Source of the DNA: Cymodocea nodosa | Taxonomy: Eukaryota; Streptophyta; Magnoliopsida; Alismatales; Cymodoceaceae | Assembly: GCA_036874045.1 (NCBI GenBank) | Contig: CM072336.1 | Location: 6,786,501-6,850,500 of the forward strand | Direction of reading: 5' to 3' | Length of the DNA: 64,000 bases | Shown: positions 1 to 64,000 of the stretch, piece after piece | How the letters are laid out: each line of letters opens with the position of its first letter | How positions within the stretch are numbered: position 1 is the stretch's first letter | Position numbers and translations under genes: made by a program | The notes under the pieces: generated by a model | Seen by the model: only the letters and a program-made list of their open reading frames with translations | What the model was told of the DNA's origin: nothing | The model's database searches: none

Positions 1-539
1 TTCTCTTTGGCTTGCGGTGCATAAGTTCTTTTTATAAAAGAGGGATATTTGATGAATGTAAATCATCATCAACACCTCCGACAAATAGAAAGAAAAAAAA
101 ACAATGAACGAAGAAATAAAAAATCCTCTTTTTTGCAAGGGTGATCCATAATTGAGTGGTGACAGTAATTTTCCTTCATTTTATATTTTCCATTTGACTG
201 TCTGCCTCTGTTTTTTGCACATGGCTGCAGAAGAAAAGAACAAGTGGGTTCTAATTGAGTGAAAAAAAGAGAACGTAAAGCCACACTCCTCTTAGAAGAG
301 AATAGTTCGTGATAATAATGATTTAAAAAGAAAAAAGTTTTGTCATACTTCTATTGTGAAATGGGTTTAGACTATGGTAATAACGAGTTAAAAATACAAC
401 TCATTTTTTTAGGAAGACCTTACTAGAAAGTCAACTTTCACTATTAGAGACAAGGAAGATGACTCTATGCTCTTAGACGAGATGAATTGTTAAAAAAAAA
501 GAAAACAATAGATGGTAAGAAAAAAAATAAAGAATATAT
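1..539. other. AT-rich left edge with an inverted copy of GRP 3'-flank DNA
   Basis: No gene is seen. Positions about 61-190 read, in reverse complement, like about 8715-8845 and 53735-53865, which lie downstream of the minus-strand GRP copies B and H; the shared text includes 'ccataattgag' and the cctc-ttt-aca-aga block. The remaining bases are A-rich without recognisable protein similarity. The orientation is what would be expected if another plus-strand GRP unit lay to the left of the window, but the first 60 bases do not continue the match. Confidence 0.45.
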
Positions 540-640
540 ATAAGTAAATATAAGGCTAAATATTTTGGATATAAAATATAAGTATCAAGAACAAAAGATG
601 CAATATTTTATATATGAAATATTTCAATGAAAATCACTAA

Positions 641-674
<34 letters not shown>

Positions 675-2700
675 ACTTAAAAAAAGTGTATAGAGTATAG
701 AAAAGTAAAATATCATAGGCATTAAATTTTAGACATATAAAACATAGGTAAATATTTTAGATGGAAATATGGATGAAATTAGATTATTCCACACAATATA
801 AAGAAAACACGCGGTTGATCAAGCCAAACTCTTGGGAAAAAAATGAAATTGAATTGACCGATTCGCGAGTTCAGTCAAAGTGAAAGTTTTATTTTTCTTA
901 AAAAAAAGAGGGATAGAAAAGACAAGAAAAAGAGTTCGATTCTGCTTGATTTAACCAAAGTATAGTCAAAACAAACTTCCATTTCATTTTTTTTAAAAAA
1001 AAACGGAAGAGAAGAAGAAGAATAAGAAGAAGAAGAAGAAGAAGAAGAGAAATAAATAAATAAATAGAATAGAGGAGATGAAATTAAAAAAAGGAAAAAT
1101 GAAAAGAACATTTTAACGAGACAGAAATAAAGAATAAATAAATATAATACCTAAATAGAACCAAATATTTTAAATAAAAAAATATATATAATATTACAAA
1201 AAAAGGGAGGAGAAGAGAACTTTGTAAAACATAAATATTTAAGATAAAGTTCGAAATGCCTTTAATAAAAAAAATGGGAATATTCAAATAGAATCTGAGA
1301 GATAAAAACATATCGTCTTAATTATATAATATTTTAAAAAAGGAAGGTAAAAAAGTTAAAACGAAACAAAAAAAAGAAGGAATCGACACAGAAATAGTTG
1401 CACTGGTAAATTAATCTTACCGGCGAGACCGATGGACCGACCGTCCTTCCTAAAAAAATGGGAAATATATAATAAGATAAAAATGGTAATGATAAAAAAT
1501 ATAATAGAATGTAACGTTTTGAGATATAAAGTAAAATAAGATATGAATGCCCGAAATGCAATTAAATTAAATATTTTAGATATAGAAATATAATGTGTAA
1601 AATATGAGGAAAAAGTTAATTAAGCGTTTTGTACATGATGCCAAATGTAAATATCTAAAATAAAACAAAAAAGATATATTAGAATATACTAAAAATTAAA
1701 ATGTTTTAGGTAAGAAATATAAATATCTAGGATGAATTTAAAATATTTAGGATAGAATATGAATATCTAAAATAGAAATTGCCATACTTTAGACATGGAA
1801 TATAAATGTTTAAGATAAAAATATTTGAAATGAAATTAAAATATTTCGTATAGAATATGAATATCTAAAAATGGAAATTATAATACTTTATACATAGAAT
1901 ATAAGTGTCTAAGATAAAAATTAAAATATTTTAGATATAACATACGATTATCTAAAATATATATATATATAAATAACTATTTTAAACATAAAATATCCAA
2001 GGTGGAATTAAAACATTTTAGATATCAATTATAGATGTCTAAAGTGAAAGTTAAAATATTTTGGATATAAAACATAAATACCCATAAAACAATTAAAGTA
2101 TCTCAGATATAAATTATAAATGTTTAGAAACAAAATCTAGAAATTTTTTTGTATATGAAATATAAATATTCAAAATAAAATCATAATACTTGGGAGTTAA
2201 AATATGAATATCTAAAGTTCAAAATTAAATGTCTTGGATCCAAAATTATAAATATTCCTAAACAAGAGTACAAACTATTTATGAGAAAAATATATAATAA
2301 GAAATATTAAATACGCCAAAACAAGAGTACAAATTATTTATGAATAAAAAAAGTATATATATATATACAAAATATTAATTTGCTCCTACATATGATTCTA
2401 GACTATCTAGAAGATGTATTTTTAGAGATAATATATAAATATAAATGTCAAAATATAAAAGAAGAGAGGGAAATTAATATACTTTAGATATAAAGTATAA
2501 GTATCTAAAATGAAATTGAAATAGATTTTTAGAGATAATATATAAATATCTAAGATAGAATTTTAAAATGCTTGAAATGAAAGTTGAGGCATTTTAAATA
2601 TAAAATATAAATATCTAAGATAAAAAAAAAGATCAAACATTTTTAAGTATACAATCAAAGAAAACTTAAATTGAAAATCATGATATTTTGGGTGTTCATA
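540..2700. repeat. Degenerate AT-rich tandem repeat (AGATAT...ATATCT type)
   Basis: The stretch is built from diverged units of roughly 45-50 bp alternating 'ttttagatataaaatataaat' type text with 'atatctaaaat' type text, so the unit is partly palindromic (AGATAT against ATATCT). A GAA-rich run sits at about 1005-1060 and a short TA run at about 640-662. From about 1560 onward the segment is an inverted copy of 47210-45830. No open frame of interest is present; short frames are by-products of low complexity. Confidence 0.6.
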
Positions 2701-2990
2701 TATAAAAAAAAAGAAAAAAATAATTAAATCAAGTGTCCAAAATGAAATCTTGATACTTCAGATATCAAGTAAGATACAAAAAAAAACTAAAACTAAAAAA
2801 ATTAGGCGAAAGGAAGCTTCGGTCGTACTAAAACCATGTTTTCATCTAATTGAAGATTCAAAATAGAAAAGTGAAACTTTTGTCAAAGTCATGCTTGGAT
2901 CCGATCGAAAATAAAAAGAGAACTAAAAAAAGAGAGCTTCAATTGTATTGAAGTTATACTTTAGTTTGATTGAAAGAAAAAAAAAGATAT
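2700..2990. repeat. CTTCGGT-type degenerate repeat block
   Basis: The block holds diverged units with the core 'cttcggt...gaag' separated by A-rich text (for example 'gcttcggtcgtactaaaacc' near 2817). Related blocks are at about 8460-8640, 14240-14680, 24860-25280, 45830-45990 and 61720-62150. It is an inverted copy of 45990-45830. No coding content is seen. Confidence 0.5.
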
Positions 2991-3720
2991 ATGGTATATA
3001 TATATATATATATATATATAACATATAAATAAAATGATAAATACAAAAAATATGATGATGAGAAAAGATGAAATATCTTGGGTTGGGAGAAATTTTTGTT
3101 ATTTTAAAATAATATACAACCATGGAGATGAAATTAAACTTTTTAAATACAATAGGGGTTATAACAAATCTAAACAAACTTTTACGACATATAGGTGTCT
3201 AAGCCAACTAAAATATTTTAGATGGAAAAATATAACATCTAAAATGAAAATTTAATATATTTTAGATATGAAATATATATATATATATAATTAAAAAAAT
3301 CAAATTCTTTAGATATAAATATAAATATCTAAGGTAAAAATAGTATTAAATATTTCTTAATATAAACTGTAAAAAACATTATATATATATAAATATCAAT
3401 CACTCTTAGATACAAGTTTAAATTATCCTAAACATATATTTGAATATGAAATATATACAAATATTTTAGTATTTAAAAAATATCAATTGCTCCTAGACAA
3501 GAGCCTAACTATCTCAATTATACTAAAATGTAATATGGTCTTAGATAAGAGTCTAAATTACACATGTAATATGTATTTCGATATTAGATATAAAGTATTA
3601 AAATACTAAAGGTACATTAATTAACAAAATTAATAAAAAAATGTTATCAAGTGCTTAAATTATTCAATATTCTTTAGTAGGAGTCTAAGCTATCTGATGT
3701 CTCCCATGTTAGGAATTTAT
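2991..3720. repeat. AT-rich repeat with TA microsatellite, shared with GRP B and H flanks
   Basis: A TA run occupies about 2996-3019. The following AGATAT-type text is an inverted copy of about 53560-52900 (left of GRP copy H), and its first part also matches 8460-7980 (left of copy B). Shared landmarks are the block around 'cctatatgtcataaaagttt' in reverse complement and the 'catcagatagcttag' block near 3690. No gene is supported. Confidence 0.5.
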
Positions 3721-4240
3721 AGACTTACTAGAAGAGGGTGAATGGTAACTTGTGATTGTTTTTAATAATTGTAAATAATTTATAACTTATAAAAGCATAG
3801 GAAATTAAAACTACAATAGTTATGTTAGGTAATGTAGGAAAAATAAAACAAGTAAAAGAAATACAGAAGAAATTTTTAAGTGGTTTATCCAAATGACTAG
3901 TCTACTTCTAAGATATAGCTTTAATTTCACTATCAACTTTACTTACAACACTTACTTTATGATAGAACCGAGAACCAACTATAACTTAGAGTTTTTCAAC
4001 CGTAACTCTAACCAACAGCAATTAAAGTTTTTTGATGTAAACTTCTAAAATCAACTAGCTTTTCTTCAATCGAAGTTTGTTTATAAAGAACTTTCAACAC
4101 TTGAAATTTCTTAGTTTCTTAATTAAATATTTGGGAAACTTGAAATACTTTTTTTTGGTTGGAGTTTGCTGCTTCATAAAAGGGCATAAAAATGTCTCAA
4201 CAAAAGTACGACCTGAAACTCTTTAGAGAAATTAGATCGC
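3721..4240. other. Unassigned AT-rich segment
   Basis: No gene is recognised. The opening text ('tagaagagggtgaatggtaa') resembles the boundary and leader text often seen in large plant LTR retrotransposons, but no LTR pair, primer site or coding remnant is visible, so this is only a weak suggestion. The last part (about 4080-4240) is an inverted copy of 33440-33300 upstream of GRP copy E. Confidence 0.3.
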
Positions 4241-4690
4241 TAGGCTTTAAGGTTAACATACAAGAATAGAGAGTTAAATATCGTGAAGATTAAGTTCTAT
4301 AACACTGAGCTAAATGTAGGGGACATGTTGAAAAATTTATTTATCTTACTACAATGCTTAAATGTTTTATTATTGTCCATCAACTTCGAATCTATATGAA
4401 CACACCTTTCATTAAATATCATGAGTCTATGCATTGAGTGATTAGATATGTAGATTTTTGTGAATCCCCTATTTTAAAAGAGGATAAAACACATCGAAAT
4501 AAATTGTCATGCCATAAGAGAGAATTCAAGATGGGCTCATTAGAATCAGTTTCATGAAGAGCACTAATCAAATTGTAAATTTATTTACTACGCAATTATC
4601 AAGAGCACTGACCAAATCACAGGAAACTTCTGTGCTGGCTAGGTAAATGTATAAAATTAATACCTAAGGTAAGAATTAAGCTAACCTGGC
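4240..4690 (+). other. Conserved distal upstream flank of GRP copy A
   Basis: This segment is a nearly identical inverted copy of 40566-40130 (upstream of copy F) and is also related to 33290-32540 (upstream of copy E). It contains no open frame of note. The E version carries an extra roughly 0.3 kb that A and F both lack at the point corresponding to 'tagatttttgtgaatcccc' near 4451. Confidence 0.55.
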
Positions 4691-5352
4691 AACATAATAT
4701 ATATAATAGCAGTCCCGTCAAGTGTGTATTTGATCCTGCGCGTTAATTTGCATAAATATCCATCTGTATGCATGTGGTAGCATAGATGGCGCACGTCTCG
4801 ATCACAAAATGCAAGTGCGACTTGAATTTGAAGTGGTAATTAAAGCTGGTACGCGCGTCGGTATGTTTGTTCGTTTCTTTAGATGTCAATCCGCCAGACG
4901 ACCGTCCTGATCATGAGACGCGTCGCATGGGTGTTTTTCTCGATCCCCTTGGAAGATAACAATATAAAAATTTTCACCATCTTACTCACATCATTTTCTG
5001 CCGACACTGTCTTGTCCTCTTCCTCTCACAATTTTAATCTTATATTGCAACGCGTTTATATTTTTAAAGCAACGTGGTGGGCAAATAATTAGTACATATA
5101 TATGCGAGCTAGGGAAAAAAAATAGTCATATAATTAAATAAATTAGCATTGACTAATATAATTTATCAAGTGTAGCAAGTACATCGAAGAAGAAAAAATG
5201 CAAGCAAGAATGTCACGAAGGAAGAATTAATGGATAGTGACGTCGAGCCATGCAAATTTAAGGCCTATAAATAGAGACCTCCACACCTCCTCTCCTGCCC
5301 ATCAGAAAATTAATTAGCAGCATTCGATCGGTCAGTAGATTATTCAGAGGCA
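4691..5352 (+). promoter_or_regulatory. Promoter and 5' UTR of GRP copy A
   Basis: A consensus TATAAATA lies at 5266-5273, 80 bp before the ATG at 5353, so transcription probably begins near 5295-5300. AACGTGG (ACGT core) is at 5071-5077, where long-type genes carry a CACGTG G-box. An ACGCGT motif is near 5050 and a second near 4918, and the block around 'atgtcaatccgccagacg' (4882-4899) recurs upstream of nearly every copy. The segment is nearly identical, in inverted orientation, to the promoter of copy F. Confidence 0.7.
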
Positions 5353-5532
5353 ATGGCTTCCCTTAGACATGGGGGTCTCCTCTTCGTTCTTCTCATTTGT
5401 TTGAGTAGTCTCACTTCGGCAAGGGTGCTGACTGGCATTGGATTGGGCGGAGGTGTGGGTGTTGGCGTGGGCATTGGAATTGGAGGAGGCGGAAGTGGCT
5501 CCGTTGGAGGAGGTGGTAGTAGTGGAAGTGGT

Positions 5533-5563
<31 letters not shown>

Positions 5564-5652
5564 GCGGCGGTGGCGGTGGCGGTGGCGGTGGTGGTGGTGG
5601 AGGAGGAGGAGGTGGCGGGGGAGGTGGCGGGGGAGGAGGAGGAGGATTTTAA
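5353..5652 (+). CDS. Secreted glycine-rich protein, short type (copy A)
   Basis: The gene encodes 99 aa. Residues 1-23 form a classical signal peptide (MASLRHGG, a hydrophobic LLFVLLICL core, and a Thr-Ser-Ala cleavage site before RVLTG). Residues 28-58 are Gly with Val, Ile and Ser; from residue 60 there is an uninterrupted run of about 39 Gly ending in a single Phe. No Cys or Tyr is present in the mature part. By family precedent such proteins are structural components of the extracellular matrix or cell wall, but no function is shown here. The ATG is the one conserved in all copies and follows a good TATA box. It is the only plus-strand member, and it converges with copy B. Reading frames on the opposite strand are by-products of the GGN repeat. 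Confidence 0.85.
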
Positions 5653-6464
5653 AATTTCAATGATGTTGGCCCTACCTATGTATCCAAACACATACGTTTA
5701 TATCTCGATCTCGAATAAGAGAAGCTGAGAGCTTCAGTAACTTGTTCTTATGCATTTCTGCAAGCGTTATATTAACGAAGTTGTCCGCATGTTACAAAAC
5801 ATTGTTTCCCTGCACTTATATTGAAAAAAAAATATATTAAATTGTCAGATATGATTAGGTTTCAAATGTCGAAATATTAAAAAATAAGAAATAATAACAA
5901 GAAAAGACATTTTGTTGCAGAAAAACTACGGTTGACTGGTAGAGAGGAAAAAAGGAAAAAAATATTTTGATATCCCGAAATACCTTCGCAACCGCGTCGA
6001 CGCACGCCACGTTCCTTCGCTCCACTGCGTCCCTCACGGACTTTCTCTACGTTCTCCGCTCATTGTCCCGCGATCCGCTCGGGTGCCGGCTATAACAAGG
6101 GGAACGACTGAGCGACGTGGGACACCAATAGTTACTGCGACGAAGAGGAAGGAAAAGGGGCCTACGACGAGTGTTGGCAGTTCCGCAAAAAGCACTGCCC
6201 TAGGCCTACCACCGGCAGGTTCCGGGTGAGGTCTGCGACGTGGTCACGGTCGGATAGACTGGCGGACGGCCAGGTCGCACTGCCAAGTGTGCTGGAAGGC
6301 AGTGGTTTCACAGACGAATAGGCCGGTGGACGACTGTCGCGCAGCCGAGCAGGTCGGGTGGTTGCGCGAATAAGCTGGAGGAGTGATCCGATGGTCACGA
6401 GCGGAAACGGGCAGCCGGCGAAGATGATATGCTCGGACTGCCGCGCGTGTTTCAGGCCACGCGA
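5653..6464. other. 3' flank of copy A with GC-rich block
   Basis: The first 170 bases are the 3' UTR shared by short-type copies ('atgttggccctacctatgta', then 'gaataagagaagctgagag'). From about 5930 to 6300 the flank becomes GC-rich and is an inverted copy of 38870-38545, of 60250-59935, and in part of 31060-30890. Only copy A continues GC-rich to about 6464. The minus strand of 6162-6701 is open for 179 codons, but the matching frame is stopped in the other copies and no domain is recognised, so I do not call a gene. Confidence 0.5.
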
Positions 6465-6612
6465 AATCAGGAAGAAAGAAAACGGAAAGAAGAAGAACAA
6501 GAAAAAAGGGTACAAAAAAAAAGACAAAGAGAAAAGAAACGAAGAAAATAGAAAAATAAAAAAAAGACAAAAGAAGAAAGAAAAAGAAAAAAGAGAAGAA
6601 CAGAAAGGAATA
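6465..6612 (+). repeat. Purine-rich (GAA/AAG) low-complexity tract
   Basis: Nearly every base is A or G ('aagaaagaaaacggaaagaa' and similar) for about 150 bp, directly beside the GC-rich block. Frames through it encode only Lys/Glu runs or, on the other strand, Phe/Leu/Ser runs. Confidence 0.7.
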
Positions 6613-7139
6613 AATGTTAAATTTGAAATGTTGCAAATTTGAATGAACTTAACAAAATGAAATAATATAAGATCAAATAGCATTTTGATAAATGTGTGCA
6701 TGCATGTTTCATAAATACATGTATGTATAAAATAAAATGTATATATATTTGATTTATAAAATCAAATACATATATGGAAGAAGTCGAATGTATTTATATT
6801 TGATAAATATGTATATGTGATATGAAATCAATTTGATAAATGTATATATTATTAACAAAATACATATATGCATAAAGTAATCCAAAATCAAATATAACAT
6901 CAAGATGTTAACTTTAAGAGAAGATTTGTATAGGACGGAAATAAAACTTTTCGAGAAAGTTTTTTCTTTGTACATTCTTTCTAATCTTAGAGATATGAAA
7001 AGGTTAAAAAGTAATAACTCTTCTTCACCATATGTTGAACAAAAGTTTTCTTTTAATTTTCTTATGAATCATATGTTATTATCTTAAATCATAAAAATCA
7101 TATTTTAGCATTTTTTATCTTAAAAATAAATGTAATTTA
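6613..7139. repeat. AT-rich segment shared with the Harbinger remnant left of copy D
   Basis: Positions about 6810-7140 are an inverted copy of about 22540-22080, including the blocks around 'catatatgcataaagtaat' and 'ctctaagatta' (reverse complement). In the second place the block lies immediately upstream of a PIF/Harbinger-type transposase remnant, so this is probably a fragment of the same transposon. The part from 6640 to 6800 has several short palindromes around 'acatatatg'. No gene is supported. Confidence 0.45.
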
Positions 7140-7870
7140 TCGAAAAGTCTATTCTTTCAGATAGTTACATTCTAAATCTTTCGAAACTTCTTTTCAAAAC
7201 TTATGACTGCTGTCATCTTGTTTCTGCACATGCATAATTGAATAGCTTAAGTTCGGATAATTAGCTTTTCTAACTTTTCGATTCTGTATTATTTTTGAAT
7301 AGTTTCTTGTCTTAAATTACCGAAAATTTGAACAGCTGACTTTTAATATTTTTAACTTTTTCCATGTGTATATTTGATTGACTTAAGTTTTAGATAGTTA
7401 AATTTGTAATCTTCCGAAACTTCCTATTTTTTAGATAGCTTTCTTAATGTTCCAAAAATCCTTTTAAGCTTTCGACTAGATTTTTGCACATGTGAAATTG
7501 AAGAACTTAACTGTTCATATAGTTATTTTGGTTAACTTTCTGATTCTCTTGTATTTTCTGATAGTTAACTTTTTAACTCTGCAAATTCAAATAGTTGTCT
7601 TTCTAACCTTTTGAATGACTTATTGTTTTGGATAGTTACTTGCTGTAACCTTCCAAAAAACTCAAACAGTTATTTTTCTAACATTCTGAATGACTTTCTA
7701 TTTCAGATAGTTATCTGTTGTAACCTTTCGAAGAACTTCCTATTTCATATAGTTAGTCTTCTACTCTTAAACTATCTTTCAGATAGTTGGCCTGGTAACC
7801 TTCTAATTGTTTGTCTTTTATCTTACAATTTGATATCTTCTAGATTTCTTATGCAACAATCGTCTGGTCT
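7140..7870. repeat. Degenerate tandem repeat, 'AGATAGTTA...AACCTTTCGAA' units
   Basis: At least twelve diverged units of about 33-40 bp repeat the pattern 'tttcagatagtta' followed by 'gtaacctttcgaa' or similar. The clearest are at about 7557-7760. The array ends where the 7975-8840 block shared with copy H begins. No coding content is recognised. Confidence 0.55.
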
Positions 7871-8840
7871 ATTTGGATGCAATTTGCTTTGACTTTTTCA
7901 TCTGTATCTATTCATCATCTAACCCGTGAAATACATAAACTTCTCACATGAATGTTTACATTATGAAAAACAAGGGTTCTAAGATATATTTCATATTCAA
8001 ATATATGTTTAGGATAATTTAAACTTGTATCTAAGAGCAATTGATATATATATATATTATGGTTTATATTGAGAAATATTTAATACTATTTTTACCATAG
8101 ATATTTATATGTTATATCTAAAGAATTTGATTTTTTGATATTTATATTTCATATCTAAAATATATTAATTTTTCATTTTAGATGTTATATTTTTCCATCT
8201 AAAATATTTTGGTTGCCTTAAACACCTATATGTCATAAAAGTTTGTTTAGATTTGTTATAACCCGTTTTGTATTTAAAAAGTTTAATTTCGTCTCCAAGG
8301 TTTTATGTTATTTTTTTTTTTTAAAATTCACCCATCCCAAGATTTTTCATCTTTTTCGATCATCATATTTTTTTGTATATATCATTTTATTATTATTTTT
8401 ATATTATATATATATATATACCATATATCTTTCTTTTTCTTCTTTCAATCAAACTATAGTATAACTTCAATATAATCGAAGCTGTCTTTTCTTTTTTCTC
8501 TTTTTTTGTTCGTTCGGATGGAAGCATGACTTTGACTGAAGTTTTCCTTTTCTATTTTGAATCTTCGATGCGATGAAAGGATGACTTTAGTATGACCAAA
8601 GTTTCTTCTTGCTTTTTTTATTTTAAAGTTATTGTTATTATTATTAATTTATTTTTTTAGTTTTAGATTTTTTTGTTTCACATTTGATATCTCAAGTATC
8701 AAGTTTTACGACGAAGGAAAATTATTGTCACTACTCAATTATGGATCACTCTTGTAAAAGAGAGGATTTTTTATTTCTTTGGTCATTCGTTTTTTTTCTT
8801 TCTGTTTGTCAAAGGTGGCGATGATAATTTTACCCGAACC
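7871..8840. repeat. AT-rich block duplicated to the left of GRP copy H
   Basis: From about 7975 this is a direct copy of 53175-53860 with small gaps: AGATAT-type repeats, a TA run, 'cacccatcccaag' near 8329, and the 'caattatggatcact' block near 8737. A CTTCGGT-type block sits at about 8460-8640. Together with copies B and H it shows that at least 2.5 kb was duplicated as a unit. No gene is present. Confidence 0.6.
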
Positions 8841-9137
8841 TTTTAAAAATGCCTGATTTAATTTTTTGTCATTTCTCTTAATATTTCCACATTACAAACC
8901 AAAGAATCTCTCGTAATTTTCCGTAGATTTTCTCAAGATTCAAAAGTTAAAACGATAAAAAAAAGAGCACAGAAACGACGTTTTGTATCATGTGAACAAC
9001 TTCCTTAGTAAAACACTTGCAGAGGTAGTGACAAGTTTATATATGGAAGCTGTCATGAGCTTTTCTTATTCAAGATGGACATATTGGTAAGTGTATGGAT
9101 ACATAAGAAGCAAGGGAGATCGAACATCACAGAGGTT
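8841..9137 (-). other. 3' flank of GRP copy B
   Basis: This segment is conserved beside copies B, C and H (for example 'ccaaagaatctctcgtaatt' near 8898, 17805 and 53928). It probably holds the 3' UTR and polyadenylation region of the long-type genes. No further gene is visible. Confidence 0.5.
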
Positions 9138-9836
9138 TTAAGGGTGTCCTCCTCCACCACCTCCACCGCCGCCACCTCCTCCGCCACCACCACCACCTCC
9201 ACTTCCCGAGCCATACCCAGATCCGTGGCCAGATCCACGACCATACCCTCTTCCGCTTCCTGATCCACCACCGCCGCCACCTCCTCCTCCTCCGCCTCCA
9301 ACACCACCAGATCCATGACCCGAACCACTGCCATATCCATGGCCAGAGCCACTTCCACCTCCGGATGCATGTCCACCTCCTCCACCAGATCCGTGTCCAG
9401 AGCCACCTCCATGTCCACTCCCATGGCCTCCACCATAGCCTCCACCTCCACCGGATCCGTGCCCAGAGCCTCCTCCATGTCCACCCCCACGGCCTCCACC
9501 ATACCCATGCCCACCCCCGCCACCTCCACCGGATCCGTGTCCAGAGCCTCCTCCATGTCCACCCCCACGACCTCCAGCATAACCTCCACCGCCACCGGAT
9601 CCGTGTCCGGAGCCACCTCCACGTCCGTGCCCATTTCCTCCACCTCCACCTCCGCCTCCACCTCCACCTCCACCTCCACCTCCACCTCCTCCACCATGTC
9701 CTCCTCCGATTCCAACGCCCACGCCAAGACCCACACCTCCGCCCACTCCAATGCCAGTCAGCACCCTTGCCGAAGTGAGACTACTCAAACAAATGAGAAG
9801 AATAAAGAGGAGACCCCCAAGTCTAAGGGAAGCCAT
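9138..9836 (-). CDS. Secreted glycine-rich protein, long type (copy B)
   Basis: The gene encodes 232 aa. I chose the ATG at 9836, which matches all other copies; the in-frame codon two triplets upstream is GTG. Residues 1-23 are the signal peptide (MASLRLGG, LLFILLICL core, Thr-Ser-Ala cleavage site). The mature part starts RVLTGIG, followed by a Gly/Val stretch. It then carries imperfect repeats around GGGHGGGSGHGSGGGGG with interspersed GYGG, GRGG and GSGS, two further poly-Gly tracts and a terminal His-Pro. His, Tyr, Arg and Ser recur while Cys is absent after the signal peptide. Tyr in such proteins can be oxidatively cross-linked in walls, and the Gly-His-Gly spacing could bind metal ions; both are inferences. 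Copy H is its closest relative. Confidence 0.85.
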   Translation of the reverse strand: MASLRLGGLLFILLICLSSLTSARVLTGIGVGGGVGLGVGVGIGGGHGGGGGGGGGGGGGGGGGGGGNGHGRGGGSGHGSGGGGGYAGGRGGGHGGGSGHGSGGGGGGGHGYGGGRGGGHGGGSGHGSGGGGGYGGGHGSGHGGGSGHGSGGGGGHASGGGSGSGHGYGSGSGHGSGGVGGGGGGGGGGGGSGSGRGYGRGSGHGSGYGSGSGGGGGGGGGGGGGGGGGGHP

Positions 9837-10690
9837 TGCCACTGAATAATCTAGTGATCGATGGAATACTGCAAATTAATTTCCTGATGGTCAGGAGGGG
9901 AGGTCACTATTTATAGGCCTTAATTTTGCATGGCTCGACGTCGCTTTCCATTAATTCTTCCTTCGCGACATTCTTGCTTGCATTTTTTACTTCTCCGATA
10001 TACATGCCACTCTAGATAACTTATATTAATCAATACTAATTTATTTATATGACTTCTTTTTCCCTAGCTAGCATATATATGAACTAATTATTTGCCCACC
10101 ACGTGACTTTATAAATATATATAAACGCGTTACAATATAAAAATAAATTTGTGAGAGGTAGAGGACAAGACAGTGTCGGCCGAAAATGATGTGAGTAAGA
10201 TAGTCAACAATTTGATATTGTAATCTTATATATTAATCCCAAGGGGACCGAGAAAAACAACAATGCGACGCGTCTCATGATCAGGCCGATCGTCTGGCGG
10301 ATTGACATCTAAAGAAACGAACAAACATACCGACGTGCGTTCGTGATTGAATTTCCACTTCAATTTCAAGTCACACTTGCATTTTGTGCGTGCGCCGTAT
10401 ATGCACGTTAACGCGCAGAATCAGATCAAGTCGATCGACTGGCCCATGGATTTTTAACATCTAAACAAACAAGCAAAGAAGCCGACGCGCGTACCTGATT
10501 GAATTGCCTTTTAATTGATCGAACCAGATCCAATTCCAGTGACAGTTGCATTTCGTGGTTGTAAAGTTGGCGCGCAATATATACATATGTTACCGCCTGC
10601 ATGCATACAGATGTGTATTTATGCAAATTAGTTAAACGCAGGATCAAGTCAGGACGTACACACTTGACGGGATCCAACTAGGTCTTGTAG
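9837..10690 (-). promoter_or_regulatory. Promoter and 5' UTR of GRP copy B
   Basis: TATTTATA at 9908-9915 (TATAAATA on the gene strand) lies about 72 bp before the ATG. A perfect CACGTG G-box is at 10100-10105, about 265 bp upstream. ACGCGT motifs (10125 and 10269 regions) and the 'ctggcggattgacatct' block near 10292 are shared with the other copies. The homology with copy I (57896-58760) runs the whole length, including a second 'gacatctaaacaaacaag'-like block near 10456. Confidence 0.7.
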
Positions 10691-11819
10691 TTAGTATTGT
10701 GCCATCTCTATTCTTAACAACCTTGGAGTTTTATCTTAACAGATGCTCTATTGACATGCAATTTTGGTGCTTCTATTGACCTTTCTCTCTTACAACATGA
10801 TTTAAATTTTTGGAATGATTTTGGTAGCAATAAAATTTAAATTTCAAATTACACAATACCATTGAGATGTTCTCCAAGGGGACATTATGATATAGTGACT
10901 TGAACAAGGTTTTTGTTTAAAATTAGAATCTAATAGATTAATCAAGGTATTATATTAGATTTAAAATATAGTATTATTATGATTCACTACCATAGGTTTA
11001 AATCCAAGGAAATAGTATCTCCACTTACAACTGTAAGATTATTACAATCAAATCTTTTCCATAGCTCACATTCGTGGAGGTATTGTGTGCTAGGATTATA
11101 TAAAATAGATGATAATATGATTGAATTGATTGTTATTATCTAAATTTCGGGTAGAATATTTAAGTCTTTTATGATGTTGTAGATAATTATTTGTTGAAAG
11201 GCTCTTCGTTGGTAATTTGTTCCAATCTATTATGATGTTTGAAGGAAGTAACAACATTTTTTTTGCAATATGGAAATGTAAGGGAGATCATCATTGCCAT
11301 CCTTATGTTTAGTCTAATAGTGTGTTGTAGAAATAATGTTTCGAATATAGTCAATGAAAGATCACCATAGGTGGTGTTGGAGCACAAATTATATAGAAGT
11401 AAAGATGAATTTTCAACCAATGGCAGCATCCATTAGAAGCTTCACATTAATTAATGATGACATTTTTATGGTTGTCATTCAGGATGTCTTCCTAGTTTGT
11501 AAGTTGATCTACGAGGAAGAAAGAATGAAACTGATCAAAAGTAAAGGATTGCAAGAATTCTATCTCACATTCTTTCATTACTCAAATACACTATGTCCTT
11601 GTTGATTACTCTGAAAAAGTTTACACAAGCTTTCCTTTAAATTGATCTATATATGCAATTTATTATCATTACTATTAGTAAAAAATAATATAATAATAAT
11701 AATAAATAATATAATATAATTATTATAATAATATAATAAACATATACAATATGATCAAAACAATGGTTTATAAATAATTATAATTATTATACTAGTGTAT
11801 GATTCATTACGTTTAGGTA
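10691..11819. other. Unassigned AT-rich intergenic DNA
   Basis: I recognise nothing here. Two opposed frames of 80-83 codons at 11187-11605 have no recognisable domain and no second copy in the window. A TAA/TAT-rich low-complexity run lies at about 11683-11745. Confidence 0.4.
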
Positions 11820-11984
11820 TGATTCATAAAATTCACCTAAATGCAACAGATTTAGTCTATTGGGTTTGCTCAAATCCAATGAATTTAGTCTATAGGGTTT
11901 ACCCAAACCCAATGGATGTAGTCTGTCGAATTCACCCAAACATAACAGAGTTAGTTCGTAAGGTTTGATTAAACTTAACGGACA
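11820..11984 (+). repeat. Tandem repeat, five 33-bp units
   Basis: Units begin at 11820, 11853, 11886, 11919 and 11952, all exactly 33 bp. Consensus features are a TAGTCTAT start, a GGGTTT half, and a CCCAAA-CCCAATG half, so each unit contains a GGGTTT/AAACCC-like inverted pair. A single related unit sits near 12575 and near 55530. The period is a multiple of three and one frame is open for three units before a stop, but there is no sign of a gene. Confidence 0.75.
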
Positions 11985-13219
11985 TTGAGAATACTATTGA
12001 CAATATTTTAGACACAAAATAAAAAGTATATAAAATAAAATTAAAAATATTAGATATAAAAAATATAGAGAAATCTAAGAGATTACAAAATTCCAATAGT
12101 TTTAGATATAAAATAAAAATATCTAAAATTAAATTAAATACCTTAGATATAAAATATAAGTATTTAAGACCAAAAACTAAAGTATTTTAGATATAAAATG
12201 TCAATATCTAAAATACATATGAAAATTAGATTAAGATAAACATCTTAGATATGAGATATAAATATCTAAGGTTTAAAATTAAAAGTATTTAAGATATAAC
12301 ATATAAATATCTAACATATATATAAAATTAGATTAAACTAAATGTATTAGATATAAAATATAAATATTTAAAAATATATATCTAAGAAATAAAAATCTAA
12401 ATATTTTAGATACAAAATAAAAGTATCCAAAAAAAATCAAATATCTGAGACACACAACTATGAAAATGTTTCAGAAATTAAAACCAAAACATTTTACATA
12501 TAAAACATAAAGTATATAAAATAAAATACCTTAGATATAAAAATATCTAAGTTAGAAACTTTGTGATATTTAGGTGTAGTTTGTAAAGTTCACCTAAATT
12601 ATGTGTTATAAAATATATGAAGAAAATTGTGAATTGCAATACCCACAAAAGGACCCACAAACTATAGGAGGAGACCAAAAGTGAGGTATTAAGACACACC
12701 CATATTATTGAAGCACTCCCAATGCATGTCGAAATGATTGAAATATCCTTGCATATATCTAAAATATGAAAATATTCTTAGATATAAGCTTAAATATTTA
12801 AAATCTAAGTGCTAAATATGAGCTTAAAATTAGAACACTTTTAGAAATCAGTCTAAACAATCTAAAATAAAAATGTCCATAGATACAAATTTAAATTATC
12901 TAAAATATCAAATGTTCCTTGAAATAAGCATGAATTTTATTATATCATTGCACATTGTGACTTTGAATTGTACAACATTTTCATGTATTCTCTTTATAAG
13001 CAATGAAATTATATATTTTCATGTTGAATGTATTTGACATGATATAAATAAATCATCTTTCTTTAAAAAGTATAAGGTATCGAATTACTAGTTAATTATT
13101 GAAAGATTTCGTATATTACAAATACATATTTCAAATAATGAATAATATTTGTAACATGAGAAAAACCTACATAAACACATCTATAATTTTAAATTCAATT
13201 TAACATTTTAAAATATAGG
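11985..13219. repeat. AGATAT-type AT-rich repeat, partly duplicated at 55354-56170
   Basis: Positions 12000-12560 are diverged AGATAT/ATATCT units. From about 12405 to the hAT insertion at 13220 the text is a direct copy of 55354-56170, including the more complex block 'ggacccacaaactatagg' near 12650. No gene is seen. Confidence 0.6.
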
Positions 13220-13535
13220 ATCTTATCTAGAGGTGTCAATTGGGTCGGGCCATCGAGAGCCAGGCTGGGCTACATTACATTAGAAAATTGGCTTCCGAGT
13301 TGGGCTAGCCCACAAGCTGATTCGGGCCGAGCTAGGCTAGCTCGTGGGCAGATTCGGGTCGGACCTAGGTTGGCCTATAGGCCAATTCGAGCTAGGCTCC
13401 GTAAGTCAATAAGTACGTGTATGTTAAATAAACGTTAAAATAACTTCCATTTTTTGTAATGAACGTTGAAATCAATGGAAAATAAAAAATAAAAAATGGA
13501 ATATGATGCTTCTCTTATATATATTAAGTATTTGT

Positions 13536-13920
13536 TTAGATCCTGCGACTAAAGTAAAAGTTGTTAAAAAATTAATAAATGTAATACAAACTTGTTTAAA
13601 TGTAGAACTTGATGTAACAATTGAAAATGTAAAATAAAGTTTAAATAATATGTTTGATATGTATGTTACAAAATATGGAACACAACAAAATATGTCCTAC
13701 TTTTCACAACCATCATCATCAATAATTGATTATAGTATATTTGATGATGAGCATAGTGATTTATCATAACAAATAGGAAAGAATTAAATAATTTTAATCA
13801 TAGCTATTTAATAAGAGATAATCCTGATTTTCTAGATTTTGACGTAATGAATTGAAGGAAAACACAAAAATGCACATCTCTTATTTTATCATAAATGACA
13901 AGAGATTTACTAAATAGATG
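13536..13920 (+). pseudogene. hAT transposase C-terminal remnant
   Basis: The plus strand reads DPATKVKVVKKL, then MYVTKYGTQQ, then DFDVMN-stop-RK and, after a further stop, MTRDLLN. This order matches the C-terminal region of plant hAT transposases, where the dimerisation domain begins with a D-F-D-x-L-N-W-W-K block followed by an 'MARDIL' block. At least three stops interrupt it; the one in the DFD block replaces a Trp codon (TGG to TGA). The N-terminal zinc finger and first catalytic residues were not found, so the gene is dead and 5'-truncated. Confidence 0.65.
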
Positions 13921-14239
13921 AATTTGTAAATTTAGATGTTTAAACATAATTATGTACATTAAATGTAAAAATATTTGATGTAATTACAAAAATAATGTAA
14001 TTTTAATTTAAATTCAGAAATAAAATAATTATTTTAACTTTATGACTTGTGTTTGAATGTATTGATGGATGATGAATTATGAATGGTTCGTTGATGATGT
14101 CTTGATATTGATGTTAATGTGATGAATAATGATTTATAAATGATGACTTATGTTTGATGTTCGTTTATTATAAATAAAATAATGTGTTTGAATGATGAAT
14201 TGATTATCGTAAATGTTGTATTTTTTTTTAATTTAAAAT

Positions 14240-14680
14240 CAAAAAAATAAAAAAACTTTAGTTGGATCAAAGTTAAGATTTGGTCAAATAGAAGGAAAAA
14301 ATAAAGAAAATAAAAAACTTCAATTGGACCAAAGCTTATATTTGATCACACTGAAGGAAAAAATAACAAATTTAAAAAGCTTTAGTCGAGCCGACGCTTA
14401 TCTTTGGTTAAATCAAAGGAAAAATAATAAATTTAAAAAACTTTGGTCAGACTGATTAAAGAAAAAAATTAAAATATGTTGGTTAGACTGAAGGCAAAAA
14501 TAAAAAACTTCGATTAGTTAGACCAAAGAAAAATAATAATAATAAAATGTTTAAAAAAATTAGAAACTTCGGTTGGACCAAAGTAAAGATATGATCATAT
14601 TGTTAAAAAAATAAAATTTGGTCGAATTGAAGTTGACATTTGGTTAAATCGAAGAAAAAAATAAAAAAATAAAAAGTTAT
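14240..14680. repeat. CTTCGGT/GGACCAAAG-type repeat inside the hAT element
   Basis: Six to eight diverged units of about 60-70 bp repeat 'aaaacttcggttggaccaaag' style text separated by A-rich spacers ('gaaggaaaaaataa'). It is the same family as the blocks at 2700, 8460, 24860, 45830 and 61720, in the same sense as that at 2700. Confidence 0.55.
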
Positions 14681-14759
14681 AAAAGCGAGCTGGGCTGGGA
14701 TGTCCTAACAAAATTTCGAGCCAAACTAGGCTGCTCTAAAAAAATTTCGAGTAAAGACA

Positions 14760-16800
14760 AGTGTTTAGAATGAAAAAGTACACAATATTAACGATTAAAT
14801 GATGGTTAATTGCATAATATTGAGCTTATCATATGAGAATTAAGTCATTATGTTATAATTACACTGTTATATACTTTAATGAAAGAATCTACATAATTTC
14901 AGGAAATTATCGTGAATTAAGTACATTTCTAAATTGTCGTTAAGTTACAAACTTTTTAATTCCTAAGTTTCCAAATTTTCTGTTATTTCATAGAGTTACA
15001 TTTAATGTACCGAACAGTTACGTTTTAAACGTTAAAAGAATGTACTGATGTATAGTAACAACTCATTGAGTTAGTGTTCTTTTTGTTGAAAGATCGCATA
15101 CCAACTCATTAAGTTACAGGTTTAAATGTGTAAAAAGATCACGTGAGAACTTGTTGAGTTAGCGAGTAAAAATTGTAAGTTGTATATCTGAACTCATTAA
15201 GTTAGATTTATGCACATGTTGAATTTAAATGCTTTAGTATGTCACATGAGATGCACATGTATAACTCGTTAAGTTAGTATAACTATATGCATTGAGTTGC
15301 TTGAATATACACTAAGGTAATGTGTTGTGTTAGTATTATAAGCTTATAAGTTATTTCTTTATTGCACGTATTTTATAGTTAAATCAACGAAGTAAGTCCG
15401 TTGAGTTACACTAACTCCACACACCATTTATTTTCTAAAATGCCACTATAGCAGTTGCAGAAATAGGTAATTCGAAGGAAAACCATGATTACATGTATCA
15501 CGCAGGAATTCACTCGTGAAATGAAGAGGAAATCACCATCGTTGATATGAATGAAGGAAATCCAACCGATCATTTAAGTAGAATCAGTTATTACTGAAAG
15601 AAATATAAAAGAATAGGAGAAAGATAACGAAGTATGTGTGTGTAGGTGGAGAACCGTGCTAACCACAGGAAGCATCGGAAATTCTTTGAAGTTTTACACC
15701 ACCACCAAAATCACCAACCATTTAAGGTCTGTGAGGATACTTTCTAGATGTCGGGTCGATTCCGAGCCAAACACGGTGCCTGACAATCACTATGAGGAGT
15801 GATCGCGTCACAAGAAGGGAAGTCATTTTTACCAAACACCGACTTATATCTCAAGAGATCGTAAAACTTCTAGCCTTAGTTTCAAGTTGATGCTAGTATG
15901 CTAAAGAGGAGATCATCTTACAATTCTTGATTCACGATTCTATAGGGAGAGGAGGCAAGATTGTAAGTGATTAAGTTTTCAGTAGTGTAATTGCATCGCA
16001 TGTAATGATAGAAGTTTTTACTATTAATAGAGATTTTTACATTTCACCTTTCGCTCATCTTCAAGAATATATTAAAACAAAAATACCAAAAATAACAAAT
16101 TATCTGTGTTTACATTTAGTATTAAAGTGTTATATTGTTTGCTTTGTATCGTGATTAATGTTATCATTGTGAGTATTGTGAATGTTTTATGTCTGTTTAA
16201 TTTAGAAAATAGAAAATAGTTTTACAGTTTATTGAAATTGATTCGTCCTAGATATTTAAAGATTTTAATGGTTACTGTTTGAAATATTTGAATGTTAGTG
16301 TTGCTTAATGACAAATCTAATATTAACTAACATTAAAGAGCTTAATTGATGTTATTTACATTCTATGGAATCGCCCAATGGTTGACTAAATTCCTCTGTA
16401 AATAGCAGTATTTAATTGGAAAGATAGACTCGTGGAGTTAACGTAAGTCCATGAGGTTAATCTGTTAAGTTAACTGTAACTCCACAAACTAAGTCTGTTG
16501 AGTTAACTATAACTCAATAGAGTGTTTAACTACACATATATACTTCAATATAAAAATCGAAATAGTACACAATTCTTACTCAATTTTTATAGGATCGATC
16601 TGTACTTTCACACAAATACAATAGACACTGTGTACTTGTAGTTAAAATAAAAATTGAACTTAATATCTAATTTATGTGAAATGTTGTTTGTTACTTCTAA
16701 AAGAATTTATTAATATAGACATAAAAAATCAAATAAGTTCTCTGATATCCGCTTAACAAACAGAAGTTAACAATCAATACAATAGGTTATCCCAAAAAAA
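14760..16800 (+). mobile_element. Nested repeat element inside the hAT, second copy at 56383-57757
   Basis: Positions about 15390-16770 are an inverted copy of about 57750-56400. Shared blocks include 'gccaaacacggtgcctgaca' (15768) and 'agttttcagtagtgtaatt' (15973). The interval 15040-15420 carries repeated palindromic text of the kind AACTCATTGAGTTA. No coding remnant is recognised, so the class is unknown. The start is placed where hAT-type subterminal sequence stops ('ttcgagtaaagac'), and this boundary is uncertain. Confidence 0.5.
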
Positions 16801-16911
16801 ATAAAATAAAAATCAACCTAACCTAGCGAAGCTCGTAGCCTAAACAGGCTGATACTTTTGCCCCAAAAAATTTTCAGGCCAGCTAGGCCCATTGACACCT
16901 CTAATCTTATA

Positions 16912-17744
16912 TGTTTGGAATTAAAACAAGGAAGGTTATTATACCACACAATGGGTGTGTTTGATGACCCAGCTCGCAGACAAAAGGGCTAGGAGGTGGG
17001 TTATCTCCGTCAAAGAAGAGAAATCTTTTTTTCTTGGTTTCCGTATAATTCATATTTTCAATGTACATTGAAGAAGAAAAGGAGAGTTGTTGGAGAGTTG
17101 GGATTTGATGACTCTCCAAAAGAACTGTAGTGAAATAACAGAATTACTCATTCTACATTTCACCTTTTGCATTAATAAATGTGTGTTAACATAATTAACA
17201 TTAATATAATATTTATAAGATAATGTTCATTGATATCATATTTATTAAAGTTATAGTTATTTAATATTTTAAAGTTATACATATTTATAAGGTAATAATG
17301 ATGATATAATATTTATTTAATCATATTATAATTATTTATGCTTATTGTTGTGATCATTTATAATTAAAATTAAATTTAAAAAATCTTACTTAAATATATA
17401 CTAAGGATACTTTTTGAAATTTTACTCACATATCTATCAAAAGCAAAATATACTCACACCTCATATCAAACGCAGTTTTCAACTCTTTTCAATATTCTCA
17501 TCCAATTTCAACTCTTACGTACTAAGAGCTACCAAATGCACCCGTTATCAATCGCTTCAGCCACACATTCCACTCTTGTGAACAAAGGTTCTCCAAAACT
17601 CTCGTCATTCTTCTTTTCATGAGCTTAAAGAAATATAAATAAAGGTGTCCATGAGCAACCTCTCGCAGTCCTTCTAGCTTCGGGCCTCGGCAGTACTTGT
17701 GTGAGGTCCATGTTATACTATTATTATTGTTTCCAAGCTAACAG
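16912..17744. other. AT-rich intergenic DNA; first 200 bp duplicated at 56177-56383
   Basis: The text from 16914 to about 17114 continues the 12405-13220 block after the hAT and matches 56180-56383. Positions 17565-17645 resemble 43990-44070 ('gttctccaaaactc...gagctta'). A 70-codon minus-strand frame at 16907-17119 is not supported by any domain, and its copy at 56200 is shifted. No gene is called. Confidence 0.4.
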
Positions 17745-18045
17745 ATACATTTAAAAATGCTTGATTTAATTTTTTGTCATTTCTCTTAATATTTCCACAT
17801 TCCAAACCAAAGAATCTCTCGTAATTTTCCGTAGATTTTTTCAAGATTCAAAAATTAAAACGAGAAAAAAAGAAGCACAGAAACGACGTTTTGTAACATG
17901 TGGACAACTTCCTTAGTAAAACACTTGTAGAGGTAGTAACAAGTTTATATATGGAAGCTCTCATGAGCTTTTCTGATTCAAGATGGGCATATAGATAAGT
18001 GTTTGGATACATAAGAAGGAAGGGAGATCGAACATCAAAGAGGTT
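17745..18045 (-). other. 3' flank of GRP copy C
   Basis: This is closely related to 8850-9137 and 53870-54164, the 3' flanks of copies B and H. The similarity begins at about 17750 ('aaatgcttgatttaat'), giving the left border of the duplicated unit at this locus. Confidence 0.5.
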
Positions 18046-18699
18046 TTAAGGGTGTCCTCCTCCACCACCTCCACCGCCGCCACCTCCTCCGCCACCACCA
18101 CCTCCACTTCCCGAGCCATACCCAGATCCGTGGCCAGATCCACGACCATACCCTCTTCCGCTTCCTGATCCACCACCGCCGCCACCTCCTCCTCCTCCGC
18201 CTCCAACACCACCAGATCCATGACCCGAACCACTGCCATATCCAAGGCCAGAGCCACTTCCACCTCCGGATGCATGTCCACCTCCTCCACCAGATCCGTA
18301 TCCAGAGCCACCTCCATGTCCACTCCCATGGCCTCCACCATAGCCTCCACCTCCACCGGATCCGTGTCCAGAGCCTCCTCCATGTCCACCCCCACGGCCT
18401 CCACCATACCCATGCCCACCCCCGCCACCTCCACCGGATCCGTGTCCAGAGCCTCCTCCATGTCCACCCCCACGACCTCCACCATAACCTCCACCGCCAC
18501 CGGATCCGTGTCCAGAGCCACCTCCACGTCCGCCTCCACCTCCACCTCCACCTCCACCATGTCCACCTCCGATTCCAACGCCCACGCCAACACCCACACC
18601 TCCGCCCACTCCAATGCCAGTCAGCACCCGTGCCGAAGTGAGACTACTCAAACAAATGAGAAGAATAAAGAGGAGACCCCCAAGCCTAAGGGAAGCCAT
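18046..18699 (-). CDS. Secreted glycine-rich protein, long type (copy C)
   Basis: The gene encodes 217 aa. The signal peptide is identical in sense to copy B (MASLRLGG to Thr-Ser-Ala at residue 23). The mature part has the same order as B: Gly/Val stretch, GHGGGSGHGS repeats with GYGG and GRGG, poly-Gly, a GSGSGRGYGRGSGHGS segment, poly-Gly, and a terminal His-Pro. It is 15 residues shorter than B, mainly because the first poly-Gly tract is shorter. One GSGLGYG replaces GSGHGYG of copy B. A TATA box lies 80 bp upstream. The role as an extracellular structural protein is inferred from the family type. Confidence 0.85.
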   Translation of the reverse strand: MASLRLGGLLFILLICLSSLTSARVLTGIGVGGGVGVGVGVGIGGGHGGGGGGGGGGRGGGSGHGSGGGGGYGGGRGGGHGGGSGHGSGGGGGGGHGYGGGRGGGHGGGSGHGSGGGGGYGGGHGSGHGGGSGYGSGGGGGHASGGGSGSGLGYGSGSGHGSGGVGGGGGGGGGGGGSGSGRGYGRGSGHGSGYGSGSGGGGGGGGGGGGGGGGGHP

Positions 18700-19390
18700 T
18701 GCCTCCGAATAATCTACTGGTCGATGTAATACTGCTAATTAATTTCCTGATGGCCAGGAGAGGAGGCGTGGAGGTCTCTATTTATAGGCCTTAAATTTGC
18801 ATGGCTCGACGTCGCTATCCATTAATTCTTCCTTCGTGACATTCTTGCTTGCATTTTTTCTCCTTCGATCTACTTGCCAGTTGCCACTCTAGATAAATTA
18901 TATTAGTCAATACTAATTTATTTATATGACGACTTCTTCTCTAGCTCGCATATATACGTGCTAATAATTTTTGCCCACCACGTGGCTTTCTAAATATAAA
19001 CGCGTTGCAATAGAAAAACAAATTTGTGAGAGGTAGAGGACTAGACAGTGTCGGTAGAAAATGATGTGAGTAAGATAGTCAACAATTTGATATTGTTATC
19101 TTATATATTAATCCCAAGTGGATCATGAAAAACACGCATGCGACGCGTCTCAAGATCAGGACGATCGTCTGGCGGATTGACATCTAAATAAACGAACAAA
19201 CATACCGACGCGCGTACCTGCTGAATTACCTCTTCAAATTCAAGTCACACTTGCATTTTGTGCGTGCGCCATATATATATGTTACCGCATGCATGCATAC
19301 AGATAGATATTTCTGCAAATTAGTTAAAGCGCAGGATCAAGTCAGGACGTACACATTTGGCGGGATCCAACAATATAGGTCTTATAATTA
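18700..19390 (-). promoter_or_regulatory. Promoter and 5' UTR of GRP copy C
   Basis: TATTTATA is at 18779-18786 and a CACGTG G-box at 18979-18984 (about 280 bp before the ATG). ACGCGT is near 19007 and again near 19143, followed by the conserved 'ctggcggattgacatct' block near 19169. The whole segment is closely related to 47977-48660 upstream of copy G. Confidence 0.7.
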
Positions 19391-20710
19391 ATATTGTACT
19401 TATTCTTTAAAGCCTATTAATGAATTTTAAAATAAACTTGTTTTAACTTGATATCAGAATATTCCAGTTAGTTTGCAGACGTTGCTTCTAATTAAGATAC
19501 TTGCTTGTAAACTAAAACGGGGCACCAGGAGGGCGAGAGTGTTAGACTAGCCATTAAAGTCCTACGCCGGTACGTAAGCTTGGGCCTTCTAATTGTAGAA
19601 TGGGAGATGAAAAATAAGGAAGAAGGAAAGGAGCTTGGAGGACATGAAGAAGAAGAAAAGGGTTTTGAAAATTGGGAAATCAAGAGTAGAAGTTGAAAGT
19701 TATTTGATTACGCTTAATATGTAAATATTCTTTTAATTTTCGTTTGGAATGTCCATTAATTCATTTGATTTGCGTGATTATCATGAGCTTGACGTAGAAA
19801 TGCATGCATGTTTTCTGTGTACACCTCACTCAACGTTTATCATTTATTTTGATGTGCATGCTTCCATGAGTTTTTATTCTGCATGCAGTGATCAGTTGAA
19901 ATGGAATGGAAAGGTTACTGAATACATTTGCACAGCAACCTTTAGGGAAATCTGCATATCATAAACCATCAGTTTTTCCTTTGCATTAGAGGTGTCAATA
20001 GGTCAATCGTGCCATGCAGCCTGACACAATTCATCTTGTGTTTGGACACTATTTTTTAAATTAAAATGCAGAGACTTCTTTGCAATTTGGCACTAACTAA
20101 TAAATTGTTAAACTTAGTGAATTGCTACTTGTAGAATAATAGGCTGAGTTTTTTATTCAATAGATCATCGCACAGTGGAAAAGAAATGTGTTCAATTTTT
20201 TTGTATTTAGCACAGAAAGCTAATTCTTTAATTTTTACCCTTCTCTCGTCTACTTCCATTTTCGGATGAAATCGATCTTTGCTTACGTTCATGGCCGAGA
20301 AGGGTTATTATACATGGACCAATCTAGCCAGACACTGAAGTCCTCGATCTCAAGATACAAATCATTGATAGACAAGTCGGTATCAATTTAATTTCATCCA
20401 GGTCGTGCATACGCACACGGATTTCAACTAGACTGCGCGTGGTTTCTTGTGCTGTGAATGGAACACATATTTGACGAGCAGACACGAAGTGTTCCGGAAG
20501 GATCGAGAAGAATGTTGTCTTGGATTTATGTTATCACGACAGCTGGCGGAGTGGTTGGCGATATTTCCTGTCGACCTTATCCGGTCTCCGATAACTGCAC
20601 CTTTCCTTCATTTTAATTTGTTCGATAAATATGTATTCCCTGTCGTCGGATTAATTTGCGTCTTGTCGATCATCAGACATCAATCAATACGCGTTAATTC
20701 ACAATGATGG
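19391..20710. other. Distal upstream DNA shared by GRP copies C and G
   Basis: The segment matches 48660-49850 almost base for base, apart from a stretch near 20150-20355 that is replaced in G by a 165-bp block also found at 44765. The part 20405-20680 also resembles 40990-41210 upstream of copy F ('gcgcgtggtttctt'). Conserved short frames (63-66 codons at 19492-19683 and 48775-48975) match because the DNA matches; they differ by a run of Ser codons and show no domain, so no gene is called. Confidence 0.45.
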
Positions 20711-20920
20711 TCTTCGTGGCTTAAGGTCTTCATTCAAATTTTGAAGTTCACAATGACGCTTCCTTAAGGTTTTCAAATAGATTGTGTGTACTTGATGATA
20801 TTAAGTTAAGATAGTTAATTCTATTAAAGACACATAATTTTATTTATTCTATTTTGATAATTGTTAATAGATTGATCTAAGTCAATTCACTTTTTAGCTT
20901 ATAAAGTTAAGTTAATATTC

Positions 20921-21765
20921 AACAAAATGATATAGCTTTATGTAAGAGAGATAATAAGACTCTATGAGGTGTCTCTTACTATTACTTCTAACCATGATCC
21001 AAGATTTGTTTATAAATTCTAGGGAAGTCTATGTTAGGTTTTGGAAACCAAATTATAGTTTTGTATTACCTTTCATCCTTAGATAGATGGTTAGTTAGAA
21101 TGTACCATTCAAATACTTGAAGTTATGTTAAAAGCATGTGTGATTAATTTTTGTAGTTCATAGGATAAACATTTACCATTAATTGAATTTACTTATAGTA
21201 ATAGATTTTAGACAAGCATTTAAATGATACATTATGAGACGTTATATGGCAAGAAGTGAAAATCTCTCATTTATTCGAATGACATTATTGAGAGTAGATA
21301 TTTAGATCTTAAATTTGTACAAGACACATAGAAAAAGATCTAACAAGATAGAGAGCAACTCAAGACTATGCAAAACATACAAAGGAGTTATATTGATCAA
21401 AGATGTTAACCTCTAGATTTCATGTAGGAGAGAGTTTTTCTTTGTATTACTTCTATTAAAGACATTATGAGATTTGAAATTCAAGGTAAACTTAATCCTT
21501 AATATACGGACCATTCGAGATTTTGGAGAAGATTGGACCTATGGCATATAGACTAAACTTGTCGACTACTTTGTGAGGAGTACATAATGTATTTTGCATT
21601 TCCATGTTAAGGAAGTGTGTTCTAGATCTCTCTCACGTACTTGAGCAAGTAACTATACCTATTCATTGAGATTTAACCTACAAAGAAGTTCTTGTTCGTA
21701 GGTAGTAATATAGCTGATACTGTTGGATCACTCCTATCAAAACCATGGTGGCAACATAATCGACG
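20921..21765 (+). pseudogene. Ty3/gypsy integrase remnant
   Basis: The plus strand reads YVREIIRLYEVSL, then HDPRFVYKF, then FHP with a stop before DG. This is the conserved core of plant gypsy integrases around the second catalytic Asp. Further on it reads CISMLRKCVLDLSHVLE and DLTYKEVLV, the usual segment just before the chromodomain region. Order and spacing fit one decayed gene, but stops and frame changes occur throughout. No LTRs, reverse transcriptase or gag are visible, so it is a fragment. It lies between GRP copies C and D. Confidence 0.7.
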
Positions 21766-22682
21766 ATGTGGTGTGGAGGTGTTTAGTGACATGGTAGGTG
21801 CAATGATCATCCTCGTCATGGAAGATGTGCGTTAAGTTTGCCTTAGGTATTTGTGCATAGTAAGAAAGAATGTAACAAAAAGTAATAGAAAGTAATAGAA
21901 TATGAATTTAATAAAATAAAATTATTCAATACTAGTGACAAATTTATTGATAAATTATAATTTTTACAATAAAAGATAATGAAATATAATTTTTATAATT
22001 TATGATGATAAAATATGATTTTTATGATTTATGATGGTAAAAATGATTTTTAAGATAGAAGATGATAAATATGACTTTTATGTTGATAAAATATGATTTT
22101 TAAGATAAATATGATAAAATATGATTTATAATGATTTTTGATAATAAAATATTATTTTTAAGATAAAAGATGTTAAAATATGATTTATAATAATAACATA
22201 TGATTCACAAGGAAATTAAAAGAAAACTTTTTCTCAACATATGGTGAAGACAGAGTTATTACTTTTCAACTTTTTCACATCTCTAAGATTAAAAAGAATG
22301 TACGAAGGAAAACTTTCTCAAAAAAGTTGAAGCAAAAAGTTTAACAAAATTTTCTTTAATACCTTATAGTTTCTATTAACATTTTATTGCTTTCCTTTAC
22401 GTCTCTTTTCGTTATTTTCCATCATATACAAACATTCCCTTAAAGTTAACATTTTGACGTTCTATTTGATTTTGGTCTTACTTTATGCATATATGTATTT
22501 TGTTAATAATATATACATTTATCAAATTATAGCTAAGTCTTCTAAATCAACACCAAGCATAAATCAAAATGATCCAAACATCTTCACATATTTTAAGGTA
22601 AACTTATCATTATATTATATTGTGTCTTCTAATTCATTACTAGTATTTTTAATGAAATTGATATTATATTATTTTTTAAGAT
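21766..22682. other. AT-rich DNA leading into a Harbinger remnant
   Basis: Positions 21890-22200 are low-complexity 'gataaaatatgatttt' repeats. Positions about 22080-22540 are an inverted copy of 7140-6810, and 22550-22680 is shared with 33600-33700, so this is probably the 5' part of the transposon whose transposase follows. No intact gene is present. Confidence 0.4.
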
Positions 22683-23275
22683 TGCATTGGTATTATTGAT
22701 GACACACATGTTAATGTCACTATTTATGGAGAATAAAATGTAAAATTCAGAAATCTAAAAGGAGACTTGTCTCAAAATATATTAGTAACTTGTAATTTTG
22801 ACATGAAAATTACATATGTTCTTGCAAGATGGAAATGATTAATTGTAGATGCACGAATATTACAAAATGTTACTTTTCAATAACATAGGTTGAAAGTCCT
22901 ACATGGTACATTATTAATTATGTTTGCATTATTTTTAGTTTTTAATATAAAGCTAAATGTAATATATTTTGTGTATTTAAGTATCATTTGGTTGATGTAA
23001 GATTCTTAAATTACTTAGAATTTATTTCTCCATAACGAAGTGTATATGATATCATTAATCAGAATATGATGACTTCTAAATAATGTAGTCAACAAATGTA
23101 ATTATAAACTTTCACAACTAAGTAATGTATTTGAATGTACATTTGAGGTGATTAAACATTATTTTGTCATTTTACCAAGATACATCTCATATCCGTTTTA
23201 AACATAAGTGAAGATAATTTTAACATATTTTTTCTTACATAATTTTATTAAAAAAGTAGATTGTAAAGAATTACT
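22683..23275 (+). pseudogene. PIF/Harbinger-type DDE transposase remnant (left of copy D)
   Basis: From 22683 the frame reads CIGIIDDTHVNV, then FRNLKGDLSQNIL, then NFDMKITYVLARW, then VDARILQ. This matches the HARBI1-like nuclease fold around the first two catalytic Asp residues. After a degenerate stretch it resumes at about 23095 with NVFECTFEVIKHYF and then VKIILTYFFLHNFI, the block around the last catalytic Glu and the LHNFI motif. Many stops interrupt it, so it is inactive. A better preserved second copy is at 33700-34280. Confidence 0.72.
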
Positions 23276-23572
23276 TGAAAATTTTATAGATAAATTAGTT
23301 GAAAAAAATGTTGATGATCTATAAGAAAAATCATTTATTTATGTTTGTAGTATTAATTTAAGTGTAAGAGGAACCACCTAAGCATATCTGACAATTTACT
23401 ACAGATTTTTTTCAATATAAGTGCAAGGAAACAATGTTTTGTAACATGCGGACAACTTCGTTAATATAACGCTTGCAGAAATGCATAAGAACAAGTTACT
23501 GAAGCTCTCAGCTTCTCTTATTCGAGATCGAGATATAAACGTATGTGTTTGGATACATAGGTAGGGCCAACA
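23276..23572 (-). other. 3' flank of GRP copy D
   Basis: From about 23375 the text ('aagcatatctgacaatttac') is the 3' flank common to short-type copies. In A, E, F and J this flank continues into a GC-rich block; here the Harbinger remnant takes its place, so the block has been lost or replaced. Confidence 0.5.
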
Positions 23573-23667
23573 TCATTGAAATTTTAAAATCCTCCTCCCC
23601 CGCCACCTCCTCCTCCTCCTCCACCACCACCGCCGCCACCGACACCGCCGCCGCCGCCACCGCCACC
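23573..23667 (-). repeat. 95-bp tandem duplication of the 3' end of GRP copy D
   Basis: The text 'tcattgaaattttaaaa' occurs at 23573 and again at 23668, exactly 95 bp apart, and GGN-type repeat sequence fills both intervals. The gene stops at the more upstream of the two terminators (23679-23681), so the duplicated piece is now 3' UTR carrying a second poly-Gly-type stretch and a second stop. Confidence 0.75.
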
Positions 23668-23678
23668 TCATTGAAATT

Positions 23679-23966
23679 TTAAAACCCTCCTCCCCCGCCA
23701 CCACCACCACCTCCTCCTCCCCCGCCACCTCCTCCGCCACCTCCTCCTCCTCCACCACCACCGCCGCCACCGCCACCGCCGCCGCCGCCGCCACCACTTC
23801 CACTACTACCACCTCCTCCAACGGAGCCACTTCCGCCTCCTCCAATTTCAACGCCAACACCCACACCTCCGCCCAGTCCAACGCCAGTCAGCACCCTTGC
23901 GGAAGTGAGACTACTCAGACAAATGAGAAGAACGAAGAGGAGTCCCCCATGTCTAAGGGAAGCCAT
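23679..23966 (-). CDS. Secreted glycine-rich protein, short type (copy D)
   Basis: The gene encodes 95 aa: signal peptide residues 1-23, then RVLTGVGLGGGVGVGVEIGG, a GSGSVGGGGSSGS spacer, about 37 Gly and a terminal Phe. The Glu at residue 40 and the two-residue deletion beside it (against GVGIGIGG in A and F) are shared only with copy J, marking D and J as sisters over this part. The stop is followed by a duplicated 3' end. The start is the conserved ATG, with a TATA box 80 bp upstream. An extracellular structural role is inferred from the family type. Confidence 0.83.
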   Translation of the reverse strand: MASLRHGGLLFVLLICLSSLTSARVLTGVGLGGGVGVGVEIGGGGSGSVGGGGSSGSGGGGGGGGGGGGGGGGGGGGGGGGGGGGGGGGGGGGGF

Positions 23967-24510
23967 TGCCTCTGAATAATCTACTGACCGATGGAATGCT
24001 GCTAATTAATTTCCTGATGGGCAGGAGAGGAGGTGTGGAGGACTCTATTTATAGACCTTAAATTTGCATGGCTCGAAGTCGCTATCCATTAATTCTTCCT
24101 TCGCGATGTTCTTGCTTGCATTTATTTATTTATATGACGTCTTCTTCCCTAGCTCGCATATATACGTGCTGATAATTATTTGCCCACCACGTTGCTTTAA
24201 AAATATAAACGCGTTGCAATAGAAAATTAAATTTGTGAGAGGTAGAGGACGAGACAGTGTCGGTAGAAAATGAAGTGAGTAAGATGGTCAACAATTTGAT
24301 ATTGTTATCTTATATATTAATCCCAAGGGGATCGAGAAAAACACCCATGCGACGCGTCTCATGTTCTGGACGATCGTCTGGCGGATTGACATCTAAAGAA
24401 ACGAACAAGCATACCGACGCGCGTACCTGCTTGAATTACTAGTTCAAATTCAAGTCACACTTGCATTTTGTGATCGAGACGCACGCCATATGTTACTGCT
24501 TGCATACAAA
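23967..24510 (-). promoter_or_regulatory. Promoter and 5' UTR of GRP copy D
   Basis: TATTTATA is at 24046-24053. CCACGTT at 24187-24193 replaces the G-box of long-type genes. ACGCGT motifs lie near 24210 and 24353, and the 'ctggcggattgacatct' block is near 24379. The homology with other copies ends near 24512 ('catacaaatggatat'), the same break point as in copy J (about 61387), beyond which both run into AT-rich repeats. Confidence 0.65.
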
Positions 24511-26459
24511 TGGATATTAAATATCTCATATGTTAACATTATCGTTATATTTAAACCAAAAAATATAAATTTTATAAACAATTTATATTCTTATCTAGTA
24601 GTATTGAATATATTTTATATGTTTTATTTATATCAAAACATAAACTTTTATAGATAATTTATACTCATATCTAAGAGTATTTAATATCCTGGATATATTT
24701 TTTCTATTATTATTTCTATTTTTATTTAAACGAAAATATGTGTTATTTGTTAACTCTAGTCCCTTTCTCTTATGTTTATATCGTGAGGATTTAATTTGTC
24801 ATTATCATCCTTATTTTTAGATACTCACATTTAAAATATTAATATTAGCTTTAACTTGATTAAACTCTCGGCAGATTCGGTTTAACCGAAATATATATAT
24901 TTTATTTTAAATAAATATTACCTTTTGGTTGGATCCGAGAATGACTTCGGTTCAACTAAGTTTGAATATATTTTTTTTTTAGTTGGACCGAAGATGAGTT
25001 CGGTTCGATCGATTTTTATAATTCTTTATTTTATTTTTTTTACTTTTTCGATTGAATAGAAATATAATTTCGGTTCAACTAGTTACTTTATTTTTCCTTA
25101 TATATATTTTTTAACATTTTGAGTTGGTCCAAAGTATAGTTTCAGCTCAATTGATTCTTTTATTATTTTTATTATTATTATCTTTTCAATAATTTTGTTT
25201 CAACCTATTTTTATATTATTATTTTTTCCTTTTCTGATAGACAGATGGATAACTTCGGCTCAATCAAAACTTATTCTACATATATATTTATTTATTATAT
25301 ATTAGCATTTTATTTATTTATTTATCTTAAATCAATACAGATATATTTAAAGTATTGAGATACTTTATTTCAAAGTATTGAATATTTTATAGTTGAGATA
25401 CTTTATAAAATACTTGATTTCACATTAGAAATTTTACATTTTATATCCCTAGTATTGATATTTTAACCTCTTGGTCATTTTTATGGTTCCATATCATAGT
25501 TTAATATTTGAAATATGCAATTTTATTTTAACCTTTTCTATTTATCTCTAAAATATTAGGATTTTGATTCCTTAATTCTCATCCATATTTTGGGCACTTA
25601 TATTTTATATCATTTTTCCTCTCTCTTTCTCATAGGTGACCTTGCATCATTCTTTCTATACCTTTGACCCCTGATCCTCTTGAAAGGAGGGTGCATGAGA
25701 AGGTACTACAATATCGGTTAAATCGAAAATAGGTGTCAACTCAATTGATGCTTATATAAATATATTTATATCTTCGGTTGGATCAAAGGATAACATAGGT
25801 TCAACTAAAATTTATTCTATATATATTATTATTCTTATTATTTATATTTTTAATTTTTTTATCATAAATATATTTAAATGTCACCCAACATTTGCAAAGT
25901 TGGATGATATTAACCAACATTTATAAATGTTAGGTAGCATTTCTTCTCTCTTTTTTCTTTTCTTTTCAGCTAATTATAATATCGTTACTTTCGCATGCTG
26001 TGTGGATATTTAATTTTTATGTGTTTAATAAATAATTCATCATTTTTTATCAAAGAATTATAAATAACTTGTCGATATGTTTTGTAGAGTTCGTCCTTCG
26101 AACGAATCTTTTTTCTTTTTTCAACTAAAATTTGAGTATATATATATTATTACTTATAAAAAAAATTTATAATTTACAGACCTACACTTCTTGTGCATTT
26201 ACGTTGAATGTCACTTGAATTTTTTTATTCTTTTGTAAATGTTGGGTGGCTTTCGTTGTTATATATATATATATTATATTTTAATGCATATATTTGGTTG
26301 GTTTACATTGAATGTCACTTGACTTTTTATAAATGTGAAGTGATCATTATTACTTAGACGTTATCATGATATTCTTTTTTTTTTTATATTTCAACATTCT
26401 TCTACTGTATTTGGGTATTGAGAGAAAAATAACTTCACCAACGTTTGCCTTCTAGTGAT
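24511..26459. repeat. AT-rich repeats shared with the right flank of copy J
   Basis: Positions 24511-25280 are a direct copy of 61388-62130, including a CTTCGGT-type block (24860-25280) with text such as 'gttggaccgaagatgagttc'. Positions 25320-25640 hold AGATAT-like units shared with 62340-62640. At 25870-26350 a motif like 'aaatgttgggtg' or 'tataaatgttaggtagc' recurs four or five times. No gene is visible. Confidence 0.5.
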
Positions 26460-27060
26460 TCCTAAAAGTAAAAAAAATATTGAGAGATGATACTCTAACA
26501 ATGCTCAACTTTCCTGTATTATTATTATTATTTGTTTCTTGATTCTTTTCAAGATTTAAGAAGCTAAAGGGAAGGGGATGATTTCGTCGACACCTACCTT
26601 CTCTGTAACATAATTTTTTAGAAATTAGAAGAAATAACACTTGGTTAGTGTCCATCTTCCTTGTAACATAATTTTTAAAAACTACAAGAGATAGTACTTG
26701 ATCAGTGCTTATCTTTCTTGTAACATAATTTTTTAGAAATTATAGAAGATAGCACTTAATTGGTGCTCATCTTCCTTTACAAGAAAAAATTATCAAAAAT
26801 ATATAAAATATTAGAAGATAGTACTTAAACGATATTTATCTTTTCTATATTTTACAAAGAAGGAATTATGAAAAATACATAAAATATTGAAATATAGTAC
26901 TCGAATGACACTCATCTTCTTTATATTTTATAAAAATAAGAAATATTACAAAAATATGTAAAATATTAAAAAATAGTACTTTCATGACACACATCTTTCC
27001 ATTATTTTGTAGAGGAAGAATTATTATAGAAATATAAAAAATACCGAGAGATAGTAAAGG
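26460..27060. repeat. Degenerate tandem repeat, 'AGATAGTACTT...CTCATCTTCCTT' units
   Basis: About eight diverged units of roughly 65-90 bp repeat 'gatagtacttaa' + 'tggtgctcatcttcctt' + 'ttttagaaattat'. The clearest are at 26620-26780. At the paralogous place right of copy J (about 62780-62910) only the last unit remains, so the array has expanded here or contracted there. Confidence 0.55.
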
Positions 27061-27345
27061 TGAATGAAATATCGACGTTATCCTCTCCTTTATAAATGTA
27101 GACTGACGTCATCTTCTACCGTTGTAGCCCTCCATGAAAGGGAAACATCTCAGCTCATGGAAAGATATGTCTAGTGTTTTTTTTTAACTTCATATTTTTT
27201 GTAACGTATTCACGAATGTGACTTATATTGTTAATGATTATAACATGTAAACATATCTTTCGTGGCATTAATATTTTAATATAATTATTTCTACGATGTT
27301 ATCATTTATATTTAATCTATAAAAATATCTTCGTCAACACCAATA
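27061..27345. other. AT-rich segment duplicated at 62890-63175
   Basis: No gene is seen. The text ('cgacgttatcctctccttta' and 'catgaaagggaaacatctc') is nearly identical to that right of copy J and leads directly into a copia fragment in both places. Confidence 0.45.
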
Positions 27346-27349
27346 TTGC

Positions 27350-27575
27350 ATCCTGTCATCCTTCCCTTTGCACTTGCATTTGGGTCACCCATCTCCAACT
27401 TATCTCTGGTGCACTCTTCATCGTGCTGGTCTTCCTTCAGCATCCTCCGGTTGTCCAGTCTGTCATCTCAGCAAAGCTCATCGACTTCCATTTCAACGTC
27501 GTTCAATTCAAGCATCTGCCCCTTTGGATGTCCATATTTGGATGTTTGGGGTCTTGTGTCGGTTGATTTGGGTGA
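27350..27575 (+). pseudogene. Copia gag-pre-integrase zinc-finger domain remnant
   Basis: The frame reads HLHLGHPSPTYL, then SSGCPVCHLSKAHRLPF, then SAPLDVH. This is the His/Cys zinc-binding domain that precedes copia integrase (Gly-His-Pro and Cys-Pro-x-Cys visible). A one-base shift near 27530 moves the following DVWG block to another frame. A shorter copy of the same fragment is at 63180-63283. Confidence 0.75.
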
Positions 27576-27579
27576 CGAG

Positions 27580-28275
27580 ATAAAAAACCACGGTCTACCA
27601 ATCTAATCGGAACTAATCAGTAAATGCAGTTACAGAGTTTAGTTTAAAATCTTCACAAGTTAATGACATACATCTGTATCATCTAACTATGGAGAAAAAC
27701 ATCAGAATGCAGGTTCTTGCTGATCACCAGTAAACTTTGTTCCTGTTTCCTGCCGGCTGAAACAATCACTGACTGATTTGGAATAACACCCTGACCAGAT
27801 GCACAGCCTGCCTTCTCCAGCAGTCCTCAAGACGAACTGCTCCAAGCACAAACCAGACAGAACGCCTACAGCCTTGGGCAGCAGCCCGACCTTCTCTGAT
27901 CTCTACAATGGCACAGCACGCAGGATCTTGCCAGCTTCTTCATGTGCGCACAAAGTAATCACCTGTCAATTGCGCTCCAGAAGAAAACGCTCCATGCACA
28001 AATGCTTGCCGTACTTTCTCCTGGTCTTGATCTTCACCTGTCGGCCAGGTGCGCAAGGATCAGCCTCAATCAAAGGCTGCACCGACCAGAAGAAGAAACC
28101 CTCGCGCCGCACCTCCTTTTCTTCGTGTGCTACAGTCATTTCAATTGCTGTTATTCTTCTGCTTTCTTTAAACAACAAAAAAGTAACCATGACAGAAAAA
28201 GAAAGACAAATAGATGAATGGGCCTAATGGGCTATAGATGGGAGGACGGCCCAACGGTACCCTCTCTCTCGCAAA
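27580..28275. mobile_element. Insertion of unknown class within copia integrase
   Basis: About 0.7 kb of DNA with higher GC than its surroundings separates the zinc-finger part from the rest of the integrase. It has no domain I recognise. The ending 'gggcctaatgggctatagat' and its size would fit a solo LTR, but I see no clean terminal repeats or target duplication. A plus-strand frame of 142 codons at 27799-28227 is Ser/Arg/Cys-rich without motifs and is not called. Confidence 0.4.
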
Positions 28276-28279
28276 TTTA

Positions 28280-28830
28280 ATACTTTCCTTTGCTCTAAAA
28301 ATTTCAAAATCTTGGTTAAAAACTTGTTATCTCGTAAAATCAAAATTATTTAGTCTAATAATGACATCGAGTTTCTTAACCAGGCCTTCTTCGACTTCAC
28401 TATAGCTCATGAGATTCTCCATCATTTTAGATGTCCTTACACCTCTTCGTAGAATGGGGTTGTTGAACGTAAGCACTATCGCATTGTCGACGTTGGATGT
28501 TGTCGTCTTCTTTCAGCCTCCCTTCTTCTCATTATTGGCTCCATGCTTTTCAAATCACTTGTTTTTTAATTAATTATACAAGTACCTCGATCCTTTACAA
28601 CCTTTCTTTATATGAAAAGTTGTTTAATCGACTTCCAGATTTACGTCTTCTTAAGGTGTATGGCTATTTATGTTTTCCATTACCTCATAATCTCGCCCCT
28701 CGATCTCTCCCTTGTGTTTTCCTTGGGCATGCCTCCAGTCACAAAGGTTACCTATGTCTCGATTTGTCTACCATTCGCATTTGTATCTCTCCAAGCGGAA
28801 GATAGGTTCGATGGTGTGTGCTCCTCATTT
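28280..28830 (+). pseudogene. Copia integrase remnant
   Basis: The frame reads LLSRKIKIIQSNNDIEFL, then CPYTSS-stop-NGVVERKH, then (after a frame shift) YLCFPLPHNLAPRSLPCVFLG and SSHKGYLCLDLST. The first two blocks are the copia integrase core around the last catalytic Glu; the later ones are the conserved C-terminal 'CVFLGY...KGY' segment. The Gln codon of the PQNG block has become TAG. Confidence 0.75.
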
Positions 28831-29129
28831 TTCAGTACCGGTAGTTAATCCGCTCCACATGCCCTCTCCCTTAGCGCCTATTGAACCTTCGATTTTCCCT
28901 GCACCCATAGAACCTACGATGCCACCTCCATCTCCACCATATGCATCACTTGAGGGTGCCGCTCCTATCGAGGATGACTCCAACCCACCTCCCTAGTTGC
29001 GTTGCATCTCAAATGTCTACTTTTACACAGAAGCTCTCCAAGCGGAAGTTCCCTCCTTTGTTGACAACTCTACAAATTTTGAACCAAGCTGCTATACACA
29101 GGCAAAGACATTTCCCCATTGGCATCAGG

Positions 29130-30130
29130 TAATGGACGAGGAATATCATGCCCTACAGTTGAATCAGACTTGATCTCTAGTTCCTCCTCCGTCCACACAC
29201 CATATTGTTGGCTCTAAGTGGGTCTACAAAGTTAAACGACACTTAACTTTTCATATGGAGAACTTTGTAACATCTAAGTGGGGGTCTACATAGCTACAAT
29301 ACTATTGAACGACATAAAGCTCGTCTTGTGGCTAAAGGTTATCATCAGTAGCTGGGTATCGATTACAACAATACATTTAGCCCCATCGTCAAACATGCCA
29401 TATTTTGTCTTGTGCTTTCCTTGGTAGCGATGTTCCATTAGGAGCTCCACTAACTCGATGTACCATTCTTAATGGCTACCTTACTAAAGAGGTATACATG
29501 CATCAACCACCTAGATACGTTGATCCACAATGACCGAAGCACGTCTGCCGTCTACATAGGGCACTCTATGGCTTGAAGTAGTCACCCTAGGCATAGTTCC
29601 AATGCCTCCAAAGCTTTCTCACCACTTGTAGGTTCACTCCAAGTCTTTTAGACTCCTTATTCATCTGGTGATCCCATGGGCATGTTGTCCTTGTCCTGGT
29701 ATACGTCGATGACATTGTCATCATCGACCATAATTTATTCGTTGTTTAGACCTTCATTGATTCACTACACCGTGAGTTTGATTGTCACCATCTTAGACGG
29801 TTAAACTACTTCCTTGGTTTGCAAGTTTTCTATCATGGTGATTGTATACATCTCTCCCGAGAGAAGTATGCTACTGATCTTCTCACCAAGTGCAGCATGA
29901 GAGACTGTGCTTTTGTCTCCAGTCCTCTCCAGGCTGACCTTCATCTTAAATCCGATAATGGAAAGCCTCTTGCCAATCCAACCTAGCTTCGAAGCCTTTT
30001 TGGTGGTCTGCAATACCTTATGCTTAGTTGCTCGGACATCGCTTTCATCGTGAATCAACTTTCCCAATTTCTATAGGCACTAGTCACTTGCTCTCACTTT
30101 TCGCCCATCGCTAATGACTCTCACTACCTT
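29130..30130 (+). pseudogene. Copia reverse transcriptase remnant
   Basis: Blocks seen in order are SKWVYKVKRH near 29216, VCRLHRALYGLK at 29548, LVYVDDIVIID at about 29693-29725 (the YVDD active site), RLNYFLGLQV at 29799 and a long later stretch beginning YHGDCIHLSREKYATDLL. Stops include TAG in place of a Gln and a Trp after ALYGLK. The fragment is inactive. Confidence 0.75.
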
Positions 30131-30600
30131 TTTAGATGTTGATTGGGCTGGTGATCCAAGAGATCACTGCTCTATCATTGATAGTTGCCTTTTCTTTGGT
30201 GCTAACCTTGTCCCTTGGACGGCATGCAAGTAAATGACGATTGCTAAATCTAATATAGGGTCTAAATATCCGGCCCTTTCCTCTATTGTTGTCGACCTCC
30301 ACTGGTTTTGCTTCATTTTGCACGAGTTGGGCGTCCCACTCACACAAGCTACTCTACTTTGCTACGATAATGCGTTGGCCTTGGCGATTGCATTCAATCC
30401 AATTTTCCATGCTTACACAAGGCATATTGAAGTCAACTACCATTTCGTCAGGGAACTTCTAGCTCGCGATGCCATGGCCATCAACCATGTTTCCTTTGAC
30501 TTTCAACTCGTTGATCTCTTCACAAAGGCCTTGTTAAAGTCCCGTGTTAAATAGCTACGTGGCAAACTCTCTCTTCACTCTCCCGCGTGAGGTTTGAGGG
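30130..30600 (+). pseudogene. Copia RNase H remnant and polypurine tract
   Basis: DWAGDPRDHCSIIDSC is followed by a frame that reads to the end of the polyprotein, including DNALALAIAFNP, TRHIEVNYHFVREL and LVDLFTKALLK. These are the conserved C-terminal blocks of plant copia RNase H. The stop at 30552-30554 is the natural end position. The purine-rich 'gaggtttgagggggg' follows directly before the LTR. Confidence 0.75.
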
Positions 30601-30605
30601 GGGCA

Positions 30606-30836
30606 TGTGAATATTAAGTCGCCCTAATGTACTTTCCATATGTACATGTTTCCATTTTCCTATGTTTGGTGACTAATACTGTACTTCCCATTCATGGGAA
30701 ACTTCCATTATACATTGATATCTATAAATACTATGGGTGCCCGGATAGATAACACTAAGCCGGAAACATTCACCACGTAACTTGGTGTACATTTCTATCT
30801 GTTCCTCACCACACCTTTGTACAGCAGTTCGTTGCA
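30606..30836 (+). repeat. Probable copia 3' LTR (start only defined)
   Basis: It begins with TG directly after a polypurine tract and contains 'ctataaatactatggg' near 30721, a likely LTR TATA box. No matching 5' LTR exists in the window and the 3' end is not marked, so the length is unknown. Confidence 0.5.
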
Positions 30837-31475
30837 ATAGCTTCAGGCAAAGGCACGTCGCAGTAGTCGTCACAGCACTGCAACCAGGAGGAATCTTCGT
30901 CGCAGTAACTATCGGTGTCCCTCGTCGCTCTGTCGTTCCCCTTGTTATAGCTGGCACCCGAGTAGATCGCAGGACGATGAGCGGAGAACGTGGAGCATGT
31001 CCATGAGCGACGTAGTGGAGCGGAGGAACGTGGCTTGCGTGGACACGGCCGCGAATATTCGCACCTCTTCGGAAATTTCGGTCGACCGAAAGTTTTTTCG
31101 GTATATCGAAGCATTTTTTTTCTTTTTTCCTCTCTATCAGTTTATTTCGGTAGAGTTTTTCCTCTCTATCAATCAACCGTAGTTTTTCTGCAACAAATTA
31201 TGTCTTTTTTTTGTTATTACTTCTTATGTTTTAATATTTCGACATTTTAAACCTAACCATCTCTGATAATTTACTCTAGATTTTTTTCAATATATAAAAG
31301 GTAAAACGAAAATATAAGTGCAAGGAAACAATGTTTTGTAACATGCGAACAACTTCGTTAATATAACGCTTTCAGAAATGCATAACATGTTATTGAAGTT
31401 CTCAGTTTCTCTTATTCGAGATCGAGATATACGTATGAGTTTGGATACATAAGTAGGGCCAATATCATTGAAATT
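30837..31475 (-). other. 3' flank of GRP copy E with partial GC-rich block
   Basis: From about 30890 ('tcttcgtcgcagtaactat') the text matches the GC-rich block beside copies A, F and J; the outer part of the block is missing and copia DNA abuts it. From about 31180 the flank is the normal short-type 3' flank. Opposed frames of 60-167 codons cross here but agree with no domain and are stopped in the other copies. Confidence 0.5.
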
Positions 31476-31760
31476 TTAAAATCCTCCTCCTCCGCCACCG
31501 CCACCGCCTCCTCCGCCACCACCTCCTCCTCCTCCACCGCCACCTCCTCCGCCACCACCTCCTCCTCCGCCACCGCCGCTGCCACCTCCACCACTTCTAC
31601 CTCCTCCAACGGAGCCACCTCCGCCTCCTCCGAGTCCAATGCCCACGCCAACACCCAAACCTCCGCCCAATCCAATGCCAGTCAGCACCCTTGCCGAAGT
31701 GAGACTACTCAAACAAATGAGAAGAACGAAGAGGAGACCCCCATGCCTAAGGGCACCCAT
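31476..31760 (-). CDS. Secreted glycine-rich protein, short type (copy E)
   Basis: The gene encodes 94 aa. It is the most divergent short copy: it starts MGALRHGG instead of MASLRHGG, has GGLGVGVGIGLGGGGGGS after RVLTGIGL, and carries Arg in VGGGRSGGGGS. It then has about 32 Gly and a terminal Phe. The signal peptide core and Thr-Ser-Ala cleavage site are intact. The promoter also differs more than those of the other copies. The divergence suggests an older duplicate or one that has escaped recent homogenisation. An extracellular role is inferred from the family type. Confidence 0.83.
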   Translation of the reverse strand: MGALRHGGLLFVLLICLSSLTSARVLTGIGLGGGLGVGVGIGLGGGGGGSVGGGRSGGGGSGGGGGGGGGGGGGGGGGGGGGGGGGGGGGGGGF

Positions 31761-32520
31761 TGCCTCGGAATTATCTACTGATGGAAGACTATTCCTTAAT
31801 TACCTGACGGCGAGGAGAAGAGGTGTGGAGGTATCTATTTATAGGTGTTTGCATGGTTCGGCGTCGCCATCCATTCTTCATCGACAACACTCTTGCTTGC
31901 CTTATTTGACTTATTTTCTTCTTATTCTAAATAATTTTAGTTAGTACTAATTTATCACCCTTCGAACATGTAATATGTTAATTTAGATCACTAATATTCC
32001 TTAAATTAAGTTTGCGGCACATTCGACTATGAACATGCATGTCTAATTAATACTAATTATTTTTAGTTTTATATTGGGATATGTGTCTCTATATACACAT
32101 ATGTGTGTTGTAATGAAAAATTAAATATGTGACATAATGTTCGATATATACTCAGGTGATGAGTTGTAAGATCACGTACATATTCAGAGGTAGACAAGAA
32201 TAAAATGTCGGCAGAAACTGATGTAAGAGAGTCAGCAATTTGATCCGGAGAGGAATCTTATCTTAAATATAATATAATCTCAAGGGACAAAAACACCACC
32301 GCGACGCGTCTCGTCATGTCGACCGACTGGCCGTCTGACATCTGAATAAATAAACAAACGAATATGCTGTCGCGTATGATTCAAATGCCAGTTCAAATTC
32401 AAGTCACACTTGCATTTTGTGATCGAGACGTACGCCATACACGTTACCACATGCATACAGATGGATATTTATGCATATGACGCGCAGTATCAAATCGGGA
32501 CACACTTGACCAGACTCCTA
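31761..32520 (-). promoter_or_regulatory. Promoter and 5' UTR of GRP copy E
   Basis: TATTTATA is at 31836-31843, about 76 bp upstream of the ATG. The G-box region conserved in other copies (CCCACCACGT...) is not found. ACGCGT at about 32304 and the 'gacatctgaataaataaac' block near 32337 keep the outer promoter recognisable, as does 'tcaagtcacacttgcatttt' near 32399. Confidence 0.6.
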
Positions 32521-33600
32521 TTATATATATTATGTTGCCAGGTTACTTTAATTCTTACCCGAGGTATTAATATTATACATTTAACTAGTCAGCACAGAAG
32601 TTTCCTGTGATTTGGTCAGTGCTCTTGATAATTGCGTAGTAAATAAATTTACAATTTGATTAGTGCTCTTCATGAAACTGATTCTAATCAGTCCATCTTG
32701 AATTCTCTCTTTTGGCATGACAATTTATTTCGATGTGTTTTATCCTCTTTTAAAATATGGGATTCGCAAAAATCTAGAGTGTAACCTTATTATCGTAGAA
32801 AAGTACCATTGAAATCTTTGGTGTTATATCTAAATCAGACAAGAGATACATTAGTCAAACAACGTGAAATATATATAGATGTAACCCTTGTTCCATATTT
32901 GACTTCTGGCAATGATCTAATGACAATGTATTACTTTTAGATTTTCAATGAAATCAGAAACTCGCATAAATATTTGGCAAAACCAGTTATGGATCTTCTT
33001 TTTGTTGGGGAACCAATTGAATTGGAATCACAATGATATTTGATATCAAACTTTCTTTCTTTGTCACAGAGAATCCCTTGCCTAGAAGATGTTTACAGAT
33101 ATCTAATCACTCAATGCATAGACTCATGATATTTAATGAAAGGTGTGTTCATATAGATTCGATGTTGATTGACAATAATAAAACATTTAAGCATTGTACT
33201 AAGATAAATAAATTTTTCAACATGTCCCCTACATTTAGCTCAGTGTTATAGAACTTAATCTTCACGATATTTAACTCTCTATTCTTGTATGTTAATCTTA
33301 AAGCCTAGCGATCTAATTTCTCTAAAGAGTTTCATGACGTACTTTTGTTGAGATATTTTTATGCCCTTTTATGAAGCAGCTAACTTCAACCCAAAAGTAC
33401 TTCAAGTTTCCCAAATATTTAATTAAGAAACTAGCTTAAAGGAATTTCCTAAGTCTATTTGTGATAAACTAAATATAATATAATTAACTATTATTTAACC
33501 ATTAATATTATATATTTTTTCATTCTAAACAGGTGACAACTAAGCGATTTCATTAATCCTCTTAGATAATTAGCACATACTTTAATGAGATTGTCAATAT
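32521..33600. other. Distal upstream flank of copy E
   Basis: The text matches 40130-40566 (copy F) and, inverted, 4690-4080 (copy A). It carries an additional segment of about 318 bp (32781-33098) absent from both. No domain is recognised in any frame. After about 33440 the similarity ends and AT-rich DNA leads to the Harbinger remnant. Confidence 0.5.
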
Positions 33601-34280
33601 TATAATCAACATCAAGTAGAAATCAAAATGATTATTATATTATTGTGTCTTCTAATTCATTGCTAGTATTTTTAATGAAATTGACATTATATTATTTTTT
33701 AAGATTGCATTGGTACTATCGATGACATACATGTCAATATCACCATTTATGAAGAATAAAATGTTAAATTCAAAAATCTAAAAGGAGACTTGTTTCAAAA
33801 TATATTAGTAACGTGTAATTTTGATATGAAGATCTCATATGTTTTTGCAAAATGAGAAGAATCAATTGTAGATGCACGAATATTACAAGATGTTACTTTT
33901 CGTCGACATAGGTTGAAAGTCCTATATGGTACGTTATTAATTATGTTTGCATTATTTTTAGTTTTTAATATAAAACTAAATGTAGTATATTTTGTGTAGT
34001 TAAGTATCATTTGGTTGTTGCAAGATTCCTAAATTACCTTGAATTTATTTCTTTATATCGAGATGTACAATATCATTTATTAGAATATAATTAGAATCAA
34101 CATCCAAATAATGTAGTCAATAACTTTAATTATAGACATTCACAACTAAGTAATGTATTTGAATGTACATTTGAGGTAATTAAGCATCATTTTGTCATTT
34201 TAAAAGAATACATGCCATATCCGTTTGAAACATAAGTGAAGATAATTTTAACATATTTTTTCCTACACAATTTTATTAGA
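33601..34280 (+). pseudogene. PIF/Harbinger-type DDE transposase remnant (between copies E and F)
   Basis: From 33706 the frame reads CIGTIDDIHVNI, then FKNLKGDLFQNIL, NFDMKISYVFAK, and VDARILQDVTFRRHRLKVL, with the first two catalytic Asp positions visible. It resumes near 34121 with FNYRHSQLSNVFECTF, then EVIKHHFVILKEYMPYPF and VKIILTYFFLHNFIRR, the block of the third acidic residue and the LHNFI motif. Stops remain at several places, one replacing a Lys before DCIG. It is better preserved than the copy at 22683-23275, and a Myb/SANT-like partner gene lies 1.9 kb downstream. Confidence 0.75.
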
Positions 34281-36209
34281 AGAGTGGATTTTATCAGCGA
34301 TTTTTGCTCATCATTGGTTGCTCATTCGATGCCCTCCAACTTCTTCCACTTGCAACTTCTGCCCAACTTCTGCCTGCTCCTCCACTTCTACAGGCGATCA
34401 ACGTTGCTCGATGATCCCTTTGCTTGCTACTTCCATTTGACACCCTACGACACTTGTGACTTCCTTCACTTCTTCCCTTCTACATGCGATCTACACAATC
34501 AAAGGTTCTATAGGAACTTATCTCTATTTATTTCAGTTCATATTAACTACTGTTTGTGGTGGTTTAATGTGTTTATTACTATTTATTGATGTGATTCATA
34601 AGGTAATCAACAAGGAAACCATTTTTCATTGTCTTTATTCATTCTATAAACTAAGGTTATGATTTTAGAATTTTCAGATTATAAGATGTTCCTATTTTTA
34701 CTTCTTTGTAGCTATAGTCTATTTGATCATATGATTGTCTTATTTTGTCATAACTTACTAAATCTTGCATGTAATTTTGATGTGCATTATCAATATTGCA
34801 ACATAAATTTATTACTATTTATTGATGTGATTTGTAAGGTAATTTTGCTTGGCATAGGAAATCAACAAGGAAATCATTTTTGTCTTTATTCATTCTATAA
34901 ACTAGGGTTATGATTTCAGAATTTTCATATTATAAGATGTTCCTGTTTTGATTTCTTTGTAGCTATAGTTTATTTGATCCTATGATTGTGTTATTTTGTC
35001 ATTTATTATAGTTTATTGATATGATATTCTTCTCTATAGTATGGTTTTAAAAGATGATGACTTACAATTCTTTCTCTATTTTTCAAACTTGTCTTTGTTT
35101 TGCTTTCATTTTCTATAATTGAGTAGATTGACAAAATATGTTATGTTTTTGCAAATTCCATAATCTTTTGTGGGAATAACCTCCAGTTTCAAATAGGCAT
35201 GTTCTTAAAAAGTTGCAATTTATTAGCTTGAGTCTTTGCTAATAGTTTTATCATTAATTTCTTTGAGATGCTTGTAATCAATTTTCCTTCCTTGTGTTGT
35301 GTGAATTTCTAATGAAGTTTTTTAGTATGAATTTCTTTGAGATGAAGTCTTACAAATTCATTTTAATTGTTGTATCAACGTCATTTTAAATCTACATGCA
35401 CCTTTGTGGATTCCTTTTGTTTTTCAGTTCTTTTATCTAGTTTCCAGGTGTACTAAATATATCCTTGCAGCTTACACCTTAACATCCATAAGTTGATATG
35501 AATCCTTGCCAATTCATTTCTCTTTAAGCATTTATTATTTGTTTTCAATGAAATAACATGTGTCCTTGTGGATTCACTTTGTTTCAGTAAATTTAAGTTT
35601 TGTTTTCTGAGATTTTCATGTATCCTTGCAAATCTCTTTTACTTAGACATTTATCACATGCTTTGTATTTGTTGCTTGATTTGCTTTTTTTTAAGTCCTA
35701 ATCACGATAGAGGAATTTTCAAGATGCATTTGTTTGCATTTTGTGGTTTTGAAGTTTTTATTTCTTGTTTGTGGTCATGTATGAAGCTTCAATACTTGCT
35801 TATCATGACATTATCTTTAGTCATTACACATATTCAAGATGTATTCCTTTAAACTACATGACATTTAATTTTATTTTATCCAACTAGTTTGATAATTACA
35901 ATGGTTATTTACATGAAAATGGACTCAATATCGATTTATTTTTAATTTATACCTTTTCAAACTCCATTTTGTATGTTGTAAGTGCTTGTATATTTACCTC
36001 TTTTTTAAATGGAAATGGATCACCATTTAAGTTCTTACCATTGTCGCTTTGTTTATAATGTGAATGACTAATTTGTTTATATATGAAAACATTACTTGTT
36101 TATCATGTAGAAATTATTATAAATGATATATTGTCTCCCTACTAGGTTTATGTATTTGCATGAAAATATTTTTTGTTAGCCTTTATTAATATTTGTTCTC
36201 ATGTAGTAA
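34281..36209. other. Interior of the Harbinger-type remnant; direct repeat
   Basis: Between the two coding remnants lies AT-rich DNA. A pyrimidine-rich stretch with some GC is at 34300-34500. A direct repeat of about 190 bp is seen at 34573-34760 and 34809-35010 (offset 236). Frames here are short, Phe/Leu-rich and unsupported. Confidence 0.4.
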
Positions 36210-37245
36210 ATGACTACTCCTAATAGAGGAAGAGGTAACGGAGGACGAAGTTATATAACTTAGAATACTGATGCAGATACATTCTTTTTAGATATTTTGT
36301 TAGAATTATTAAATAAGGGAAACAAAAAAACTCAAGATGGAAAGATAAAAGGGAGCACTTGGAATGAAGTAGTTGAAAAATACAATAATAGAAGAAATGC
36401 ATGTATTACAAAGAAGAATGTGGAAAGTCACCTAAAGATATGAAGAGAAATATATTGTAACTACTCTAAAATTGCAAATCAGAGTGGATGGGGATGAAAT
36501 TTCATATAAAGATATACTGACATAGATGAAGAGATATGGAAGGAGTTTATTAAGATTTAATTTCTACTTACAAACTTTAAGATTATTAGTTTATGTAATA
36601 TAATTTTTTTAATATATATTGTAATTTTTTACAAGCACATCCAAAGTGTGAAAGCTGCAAGGGAAAATCATGTTTGATTTATGATCAATTGCAATTAATT
36701 TTTGAAGGTACTATGGTTACTAGAAATATGTCTAAATAGGTAGAAGAGGTAGATGTTGTACCAAACACTTAAGTTCCAAATATATTTCTTCTAGACATTA
36801 CACAAGATTGAATGGACATAGATTCTGATATACGTCCTAGTTCAGAAGGAAGTACATAGGTTCCATTGGAGCGAAGAAAAAAAGGGAAACGAGCACGTCC
36901 TCATGCAGAATCTCAACAAACGATAGCAGAATGTATGAGAGATGCATCACAAGCTTTTCTTATTGTGTGAAAAATATAATGTTAATGATGAAGTATGTAA
37001 TGAACAAATGAGAGAGATGGTTGAGATACAAAGGTAAATAGTCACATGTAAGAAGAAGTCTCAGTTTTCTTTAGATGAAGCCATTGCAGTACTATTTTAG
37101 ATTGAAGATCTATTTATGACTAATCGATTTAATACTACTGAATTATTCTAGAAGAAAGATTTTAGTAAAATATTTTTGTCAATTTCAAAAGAAATACGAC
37201 AAACATGGTTAAAGTTTCAATTAGAAAAAATAGAGGACTAAAGAT
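36210..37245 (+). pseudogene. Myb/SANT-like DNA-binding protein remnant (Harbinger ORF1-like)
   Basis: From ATG 36210 the frame reads MTTPNRGRGNGG, then (after a stop where a Trp is expected) NTDADTFFLDILLEL, then STWNEVVEKYNNR, NVESHLK and, after another stop, NYSKIANQSGWG. This is the plant Myb/SANT-like domain found in Harbinger ORF1 proteins. A probable intron follows DEEIWKEFIK, with an acceptor before 36629, and the next exon continues HPKCESCKGKSC, LIYDQLQLIFEG and later RRKKGKRARPHAESQ and SLDEAIAVLF. Nearly all lesions are single-base stops in an otherwise continuous frame, so inactivation may be fairly recent. It probably formed one transposon with the transposase remnant upstream. 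Confidence 0.65.
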
Positions 37246-38229
37246 TGTTTAAATTTTTTTTTTTGTATTAGATGTTTGATGTAAATACCTTTTGTTTGGA
37301 CTTTAAATATGGAATGATAATGTAAGTACTTTTTGTTTGGACTTTAAATATAGAATGATAATGTCGTATGTTTGTTTATCATATTTCATATGATAATGTC
37401 ATATGTATGTTTAGACTTTTTGTTTGTGGAAACGTTTCATGTAGTATGTTCATTTCTAGATAACCTTGTAATATGTTTGAAATTATAGTTGACGTCCTCT
37501 TTTGCTCTATATTATTTTGGAAGAATTGTTTAATATTATTTAGCATTATAATATTTGAATTGAGATGTATTTGTACTTTTTGAATATTATTTGTAAAATT
37601 TGAATTTGATTGTTTATATTTTTGAACAAATGTATCTTTCTTTTATTATTATTATTGATTGATTTCTTTATTTTCATCGTTTCCTTTCTATCATGTACTA
37701 AACTTTTCTTACAATTTTCGTTAGAACCTTTCCTTGTCTATTAAACTTTAATTAGAATTTTTCTTTTATTTTCTGTTAGAATTTCTTATTATTCTTTTTA
37801 TATCAGAATTTTATATTTTTTTTGTCAGAATTTTTCATTATACACTAACGGAAAACTCCTATCGTTTCATTTTTCAATGGTAAATGTACATAAATAGACC
37901 TTTGAAATATAAATTCAGCCATGGCCATGAGAGAGAGGATGTATCCGAATGTAGTGTCATGCATTACACGAGGAGACATGGGAAATTTTGATTTCTTTGG
38001 TAAAAATTAAAGTAGTTGTATTTGATATTACGATAGATATGCATTATGTCGTTAGAACTGTCTTAATTAACACGTTCTTTTTTTCTTCTCATTTATGTAT
38101 ATTTTTTATCTCATTAAATTAATACCATTTGCTTTTTCATCTTTGTTTGCGGAATGCAATTGTGAATGATATTTGTAAATGTGAATTTGCATGTCAATGC
38201 TTGTGAACATGAATGCAGATGAAATGATA
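37246..38229. other. AT-rich intergenic DNA
   Basis: Two adjacent copies of about 41 bp ('cttttgtttggactttaaat') lie at 37281-37365. At about 37720-37830 'gttagaattttt' recurs. No gene is recognised. Confidence 0.4.
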
Positions 38230-39169
38230 AATGAAAATGTGAATTGTCGAAAAGTGAATATGAAGCTTTTGAATGAAATTATAAATGTATTTTTTGTATG
38301 ACATGTGAATATGGTAGCGAATTATATAACAAATTTTCGTTATTGAATTTTGTTTGTTTGTAGGGATTTTCCATAGGGACCATATATTTTTTGTCCATAA
38401 TTTTACGACTTAGACGAGGAAAAGGTGAGAGATAGCCGAAGGAATTATTTCTAAACTTGTTCAGTAAAGACGAGAGAATTTCTTTCACCTATTCTTCGAC
38501 TTAATTTGATCAGGACAAGGGAGATAATTTTAATAATTTTGGGACCTTAGCACACTTGGCAGTGCGACCTGGCCGTCCGCCAGTCTATCCGACCGTGAGC
38601 CCGTCGAAGACCTCACACGGAACCTACCGGTGGTAGGCCTAGGGCAGTGTTTTTTGCAGAACTGCCAACACCCGTCGTAGGCCCCTTTTCCTTCCTCTTC
38701 GTCGCAGTAACTATTGGTGTCCCTCGTCGCTCTGTCGTTCCCCTTGTTATACCCGGCACCGGAGCGGATCGCGGGACGATGAGCGGAGAACGTGGAGAAT
38801 GTCCGTGAGGGACGCGGTGGTGCGAAGGAACGTGGCGTGCTTGGACGCGGTCGCGAAGGTATTTCGGGATATCAAAATATTATTTTCCTCTCTACCAGTC
38901 AACCGTAGTTTTTCTGCTACAAAATATGTCTTTTCTTGTTATTACTTCTTAGACATTTGAAACCTAAGCATATCTGACAATTTAGTATAGATTTTTTTCA
39001 ATATAAGTGCAAGGAAACAATGTTTTGTAACATGCGGACAACTTCGTTAATATAACGCTTGCAGAAATGCATAAGAACAAGTTACTGAAGCTCTCAGCTT
39101 CTCTTATTCGAGATCGAGATATACACGTATGTGTTTGGATACATAAGTAGGGCCAACGTCATTGAAATT
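38230..39169 (-). other. 3' flank of GRP copy F with GC-rich block
   Basis: The segment 38267-39169 is nearly identical to 59655-60559 left of copy J. The GC-rich block is at about 38545-38870, and an inverted version flanks copy A. A 69-75-codon minus-strand frame at 38279-38488 and 59651-59878 is preserved only because the DNA is; no domain is recognised. The last 200 bases are the short-type 3' UTR region. Confidence 0.5.
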
Positions 39170-39247
39170 TTAAAATCCTCCTCCTCCTCCCCCGCCACCA
39201 CCACCTCCTCCTCCCCCGCCACCACCACCTCCTCCACCACCACCGCC

Positions 39248-39279
<32 letters not shown>

Positions 39280-39457
39280 CACTTCCACTACTACCACCTC
39301 CTCCAACAGAGCCACTTCCGCCTCCTCCAATTCCAATGCCCACGCCAACACCCACACCTCCGCCCAATCCAATGCCAGTCAGCACCCTTGCGGAAGTGAG
39401 ACTACTCAGACAAATGAGAAGAACGAAGAGGAGACCCCCATGTCTAAGGGAAGCCAT
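39170..39457 (-). CDS. Secreted glycine-rich protein, short type (copy F)
   Basis: The gene encodes 95 aa. Residues 1-59 are the same as copy A (signal peptide, RVLTGIGLGGG, GVGIGIGG, SSGS), followed by about 35 Gly and a terminal Phe. Upstream and downstream DNA are inverted copies of the copy A locus, so A and F are very recent duplicates differing mainly in poly-Gly length. The TATA box and conserved ATG support the start. An extracellular structural role is inferred from the family type. Confidence 0.85.
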
Positions 39458-40125
39458 TGCCTCTGAATAATCTACTGACCGATGGAATGCTGCTAATTAA
39501 TTTCCTGATGGGCAGGAGAGGAGGTGTGGAGGTCTCTATTTATAGGCCTTAAATTTGCGTGGCTCGACGTCGCTATCCATTAATTCTTCCTTCGTGACAT
39601 TCTTGCTTGCATTTTTTCTTCTTCGATGTACTTGCTACACTTGATAAATTATATTAGTCAATGCTAATTTATTTAATTATATGACTATTTTTTTTCCCTA
39701 GCTCGCATATATATGTACTAATTATTTGCCCACCACGTTGCTTTAAAAATATAAACGCGTTGTTGCAATATAAGATTAAAATTGTGAGAGGAAGAGGACA
39801 AGACAGTGTCGGCAGAAAATGATGTGAGTAAGATGGTGAAAATTTTTATATTGTTATCTTCCAAGGGGATCGAGAAAAACACCCATGCGACGCGTCTCAT
39901 GATCAGGACGGTCGTCTGGCGGATTGACATCTAAAGAAACGAACAAACATACCGACGCGCGTACCTGCTTGGATTACCACTTCAAATTCAAGTCGCACTT
40001 GCATTTTGTGATCGAGACGTGCGCCATCTATGCTACCACATGCATACAGATGGATATTTATGCAAATTAACGCGCAGGATCAAATACACACTTGACGGGA
40101 CTGCTATTATATATATTATGTTGCC
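39458..40125 (-). promoter_or_regulatory. Promoter and 5' UTR of GRP copy F
   Basis: TATTTATA is at 39537-39544, 80 bp before the ATG. CCACGTT at 39733-39739 takes the G-box position. ACGCGT lies near 39755 and 39890, with the 'ctggcggattgacatct' block near 39916. It is nearly identical to the copy A promoter in inverted orientation. Confidence 0.7.
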
Positions 40126-41650
40126 AGGTTAGTTTAATTCTTACCTTAGGTATTAATTTTATACATTTACCTAGCCAGCACAGAAGTTTCCTGTGATTTG
40201 GTCAGTGCTCTTGATAATTGCGTAGTAAATAAATTTACAATTTGATTAGTGCTCTTCATGAAACTGATTCTAATTAGCCCATCTTGAATTCTCTCTTATG
40301 GCATGACAATTTATTTCGATGTGTTTTATCCTCTTTTAAAATAGGGGATTCACAAAAATCTACATATCTAATCACTCAATGCATAGACTCATGATATTTA
40401 ATGAAAGGTGTGTTCATATAGATTCGAAGTTGAATGACAATAATAAAACATTTAAGCATTGTAGTAAGATAAATAAATTTTTCAACATGTCCCCTACATT
40501 TAGCTCAGTGTTATAGAACTTAATCTTCACGATATTTAACTCTCTATTCTTGTATGTTAACCTTAAAAAGGATATTAACTTTGAATGCCTATAACCAACA
40601 TTGATTGAGGTAATGGAAAACTTATGAAATCAATTTCTTGAAACTTGTTTAAGACTACAGAGGAGTTTATTAATCTAACAAAGTAGGAAGAGAACGAAAC
40701 TTTTCTGGAAATGTTAGCAAATTTGGCTTCCATATCTGTTGGGATTGTATTTTCTCTGGTTCTTTGATTTGGTCAACGTACGTATATATAAAAGCTTGGA
40801 GATGAAAACACTAGTACTTGGTCTGGTGTATGGGTAGGCAAATCTTTGTACTTTATGGATTATATCTTAACTTTGATTAATTGGGAAGTTTCGTAATACC
40901 GCTGTACTTATTTTTTAAATATTAACGAATAAGGAATTAATTTTAGAAACATCTAATGGTATTCTCGTAAATTACAGGTAATATGCCCACGGATTTGAGC
41001 AGCAGACCCAGACCGCGCGTGGTTTCTTACAATGTGAATGGGACACGTGACAACTAAGCTTACTCGAAGTCCACAAGGACAAGATTGACGTCTTGGATTC
41101 ATGTTATCGCGAGTGGTTCATGACATTTGCTGCCGAACTAAGCGTCAGATAAGTCCACCTTCCCTTCATTTTCGTTTGATAAATATGTATCGTCGGATAT
41201 GCGTTGTGTCAATTATTGGTACACGTTCTTGCTTGTTGCAACACACACACACAGAAACACATACACACGCACGCACGCACGCACAGATATAGATGTATAT
41301 ATGGTAGGTACAATTACAGGAGCACAGCTTCAACACGTTATCATATATTTTCCTTATATTTATAGTTCATCATGCACATATCTAATTGTATTAAATATAA
41401 TACGAGGGAGTAATTAAATTAATCAACTATTTACAAGTTACTAATACCATAAGCAATTTGTCAATCTGTTTTGTTTTCTTTTTAATATTTATAATTCATT
41501 TCATTATGTTTTTATCTTGCAAGTTTATCATCTGGTTAATTAATCGATCTGTTCTTTCGTCTTTCGGTAATAAAAATTATTTTTATTCTAAATTTTGCAA
41601 GTTCATCGTAAAAATAAGATTCTAAAAACTATAGTTTTCTTGAAGAATAA
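40126..41650. other. Distal upstream DNA of copy F with CA-rich microsatellite
   Basis: Up to 40566 the text is the A/E/F conserved flank. Positions 40990-41210 resemble the C and G distal flanks. A CA/CG dinucleotide-rich microsatellite with ACAC and CACG runs lies at about 41239-41287. I recognise no coding sequence; short frames over the microsatellite are spurious. Confidence 0.45.
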
Positions 41651-41651
41651 G

Positions 41652-42011
41652 TGTTTCAACCGAACACCTCAAAAAATCATTATTTATACGTTCTTGGAAC
41701 TGCGCATTTATAATGAGCACAAGCATGAGCACCAGATGATGCCAATAAGCGTTTCCATGCATGCACTCCCATTCTGGATTGATCACAAGAAGCCGTAGGA
41801 AAGCAGAGGTGGGAGGCCCACCAACATCCGGAACCGGTAGAACGGAGGAAGTGAAAAATGATCAAAACCCTCGCATTGCAAAGGCTGAAATAGAGATGAG
41901 ATATATATATATATCTGGTGGTGAGGTCAGATGCTGGTAATTAGATTAAGGCAGGGATAAACGATCTAGAACAAGCCGAGAACGAATGGTCCAGATGTAC
42001 ATAGCTCAACA
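41652..42011 (-). repeat. Probable copia 3' LTR on the minus strand
   Basis: On the minus strand the segment starts TGTTGAGC at 42011, directly after a purine-rich tract (gcgggagag, 42012-42021). It contains a TATA-like element near 41710 and ends with CA at 41652. Length (360 bp) and position downstream of integrase remnants fit a copia LTR. No partner LTR was found on the other side. Confidence 0.45.
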
Positions 42012-42039
42012 CTCTCCCGCAAGTTCGGAGATAGATATC

Positions 42040-42580
42040 TCATGTTCAAAAATCATGGTGTAGAAGGTTGACATGAATTTTAAAATTTTTGGCCACATCT
42101 AACAGTGGTGATGCTTTCTCTCCGTAATGATATTTTGTCATAGTGTAGAAGCATAACTGTGACTATGAGGTACCTCTTGCTTGTCAAGGAAATCTTTTGT
42201 TTCCTTGGGCATGAACTCACCCCATTATCATTTTGAAGTTCCTAATATTTACTTCAGATTGTGTCACAATAACATAAGCAAAAAATTTCTCAGGCATACA
42301 AGAGTTTCAAACTTTTCTTTCATAAGATTATTCAAGTAAACTTACAATAATCTTCAACCAATGTTTAAAAATAACGTACTCCCATTGAGGAACGTGTACC
42401 GAACCTTTCCTAAATATTAGCATGAATAAGATTAAATCTGTCTACGACATGAATATCACTAGTAAGAAAATGAAGTCTAACCTATTTAACTAAGTTACCA
42501 ACAAGCCCACTACGAAGAAATGAAATCAATCATGAAGGGATGCATAATACCGAAAGATGATCAGAATTATGTTCTAATAA
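42040..42580 (-). pseudogene. Copia integrase remnant (minus strand)
   Basis: Reading leftwards from about 42500, the minus strand gives LIHANI, a block like VEDYCKFT near the usual DDYS motif, and NDNGVSS in the place of the conserved DNGGEF block. Stops and frame changes are frequent, so the assignment rests on order and on the adjoining gag remnant and LTR. Confidence 0.45.
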
Positions 42581-42599
42581 TTGGGGACGTACCTTCGTA

Positions 42600-42900
42600 A
42601 AGCTTATAATTAACATAGGAAAAATCCTATTAACCAAAGGCACTTTTCACTAAAGTATCTCAGTCTCTTGGAGTTTGTACAAATGGTTATCTCCAACACA
42701 TGTTTGTCTAGGTTGGATGTCTTCAATTTGTTTTGGTTGGTTTGGGTCTTGCCGACAACCATGGCCATGGGGTTGATGCCCCAATCAGCAACCCCAACCT
42801 CTCTTAATTTTTCTTCTTCAAAAATGAAGGAGTAGAGTTTGTTGACGGTAGGTAAAGGTGTCATGGATAGAATTTGTCCTCTAATATTGTAATTATCATT
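42600..42900 (-). pseudogene. Copia gag remnant (minus strand)
   Basis: The minus strand is open from 42864 to 42610 and reads MTPLPTVNKLYSFIFEEEKL after a YNIRGQILS-like segment. This matches the 'DPLPSVNKAYSLL..EE' block of plant copia gag. The following protease and the start of integrase are absent, so an internal deletion joined gag to integrase. Confidence 0.6.
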
Positions 42901-44764
42901 TCACCCCATGAGAAGCTAAAACAAATTTTCTTCTTGTTTCTTCTCATGGTAGGTCTTTAGGCCATCGTAAGTGTAGCTAGTTTGGTAGTGAGACTACCAT
43001 ATAGCTCAATCCCACAGGCTCCTAAGTTGAGTGAAGTAGGCAGTGACGTTTTTGTTATTCTAACTAAGCGAGGAAGTGTCCTTTTTAAAGGACCATCAAA
43101 CTGACAAAACAAATCCAATTTCGGGATAGATCAAATCCTTGACTGATCAATGAAGATGATTTAACTCACATTCAAGTAGAGACACTCTTTAAGGAAACTA
43201 AGCAAGACCTAAGTTGTTCAATAGTTAACAAGGACATTATTCCAATAATAATGCAACCTATGAATCACATGGTAGAGGATGAATAACTATTGAGGAATGA
43301 AGTAATTTCGTTGTTTATTACAAAATTATGTTGTTATCATGTATACTTGAAATACAATTTTTAGTAATTAAATTACTGTATTTTTGTTAATCATTGCACC
43401 TATCTTTTTATTTATTTATTTTGAAGGATTGATACGAGAAAGTCATGAGAAAGACATGTCTTTGGAGAATAAAGCGATCATGGTTTGATGGTCTTGTGTG
43501 GCGCTCTATCTTAAACTATGGAAGTCATGTTAGAGGGAGTTCAGAGAATTGTGCCAAATTAATGTTAGGAGGGATGACTTAAAAAATGGAGGCTATCAAT
43601 TCTGCTCTTTGGAAGTAGATGCATGGTTTTGACTCGATGATTTGCAAGAACTAATTTGGTGTTGTTATCGAGAAATTAGTAGAAATTAAATTATCACCAA
43701 TGGTTTTATATCAATCCATTTTCTAATGAGTCATTAAGCTTTGCGAGAACAACTTCAACAAGTTTCACCCTGCTGGAAATGCTTCTACCCTGTTGGAGAA
43801 TTATCCGAGAGTTGTATCCTATAATCATTAGTTTTTGTACTTCCAGGGTATTTAATGGTTTAAAAACACTCTTTTGAGAAAACATTTGGCATGGAGATAT
43901 TAAACTAAAACATTGTTTTTCTTGAGTTATATGACATTATCAGGATACCCAAAATTTCAGTTGCTATAACTACTACACATTCTATTCTTGTGAATAAAGG
44001 CTCAAAGATTCTCCAAAACTCCTATCGTTCTTCTTCTTTTCTTGAGCTTAAGGATATTACAAAAAGAGTTGTCTAAGGAGTTGTGTTGTATTGGCATGAC
44101 TTGTTCAACTTTGGAATTAGGATTACTTGTGTTGTAACTCACATCCTATTTGTGTCGTGCCGATCAACAACACCGTTTGACTAGATTATGTTTCGTCAAA
44201 GTTATACTTTTTGGCATACCAATTTTGGTATTGCAAACTTGAGAAACAGTATATTGTTTATATCAGTAGTATGATTAAAACCAAATAAATCTTGATGATG
44301 ATGGTTTCGATTTGTCATTTTATTTACAAAAGTGAATCGTGTCATGTAGACTTGTGTCCATGAAAGAAAGTGACCTAGCGAGACCTCGAAAATCATGTCA
44401 AGTCGATCAATGGTATAGTTTGATCGTACTAGGTTGGCCTAGGATAGTTGGTCCAGACCTAGCTTACATTTTGTTGACAGCAAAACAAAAAAAAAAGGGC
44501 AACCAGTATGTGGGTTAGCATGACGATTTTGGTTGCCGCCTACAATCGTCTTCCCCATGAATGACCAAGCTGTCAATGAATGAAAATGGCATATTGATCT
44601 TCACTACAGCATGTCAGCATCCACTCTTCACCCCAAATTTGGTGATCGACATGTAAGAAAGTGTTGAAAATTTCTTCGTCAGTATCGTTTCTTCAGCCTT
44701 GTTTTTAGTTATCGTTTAAGCGCATTTGTCATATTTTCTTTGTATGCGTTAAGTGTGTCCCGAT
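42901..44764. other. Unassigned intergenic DNA
   Basis: The expected 5' LTR of the copia remnant was not found. Positions 43990-44070 resemble 17565-17645. Nothing else is recognised; frames up to 64 codons (44202-44396) lack motifs. Confidence 0.35.
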
Positions 44765-44930
44765 GTTTTCATTAAGTTAGTTATTTTGATTGAAACTCTT
44801 TATATAGCATTGAATTTAGTAGATACGGATCAAATGAAATCGGAAAAAATTTCCTTTGTTGGTTTAATCTCATTCTTCCTTTTCTTACTTATCTTCCTTC
44901 GATGTCAATCATGTTTTTTAAATGCTAAAA
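44765..44930 (+). repeat. 165-bp direct repeat, second copy at 49453-49615
   Basis: The blocks 'tatatagcattgaatttagt' and 'gaaatcggaaaaaatttcct' occur at both places in the same order with almost no difference. The two copies lie on either side of GRP copy G, 4.7 kb apart. In the second place the block replaces about 0.2 kb that is present in the parallel C flank. A 72-codon frame at 44753-44971 covers it and is mostly hydrophobic, without a recognisable domain. Confidence 0.6.
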
Positions 44931-45829
44931 TATTTTTATATATTTCATATTCAAATATATGTTTAGGATAATTTAAACTTGTATCTAAGAGCAATTGATA
45001 TATATCTAGGTGTATTTATACCTATTATTAAACATCCACTCTTGTAAGAACTTTGGAGTTAATTGTATTTGAGAAGGAGTAGAATTAGGATGGGTGATTA
45101 TTTGGAAAGTTCACGTGTATTGCTTATGGGTAATAGTATTGTTTTTGCTCAAGCATTAAATAGTGGACCTTACCTCAATAATCTCAATCGAGTTGGTGGA
45201 TGAGGTCACTTAAAGTATTCCCAATTAGTTGGAAATCTCTACAGTACAAAGTACGTAATACTTAGAGAAATCTATCATGTTGGGGCTTAATAAGACTTTC
45301 TACAAGCTTTCACCTCATTTGATATTCCTAGTGTATACCTTTGAGTGTTCATTGAGATTCACATGTTATCAACTTCATGGATACTCTTAGAAGAAGTTTC
45401 GACAAGCAACTACGATGGCAAGCAAAAACTTCAACAAGTAGGAATGTACCTTCCATTGTCGAACATTGTGAGCGTTAGGAGAGCAAAAGGTTCAATAGGT
45501 AGCTACAATGACAAGCGGAAGTGACGTTGGGCACGAGTGATGGCAAGTAGAACCTTTGAAAGGTGAGCAAGGGCAAGGGTGAGGCCAAGTGTCGAGCGTG
45601 AGGGCAAGGCTAAGTGGGAGGGCGAGCGTTGAGTAGTCTTTCAAAAAATCAATTCTGACCTTTTAGGTTGGGAATTCATTTTCTCAACCTTTATACATGA
45701 TTGGAATTCAAATTACAATCAAATTTGAATTCCAAAATGTACAAACACCTCATGACTCGATATTTGATAGAAAAAATTTTCAATTTCATCAGATTTCAAG
45801 TATATAAACCCTCCTAAAAGTGTAACTTC
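44931..45829. other. Unassigned segment with short GAGGGCAAG-type repeat
   Basis: The first 60 bases are AGATAT-type text also found at 53160 and 7990. At about 45530-45640 'gagggcaaggctaag' and 'gagcgtgagggcaag' style text recurs. No gene is recognised. Confidence 0.35.
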
Positions 45830-47210
45830 AATACAATCGAAGCTCTCTTTTTTTTTTCTCTCTTTTTATTTTCGATCAGAACCAAGTATGACTTTGACAA
45901 AAGTTTTCCTTTCCTATTTTGAATCTTCGATTAGATGAAAACATGGCTTTAGTATGACCGAAGCTTCCGTTTGCTTAATTTTTTTAGTTTTAGTTTTTTT
46001 TTTGTATCTTACTTGATATCTGAAGTATCAAGATTTCATTTTGGACACTTGATTTAATGTTTTTTTTCTTTTCTTTTTTATATATGAACACCCAAAATAT
46101 CATGATTTTCAGTTTAGGTTTTCTTTGATTGTATACTTGAAAATGTTTGATCATTTTTTTTATCTTAGATATTTATATTTTATATTTAAAATGGCTCAAC
46201 TTTCATTTGAAGCATTTTAAAATTCCATCTTAGATATTTATATATTATCTCTAAAAATCTATTTCAATTTCATTTTAGATACTTATACTTTATATCAAAA
46301 GTATATTAATTTCCCTCTCTTCTTTTATATTTTTACATTTATATGCTTTCCGTCAAAATAGGTATCCTAGATAGTTTAGACTCATATGAAGGAGTAAATT
46401 AATATTATATATATAACTTTTTTTTCATAAATAATTTGTACTCTTGTTTTGGAGTATTTAATATTTCTTATTATATATTTTTCTCATAAATAGTTTATAC
46501 ACTTGTTTAGGAATATTTATAATTTTGGACCCAAGACATTTAATTTTCAACTTTAGATATTCATATTTTAACTCCCAAGTATTATGATTTTATTTTGAAT
46601 ATTTATATTTCATATACAAAAAAATTTCTAGGTTTTGTTTCTAAACATTTATAATTTATATTTGAGATGCTTTAATTTTTTTATGGGTATTTATGTTTTA
46701 TATCCAAAATATTTTAACTTTAACTTTAGACATATGTAATTGATATCTAAAATGTTTTAATTCCACCTTGGATATTTTATATTTAAAATAGTTATTTATA
46801 TATATATATATATATTAGATAATGGTAGGTTATACCTAAGATATTTTAATTTTTATCTTAGAATCTTATATTCTATGTATAAAGTATTATAATTTCCATT
46901 TTTAGATATTCATATTCTATTCGAAATATTTTAATTTCATTTCAAATATTTTTATCTCAAACATTTATATTCCATGTCGAAAGTATTGTAATTTCTATTT
47001 TAGATATTCATATTCTATCCTAAATATTTTAAATTCATCCCAGATATTTATATTTCTTACCTAAAACATTTTAATTTTTAGTATATTCTAATATATCCTT
47101 TTTTGTTTTATTTTAGATATTTACATTTGGCATCATGTACAAAACGCTTAATTAATTTTTTCCTCATATTTTAGACATTATATTTCTATATTTAAAATAT
47201 TTAATTAACT
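45830..47210. repeat. CTTCGGT block and AGATAT-type repeat, inverted copy of 1560-2960
   Basis: The segment is an inverted copy of 2960-1560 throughout: a CTTCGGT-type block at 45830-45990, then diverged AGATAT/ATATCT units, ending with 'ggcatcatgtacaaaacgct' near 47115. No gene is present. Confidence 0.6.
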
Positions 47211-47379
47211 TTCATCTCGGCCATTCATATTAACATGTGAACTTCCTTGGCAAAACACTTGCAGAGACAGTAACAAGTTTATATATTGAAACTCTCGTGA
47301 GCTCTTCTTATTCAAGATGGACATATAGGTAAGTGTTTGGATACATAACATCGAAGGGAGATCGAACATCACAGGGGTT
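47211..47379 (-). other. 3' flank of GRP copy G
   Basis: Short 3' flank conserved with copies B, C and H ('acacttgcagagacagtaac'). It begins abruptly at the AT-rich repeat. Confidence 0.45.
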
Positions 47380-47976
47380 TTAAGGGTGTCCTCCTCCACC
47401 ACCGCCACCTCCGCCTCCACCACCACCGCCGCCGCCACCTCCTCCTCCTCCGCCTCCTCCACCACCACCAGATCCGTGTCCAGAGCCACCTCCATGTCCA
47501 CTACCATGGCCTCCACCTCCACCGGACCCAAGCCCACCCCCGCCACCTCCATGTCCACTACCATGGCCTCCACCTCCACCGGACCCATGCCCACCCCCGC
47601 CACCTCCACCGGATCCGTGTCCAGAGCCTCCTCCATGTCCACCCCCACGGCCTCCACCGGACCCGTGCCCACCTTCGCCACCTCCACCGGATCCGTGTCC
47701 AGAGCCACCTCCATGTCCACCACCACGGCCTCCACCATGACCACCACTGCCACCGGATTCGTGTCCAGAGCCACCTCCACGTCCGCCCCCATGGCCTCCA
47801 CCTCCACCTCCGCCTCCACCTCCACCTCCACCACCATGTCCTCCTCCGATTCCAACGCCCCCGCCAACACCCACACCTCCGCCCACTCCAATGCCAGCCA
47901 GCACCCTTGCCGAAGTGAGACTACTCAAACAAATGAGAAGAATAAAGAGGAGACCCCCAAGCCTAAGGGAAGCCAT
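47380..47976 (-). CDS. Secreted glycine-rich protein, long type (copy G)
   Basis: The gene encodes 198 aa, the shortest long-type member. The signal peptide is intact (Thr-Ser-Ala at 21-23), followed by RVLAGIG, where other copies have RVLTG. GHGGGSGHGSGGGG and GHGSGHGGG repeats follow, with Glu in GHESGGSGG and GGGEGGHGS, then a long poly-Gly and a terminal His-Pro. The Tyr-containing GYGG and GRGYGRGSGHGS segments of B, C and H are missing, so the mature protein has no Tyr and could not be Tyr-cross-linked. An extracellular role is inferred. Confidence 0.85.
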   Translation of the reverse strand: MASLRLGGLLFILLICLSSLTSARVLAGIGVGGGVGVGGGVGIGGGHGGGGGGGGGGGGGGHGGGRGGGSGHESGGSGGHGGGRGGGHGGGSGHGSGGGGEGGHGSGGGRGGGHGGGSGHGSGGGGGGGHGSGGGGGHGSGHGGGGGGLGSGGGGGHGSGHGGGSGHGSGGGGGGGGGGGGGGGGGGGGGGGGGGGHP

Positions 47977-48670
47977 TGCCTCTGAATAATCTATTGATCG
48001 ATGGAATACTGCTAATTAATTTCCAGATGGCCAGGAGAAGAGGTGTGAAGGTCTCTATTTATAGGCCTTAAATTTGCATGGCTCGACGTCGCTATCCATT
48101 AATTCTTCCTTCGCGACATTCTTGCTTTCATTTTTTCTTCTTCGATCTACTTGCCTGTCGCCACTCTAGATAAATTATATTACTCAATACTCATTTATTT
48201 ATATGACGTCTTCTTCTCTAGCTCGCATATATACGTGCTAATAATTATTTGCCCACCACGTGGCTTTCTAAATATAAACGCGTTGCAATAGAAAATTAAA
48301 TTTGTGAGAGGTAGAGGACAAGACAGTGTCGGTAGAAAATGATGTGAGTAAGATGGTCAACAATTTGATATTGTTATCTTATGTATTAATCCCAAGTGGA
48401 TCGTGAAAAACATCCATGCGACGCGTCTCAAGATCAGGACGATCGCTTGGCGGATTGACATCTAAAGAAACGAACAAACATACCGACGCGCGTACCTGCT
48501 TGAATTACCACTTCAAATTCAAGTCACACTTGCATTTTGTGTGTGCGCCATATATATATGTTACCGCATGCATGCATACAGATAGATATTTCTGCAAATT
48601 AGTTAAAGCGCAGGATCAAGTCAGGACGTACACATTTGGCGGGATCCACCTATCTAGGTCTTCTTATAAT
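47977..48670 (-). promoter_or_regulatory. Promoter and 5' UTR of GRP copy G
   Basis: TATTTATA is at 48056-48063 and a CACGTG G-box at 48257-48262. ACGCGT lies near 48277 and 48420. It is closely related to the copy C promoter over its full length; the conserved 'ctggcggattgacatct' block reads 'ttggcggattgacatct' here (48447). Confidence 0.7.
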
Positions 48671-49900
48671 TAATATTGTACTCTATTCTTTAGCGACTAT
48701 TAATGAATTTTAAAATAAACTTGTTTTAACTTGATATCAGAATATTCCAGTTAGTTTGCAGACGTTGCTTCTAATTAAGATACTTGCTTGTAAACTAAAA
48801 CGGGGCACCAGGAGGGCGAGAGTGTTAGACTAGCCATTAAAGTCCTACACCGGTACGTAAGCTTGGGCCTTCTAATTGTAGAATGGGAGATGAAAAATAA
48901 GGAAGAAGGAAAGGAGCTTGGAGGACATGAAGAAGAAGAAGAAGAAGAAAAGGGTCTTGAAAATTGGGAAATCAAGAGTAGAAGTTGAAAAGTTATTTGA
49001 TTACGCTTAATATGTAAATATTCTTTTAATTTTCGTTTGGAATGTCCATTAATTCATTTGATTTGCGTGATTATCTTGAGCTTGACGTAGAAATGGATGC
49101 ATGTTTTCTTTGTACACCTTACTTAATGTTTATCATTCATTTCGATGTGCATGCTTCCATCAGTTTTTATTCTGCACGAAGTGATCAGTTGAAATGGAAT
49201 GGAAAGGTTACTGAATACATTCGCAGAGCTACTTGTTGGGAAATCGGCATATCATAAACCACGAGCTTTTCCCCTTGCATTAGAGGTGTCAATCGTGCCA
49301 TGCAGCCTGACACAATTCTTCTTTGCAGTTTGGACACTATTTTTTAAATTAAAATGCAGAGACTTCTTTGCAGTTTGGCACTAACTAATAAATTGTTAAA
49401 CTTAGTGAATTGCTACTTGTAGAATAGTAGGCTGACTTTGCTAATAAATTGTTTTCATTAAGTTAGTTGTTTTGATTGAAACTCTTTATATAGCATTGAA
49501 TTTAGTAGATACGGATCAAATGAAATCGGAAAAAATTTCCTTTGTTGGTTTAATCTCATTCTTCCTTTTCTTACTTATCTTCCTTCGATGTCAATCATGT
49601 TTTTTAAATACTAATCATTGATAGACAAGTCGGTATCAATATAATTTCATCCATGTCGTACATACGCACACGGATTTCAACTAGGAGCAGCCGCACACTG
49701 CGCGTGGTTTCTCGTGCTGTGAATGGGACTCATATATGCAAGGATCGAGAAGAATGTTGTTTTGGATTTATGTTATCACGACAGCTGGCGGAGTGGTTGA
49801 TGATATTTCCTGTCGACCTTATTCGGTGTCTTCGCAAATTGTCGCTAACTAATAAATTGTTAAGCTTTTTTCATTGTTATATACTTGTAAAAAAATAGTG
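48671..49900. other. Distal upstream DNA of copy G, shared with copy C
   Basis: It matches 19390-20600 apart from the 165-bp block at 49453-49615 and small gaps. A GAA run at 48928-48949 is longer than in C. Nothing is recognised as a gene. Confidence 0.45.
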
Positions 49901-52899
49901 AATTTTTTTAATCAATGGGTCATAGCTCTGTGGTAAAAAATAGGCTGAAACTTTTTCTTGAATAGGTCATGGTTACGGTAGTAATTAATTACACAACTCA
50001 GAAGCTGTGATTTCGAATATATGTTCAGGTTCATTTCTTTTAAAAGATCTATTTATGCATAATTCATGTAAAGAAAGTAAACAACATAAATTACTGGAAA
50101 TATTAGAAAATGGAAGACTTGGAAAATGATAAGAGATGATAGGAAAGTTTAAATATTTATGTATGTCGGGAAATGACAAGAAATAATAAGAAATTTTGAT
50201 ATATTTGTGTAGAACAAGAAATGAAATGATCGAAAATAATATGAAATTTTAATATGTTTGTACGTAATAAGAAATGACGAGAAATAAAATTTTTAATAAT
50301 TTTTGAAATAGTAAATAATAGTACAACTTAAAATAATATTTTAAATAATACAGTATATATTAATTATATTTTAAGTAATATAGTATAATATAATATATAG
50401 TACACAATTATTTTGTTATTGATAAACTTTTCATCACAAACATACAAAGATACATATAACTAATTTCCTATGCTTGCAATGGTGAAGAAAATAAAATATA
50501 TCAAAAGGATAATAATGTAGTATAATTATTTGTAATTAATTTATTAATTAAGTTTTTAATTAATAAATTGAAATAATTAGTCAAAAGATAATTAATTAAT
50601 TACATTACATTAATTAATTAACAAGGTATATAATTTTTATCTAAAATATTTAATTCTTATCTTGAATAATTAAATCATTCATATACTTCTATCTCACAAA
50701 TACATAAATAGAAGTTATTTTCGATATCATTCACTATCATAGGCATTGTTATTACACACATTTGATGAAATGATTGTTTACATATTTCTGTAACATTGCA
50801 TTGCTTTATTTAGCCTTTTCGAACGAAAAGTTGAATACGTATGAAGTTGTAATTCACAATGTTTTTGGTTGATCTCTTAAGGTGTGAGCTAGGCTAATCT
50901 AAAGCCCCTGAGCCAACAATCCGGATGTCATCTTGAATTAGTTTTGAGAGGAGATTCTTCCACTCTGGTTTGGAGCAGGAATTCTCGTCCTCTTACTATC
51001 ATCTAAGAGGGCCATGAGTTGTTTGGTATTGATCGGTGTCATTAACACTTAGGAGAATAAACAAGTCTAATGACGAACTATGCAACTATTGAAACTTTGG
51101 AAATTCCGTGTTTTCACATAGTAAAAAACAATCAAAGGGCATTCACTCATTGCAATTATATCAAACAATCATAGCATGTATGTGAATAACATAAAGGTAG
51201 ATAATATAAATAACATAAAAACAAATAATGTATCTTACACTATTAGATGTCCTACAGAAGTATATTGATTTTAGAAAATTAAAGTAAAATGTGTATTAAT
51301 CACAAAATTACAAAAGAACTTCTAAATTGAAGCACTTCATGTGTACAATCTAAAACAATATGTAGTCAAAATATCAAAAAAATGTAAAGGTAGTAAACTT
51401 CCTGAAAAATCCAAAGGCACAAGGTAGAATTGCAACATCTACTAACCAATGTAGATAGAACTCAAGAAAATTTGTAGAAAAACATAATAATCAGAATGAA
51501 GTAATTTAAAAGGCATAAGAAACCTTAATGAATCTACTTTTATATAAAAATATGGCACAAAAATGTCAAGGTTTATCTAGGATTCAATCACCACTATAAA
51601 TTTAGTAAGCATACATTAGGATAAAAGACTTGTCTGCAATAGTAGCCAATTTAAAAAAATTATAAGTTGCTAGTCACATGTCAGATTAATGTAAATAAGA
51701 ATGCAAATGAAAGGCCAAATATCAACTTCATGAAAAAAGATGTGATTCACATTTTAAAAATCCACAAAAAAATTGAAACAATATCAAATCTAAAATAATG
51801 ATGGTGGCAATCTCTACATCTGTAATTTAGAAAAAAATATAATTAAATATAGAAAAATTGCCATAGGATGAAATAAAGTTCCATAGAAAGCATAAAGATC
51901 TAGCCATGGTAGAAAAATGAAAACATATGCAAAAAGTGATGCATTACATTGAAATGATCAAAAAATAGACTAGCAGATAAAGTGCATTCCCAACTTTGGA
52001 AGAATTTTTCCTCCTTAAAGAAAGTATAGAATTGAGTTGTTCAAGTCTCATTTCAAAGTTGGCTCAACCCTCAATTAAAGAAAAATGTAAAACAACATAG
52101 ATGTTTTCCAAGTTCGTAGGAATAAAAGGATAGATTCCCAAATTCGCTCATAACTTTAGCAGAGAGACGACACGTGCTAGATCCATTTTAGAAAACCATA
52201 TCTCCCTATATATGAATAATAAAAAAAAGATACAATCTGCTTTTGAAAGATTGAGGAATGCATGATGAAGAAAAATACTAACAAAAATCATTGCAAATGA
52301 AAATCAATTTTCAATGGGTATGCATCATAGGTAGACAAGTAATATGAGGCAATGTTTGTAGATTTGGATCTTTCCATCATCTAGGTAGATTTCAGATCTG
52401 AAACATGTGTTGGAAAGCTCATTAAATGAGCTTCATCATATTAAAAAAACCTTTTAGATCCAATGGTTAGATCTAGGTTGAAGGGCTGAACAGATAATCA
52501 TGCAGCATAAATAGATTCAAATCAGATAACCATGGTATGAATATAATTTTCAATCTAGAGCTTAGATTTTTGCAATCTTTAACTTGTTTAAGAGATTAAG
52601 TATAGATCTACCTATTTAACATGAGTTTCTTTTTATCCTTTATACCCCTTAGAATAGAAATATATTTCTCCTTTTTTTGTATATCTTAAGGTATATATTT
52701 CATATATATACATTACGAAACCTCCTAAGAATTAATAACTAAGCTTATATCTTACACCTGCTTATGAGAATGAATCGTACCAATCACAATAAACATATAA
52801 AACAAATTTCATTATCATTTGTGAAAAGACGTACAAGTTAGTGTCGTACAATATAATTTTTGCAAATAAAGAAAAATGGTAAAAAAATATCTGAATCAT
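49901..52899. other. AT-rich intergenic DNA, nothing recognised
   Basis: I see no coding remnant. Positions 50100-50290 repeat 'gaaatgacaagaaataataag' style text, 50520-50640 is rich in 'taattaattaa', and 50700-50840 resembles 59345-59470 ('tttgatgaaatga-tgtttaca'). The rest reads like degraded non-coding DNA. Confidence 0.35.
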
Positions 52900-54164
52900 C
52901 TGTTAGACTTCTTGTGCTATTATGAGAGACATCAGATAGCTTAGATTCCTACTAAAGAATATTTAATATTTTAAACATTTGATAGCATTTTTTATTAATT
53001 TTGTTAATTAATATACCATTAGTATTTTAATACTTTATATCTAATACCGAAATACATATTACATGTGTAATTTAGACTTTTATCTAAGAGAATATTACAT
53101 TTTAGTATAATTTAGATAGTTAGTTCTTATCTAGGAGTAATTTGTATTTTTTAAATACTAAAATATTTGTATATATTTCATATTCAAATATATGTTTAGG
53201 ATAATTTAAACTTGTATCTAAGAGCAATTGATATATATATATATATATATATATTACGGTTTATATTGAGAAATATTTAATACTATTTTTACCATAGATA
53301 TTTATATGTTATATCTAAAGAATTTGATTTTTTGAATTTTAGATATTTATATTTCATATCTAAAATATATTCATTTTTCGTTTTAGATGTTATATTTTTC
53401 CATCTAAAATATTTTGGTTGCCTTAGACACCTATATGTCATAAAAGTTTGTTTAGATTTGTAATAACCCCTTTTGTATTTAAAAAGTTTAATTTCATCTC
53501 CAAGGTTTTATGTTATTTTTAATAAAAAAAATTCACCCATCCCAAGATATTTCATCTTTTTTCATCATCATATTTTTTGTATATATCATTTTATTATTAT
53601 TTTTATATATTATATATATATATACCAAATATCTTTTTTTTTCTTTCAATCAAACTATATTATAACTTTTTTTTTGTTATTATTACTAGTTTATTTTTTT
53701 TGTTTCACATTTGATATATCAAGTATCAAGTTTTACGACGAAGGAAAATTATTGTCACTACTCAATTATGGATCACTCTTGTAAAAGAGAGAATTTTTTA
53801 TTTCTTTGGTCATTCTTTTTTTTTCTTTCTGTTTGTCAAAGGTGGCGATGATAATTTTACCCGAACCTTTTAAAAATGCCTGATTTAATTTTTTGTCATT
53901 TCTCTTAATATTTCCACATTCCAAACCAAAGAATCTCTCGTAATTTTCCGTAGATTTTCTCAAGATTCAAAAGTTAAAACGATAAAAAAAAGAGCACAGA
54001 AACGACGTTTTGTAACATGTGAACAACTTCCTCAGTAAAACACTTGCAGAGGTAGTGACAAGTTTATATGTGGAAGCTGTCATGAGCTTTTCTTATTCAA
54101 GATGGACATATTGGTAAGTGTATGGATACATAAGAAGCAAGGGAGATCGAACATCACAGAGGTT
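52900..54164. repeat. AT-rich block and 3' flank left of copy H
   Basis: Positions 52900-53560 are an inverted copy of 3720-3050, and 53175-54164 is a direct copy of 7975-9137 left of copy B. A TA run is at about 53232-53254. A 103-codon frame at 53473-53784 runs through this repeat and is not a gene. Confidence 0.55.
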
Positions 54165-54857
54165 TTAAGGGTGTCCTCCTCCACCACCTCCACCGCCGCC
54201 ACCTCCTCCGCCACCACCACCTCCTCCACTTCCCGAGCCATACCCAGATCCGTGGCCAGATCCACGACCATACCCTCTTCCGCTTCCTGATCCACCACCG
54301 CCGCCACCTCCTCCTCCTCCGCCTCCACCACCACCAGATCCATGACCCGAACCACTGCCATATCCATGGCCAGAGCCACTTCCACCTCCGGATGCATGTC
54401 CACCTCCTCCACCAGATCCGTGTCCAGAGCCACCTCCATGTCCACTCCCATGGCCTCCACCATAGCCTCCACCTCCACCGGATCCGTGCCCAGAGCCTCC
54501 TCCATGTCCACCCCCACGGCCTCCACCGGACCCATGCCCACCCCCGCCACCTCCGCCGGATCCGTGTCCAGTGCCTCCTCCATGTCCACCCCCACGACCT
54601 CCACCATAACCTCCACCGCCACCGGATCCGTGTCCAGAGCCACCTCCACGTCCTCCCCCATGGCCTCCACCTCCACCTCCACCTCCGCCTCCACCTCCAC
54701 CTCCACCTCCTCCACCATGTCCTCCTCCGATTCCAACGCCCACGCCAAGACCCACACCTCCGCCCACTCCAATGCCAGTCAGCACCCTTGCCGATGTGAG
54801 ACTACTCAAACAAATGAGAAGAATAAAGAGGAGACCCCCAAGTCTAAGGGAAGCCAT
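54165..54857 (-). CDS. Secreted glycine-rich protein, long type (copy H)
   Basis: The gene encodes 230 aa from the conserved ATG at 54857; as in B, an in-frame GTG lies two codons upstream and is not used as start here. The layout is that of copy B: signal peptide, RVLTGIGVGGG, GVGLGVGVGIGGGHGG, poly-Gly, GHGGGSGHGS repeats with GYGG, the GSGSGRGYGRGSGHGS segment, poly-Gly, and His-Pro. A GHGGGTGHGS unit has Thr where others have Ser. Flanks on both sides are duplicates of the B locus. Function is inferred from the family type. Confidence 0.85.
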   Translation of the reverse strand: MASLRLGGLLFILLICLSSLTSARVLTGIGVGGGVGLGVGVGIGGGHGGGGGGGGGGGGGGGGGGHGGGRGGGSGHGSGGGGGYGGGRGGGHGGGTGHGSGGGGGGGHGSGGGRGGGHGGGSGHGSGGGGGYGGGHGSGHGGGSGHGSGGGGGHASGGGSGSGHGYGSGSGHGSGGGGGGGGGGGGGGGSGSGRGYGRGSGHGSGYGSGSGGGGGGGGGGGGGGGGGGHP

Positions 54858-55353
54858 TGCCACTGAATAATCTACTGATCGATGGAATACTGAAACTTAA
54901 TTTTCTGATGGTCAGGAGAGGAGGTGTGAAGGTCTCTATTTATAGGCCTTAAATTTGCATGGCTCGACGTCGCTTTCCATTAATTCTTCCTTCGCGACAT
55001 TCTTGCTTGCATTTTTTTCTTCTCCCATATACATGCCACTCTTGATAACTTATATTAATCAATACTAATTTATTTATATGACTTCTTTTTCCCTAGCTAG
55101 CATATATATGAACTAATTATTTGCCCACCACGTGGCTTTATAAATATATATAAACGCGTTACAATATAAAAATAAATTTGTGAGAGGTAGAGGACAAGAC
55201 AGTGTCGGCCGAAAATGATGTGAGTAAGATAGTCAACAATGTGATATTGTAATCTTATATATTAATCCCAAGGGGACCGAGAAAAACAACAATGCGACGC
55301 GTCTCATGATCAGGCCGATCGTCTGGCGGATTGACATCTAAAGAAACGAACAA
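54858..55353 (-). promoter_or_regulatory. Promoter of GRP copy H, shortened
   Basis: TATTTATA is at 54937-54944 and a CACGTG G-box at 55129-55134. The homology with other promoters stops at about 55353, just after the 'ctggcggattgacatct' block, where an AGATAT-type repeat matching 12405 begins. The distal 300 bp present in B and I are therefore missing. Confidence 0.65.
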
Positions 55354-56383
55354 ACAAATATTTTAGATATAAAATAAAAGTATCCAAAATAAAATCAAAT
55401 ATCTTAGACTATGAAAATGTTTAAGAAATTAAAACCAAAACATTTTACATATAAAACGTAAATTATATAAAATAAAATACCTTGGATATAAAAATATCTA
55501 AGTTAGAAACTTTGTGATATTTAGGTGTAGTTTGTAAAGTTCACCTAAATTACGTGTTATAAAATATATGAAGAAAATTGTGAATTGCAATACCTACAAA
55601 AGGACCCACAAACTATAGGAGGAGACCAAAAGTGAGGTATTAAGACACACCCATATTATTGAAGCACTCCCAATGCATGTCGAAATGATTGAAATATCCT
55701 TGCATATATCTAAAATATGAAAATATTCTTAGATATAAGCTTAAATATTTAAAATCTAAGTGCTCCTAAATATGAGCTTAAAATTAGAACACTTTTAGAA
55801 ATCAGTCTAAACAATCTAAAATAAAAATGCCCATAGATACAAATTGAAATTATCTAAAATATCAAATGTTCCTTGAAATAGCATGAATTTTATTATATCA
55901 TTGCACATTGTGACTTTGAAATATACAACATTTTCATGTATTCTCTTTATAAGCAATGAAATTATATATTTTCATGTTGTATGTATTTGACATGATATAA
56001 ATAAATCATATTTCTTTAAAAAGTATAAGGTGTAGAATTACTAGTTAATTCTTGAAAGGTTTCGTATATTACAAATACATATTTCAAATAATGAATAATA
56101 TTTGTAACATGAGAAAAACCTACATAAACACATCTACAATTTTAAATTCAATTTAACATTTTAAAATATAGGATCTTATCTCTTGGAATTAAAACAAGGA
56201 AGGTTATTATACCACACAATGGGTGTGCTTGATGACCCCAGCTCGTAGACAAAAGAGCTAGGAGCTAGGTTATCTCCATCAAAGAAGAGAAATTTTTTTT
56301 CTTGGTTTCAGTATAATTCATATTTTCAATGTACATTGAAGAAGAAAAAGAGAGTTCTTAGAGAGTTGGGATTTGATGACTGT
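55354..56383. repeat. Copy of 12405-17114 without the hAT element
   Basis: The text follows 12405-13219, and near 56177 passes directly to text corresponding to 16914-17114. The junction 'ggatcttatctcttggaatt' (from about 56169) is thus an empty site for the hAT element. No gene is present. Confidence 0.65.
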
Positions 56384-57757
56384 TTGGTTGTTTTTGTTTA
56401 CTTAAATATATATTTATATTTTCTTTTAGAAGTAAACAAATAATTTTCACAAATAAGATATTAAATTTGATTCATAATTAACTGCAAGTGTACAATGTCT
56501 ATTGCATAAACGTACAAGTATATGTCGATCCTAAAGAGAATGAGTAAAAATTCTAAACTATTTAAATTTTTACAGCTAGAGGTTTTTGTATTCTGAATTA
56601 CTCACTGCTAAGTCAATGGACTTAGTTCGTTGAATTATAGTTATCTCAACGGATTATCCTCATGGAGTTAAGTTAACTTAACGAGCCTCACTAGTAACTT
56701 CAAATTAAAATTATTATCCATAGAGGAATATGACCATACATTGGGTAGTTCTATAGAATGTGAATAACATCTATTAAGTGTTTAATGTTAGTTTATACTT
56801 ATCATTAATTAGCATTAACATTCAGATATTTCAAATAGTAACCATATTAATAAGGATTTTAGAATTGTATACAAACTGGTTTCAGTAAACAGTAATATGA
56901 TTTTCTATTTTCTAGAATGAATTAATCATAAAACATTCAACAATACTAACAATACTAATAATACAAAACAAATGATACAACTTAGGTTTGATAAATATAA
57001 AAACAGATAATGAGTTTTTGTTAGTTTTTATTATGATATGTTCTTGAAGATGAAATAAAAGTGAAAGGTAAAATTCTCTATTGACAGTAAGAAACTCCGT
57101 CATTATATGCGATGTAGTTACACTACTGAAAACTTAATCACTTACTATCATGTGTCCCTCTCCTTATAGAATCGTGAACCGAGACTTTTAAGTTGATCTC
57201 TTCTTTAGTATTGCAGTATCAACCAAAAACTAAGGCTAGAAACTTTATTATCTCCTAAGAGATGATTTGGTGCTTGGTGAAAATGTTATTCTTTCTGGCG
57301 ATACGATTACTCCTCATAATGGTTGTCAATCACCGTGTTTGGCTTAGAATTGACCTGATATCCGAAAAGTATCTTCATAGATCTCTGATGGTTGGTGATT
57401 GATGGTGGTGGTGAAGCTTTAGGGAATGACTTACGCTTGCTGCAGTTAGCGCAATTCTCTACACTCTCTTCTTTCTTTTCTTTTCTTTTTTTCCTTTTAT
57501 ACTTCTTTCAGTAATAACTACTTCTACCTAAATGACTGGTTGAATCTCCCTCATTCGCATCAACGATGGTGATTTCTTCTTCATTCCACAATTTAGATCA
57601 TAGCGTGGTTTGTGTAATTGTGGTTTCCTTTGAATTTCCTTTTCTTGCAATTGCTCATAGTTGAATATTAGAAAATAACTGGTCTGTGAAGTTAGTGTAA
57701 CTCAACAGACTTAATTCGTTGACTTAACTGTAATTCAATGGATTTAATTCAATGACC
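56384..57757 (-). mobile_element. Repeat element, inverted copy of 15390-16770
   Basis: Its left border breaks the 17114-like flank ('gatttgatgact') and its right border breaks GRP copy I. Shared blocks include 'caccgtgtttggct' near 57332 and 'gaaaacttaatcac' near 57128. It contains AACTCAACGG/GTTAAGTTAAC-type palindromic text. No coding remnant is recognised; a 63-codon frame at 56912-57103 is unsupported. Class unknown. Confidence 0.5.
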
Positions 57758-57895
57758 TACTCCTCCGATTCCAACGCCCACGCCAAGACCTACACCTCCG
57801 CCCACTCCAATGCCAGTCAGCACCCTTGCCGATGTGAGACTACTCAAACAAATGAGAAGAATAAAGAGGAGACCCCCAAGTCTAAGGGAAGCCAT
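57749..57895 (-). pseudogene. Truncated long-type glycine-rich protein (copy I)
   Basis: The ATG at 57895 begins an intact signal peptide and RVLTGIGVGGGVGLGVG, identical in style to copies B and H. At about 57757 the gene is cut by the neighbouring repeat element, and the frame ends after 48 codons with a TGA at 57749. The whole repeat domain is lost. The promoter is complete, so a short secreted peptide of about 25 residues could in principle still be made. I regard it as a pseudogene. Confidence 0.75.
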
Positions 57896-58760
57896 TGCCA
57901 CTGAATAATCTACTGATCGATGGAATACTGCAAATTAATTTCCTGATGGTCAGGAGAGGAGGTGTGGAGGTCACTATTTATAGGCCTTAATTTTGCATGG
58001 CTCGACGTCGCTTTCCATTAATTCTTCCTTCGCGACATTCTTGCTTGCATTTTTTACTTCTCCGATATACATGCCACTCTAGATAACTTATATTAATCAA
58101 TACTAATTTATTTATTTGACTTCTTTTTCCCTAGCTAGCATATATAGGAACTAATTATTTGCCCACCACGTGACTTTATAAATATATATAAACGCGTTAC
58201 AATATAAAAATAAATTTGTGAGAGGTAGAGGACAAGACAGTGTCGGCCGAAAATGATGTGAGTAAGATAGTCAACAATTTGATATTGTAATCTTATATAT
58301 TAATCCCAAGGGGACCGAGAAAAACAACAATGCGACGCGTCTCATGATCAGGCCGATCGTCTGGCGGATTGACATCTAAAGAAACGAACAAACATACCGA
58401 CGTGCGTTCGTGATTGAATTTGCACTTCAATTTCAAGTCACACTTGCATTTTGTGCGCGCGCCGTATATGCACGTTAAAGCGCAGAATCAGATCAAGTCG
58501 ATCGACTGGCCCATGGATTTTTAACATCTGAACAAACAAGCAAAGAAGCCGACGCGCGTACCTGATTGAATTGCCTTTTAATTGATCGAACCAGATCCAA
58601 TTCCAGTGACAGTTGCATTTCGTGGTTGTAAAGTTGGCGCGCAATATATAAATATGTTACCGCCTGCATGCATACAGCTGTGTATTTATGCAAATTAGTT
58701 AAACGCAGGATCAAGTCAGGACGTACACACTTGACGGGATACAACTAGGTCTTGTAGTTA
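57896..58760 (-). promoter_or_regulatory. Complete promoter upstream of truncated copy I
   Basis: TATTTATA is at 57975-57982 and a CACGTG G-box at 58167-58172. The segment is nearly identical to the promoter of copy B (9837-10690) over its whole length. It therefore may still drive transcription into the adjoining repeat element. Confidence 0.6.
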
Positions 58761-59654
58761 ATATTGTGCCATCTCTATTCTTTAACGACTATCAATTGAT
58801 TCTGGACATTCAATAGACATTTCTATCTTGCATTTATTTATTAAAATCTTGCACGTTAGGACAATGGTTTTAATTCTTCATGTGTGTGTGCATGAAAGTA
58901 AAATTGAGATTGAAATTGTGCATGCCTCGTTTGGCTTAAGGGGAATTTTGTGTGAGAATTCATGCCTGGTTGGATAAATATAGTGACTACGTTGTAGATC
59001 TAACTACGAGGGCTGAACCATGGTATTATTCATATAATTGAAATATTTAATCGATTCTTGAAGTGCGTTTTTTTTTTTTGCTCCAGGCACTCCTAACATT
59101 GTTTGGAGGAATTGAAGTATGAAAGCGAAACAAACGCATGGTGTGTTGCACAGTTTGAGGAACTGCACACCGAGTGTAGCCTTAGGATGAAGAAATGTCT
59201 TGCTTGATCACCCATGACGTGTAAGAGCGACTTTTTAGGAGAAATGACTAAAATGACCCTTTTATTAATTTTTCTCCACGAGTAGACTAATTGACTCTTG
59301 GAGCTATAATAGTAATCGTAGCCGTAAGTTGCAGTTATTTTGTGGCATGTCATTCACAGTTACAGGCGTCATTATCGTACACGTTTGATGAAATGACTGT
59401 TTACACCTCCCCATTACGTTGCATTCCTTTATCCAGTCTTTCTAGACAAAAAGTTAAATACCTTTGAAGTAATAATGTCTATTAGTAATTATGAATGTTT
59501 CCGTAAATGTGTAATTACGATAAAACTTGTATTTTGTGAATTTTTATTATTGGAAGCATTATATCTTGTAGTTGTAGTATTTTATTGTTAAATCTCTCAC
59601 AGGTACTTCAACCTAGCGAATTTTTCACACATATCTTTTATATAGGCAAACTAG
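58761..59654. other. Unassigned intergenic DNA
   Basis: Nothing is recognised. Positions 59345-59470 resemble 50700-50840. An 86-codon minus-strand frame at 59093-59353 shows no motif. Confidence 0.35.
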
Positions 59655-60559
59655 CTTCTGAATGAAATTATAAATGTATTTTTTGTATGACATGTGAATA
59701 TGGTTGCGAATTTATATAACCAATTTTCGTTATTAAATTTTGTTTCTTTGTAGGGATTTTCCATAGGGACCATATATTTTTTGTCCATAATTTTACGACT
59801 TAGACGAGGAAAAGGTGAGAGATAGCCGAAGGAATTATTTCTAAACTTGTTCAGTAAAGACGAGAGAATTTCTTTCACCTATTCTTCGACTTAATTTGAT
59901 CAGGACAAGGGAGATAATTTTAATAATTTTGGGACCTTAGCACACTTGGCAGTGCGACCTGGCCGTCCGCCAGTCTATCCGACCGTGAGCCCGTCGAAGA
60001 CGTCACCCGGAACCTACCGGTGGTAGGCCTAGGGCAGTGTTTTTTGCAGAACTGCCAACACCCGTCGTAGGCCCCTTTTCCTTCCTCTTCGTCGCAGTAA
60101 CTATTGGTGTCCCTCGTCGCTCTGTCGTTCCCCTTGTTATACCCGGCACCGGAGCGGATCGCGGGACGATGAGCGGAGAACGTGGAGAATGTCCGTGAGG
60201 GACGCGGTGGTGCGAAGGAACGTGGCGTGCTTGGACGCGGTCGCGAAGGTATTTCGGGATATCAAAATATTATTTTCCTCTCTACCAGTCAACCGTAGTT
60301 TTTCCGCTACAAAATATGTCTTTTCTTGTTATTATTTCTTAGACATTTGAAACCTAAGCATATCTGACAATTTAGTATAGATTTTTTTCAATATAAGTGC
60401 AAGGAAACAATGTTTTGTAACATGCGGACAACTTCGTTAATATAACGCTTGCAGAAATGCATAAGAGCATGTTATTGAAGCTCTCAGCTTCTCTTATTCG
60501 AGATCGAGATATACACGTATGTGTTTGGATACATAAGTAGGGCCAACGTCATTGAAATT
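59655..60559 (-). other. 3' flank of GRP copy J with GC-rich block
   Basis: It is nearly identical to 38267-39169 left of copy F, including the GC-rich block at about 59935-60260. The resemblance to F continues into the 3' end of the gene. Confidence 0.55.
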
Positions 60560-60835
60560 TTAAAATCCTCCTCCTCCTCCCCCGCCACCACCACCTCCTC
60601 CTCCCCCGCCACCACCACCTCCTCCACCACCACCGCCGCCACCGCCACCGCCGCCGCCGCCACCACTTCCACTACTACCACCTCCTCCAACGGAGCCACT
60701 TCCGCCTCCTCCAATTTCAACGCCAACACCCACACCTCCGCCCAATCCAACGCCAGTCAGCACCCTTGCGGAAGTGAGACTACTCAGACAAATGAGAAGA
60801 ACGAAGAGGAGTCCCCCATGTCTAAGGGAAGCCAT
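60560..60835 (-). CDS. Secreted glycine-rich protein, short type (copy J)
   Basis: The gene encodes 91 aa, the shortest intact member. The N-terminal half matches copy D, including the diagnostic GVGVEIGGGG at residues 35-44 and RVLTGVG. The poly-Gly run is about 33 residues, ending in Phe. The 3' end of the coding region and the 3' flank instead match copy F base for base, so the gene looks like a D/F recombinant with the exchange inside the GGN repeat. The signal peptide and TATA box are intact. An extracellular role is inferred. Confidence 0.84.
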   Translation of the reverse strand: MASLRHGGLLFVLLICLSSLTSARVLTGVGLGGGVGVGVEIGGGGSGSVGGGGSSGSGGGGGGGGGGGGGGGGGGGGGGGGGGGGGGGGGF

Positions 60836-61387
60836 TGCCTGTGAATAATCTACTGACCGATGGAATGCTGCTAATTAATTTCCTGATGGGCAGGAGAGGA
60901 GGTGTGGAGGACTCTATTTATAGACCTTAAATTTGCATGGCTCGAAGTCGCTATCCATTAATTCTTCCTTCGCGACGTTCTTGCTTGCATTTATTTATTT
61001 ATATGACGTCTTCTTCCCTAGCTCGCATATGTACGTGCTGATAATTATTTGCCCACCACGTTGCTTTAAAAATATAAACGCGTTGCAATAGAAAATTAAA
61101 TTTGTGAGAGGTAGAGGACGAGACAGTGTCGGTAGAAAATGATGTGAGTAAGATGGTCAACAATTTGATATTGTTATCTTATATATTATTCCCAAGGGGA
61201 TCGAGAAAAACACCTATGCGACGCGTCTCATGTTCAGGACGATCGTCTGGCGAATTGACATCTAAAGAAACGAACAAACATACCGACGCGCGTACCTGCT
61301 TGAATTACCACTTCAAATTCAAGTCACACTTGCATTTTGTGATCGAGACGCGCACCATATGTTACTACTGCATGCATACAAATGGAT
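60836..61387 (-). promoter_or_regulatory. Promoter and 5' UTR of GRP copy J
   Basis: TATTTATA is at 60915-60922 and CCACGTT at 61056-61062. ACGCGT lies near 61079 and 61221. It agrees with the copy D promoter, including the same break point into AT-rich repeats at about 61387. Confidence 0.65.
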
Positions 61388-63179
61388 ATTAAATATCTCA
61401 TATGTTAACATTATCGTTATATTTAAACCAAAAAATATAAATTTTATAAACAATTTATATTCTTATCTAGGAGTATTGAATATGTTTTATTTATATCAAA
61501 ACATGAACTTTTATAGATAATTTATACTCATATCTAAGAGTATTTAATATCCTGTATATATTTTTAGTATTATTATTTCTATTTTTATTTAAACGGAAAT
61601 ATGTGTTATTTGTTAACTCTAGTCCCTTTCTCTTATGTTTATATCGTGAGGATTTAATTTGTCATTATCATCCTTATTTTTAGATACTCACATTTAAAAT
61701 ATTAATATTAGCTTTAACTTGATTAAACTCTCGGCAGATTCGGTTTAACCGAAATATATATATTTTATTTTATGTAAATATTACCTTTTGGTTGGATCCG
61801 AGAATGACTTCGGTACAACTAAGTTTGAATATATATTTTTTTTTTAGTTGGACCGAAGATGAGTTCGGTTCAATCGATTTTTATAATTCTTTATTTTATT
61901 TTTTTTACTTTTTCGATTGAATTGAAATATAATTTCGGTTCAACTAGTTACTTTATTTTTCCTTATATATATTTTTTAACATTTTGAGTTGTACCAAAGT
62001 ATAGTTTCAGTTCAATTGATTCTTTTATTATTTTTATTATTATTATCTTTTCAATAATTTTGGTTCAACCTATTTTTATATTATTATTTTTTTCTTTTCT
62101 GATAGATGGATAACTTCGGCTCAATCAAAACTTATTCTACATATATATTTCTTTATTATTTTTATTTATTTGAAATCAATACAGATATATTTGAATGTCA
62201 CTTGACATTTGCAAAGTAGAGTGTGCTGACCCGACGTTATAAATGTTTCGTGGAGTTTTCCTTTTATTGTTTTTCCTTGATAAATTTTCCTTAAATGTCA
62301 AATACTTGATTTTAATTCAAATATTTATACTTTAAAGTATTCGCTAGCTTACGTTTCATATTTAAAGTATTGAGATACTTTATTTCAAAGTATTGAATAT
62401 TTTATAGTTAAGATACTTTATAAAATACTTGATTTCACTTTAGATATTTTACATTTTATATCCCTAGTATTGATATTTTAACCTCTTGGTCATTTTTATG
62501 GTTCCATATCATTGTTTAATATTTGAAATATGCAATTTTATTTTAACCTTTTCTATTTATCTCTAAAATATTAGGATTTTGATTCCTTAATTCTCATCCA
62601 TATTTTGGGCACTTATATTTTATATCATTACATACTTCTAATTTTGAATCTTTAGATATTTATATCTCATATCTCAGATGCTTATCTTTGTTTAATTTTT
62701 TTATATATTTTAAGATATTTATATATTATATATAAAATATTTCAATCTTGGATACTTATATTTTATATCTAAGTAAGAAATAATACAAAAATATGTAAAA
62801 TATTAAAAAATAGTACTTTCATGACACACATCTTTCCATTATTTTGTAGAGGAAGAGTTATTATAGAAATATAAAAAATATCGAGAGATAGTAAAGGTCA
62901 ATGAAACATCGACGTTATCCTCTCCTTTATAAATATAGACTGGCGTCATCTTCTACCGTTGTAGCCCTCCATGAAAGGGAAACATCTCAGCTCATGAAAA
63001 GATATGTCTAGTGTTTTTTTTAACTTTATATTTTTTATAACGTATTCAAGAATGTGACTTATATTGTTAATGATTATAACATGTAAACATATCTTTCGTG
63101 GCATTAATATTTTAATATAATTATTTCTACGATGTTATCATTTATATTTAATCTATAAAAATATCATCGTCAACACCAA
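61388..63179. repeat. AT-rich repeats shared with the right flank of copy D
   Basis: Positions 61388-62130 copy 24511-25280, with a CTTCGGT-type block at 61720-62150. AGATAT-type units lie at 62330-62780, and 62780-63179 copies 26940-27345. Compared with D, about 1.1 kb is missing, including all but the last unit of the 26460-27060 tandem array. No gene is seen. Confidence 0.55.
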
Positions 63180-63283
63180 TATTGCATCCTGTCATCCTTC
63201 CCTTTGCACTTGCATTTGGGTCACCCATCTTCAACTTATCTCTGATGTACTCTTCATTGTGTTGGTCTTCCTTCAGCATCCTT
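63180..63283 (+). pseudogene. Short copia gag-pre-integrase fragment
   Basis: It is a copy of 27346-27442 (blocks HLHLGHPS and GLPSAS visible) with a stop after TYL. It ends abruptly at 63283, where a different copia element on the other strand begins. Confidence 0.65.
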
Positions 63284-64000
63284 TCTTTACCATTGAAGAA
63301 TTTATGTCTTGTATAGTTTCAATTCTAAGAATTATTTTAGCATATCATGCAAGGTATTCTTCAATTTTATAATCTTTGACTTGTTCTTGCCTACAATCAA
63401 TATGTCATCTATATAGAGCAACAAAATAATAAAATCTTTAGAAAAAAAAGATTTAACAAATACACATTGATCAGTGCTACATTTCCTATAACCATGCTCC
63501 CCCATAACAAAGTCAAATTTCAAGTCCCATTGTCTAGGTGTTTGTTTTAAGCCATAGAAGCTTTTCTTCAAACTACACACTAGGTTTTCTTTACCTTGCT
63601 CAGCAAACCCCTCTAGTTGCTCCATATAGATTTCTTCCTCCAAGTCCCCATGGAGGAAAGCGGTCTTCACATCCATTTGTTCAATTTCCAAGTCTCTACT
63701 AGTTGCCACGACAAGGATTGCCCTAATAGAAGTCATCTTGACCATTGAGAAGACTTCATCAAAATCAATGCCTCGTCTTTGAATAAAACCCTTTACAACT
63801 AGTCTGACCCGATAGGTTTGAAGTAAACTATGCTCTTGTTCTTTGATTATGTAAACTCATTTATTCTTGAGTGCTTTCTTACCTTCAGGTAACTTCACCA
63901 ATTCATATCTTTGGTTGTCATGCAAGGAACTCATCTCATCTTGCATGGCCTCCTTCCACTCCTTAGCATTCTTCCCTACCACAACATCAGCATGGCACTC
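63284..64000 (-). pseudogene. Ty1/copia reverse transcriptase fragment, runs off the window
   Basis: On the minus strand, from the right edge, the reading includes WKEAMQDEMSSLH, then RLVVKGFIQRRGIDFDEVFS, DVKTAFLHGDLEEEIYMEQ, SFYGLKQTPRQW and LLLYIDDILIVGK (active-site YIDD). These are consecutive copia reverse transcriptase blocks. A TGA replaces the usual Trp of the NKWVY block near 63856, and the frame ends at 63332 before the RNase H part. The sequence type differs from the 27-30 kb element (YVDD, different flanking residues), so this is a separate lineage. The 5' part lies beyond 64000. Confidence 0.85.

Follow-up and report, generated by a model that had tools for sequence, protein, structure and literature searches.

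A cluster of putative secreted glycine-rich protein genes in Cymodocea nodosa with a legible recombination record

Introduction

Plant glycine-rich proteins (GRPs) of class I, as outlined in PMC5852109, combine a signal peptide with a (GGX)n region, and those of class V mix GGX and GXGX repeats. Genes for hybrid Pro/Gly-rich (HyP/GRP) proteins, according to the account in PMC4174136, form tandem clusters in rice and other cereals, with 11 members within 101 kb in sorghum, and the proteins possess a conserved eight-cysteine region. The results presented here concern an array of ten glycine-rich gene copies, A to J, in a window of 64,000 nucleotides of Cymodocea nodosa (contig CM072336.1, positions 6,786,501 to 6,850,500), the whole stretch of DNA that was analyzed. 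The locus is an ordinary sort of gene cluster with a legible record of recombination. With a probability of roughly 0.75, this cluster of secreted glycine-rich protein genes grew by segmental duplication and was reshuffled by unequal exchange or gene conversion.

The array proteins resemble class I, as that class is outlined, in having a signal-peptide-like start, 69–76% Gly in the mature part and no mature Cys (both in 9/9 intact copies). A (GGX)n Gly-rich region is present, but the repeat form is loose, with X mostly Gly in the short type of the array, which is nearly pure poly-Gly (unbroken Gly runs of 32–39) and not a series of GGX units. Like class V, and unlike the short type, the long type mixes GGX and GXGX (GHGSGYGSGS; 4/4 intact copies, read by eye). 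It shares a signal-peptide-like start with that class and differs from it, compared here by its description, in a fixed His-Pro end and 7–9% His in the mature part. The genes are also local duplicates with a variable region, like those described for HyP/GRP, where the region is Pro/Gly-rich. However, neither the eight-cysteine region of HyP/GRP nor the Cys-rich C-terminal domain of class II is present, the nine intact mature parts having no Cys. Pfam searches of A, E, B, C and G at E<=1 found no oleosin domain, the signature of a class III sub-group, and no RRM or cold-shock domain as in class IV. No protein family model matched, with Pfam run on A, E, B, C and G and NCBIfam on A, B and G. The products may be structural or matrix proteins of the apoplast or wall, and the co-expressed wall proteins of the preliminary description are likewise a conjecture.

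Results and Discussion

Searches by tblastn with two queries recovered the signal-peptide start of all ten copies, with a best E-value per copy of 2e-26 to 6e-23. Nine are open reading frames of 91–232 amino acids (aa), and the tenth, I, is a 5' fragment; the nine intact genes and one truncated copy of the preliminary description are thus borne out. A lies on the plus strand, and B to J all lie on the minus strand. The parts of the locus are as follows.

4853..5352, plus strand: A promoter tract of roughly 0.5 kb, similar between the two types
5353..5421, plus strand: signal-peptide coding stretch of A, codons 1–23, in the common 5' module; cleavage after TSA judged by eye
5353..5652, plus strand: gene A, short; 99 aa, 39-Gly run, GGF end; the sole plus-strand copy
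9138..9836, minus strand: gene B, long Gly-His/Gly-Ser; 232 aa, GHP end
18046..18699, minus strand: gene C, long; 217 aa, GHP end
23584..23678, minus strand: extra tandem copy of the poly-Gly end and stop codon of D; 95-bp period, directly behind the D stop
23679..23966, minus strand: gene D, short; 95 aa
31476..31760, minus strand: gene E, short; 94 aa, start MGALRHGG; promoter diverged from every other copy
31761..32376, minus strand: diverged promoter of E, homologous, 51–84% like the rest, with insertions; upper end approximate
39170..39457, minus strand: gene F, short; 95 aa; 98.9% identity to A in the 5' part and 99.0% to J in the 3' flank
47380..47976, minus strand: gene G, long; 198 aa, without Tyr
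54165..54857, minus strand: gene H, long; 230 aa; block 97% like B
56393..57733, no strand assigned: stretch with 74% likeness to 15373–16733 (inverted), its end 27 bp away from the I break
57761..57895, minus strand: truncated copy I; B/H-like long gene kept from the promoter through codon 45, with unrelated sequence after it
60560..60835, minus strand: gene J, short chimera; 91 aa; resembles D before about codon 58 and F after it

The sequence agrees with the earlier proposal of a single glycine-rich family with two structural types and a signal-peptide-like start. The short poly-Gly copies (A, D, E, F and J) end in Phe in five of five cases, and the intact long Gly-His/Gly-Ser copies (B, C, G and H) end in His-Pro in four of four. 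Copy I, to which a His-Pro end had also been ascribed, matches the family only through codon 45 and reaches a stop three codons on, reading VGH, so it is not scorable for this end. I is likely a pseudogene, and the stretch at 56393..57733 may be a mobile element linked to its truncation. The common part of the two types had been confined to the signal peptide and promoter. These are indeed shared, but the description was too narrow, as the types are homologous at both ends: over the 5'UTR and some 0.5 kb of promoter on one side, and over the 3' end and 3'UTR on the other. The types had further been called interspersed rather than grouped, a claim that cannot be sustained; their order along the locus (S LL SSS LLL S, with S short and L long) makes five runs, which is at chance level (runs test, P(runs<=5) = 0.36). 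Pairwise divergence among copies ranges by segment from about 1% to 30%, and is higher where a flank has been replaced, so the array is not a single sequence multiplied by assembly.

Judged by eye, each of the ten copies shows a basic start followed by a hydrophobic core, LLF[VI]LLICLSSL, with TSA preceding the mature part. GGN repeats open several frames, and the long genes also carry long open reading frames in other frames and on the opposite strand, which raises the idea that the frames are low-complexity repeats with no coding role. This is barely credible, given that the signal-peptide frame is open to the aligned TAA stop in nine of ten copies, that pre-stop gaps in the short-gene alignment are multiples of three, and that a TATA box lies at one aligned place in 10/10 copies.

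The array carries duplicated blocks that extend well beyond the gene limits: B–I (97.8% over 1.0 kb), B–H (97.1% over 1.67 kb), A–F (95.5% over 2.05 kb, inverted), D–J (94.6% over 1.7 kb) and C–G (87.3% over 2.3 kb). Growth of the cluster would have been by segmental duplication with one unit inverted. The 3' flank of G, from 47230 downward, is unlike that of the other long genes and 93% like 1541–2962, and H is unrelated to all other copies upstream of about -500. A blastn search with five queries from promoter and 3' sequence gave no further relic copies at E<=1e-3 beyond the ten genes and 900 bp on either side of each.

J is chimeric: it resembles D up to the poly-Gly tract and F beyond it. 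From -560 to CDS nt 174, J has 17 difference events versus D and 48 versus F; after nt 174 it has 26 versus D and four versus F, with zero differences from F between nt 175 and 359. Upstream of -560 there are a further four (D) and 33 (F) events, in a region where J and F are poorly homologous. The 5' part of J is 98.0% identical to D and 80.2% to F, the latter value counting non-homologous sequence beyond about -606, and the 3' flank is 99.0% identical between F and J and 90.8% between A and J. Recent duplication alone, by which young copies would be alike with neither exchange nor selection, would suit the B–H, B–I, A–F and D–J blocks, 95–98% alike across their flanks. It is nonetheless highly improbable: J joins two histories, which a simple whole-copy tree does not yield, and the 3'UTRs of A, D, F and J are only 55–78% identical to those of the long genes versus 88–96% for the promoters. 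A whole-copy tree as a complete account of the locus was rejected because segment trees conflict and J is chimeric.

In the segment from -360 to -150, D and J appear to group with the long genes C and G (ultrafast bootstrap 81), a placement with only moderate support, and in the coding-start tree they group with F (93). F is identical to A in codons 1–41 save for two bases, both common to D and J. These comparisons are among the copies of this locus, and exchange in either direction would suit them. Among A, D, F and J, 176 sites in the 5' part support AF/DJ, and in the 3' part 11 support AD/FJ and one AF/DJ. A full four-gamete claim was cut back despite these counts, since numerous 5' sites fall past -606, in sequence that is not homologous, since D homology in the 3' flank ends at about +245, and since the four genes are 95–98% alike from +1 to +190. 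In the 3'UTR the AD/FJ grouping has three sites behind it within +46, where D is well homologous; together with the mutual likeness this leaves a single strong exchange, that between F and J. Directly behind D, its end is repeated as a 95-bp unit that includes the stop codon.

Promoter likeness between -500 and -11 (A coordinates) was measured by 70-bp window. A, D, F and J are 88.4–96.1% identical to the long genes in this tract. Beyond it the values fall to 73.5% (B, I) and 80.8% (C, G) at -570 to -501; further out, at -640 to -571, B and I give 60.5% and C and G 85.5%. For these four genes, high likeness between types (about 88–96%) is thus concentrated in a tract that runs from near -500 to within the coding start. 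A stretch of roughly 50–60 bp near -160 is missing in D and J. The preliminary description of a nearly invariant promoter applies to nine copies at most, as the E promoter is only 51–84% identical to every other group at -500 to -11; the stretch missing in D and J and the unrelated upstream part of H limit it further.

The GGN repeat tracts within the genes may have served as exchange points, in which case the 5' half (promoter, leader and signal peptide) and the 3' half (Gly-rich end and 3'UTR) would have partly separate histories. Across nine of the ten copies, short and long, the 5' tract of about 0.5 kb and the coding start are now alike, and older differences between the types persist in the mature part and 3'UTR. 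We infer that exchange, rather than selection alone, made the 5' tract alike. Selection acting on the promoter and the signal peptide could have done so instead, or contributed as well.

Selection in place of exchange would mean that promoter and signal peptide were kept by purifying selection for shared expression and secretion as the repeat region and 3'UTR drifted. Between types, mean dS is 0.231 and mean dN 0.047 in codons 1–24 (dN/dS about 0.2), and 0.140 and 0.080 in codons 1–41, so peptide constraint is present but moderate. In the A promoter, a TATA box CTATAAATAG lies at -88, CATGCA at -104, RCCGAC at -353 and GAGACGCGTCGC at -438; the TATA box and GAGACGCGTCGC are invariant across copies, and RCCGAC occupies a single aligned place in 10/10. 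Ten invariant blocks of at least 6 bp, the TATA box and start-codon context among them, hold even with E included. Invariant columns are mildly clustered, the longest run of 12 being reached in 152 of 5000 shuffles and the second-longest, 10, in 45 of 5000. Yet likeness between types fills whole 70-bp windows, not motifs alone, and drops beyond about -500; E is an intact gene with far lower promoter likeness; D and J go with C and G in mid-promoter, contrary to their coding start; and J is chimeric. Selection without exchange therefore seems unlikely. The constancy of signal peptide and promoter claimed earlier holds only in part, with moderate constraint on the peptide and a promoter likeness that is explicable by recent duplication and exchange, E being the exception.

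E matches A and F at 94–95% in the coding start, 89–95% in the 3'UTR and 88.9% at -640 to -571, and the homologous part of its promoter sits further upstream than in other copies. A tentative extension of the exchange reading concerns a promoter–signal-peptide module about 0.6 kb long: gene conversion, its ends located around -500 on one side and within the coding start or the poly-Gly tract on the other, would keep the module in concert between the two types, both of them old. New secreted Gly-rich bodies would then have been placed repeatedly behind a common expression and export module, and E would be the copy left out. Alternatively, E may be the recipient of a foreign promoter. A maximum chi-square scan of the 252 triples of nine genes gave 156 with chi above 15; among the 40 listed, many reflect differences between short and long types or poly-Gly alignment, and the J/D/F triple is not one of those listed. 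The switch near the E start codon versus the rest of the copies is only a pointer, the E promoter alignment in the triples with E being incomplete with its homologous part further upstream.

If exchange homogenizes the 5' module as the 3' bodies diverge, no copy-by-copy selection is needed for the promoters of neighboring secreted repeat proteins to resemble one another, and near-identity of promoters across an array of this kind is no proof of constraint. Shared promoters would be expected to confer shared expression. The locus offers a natural test, as E with its diverged promoter, J as a chimera and D with its end duplication predict which copies share expression.

No tRNA gene was found, nor any Rfam family at gathering scores, and PDB gave no match at E<=1. 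Viral contigs searched with the 52 N-terminal residues of C gave 600 pattern matches and 0 confirmed. Full-text literature searches returned no paper for the peptide SARVLTGIG, or for glycine-rich protein with unequal crossing, polyglycine, or structural diversity and histidine; absence from print is not claimed. In keeping with a plant nuclear genome, as the style of the genes also suggests, nearby sequence encodes a reverse transcriptase of Copia type (PF07727, E 1.5e-33) along with an SH3-like domain of retroviral type (PF25597, E 3.2e-12).

Results and discussion

The locus holds a genuine cluster of genes, of a kind already known; its first reading needs corrections, and a record of exchange between copies is readable. 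A common protein start, MASLR[H/L]GGLLF[V/I]LLICLSSLTSARVL[T/A]G, is found in ten places in the window, the copies A to J of one glycine-rich protein gene; E begins MGALRHGG instead of with the MASLR form. The nine intact genes and one truncated copy of the preliminary description are borne out. Nine of ten copies are open, each as one single ORF (no intron is needed), and I keeps the promoter and 45 codons before it departs from the family sequence and stops after VGH.

Copies of the glycine-rich protein gene in the window
5353-5652, +, A, short type, open frame
23679-23966, -, D, short type, open frame
31476-31760, -, E, short type, open frame
39170-39457, -, F, short type, open frame
60560-60835, -, J, short type, open frame
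9138-9836, -, B, long type, open frame
18046-18699, -, C, long type, open frame
47380-47976, -, G, long type, open frame
54165-54857, -, H, long type, open frame
57761-57895, -, I, truncated copy of the start

Long ORFs in other frames overlap the long genes (9053-9697, -, and 9315-9845, +, at B; similar in C, G and H), as expected since GGN repeats are stop-poor. An ORF of 102 aa that contains Cys lies directly behind E (30806-31114, -); it has no Pfam match at E<=1 and is probably no gene, because it overlaps a flank common to E and A.

With the start of the mature part set by eye at Arg24, the five short copies have mature parts of 68-76 aa and 74-76% Gly, with an uninterrupted Gly run of 32-39, no His, Tyr, Lys or Cys, and a C-terminal Phe. 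The four intact long copies have 175-209 aa, 69-73% Gly, 7-9% His, 8-11% Ser and 0-7 Tyr. The proposed two types hold for the ends of all five short copies (Phe) and all four intact long copies (His-Pro); I, truncated and ending VGH, shows neither end. The stop-codon surroundings and 3'UTR are alignable between types, which are therefore homologous at the 3' end too. The types had been called interspersed rather than grouped; their order, S LL SSS LLL S (S, short; L, long), is neither beyond chance (5 runs, P(runs<=5) = 0.36).

Judged from the analogous plant glycine-rich proteins of classes I and V (PMC5852109), the products are likely to be secreted and to serve as structural or matrix components of the apoplast or wall. 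Family models gave no match in the proteins scanned (Pfam: A, E, B, C, G; NCBIfam: A, B, G), and neither the PDB nor the viral contigs, where plant relatives are hardly expected, yielded a relative. The locus is assigned to a plant from the style of its genes and from Copia remnants in the window. That the His-rich long type binds metal ions or responds to pH is speculation. Over 25 short-long pairs, mean dS and dN were 0.140 and 0.080 for codons 1-41, and 0.231 and 0.047 for codons 1-24, weak figures given ~35 synonymous sites and shared history among copies. The lower dN in codons 1-24 suggests some constraint on the signal peptide.

The TATA box CTATAAATAG stands at one aligned place in all ten copies (A -88, E -84; minus positions are upstream of the start codon). 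GAGACGCGTCGC (A -438) and RCCGAC (A -353) are likewise found in 10/10 copies, and CATGCA (A -104) in 9/10, F being the exception; we take these three to resemble CGCG-box, DRE and RY elements. Columns invariant across all ten copies number 236/490. The longest invariant runs, 12 and 10, were equalled in 152/5000 and 45/5000 column shuffles, respectively, modest support that some invariant blocks may be functional.

Identities between gene groups, taken in 70-bp windows, indicate that the promoter described as nearly invariant is so only in part. From -500 to -11 in A coordinates, A/D/F/J share 88.4-96.1% with the long genes, whereas E shares 50.7-84.3% with every other group. Farther upstream, A/D/F/J match B and I at 60.5% and C and G at 85.5% (-640 to -571), and at 73.5% and 80.8%, respectively (-570 to -501). 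In the 3'UTR their identity to the long genes is 54.8-77.5% (67.6-77.5% to B and H); the lowest value is that for G, which has a replaced flank. E resembles A/F at -640 to -571 (88.9%), in the coding start (93.6-95.0%) and in the 3'UTR (88.8-95.2%), and its -1339 to -1673 matches A at 95.9%. Either E received a foreign promoter tract, or A, D, F and J acquired a long-type tract. Since the distance of the E promoter to the long type resembles that of short to long 3'UTRs, we infer, in a comparison without outgroup, that uptake by A, D, F and J is the preferable reading. D and J cluster with C and G over -360 to -150 (ultrafast bootstrap 81), and with F in the coding start (93).

The sequence of J clearly shows it to be a chimera. 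Between -560 and CDS nt 174, 17 events separate it from D and 48 from F; downstream the counts are 26 and 4, with zero J-F differences in CDS nt 175-359. The switch point lies inside the Gly-coding tract. From +246 to +640 past the stop, F-J identity is 392/395, and A-J identity 352/375 plus 40 gap positions. Within codons 1-41, F departs from A at two bases only, in codons 17 and 22, and both are those of D/J; in D, the Gly end with its stop is present in an extra 95-bp copy. The J switch, the two bases in F and the D end copy fit unequal exchange or conversion within GGN repeats. A second exchange, of A with D, is hinted at by three sites only.

Self-comparison of the window revealed duplicated blocks extending past gene limits: A-F (95.5% over 2053 bp, inverted), D-J (94.6%, 1692 bp), B-H (97.1%, 1668 bp), B-I (97.8%, 1023 bp) and C-G (87.3%, 2298 bp). 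Near A, 1541-2962 matches the G 3' flank (47230-45817; 93.2%, inverted) and 4246-6293 the F region (inverted), the order expected if the A unit is an inverted copy of the F-to-G-flank stretch. Between these pieces, 2951-3707 matches the flank behind H (53668-52922; 91.2%, inverted). The stretch 1541-3707 is composite, a G-flank-like piece then an H-flank-like piece. H seems to lack ~2 kb present upstream of B (10327-12380), which would account for its differing sequence beyond -500; 55336-56181 matches 12380-13228 at 95.6%. The segment 56393-57733 matches 15373-16733 (74%, inverted); its end lies 27 bp from the point where I breaks off, and it may be a mobile element. Copia-type retrotransposon remnants lie at 63332-63745 and 28497-28805 (reverse transcriptase, PF07727; retroviral polyprotein SH3-like domain, PF25597).
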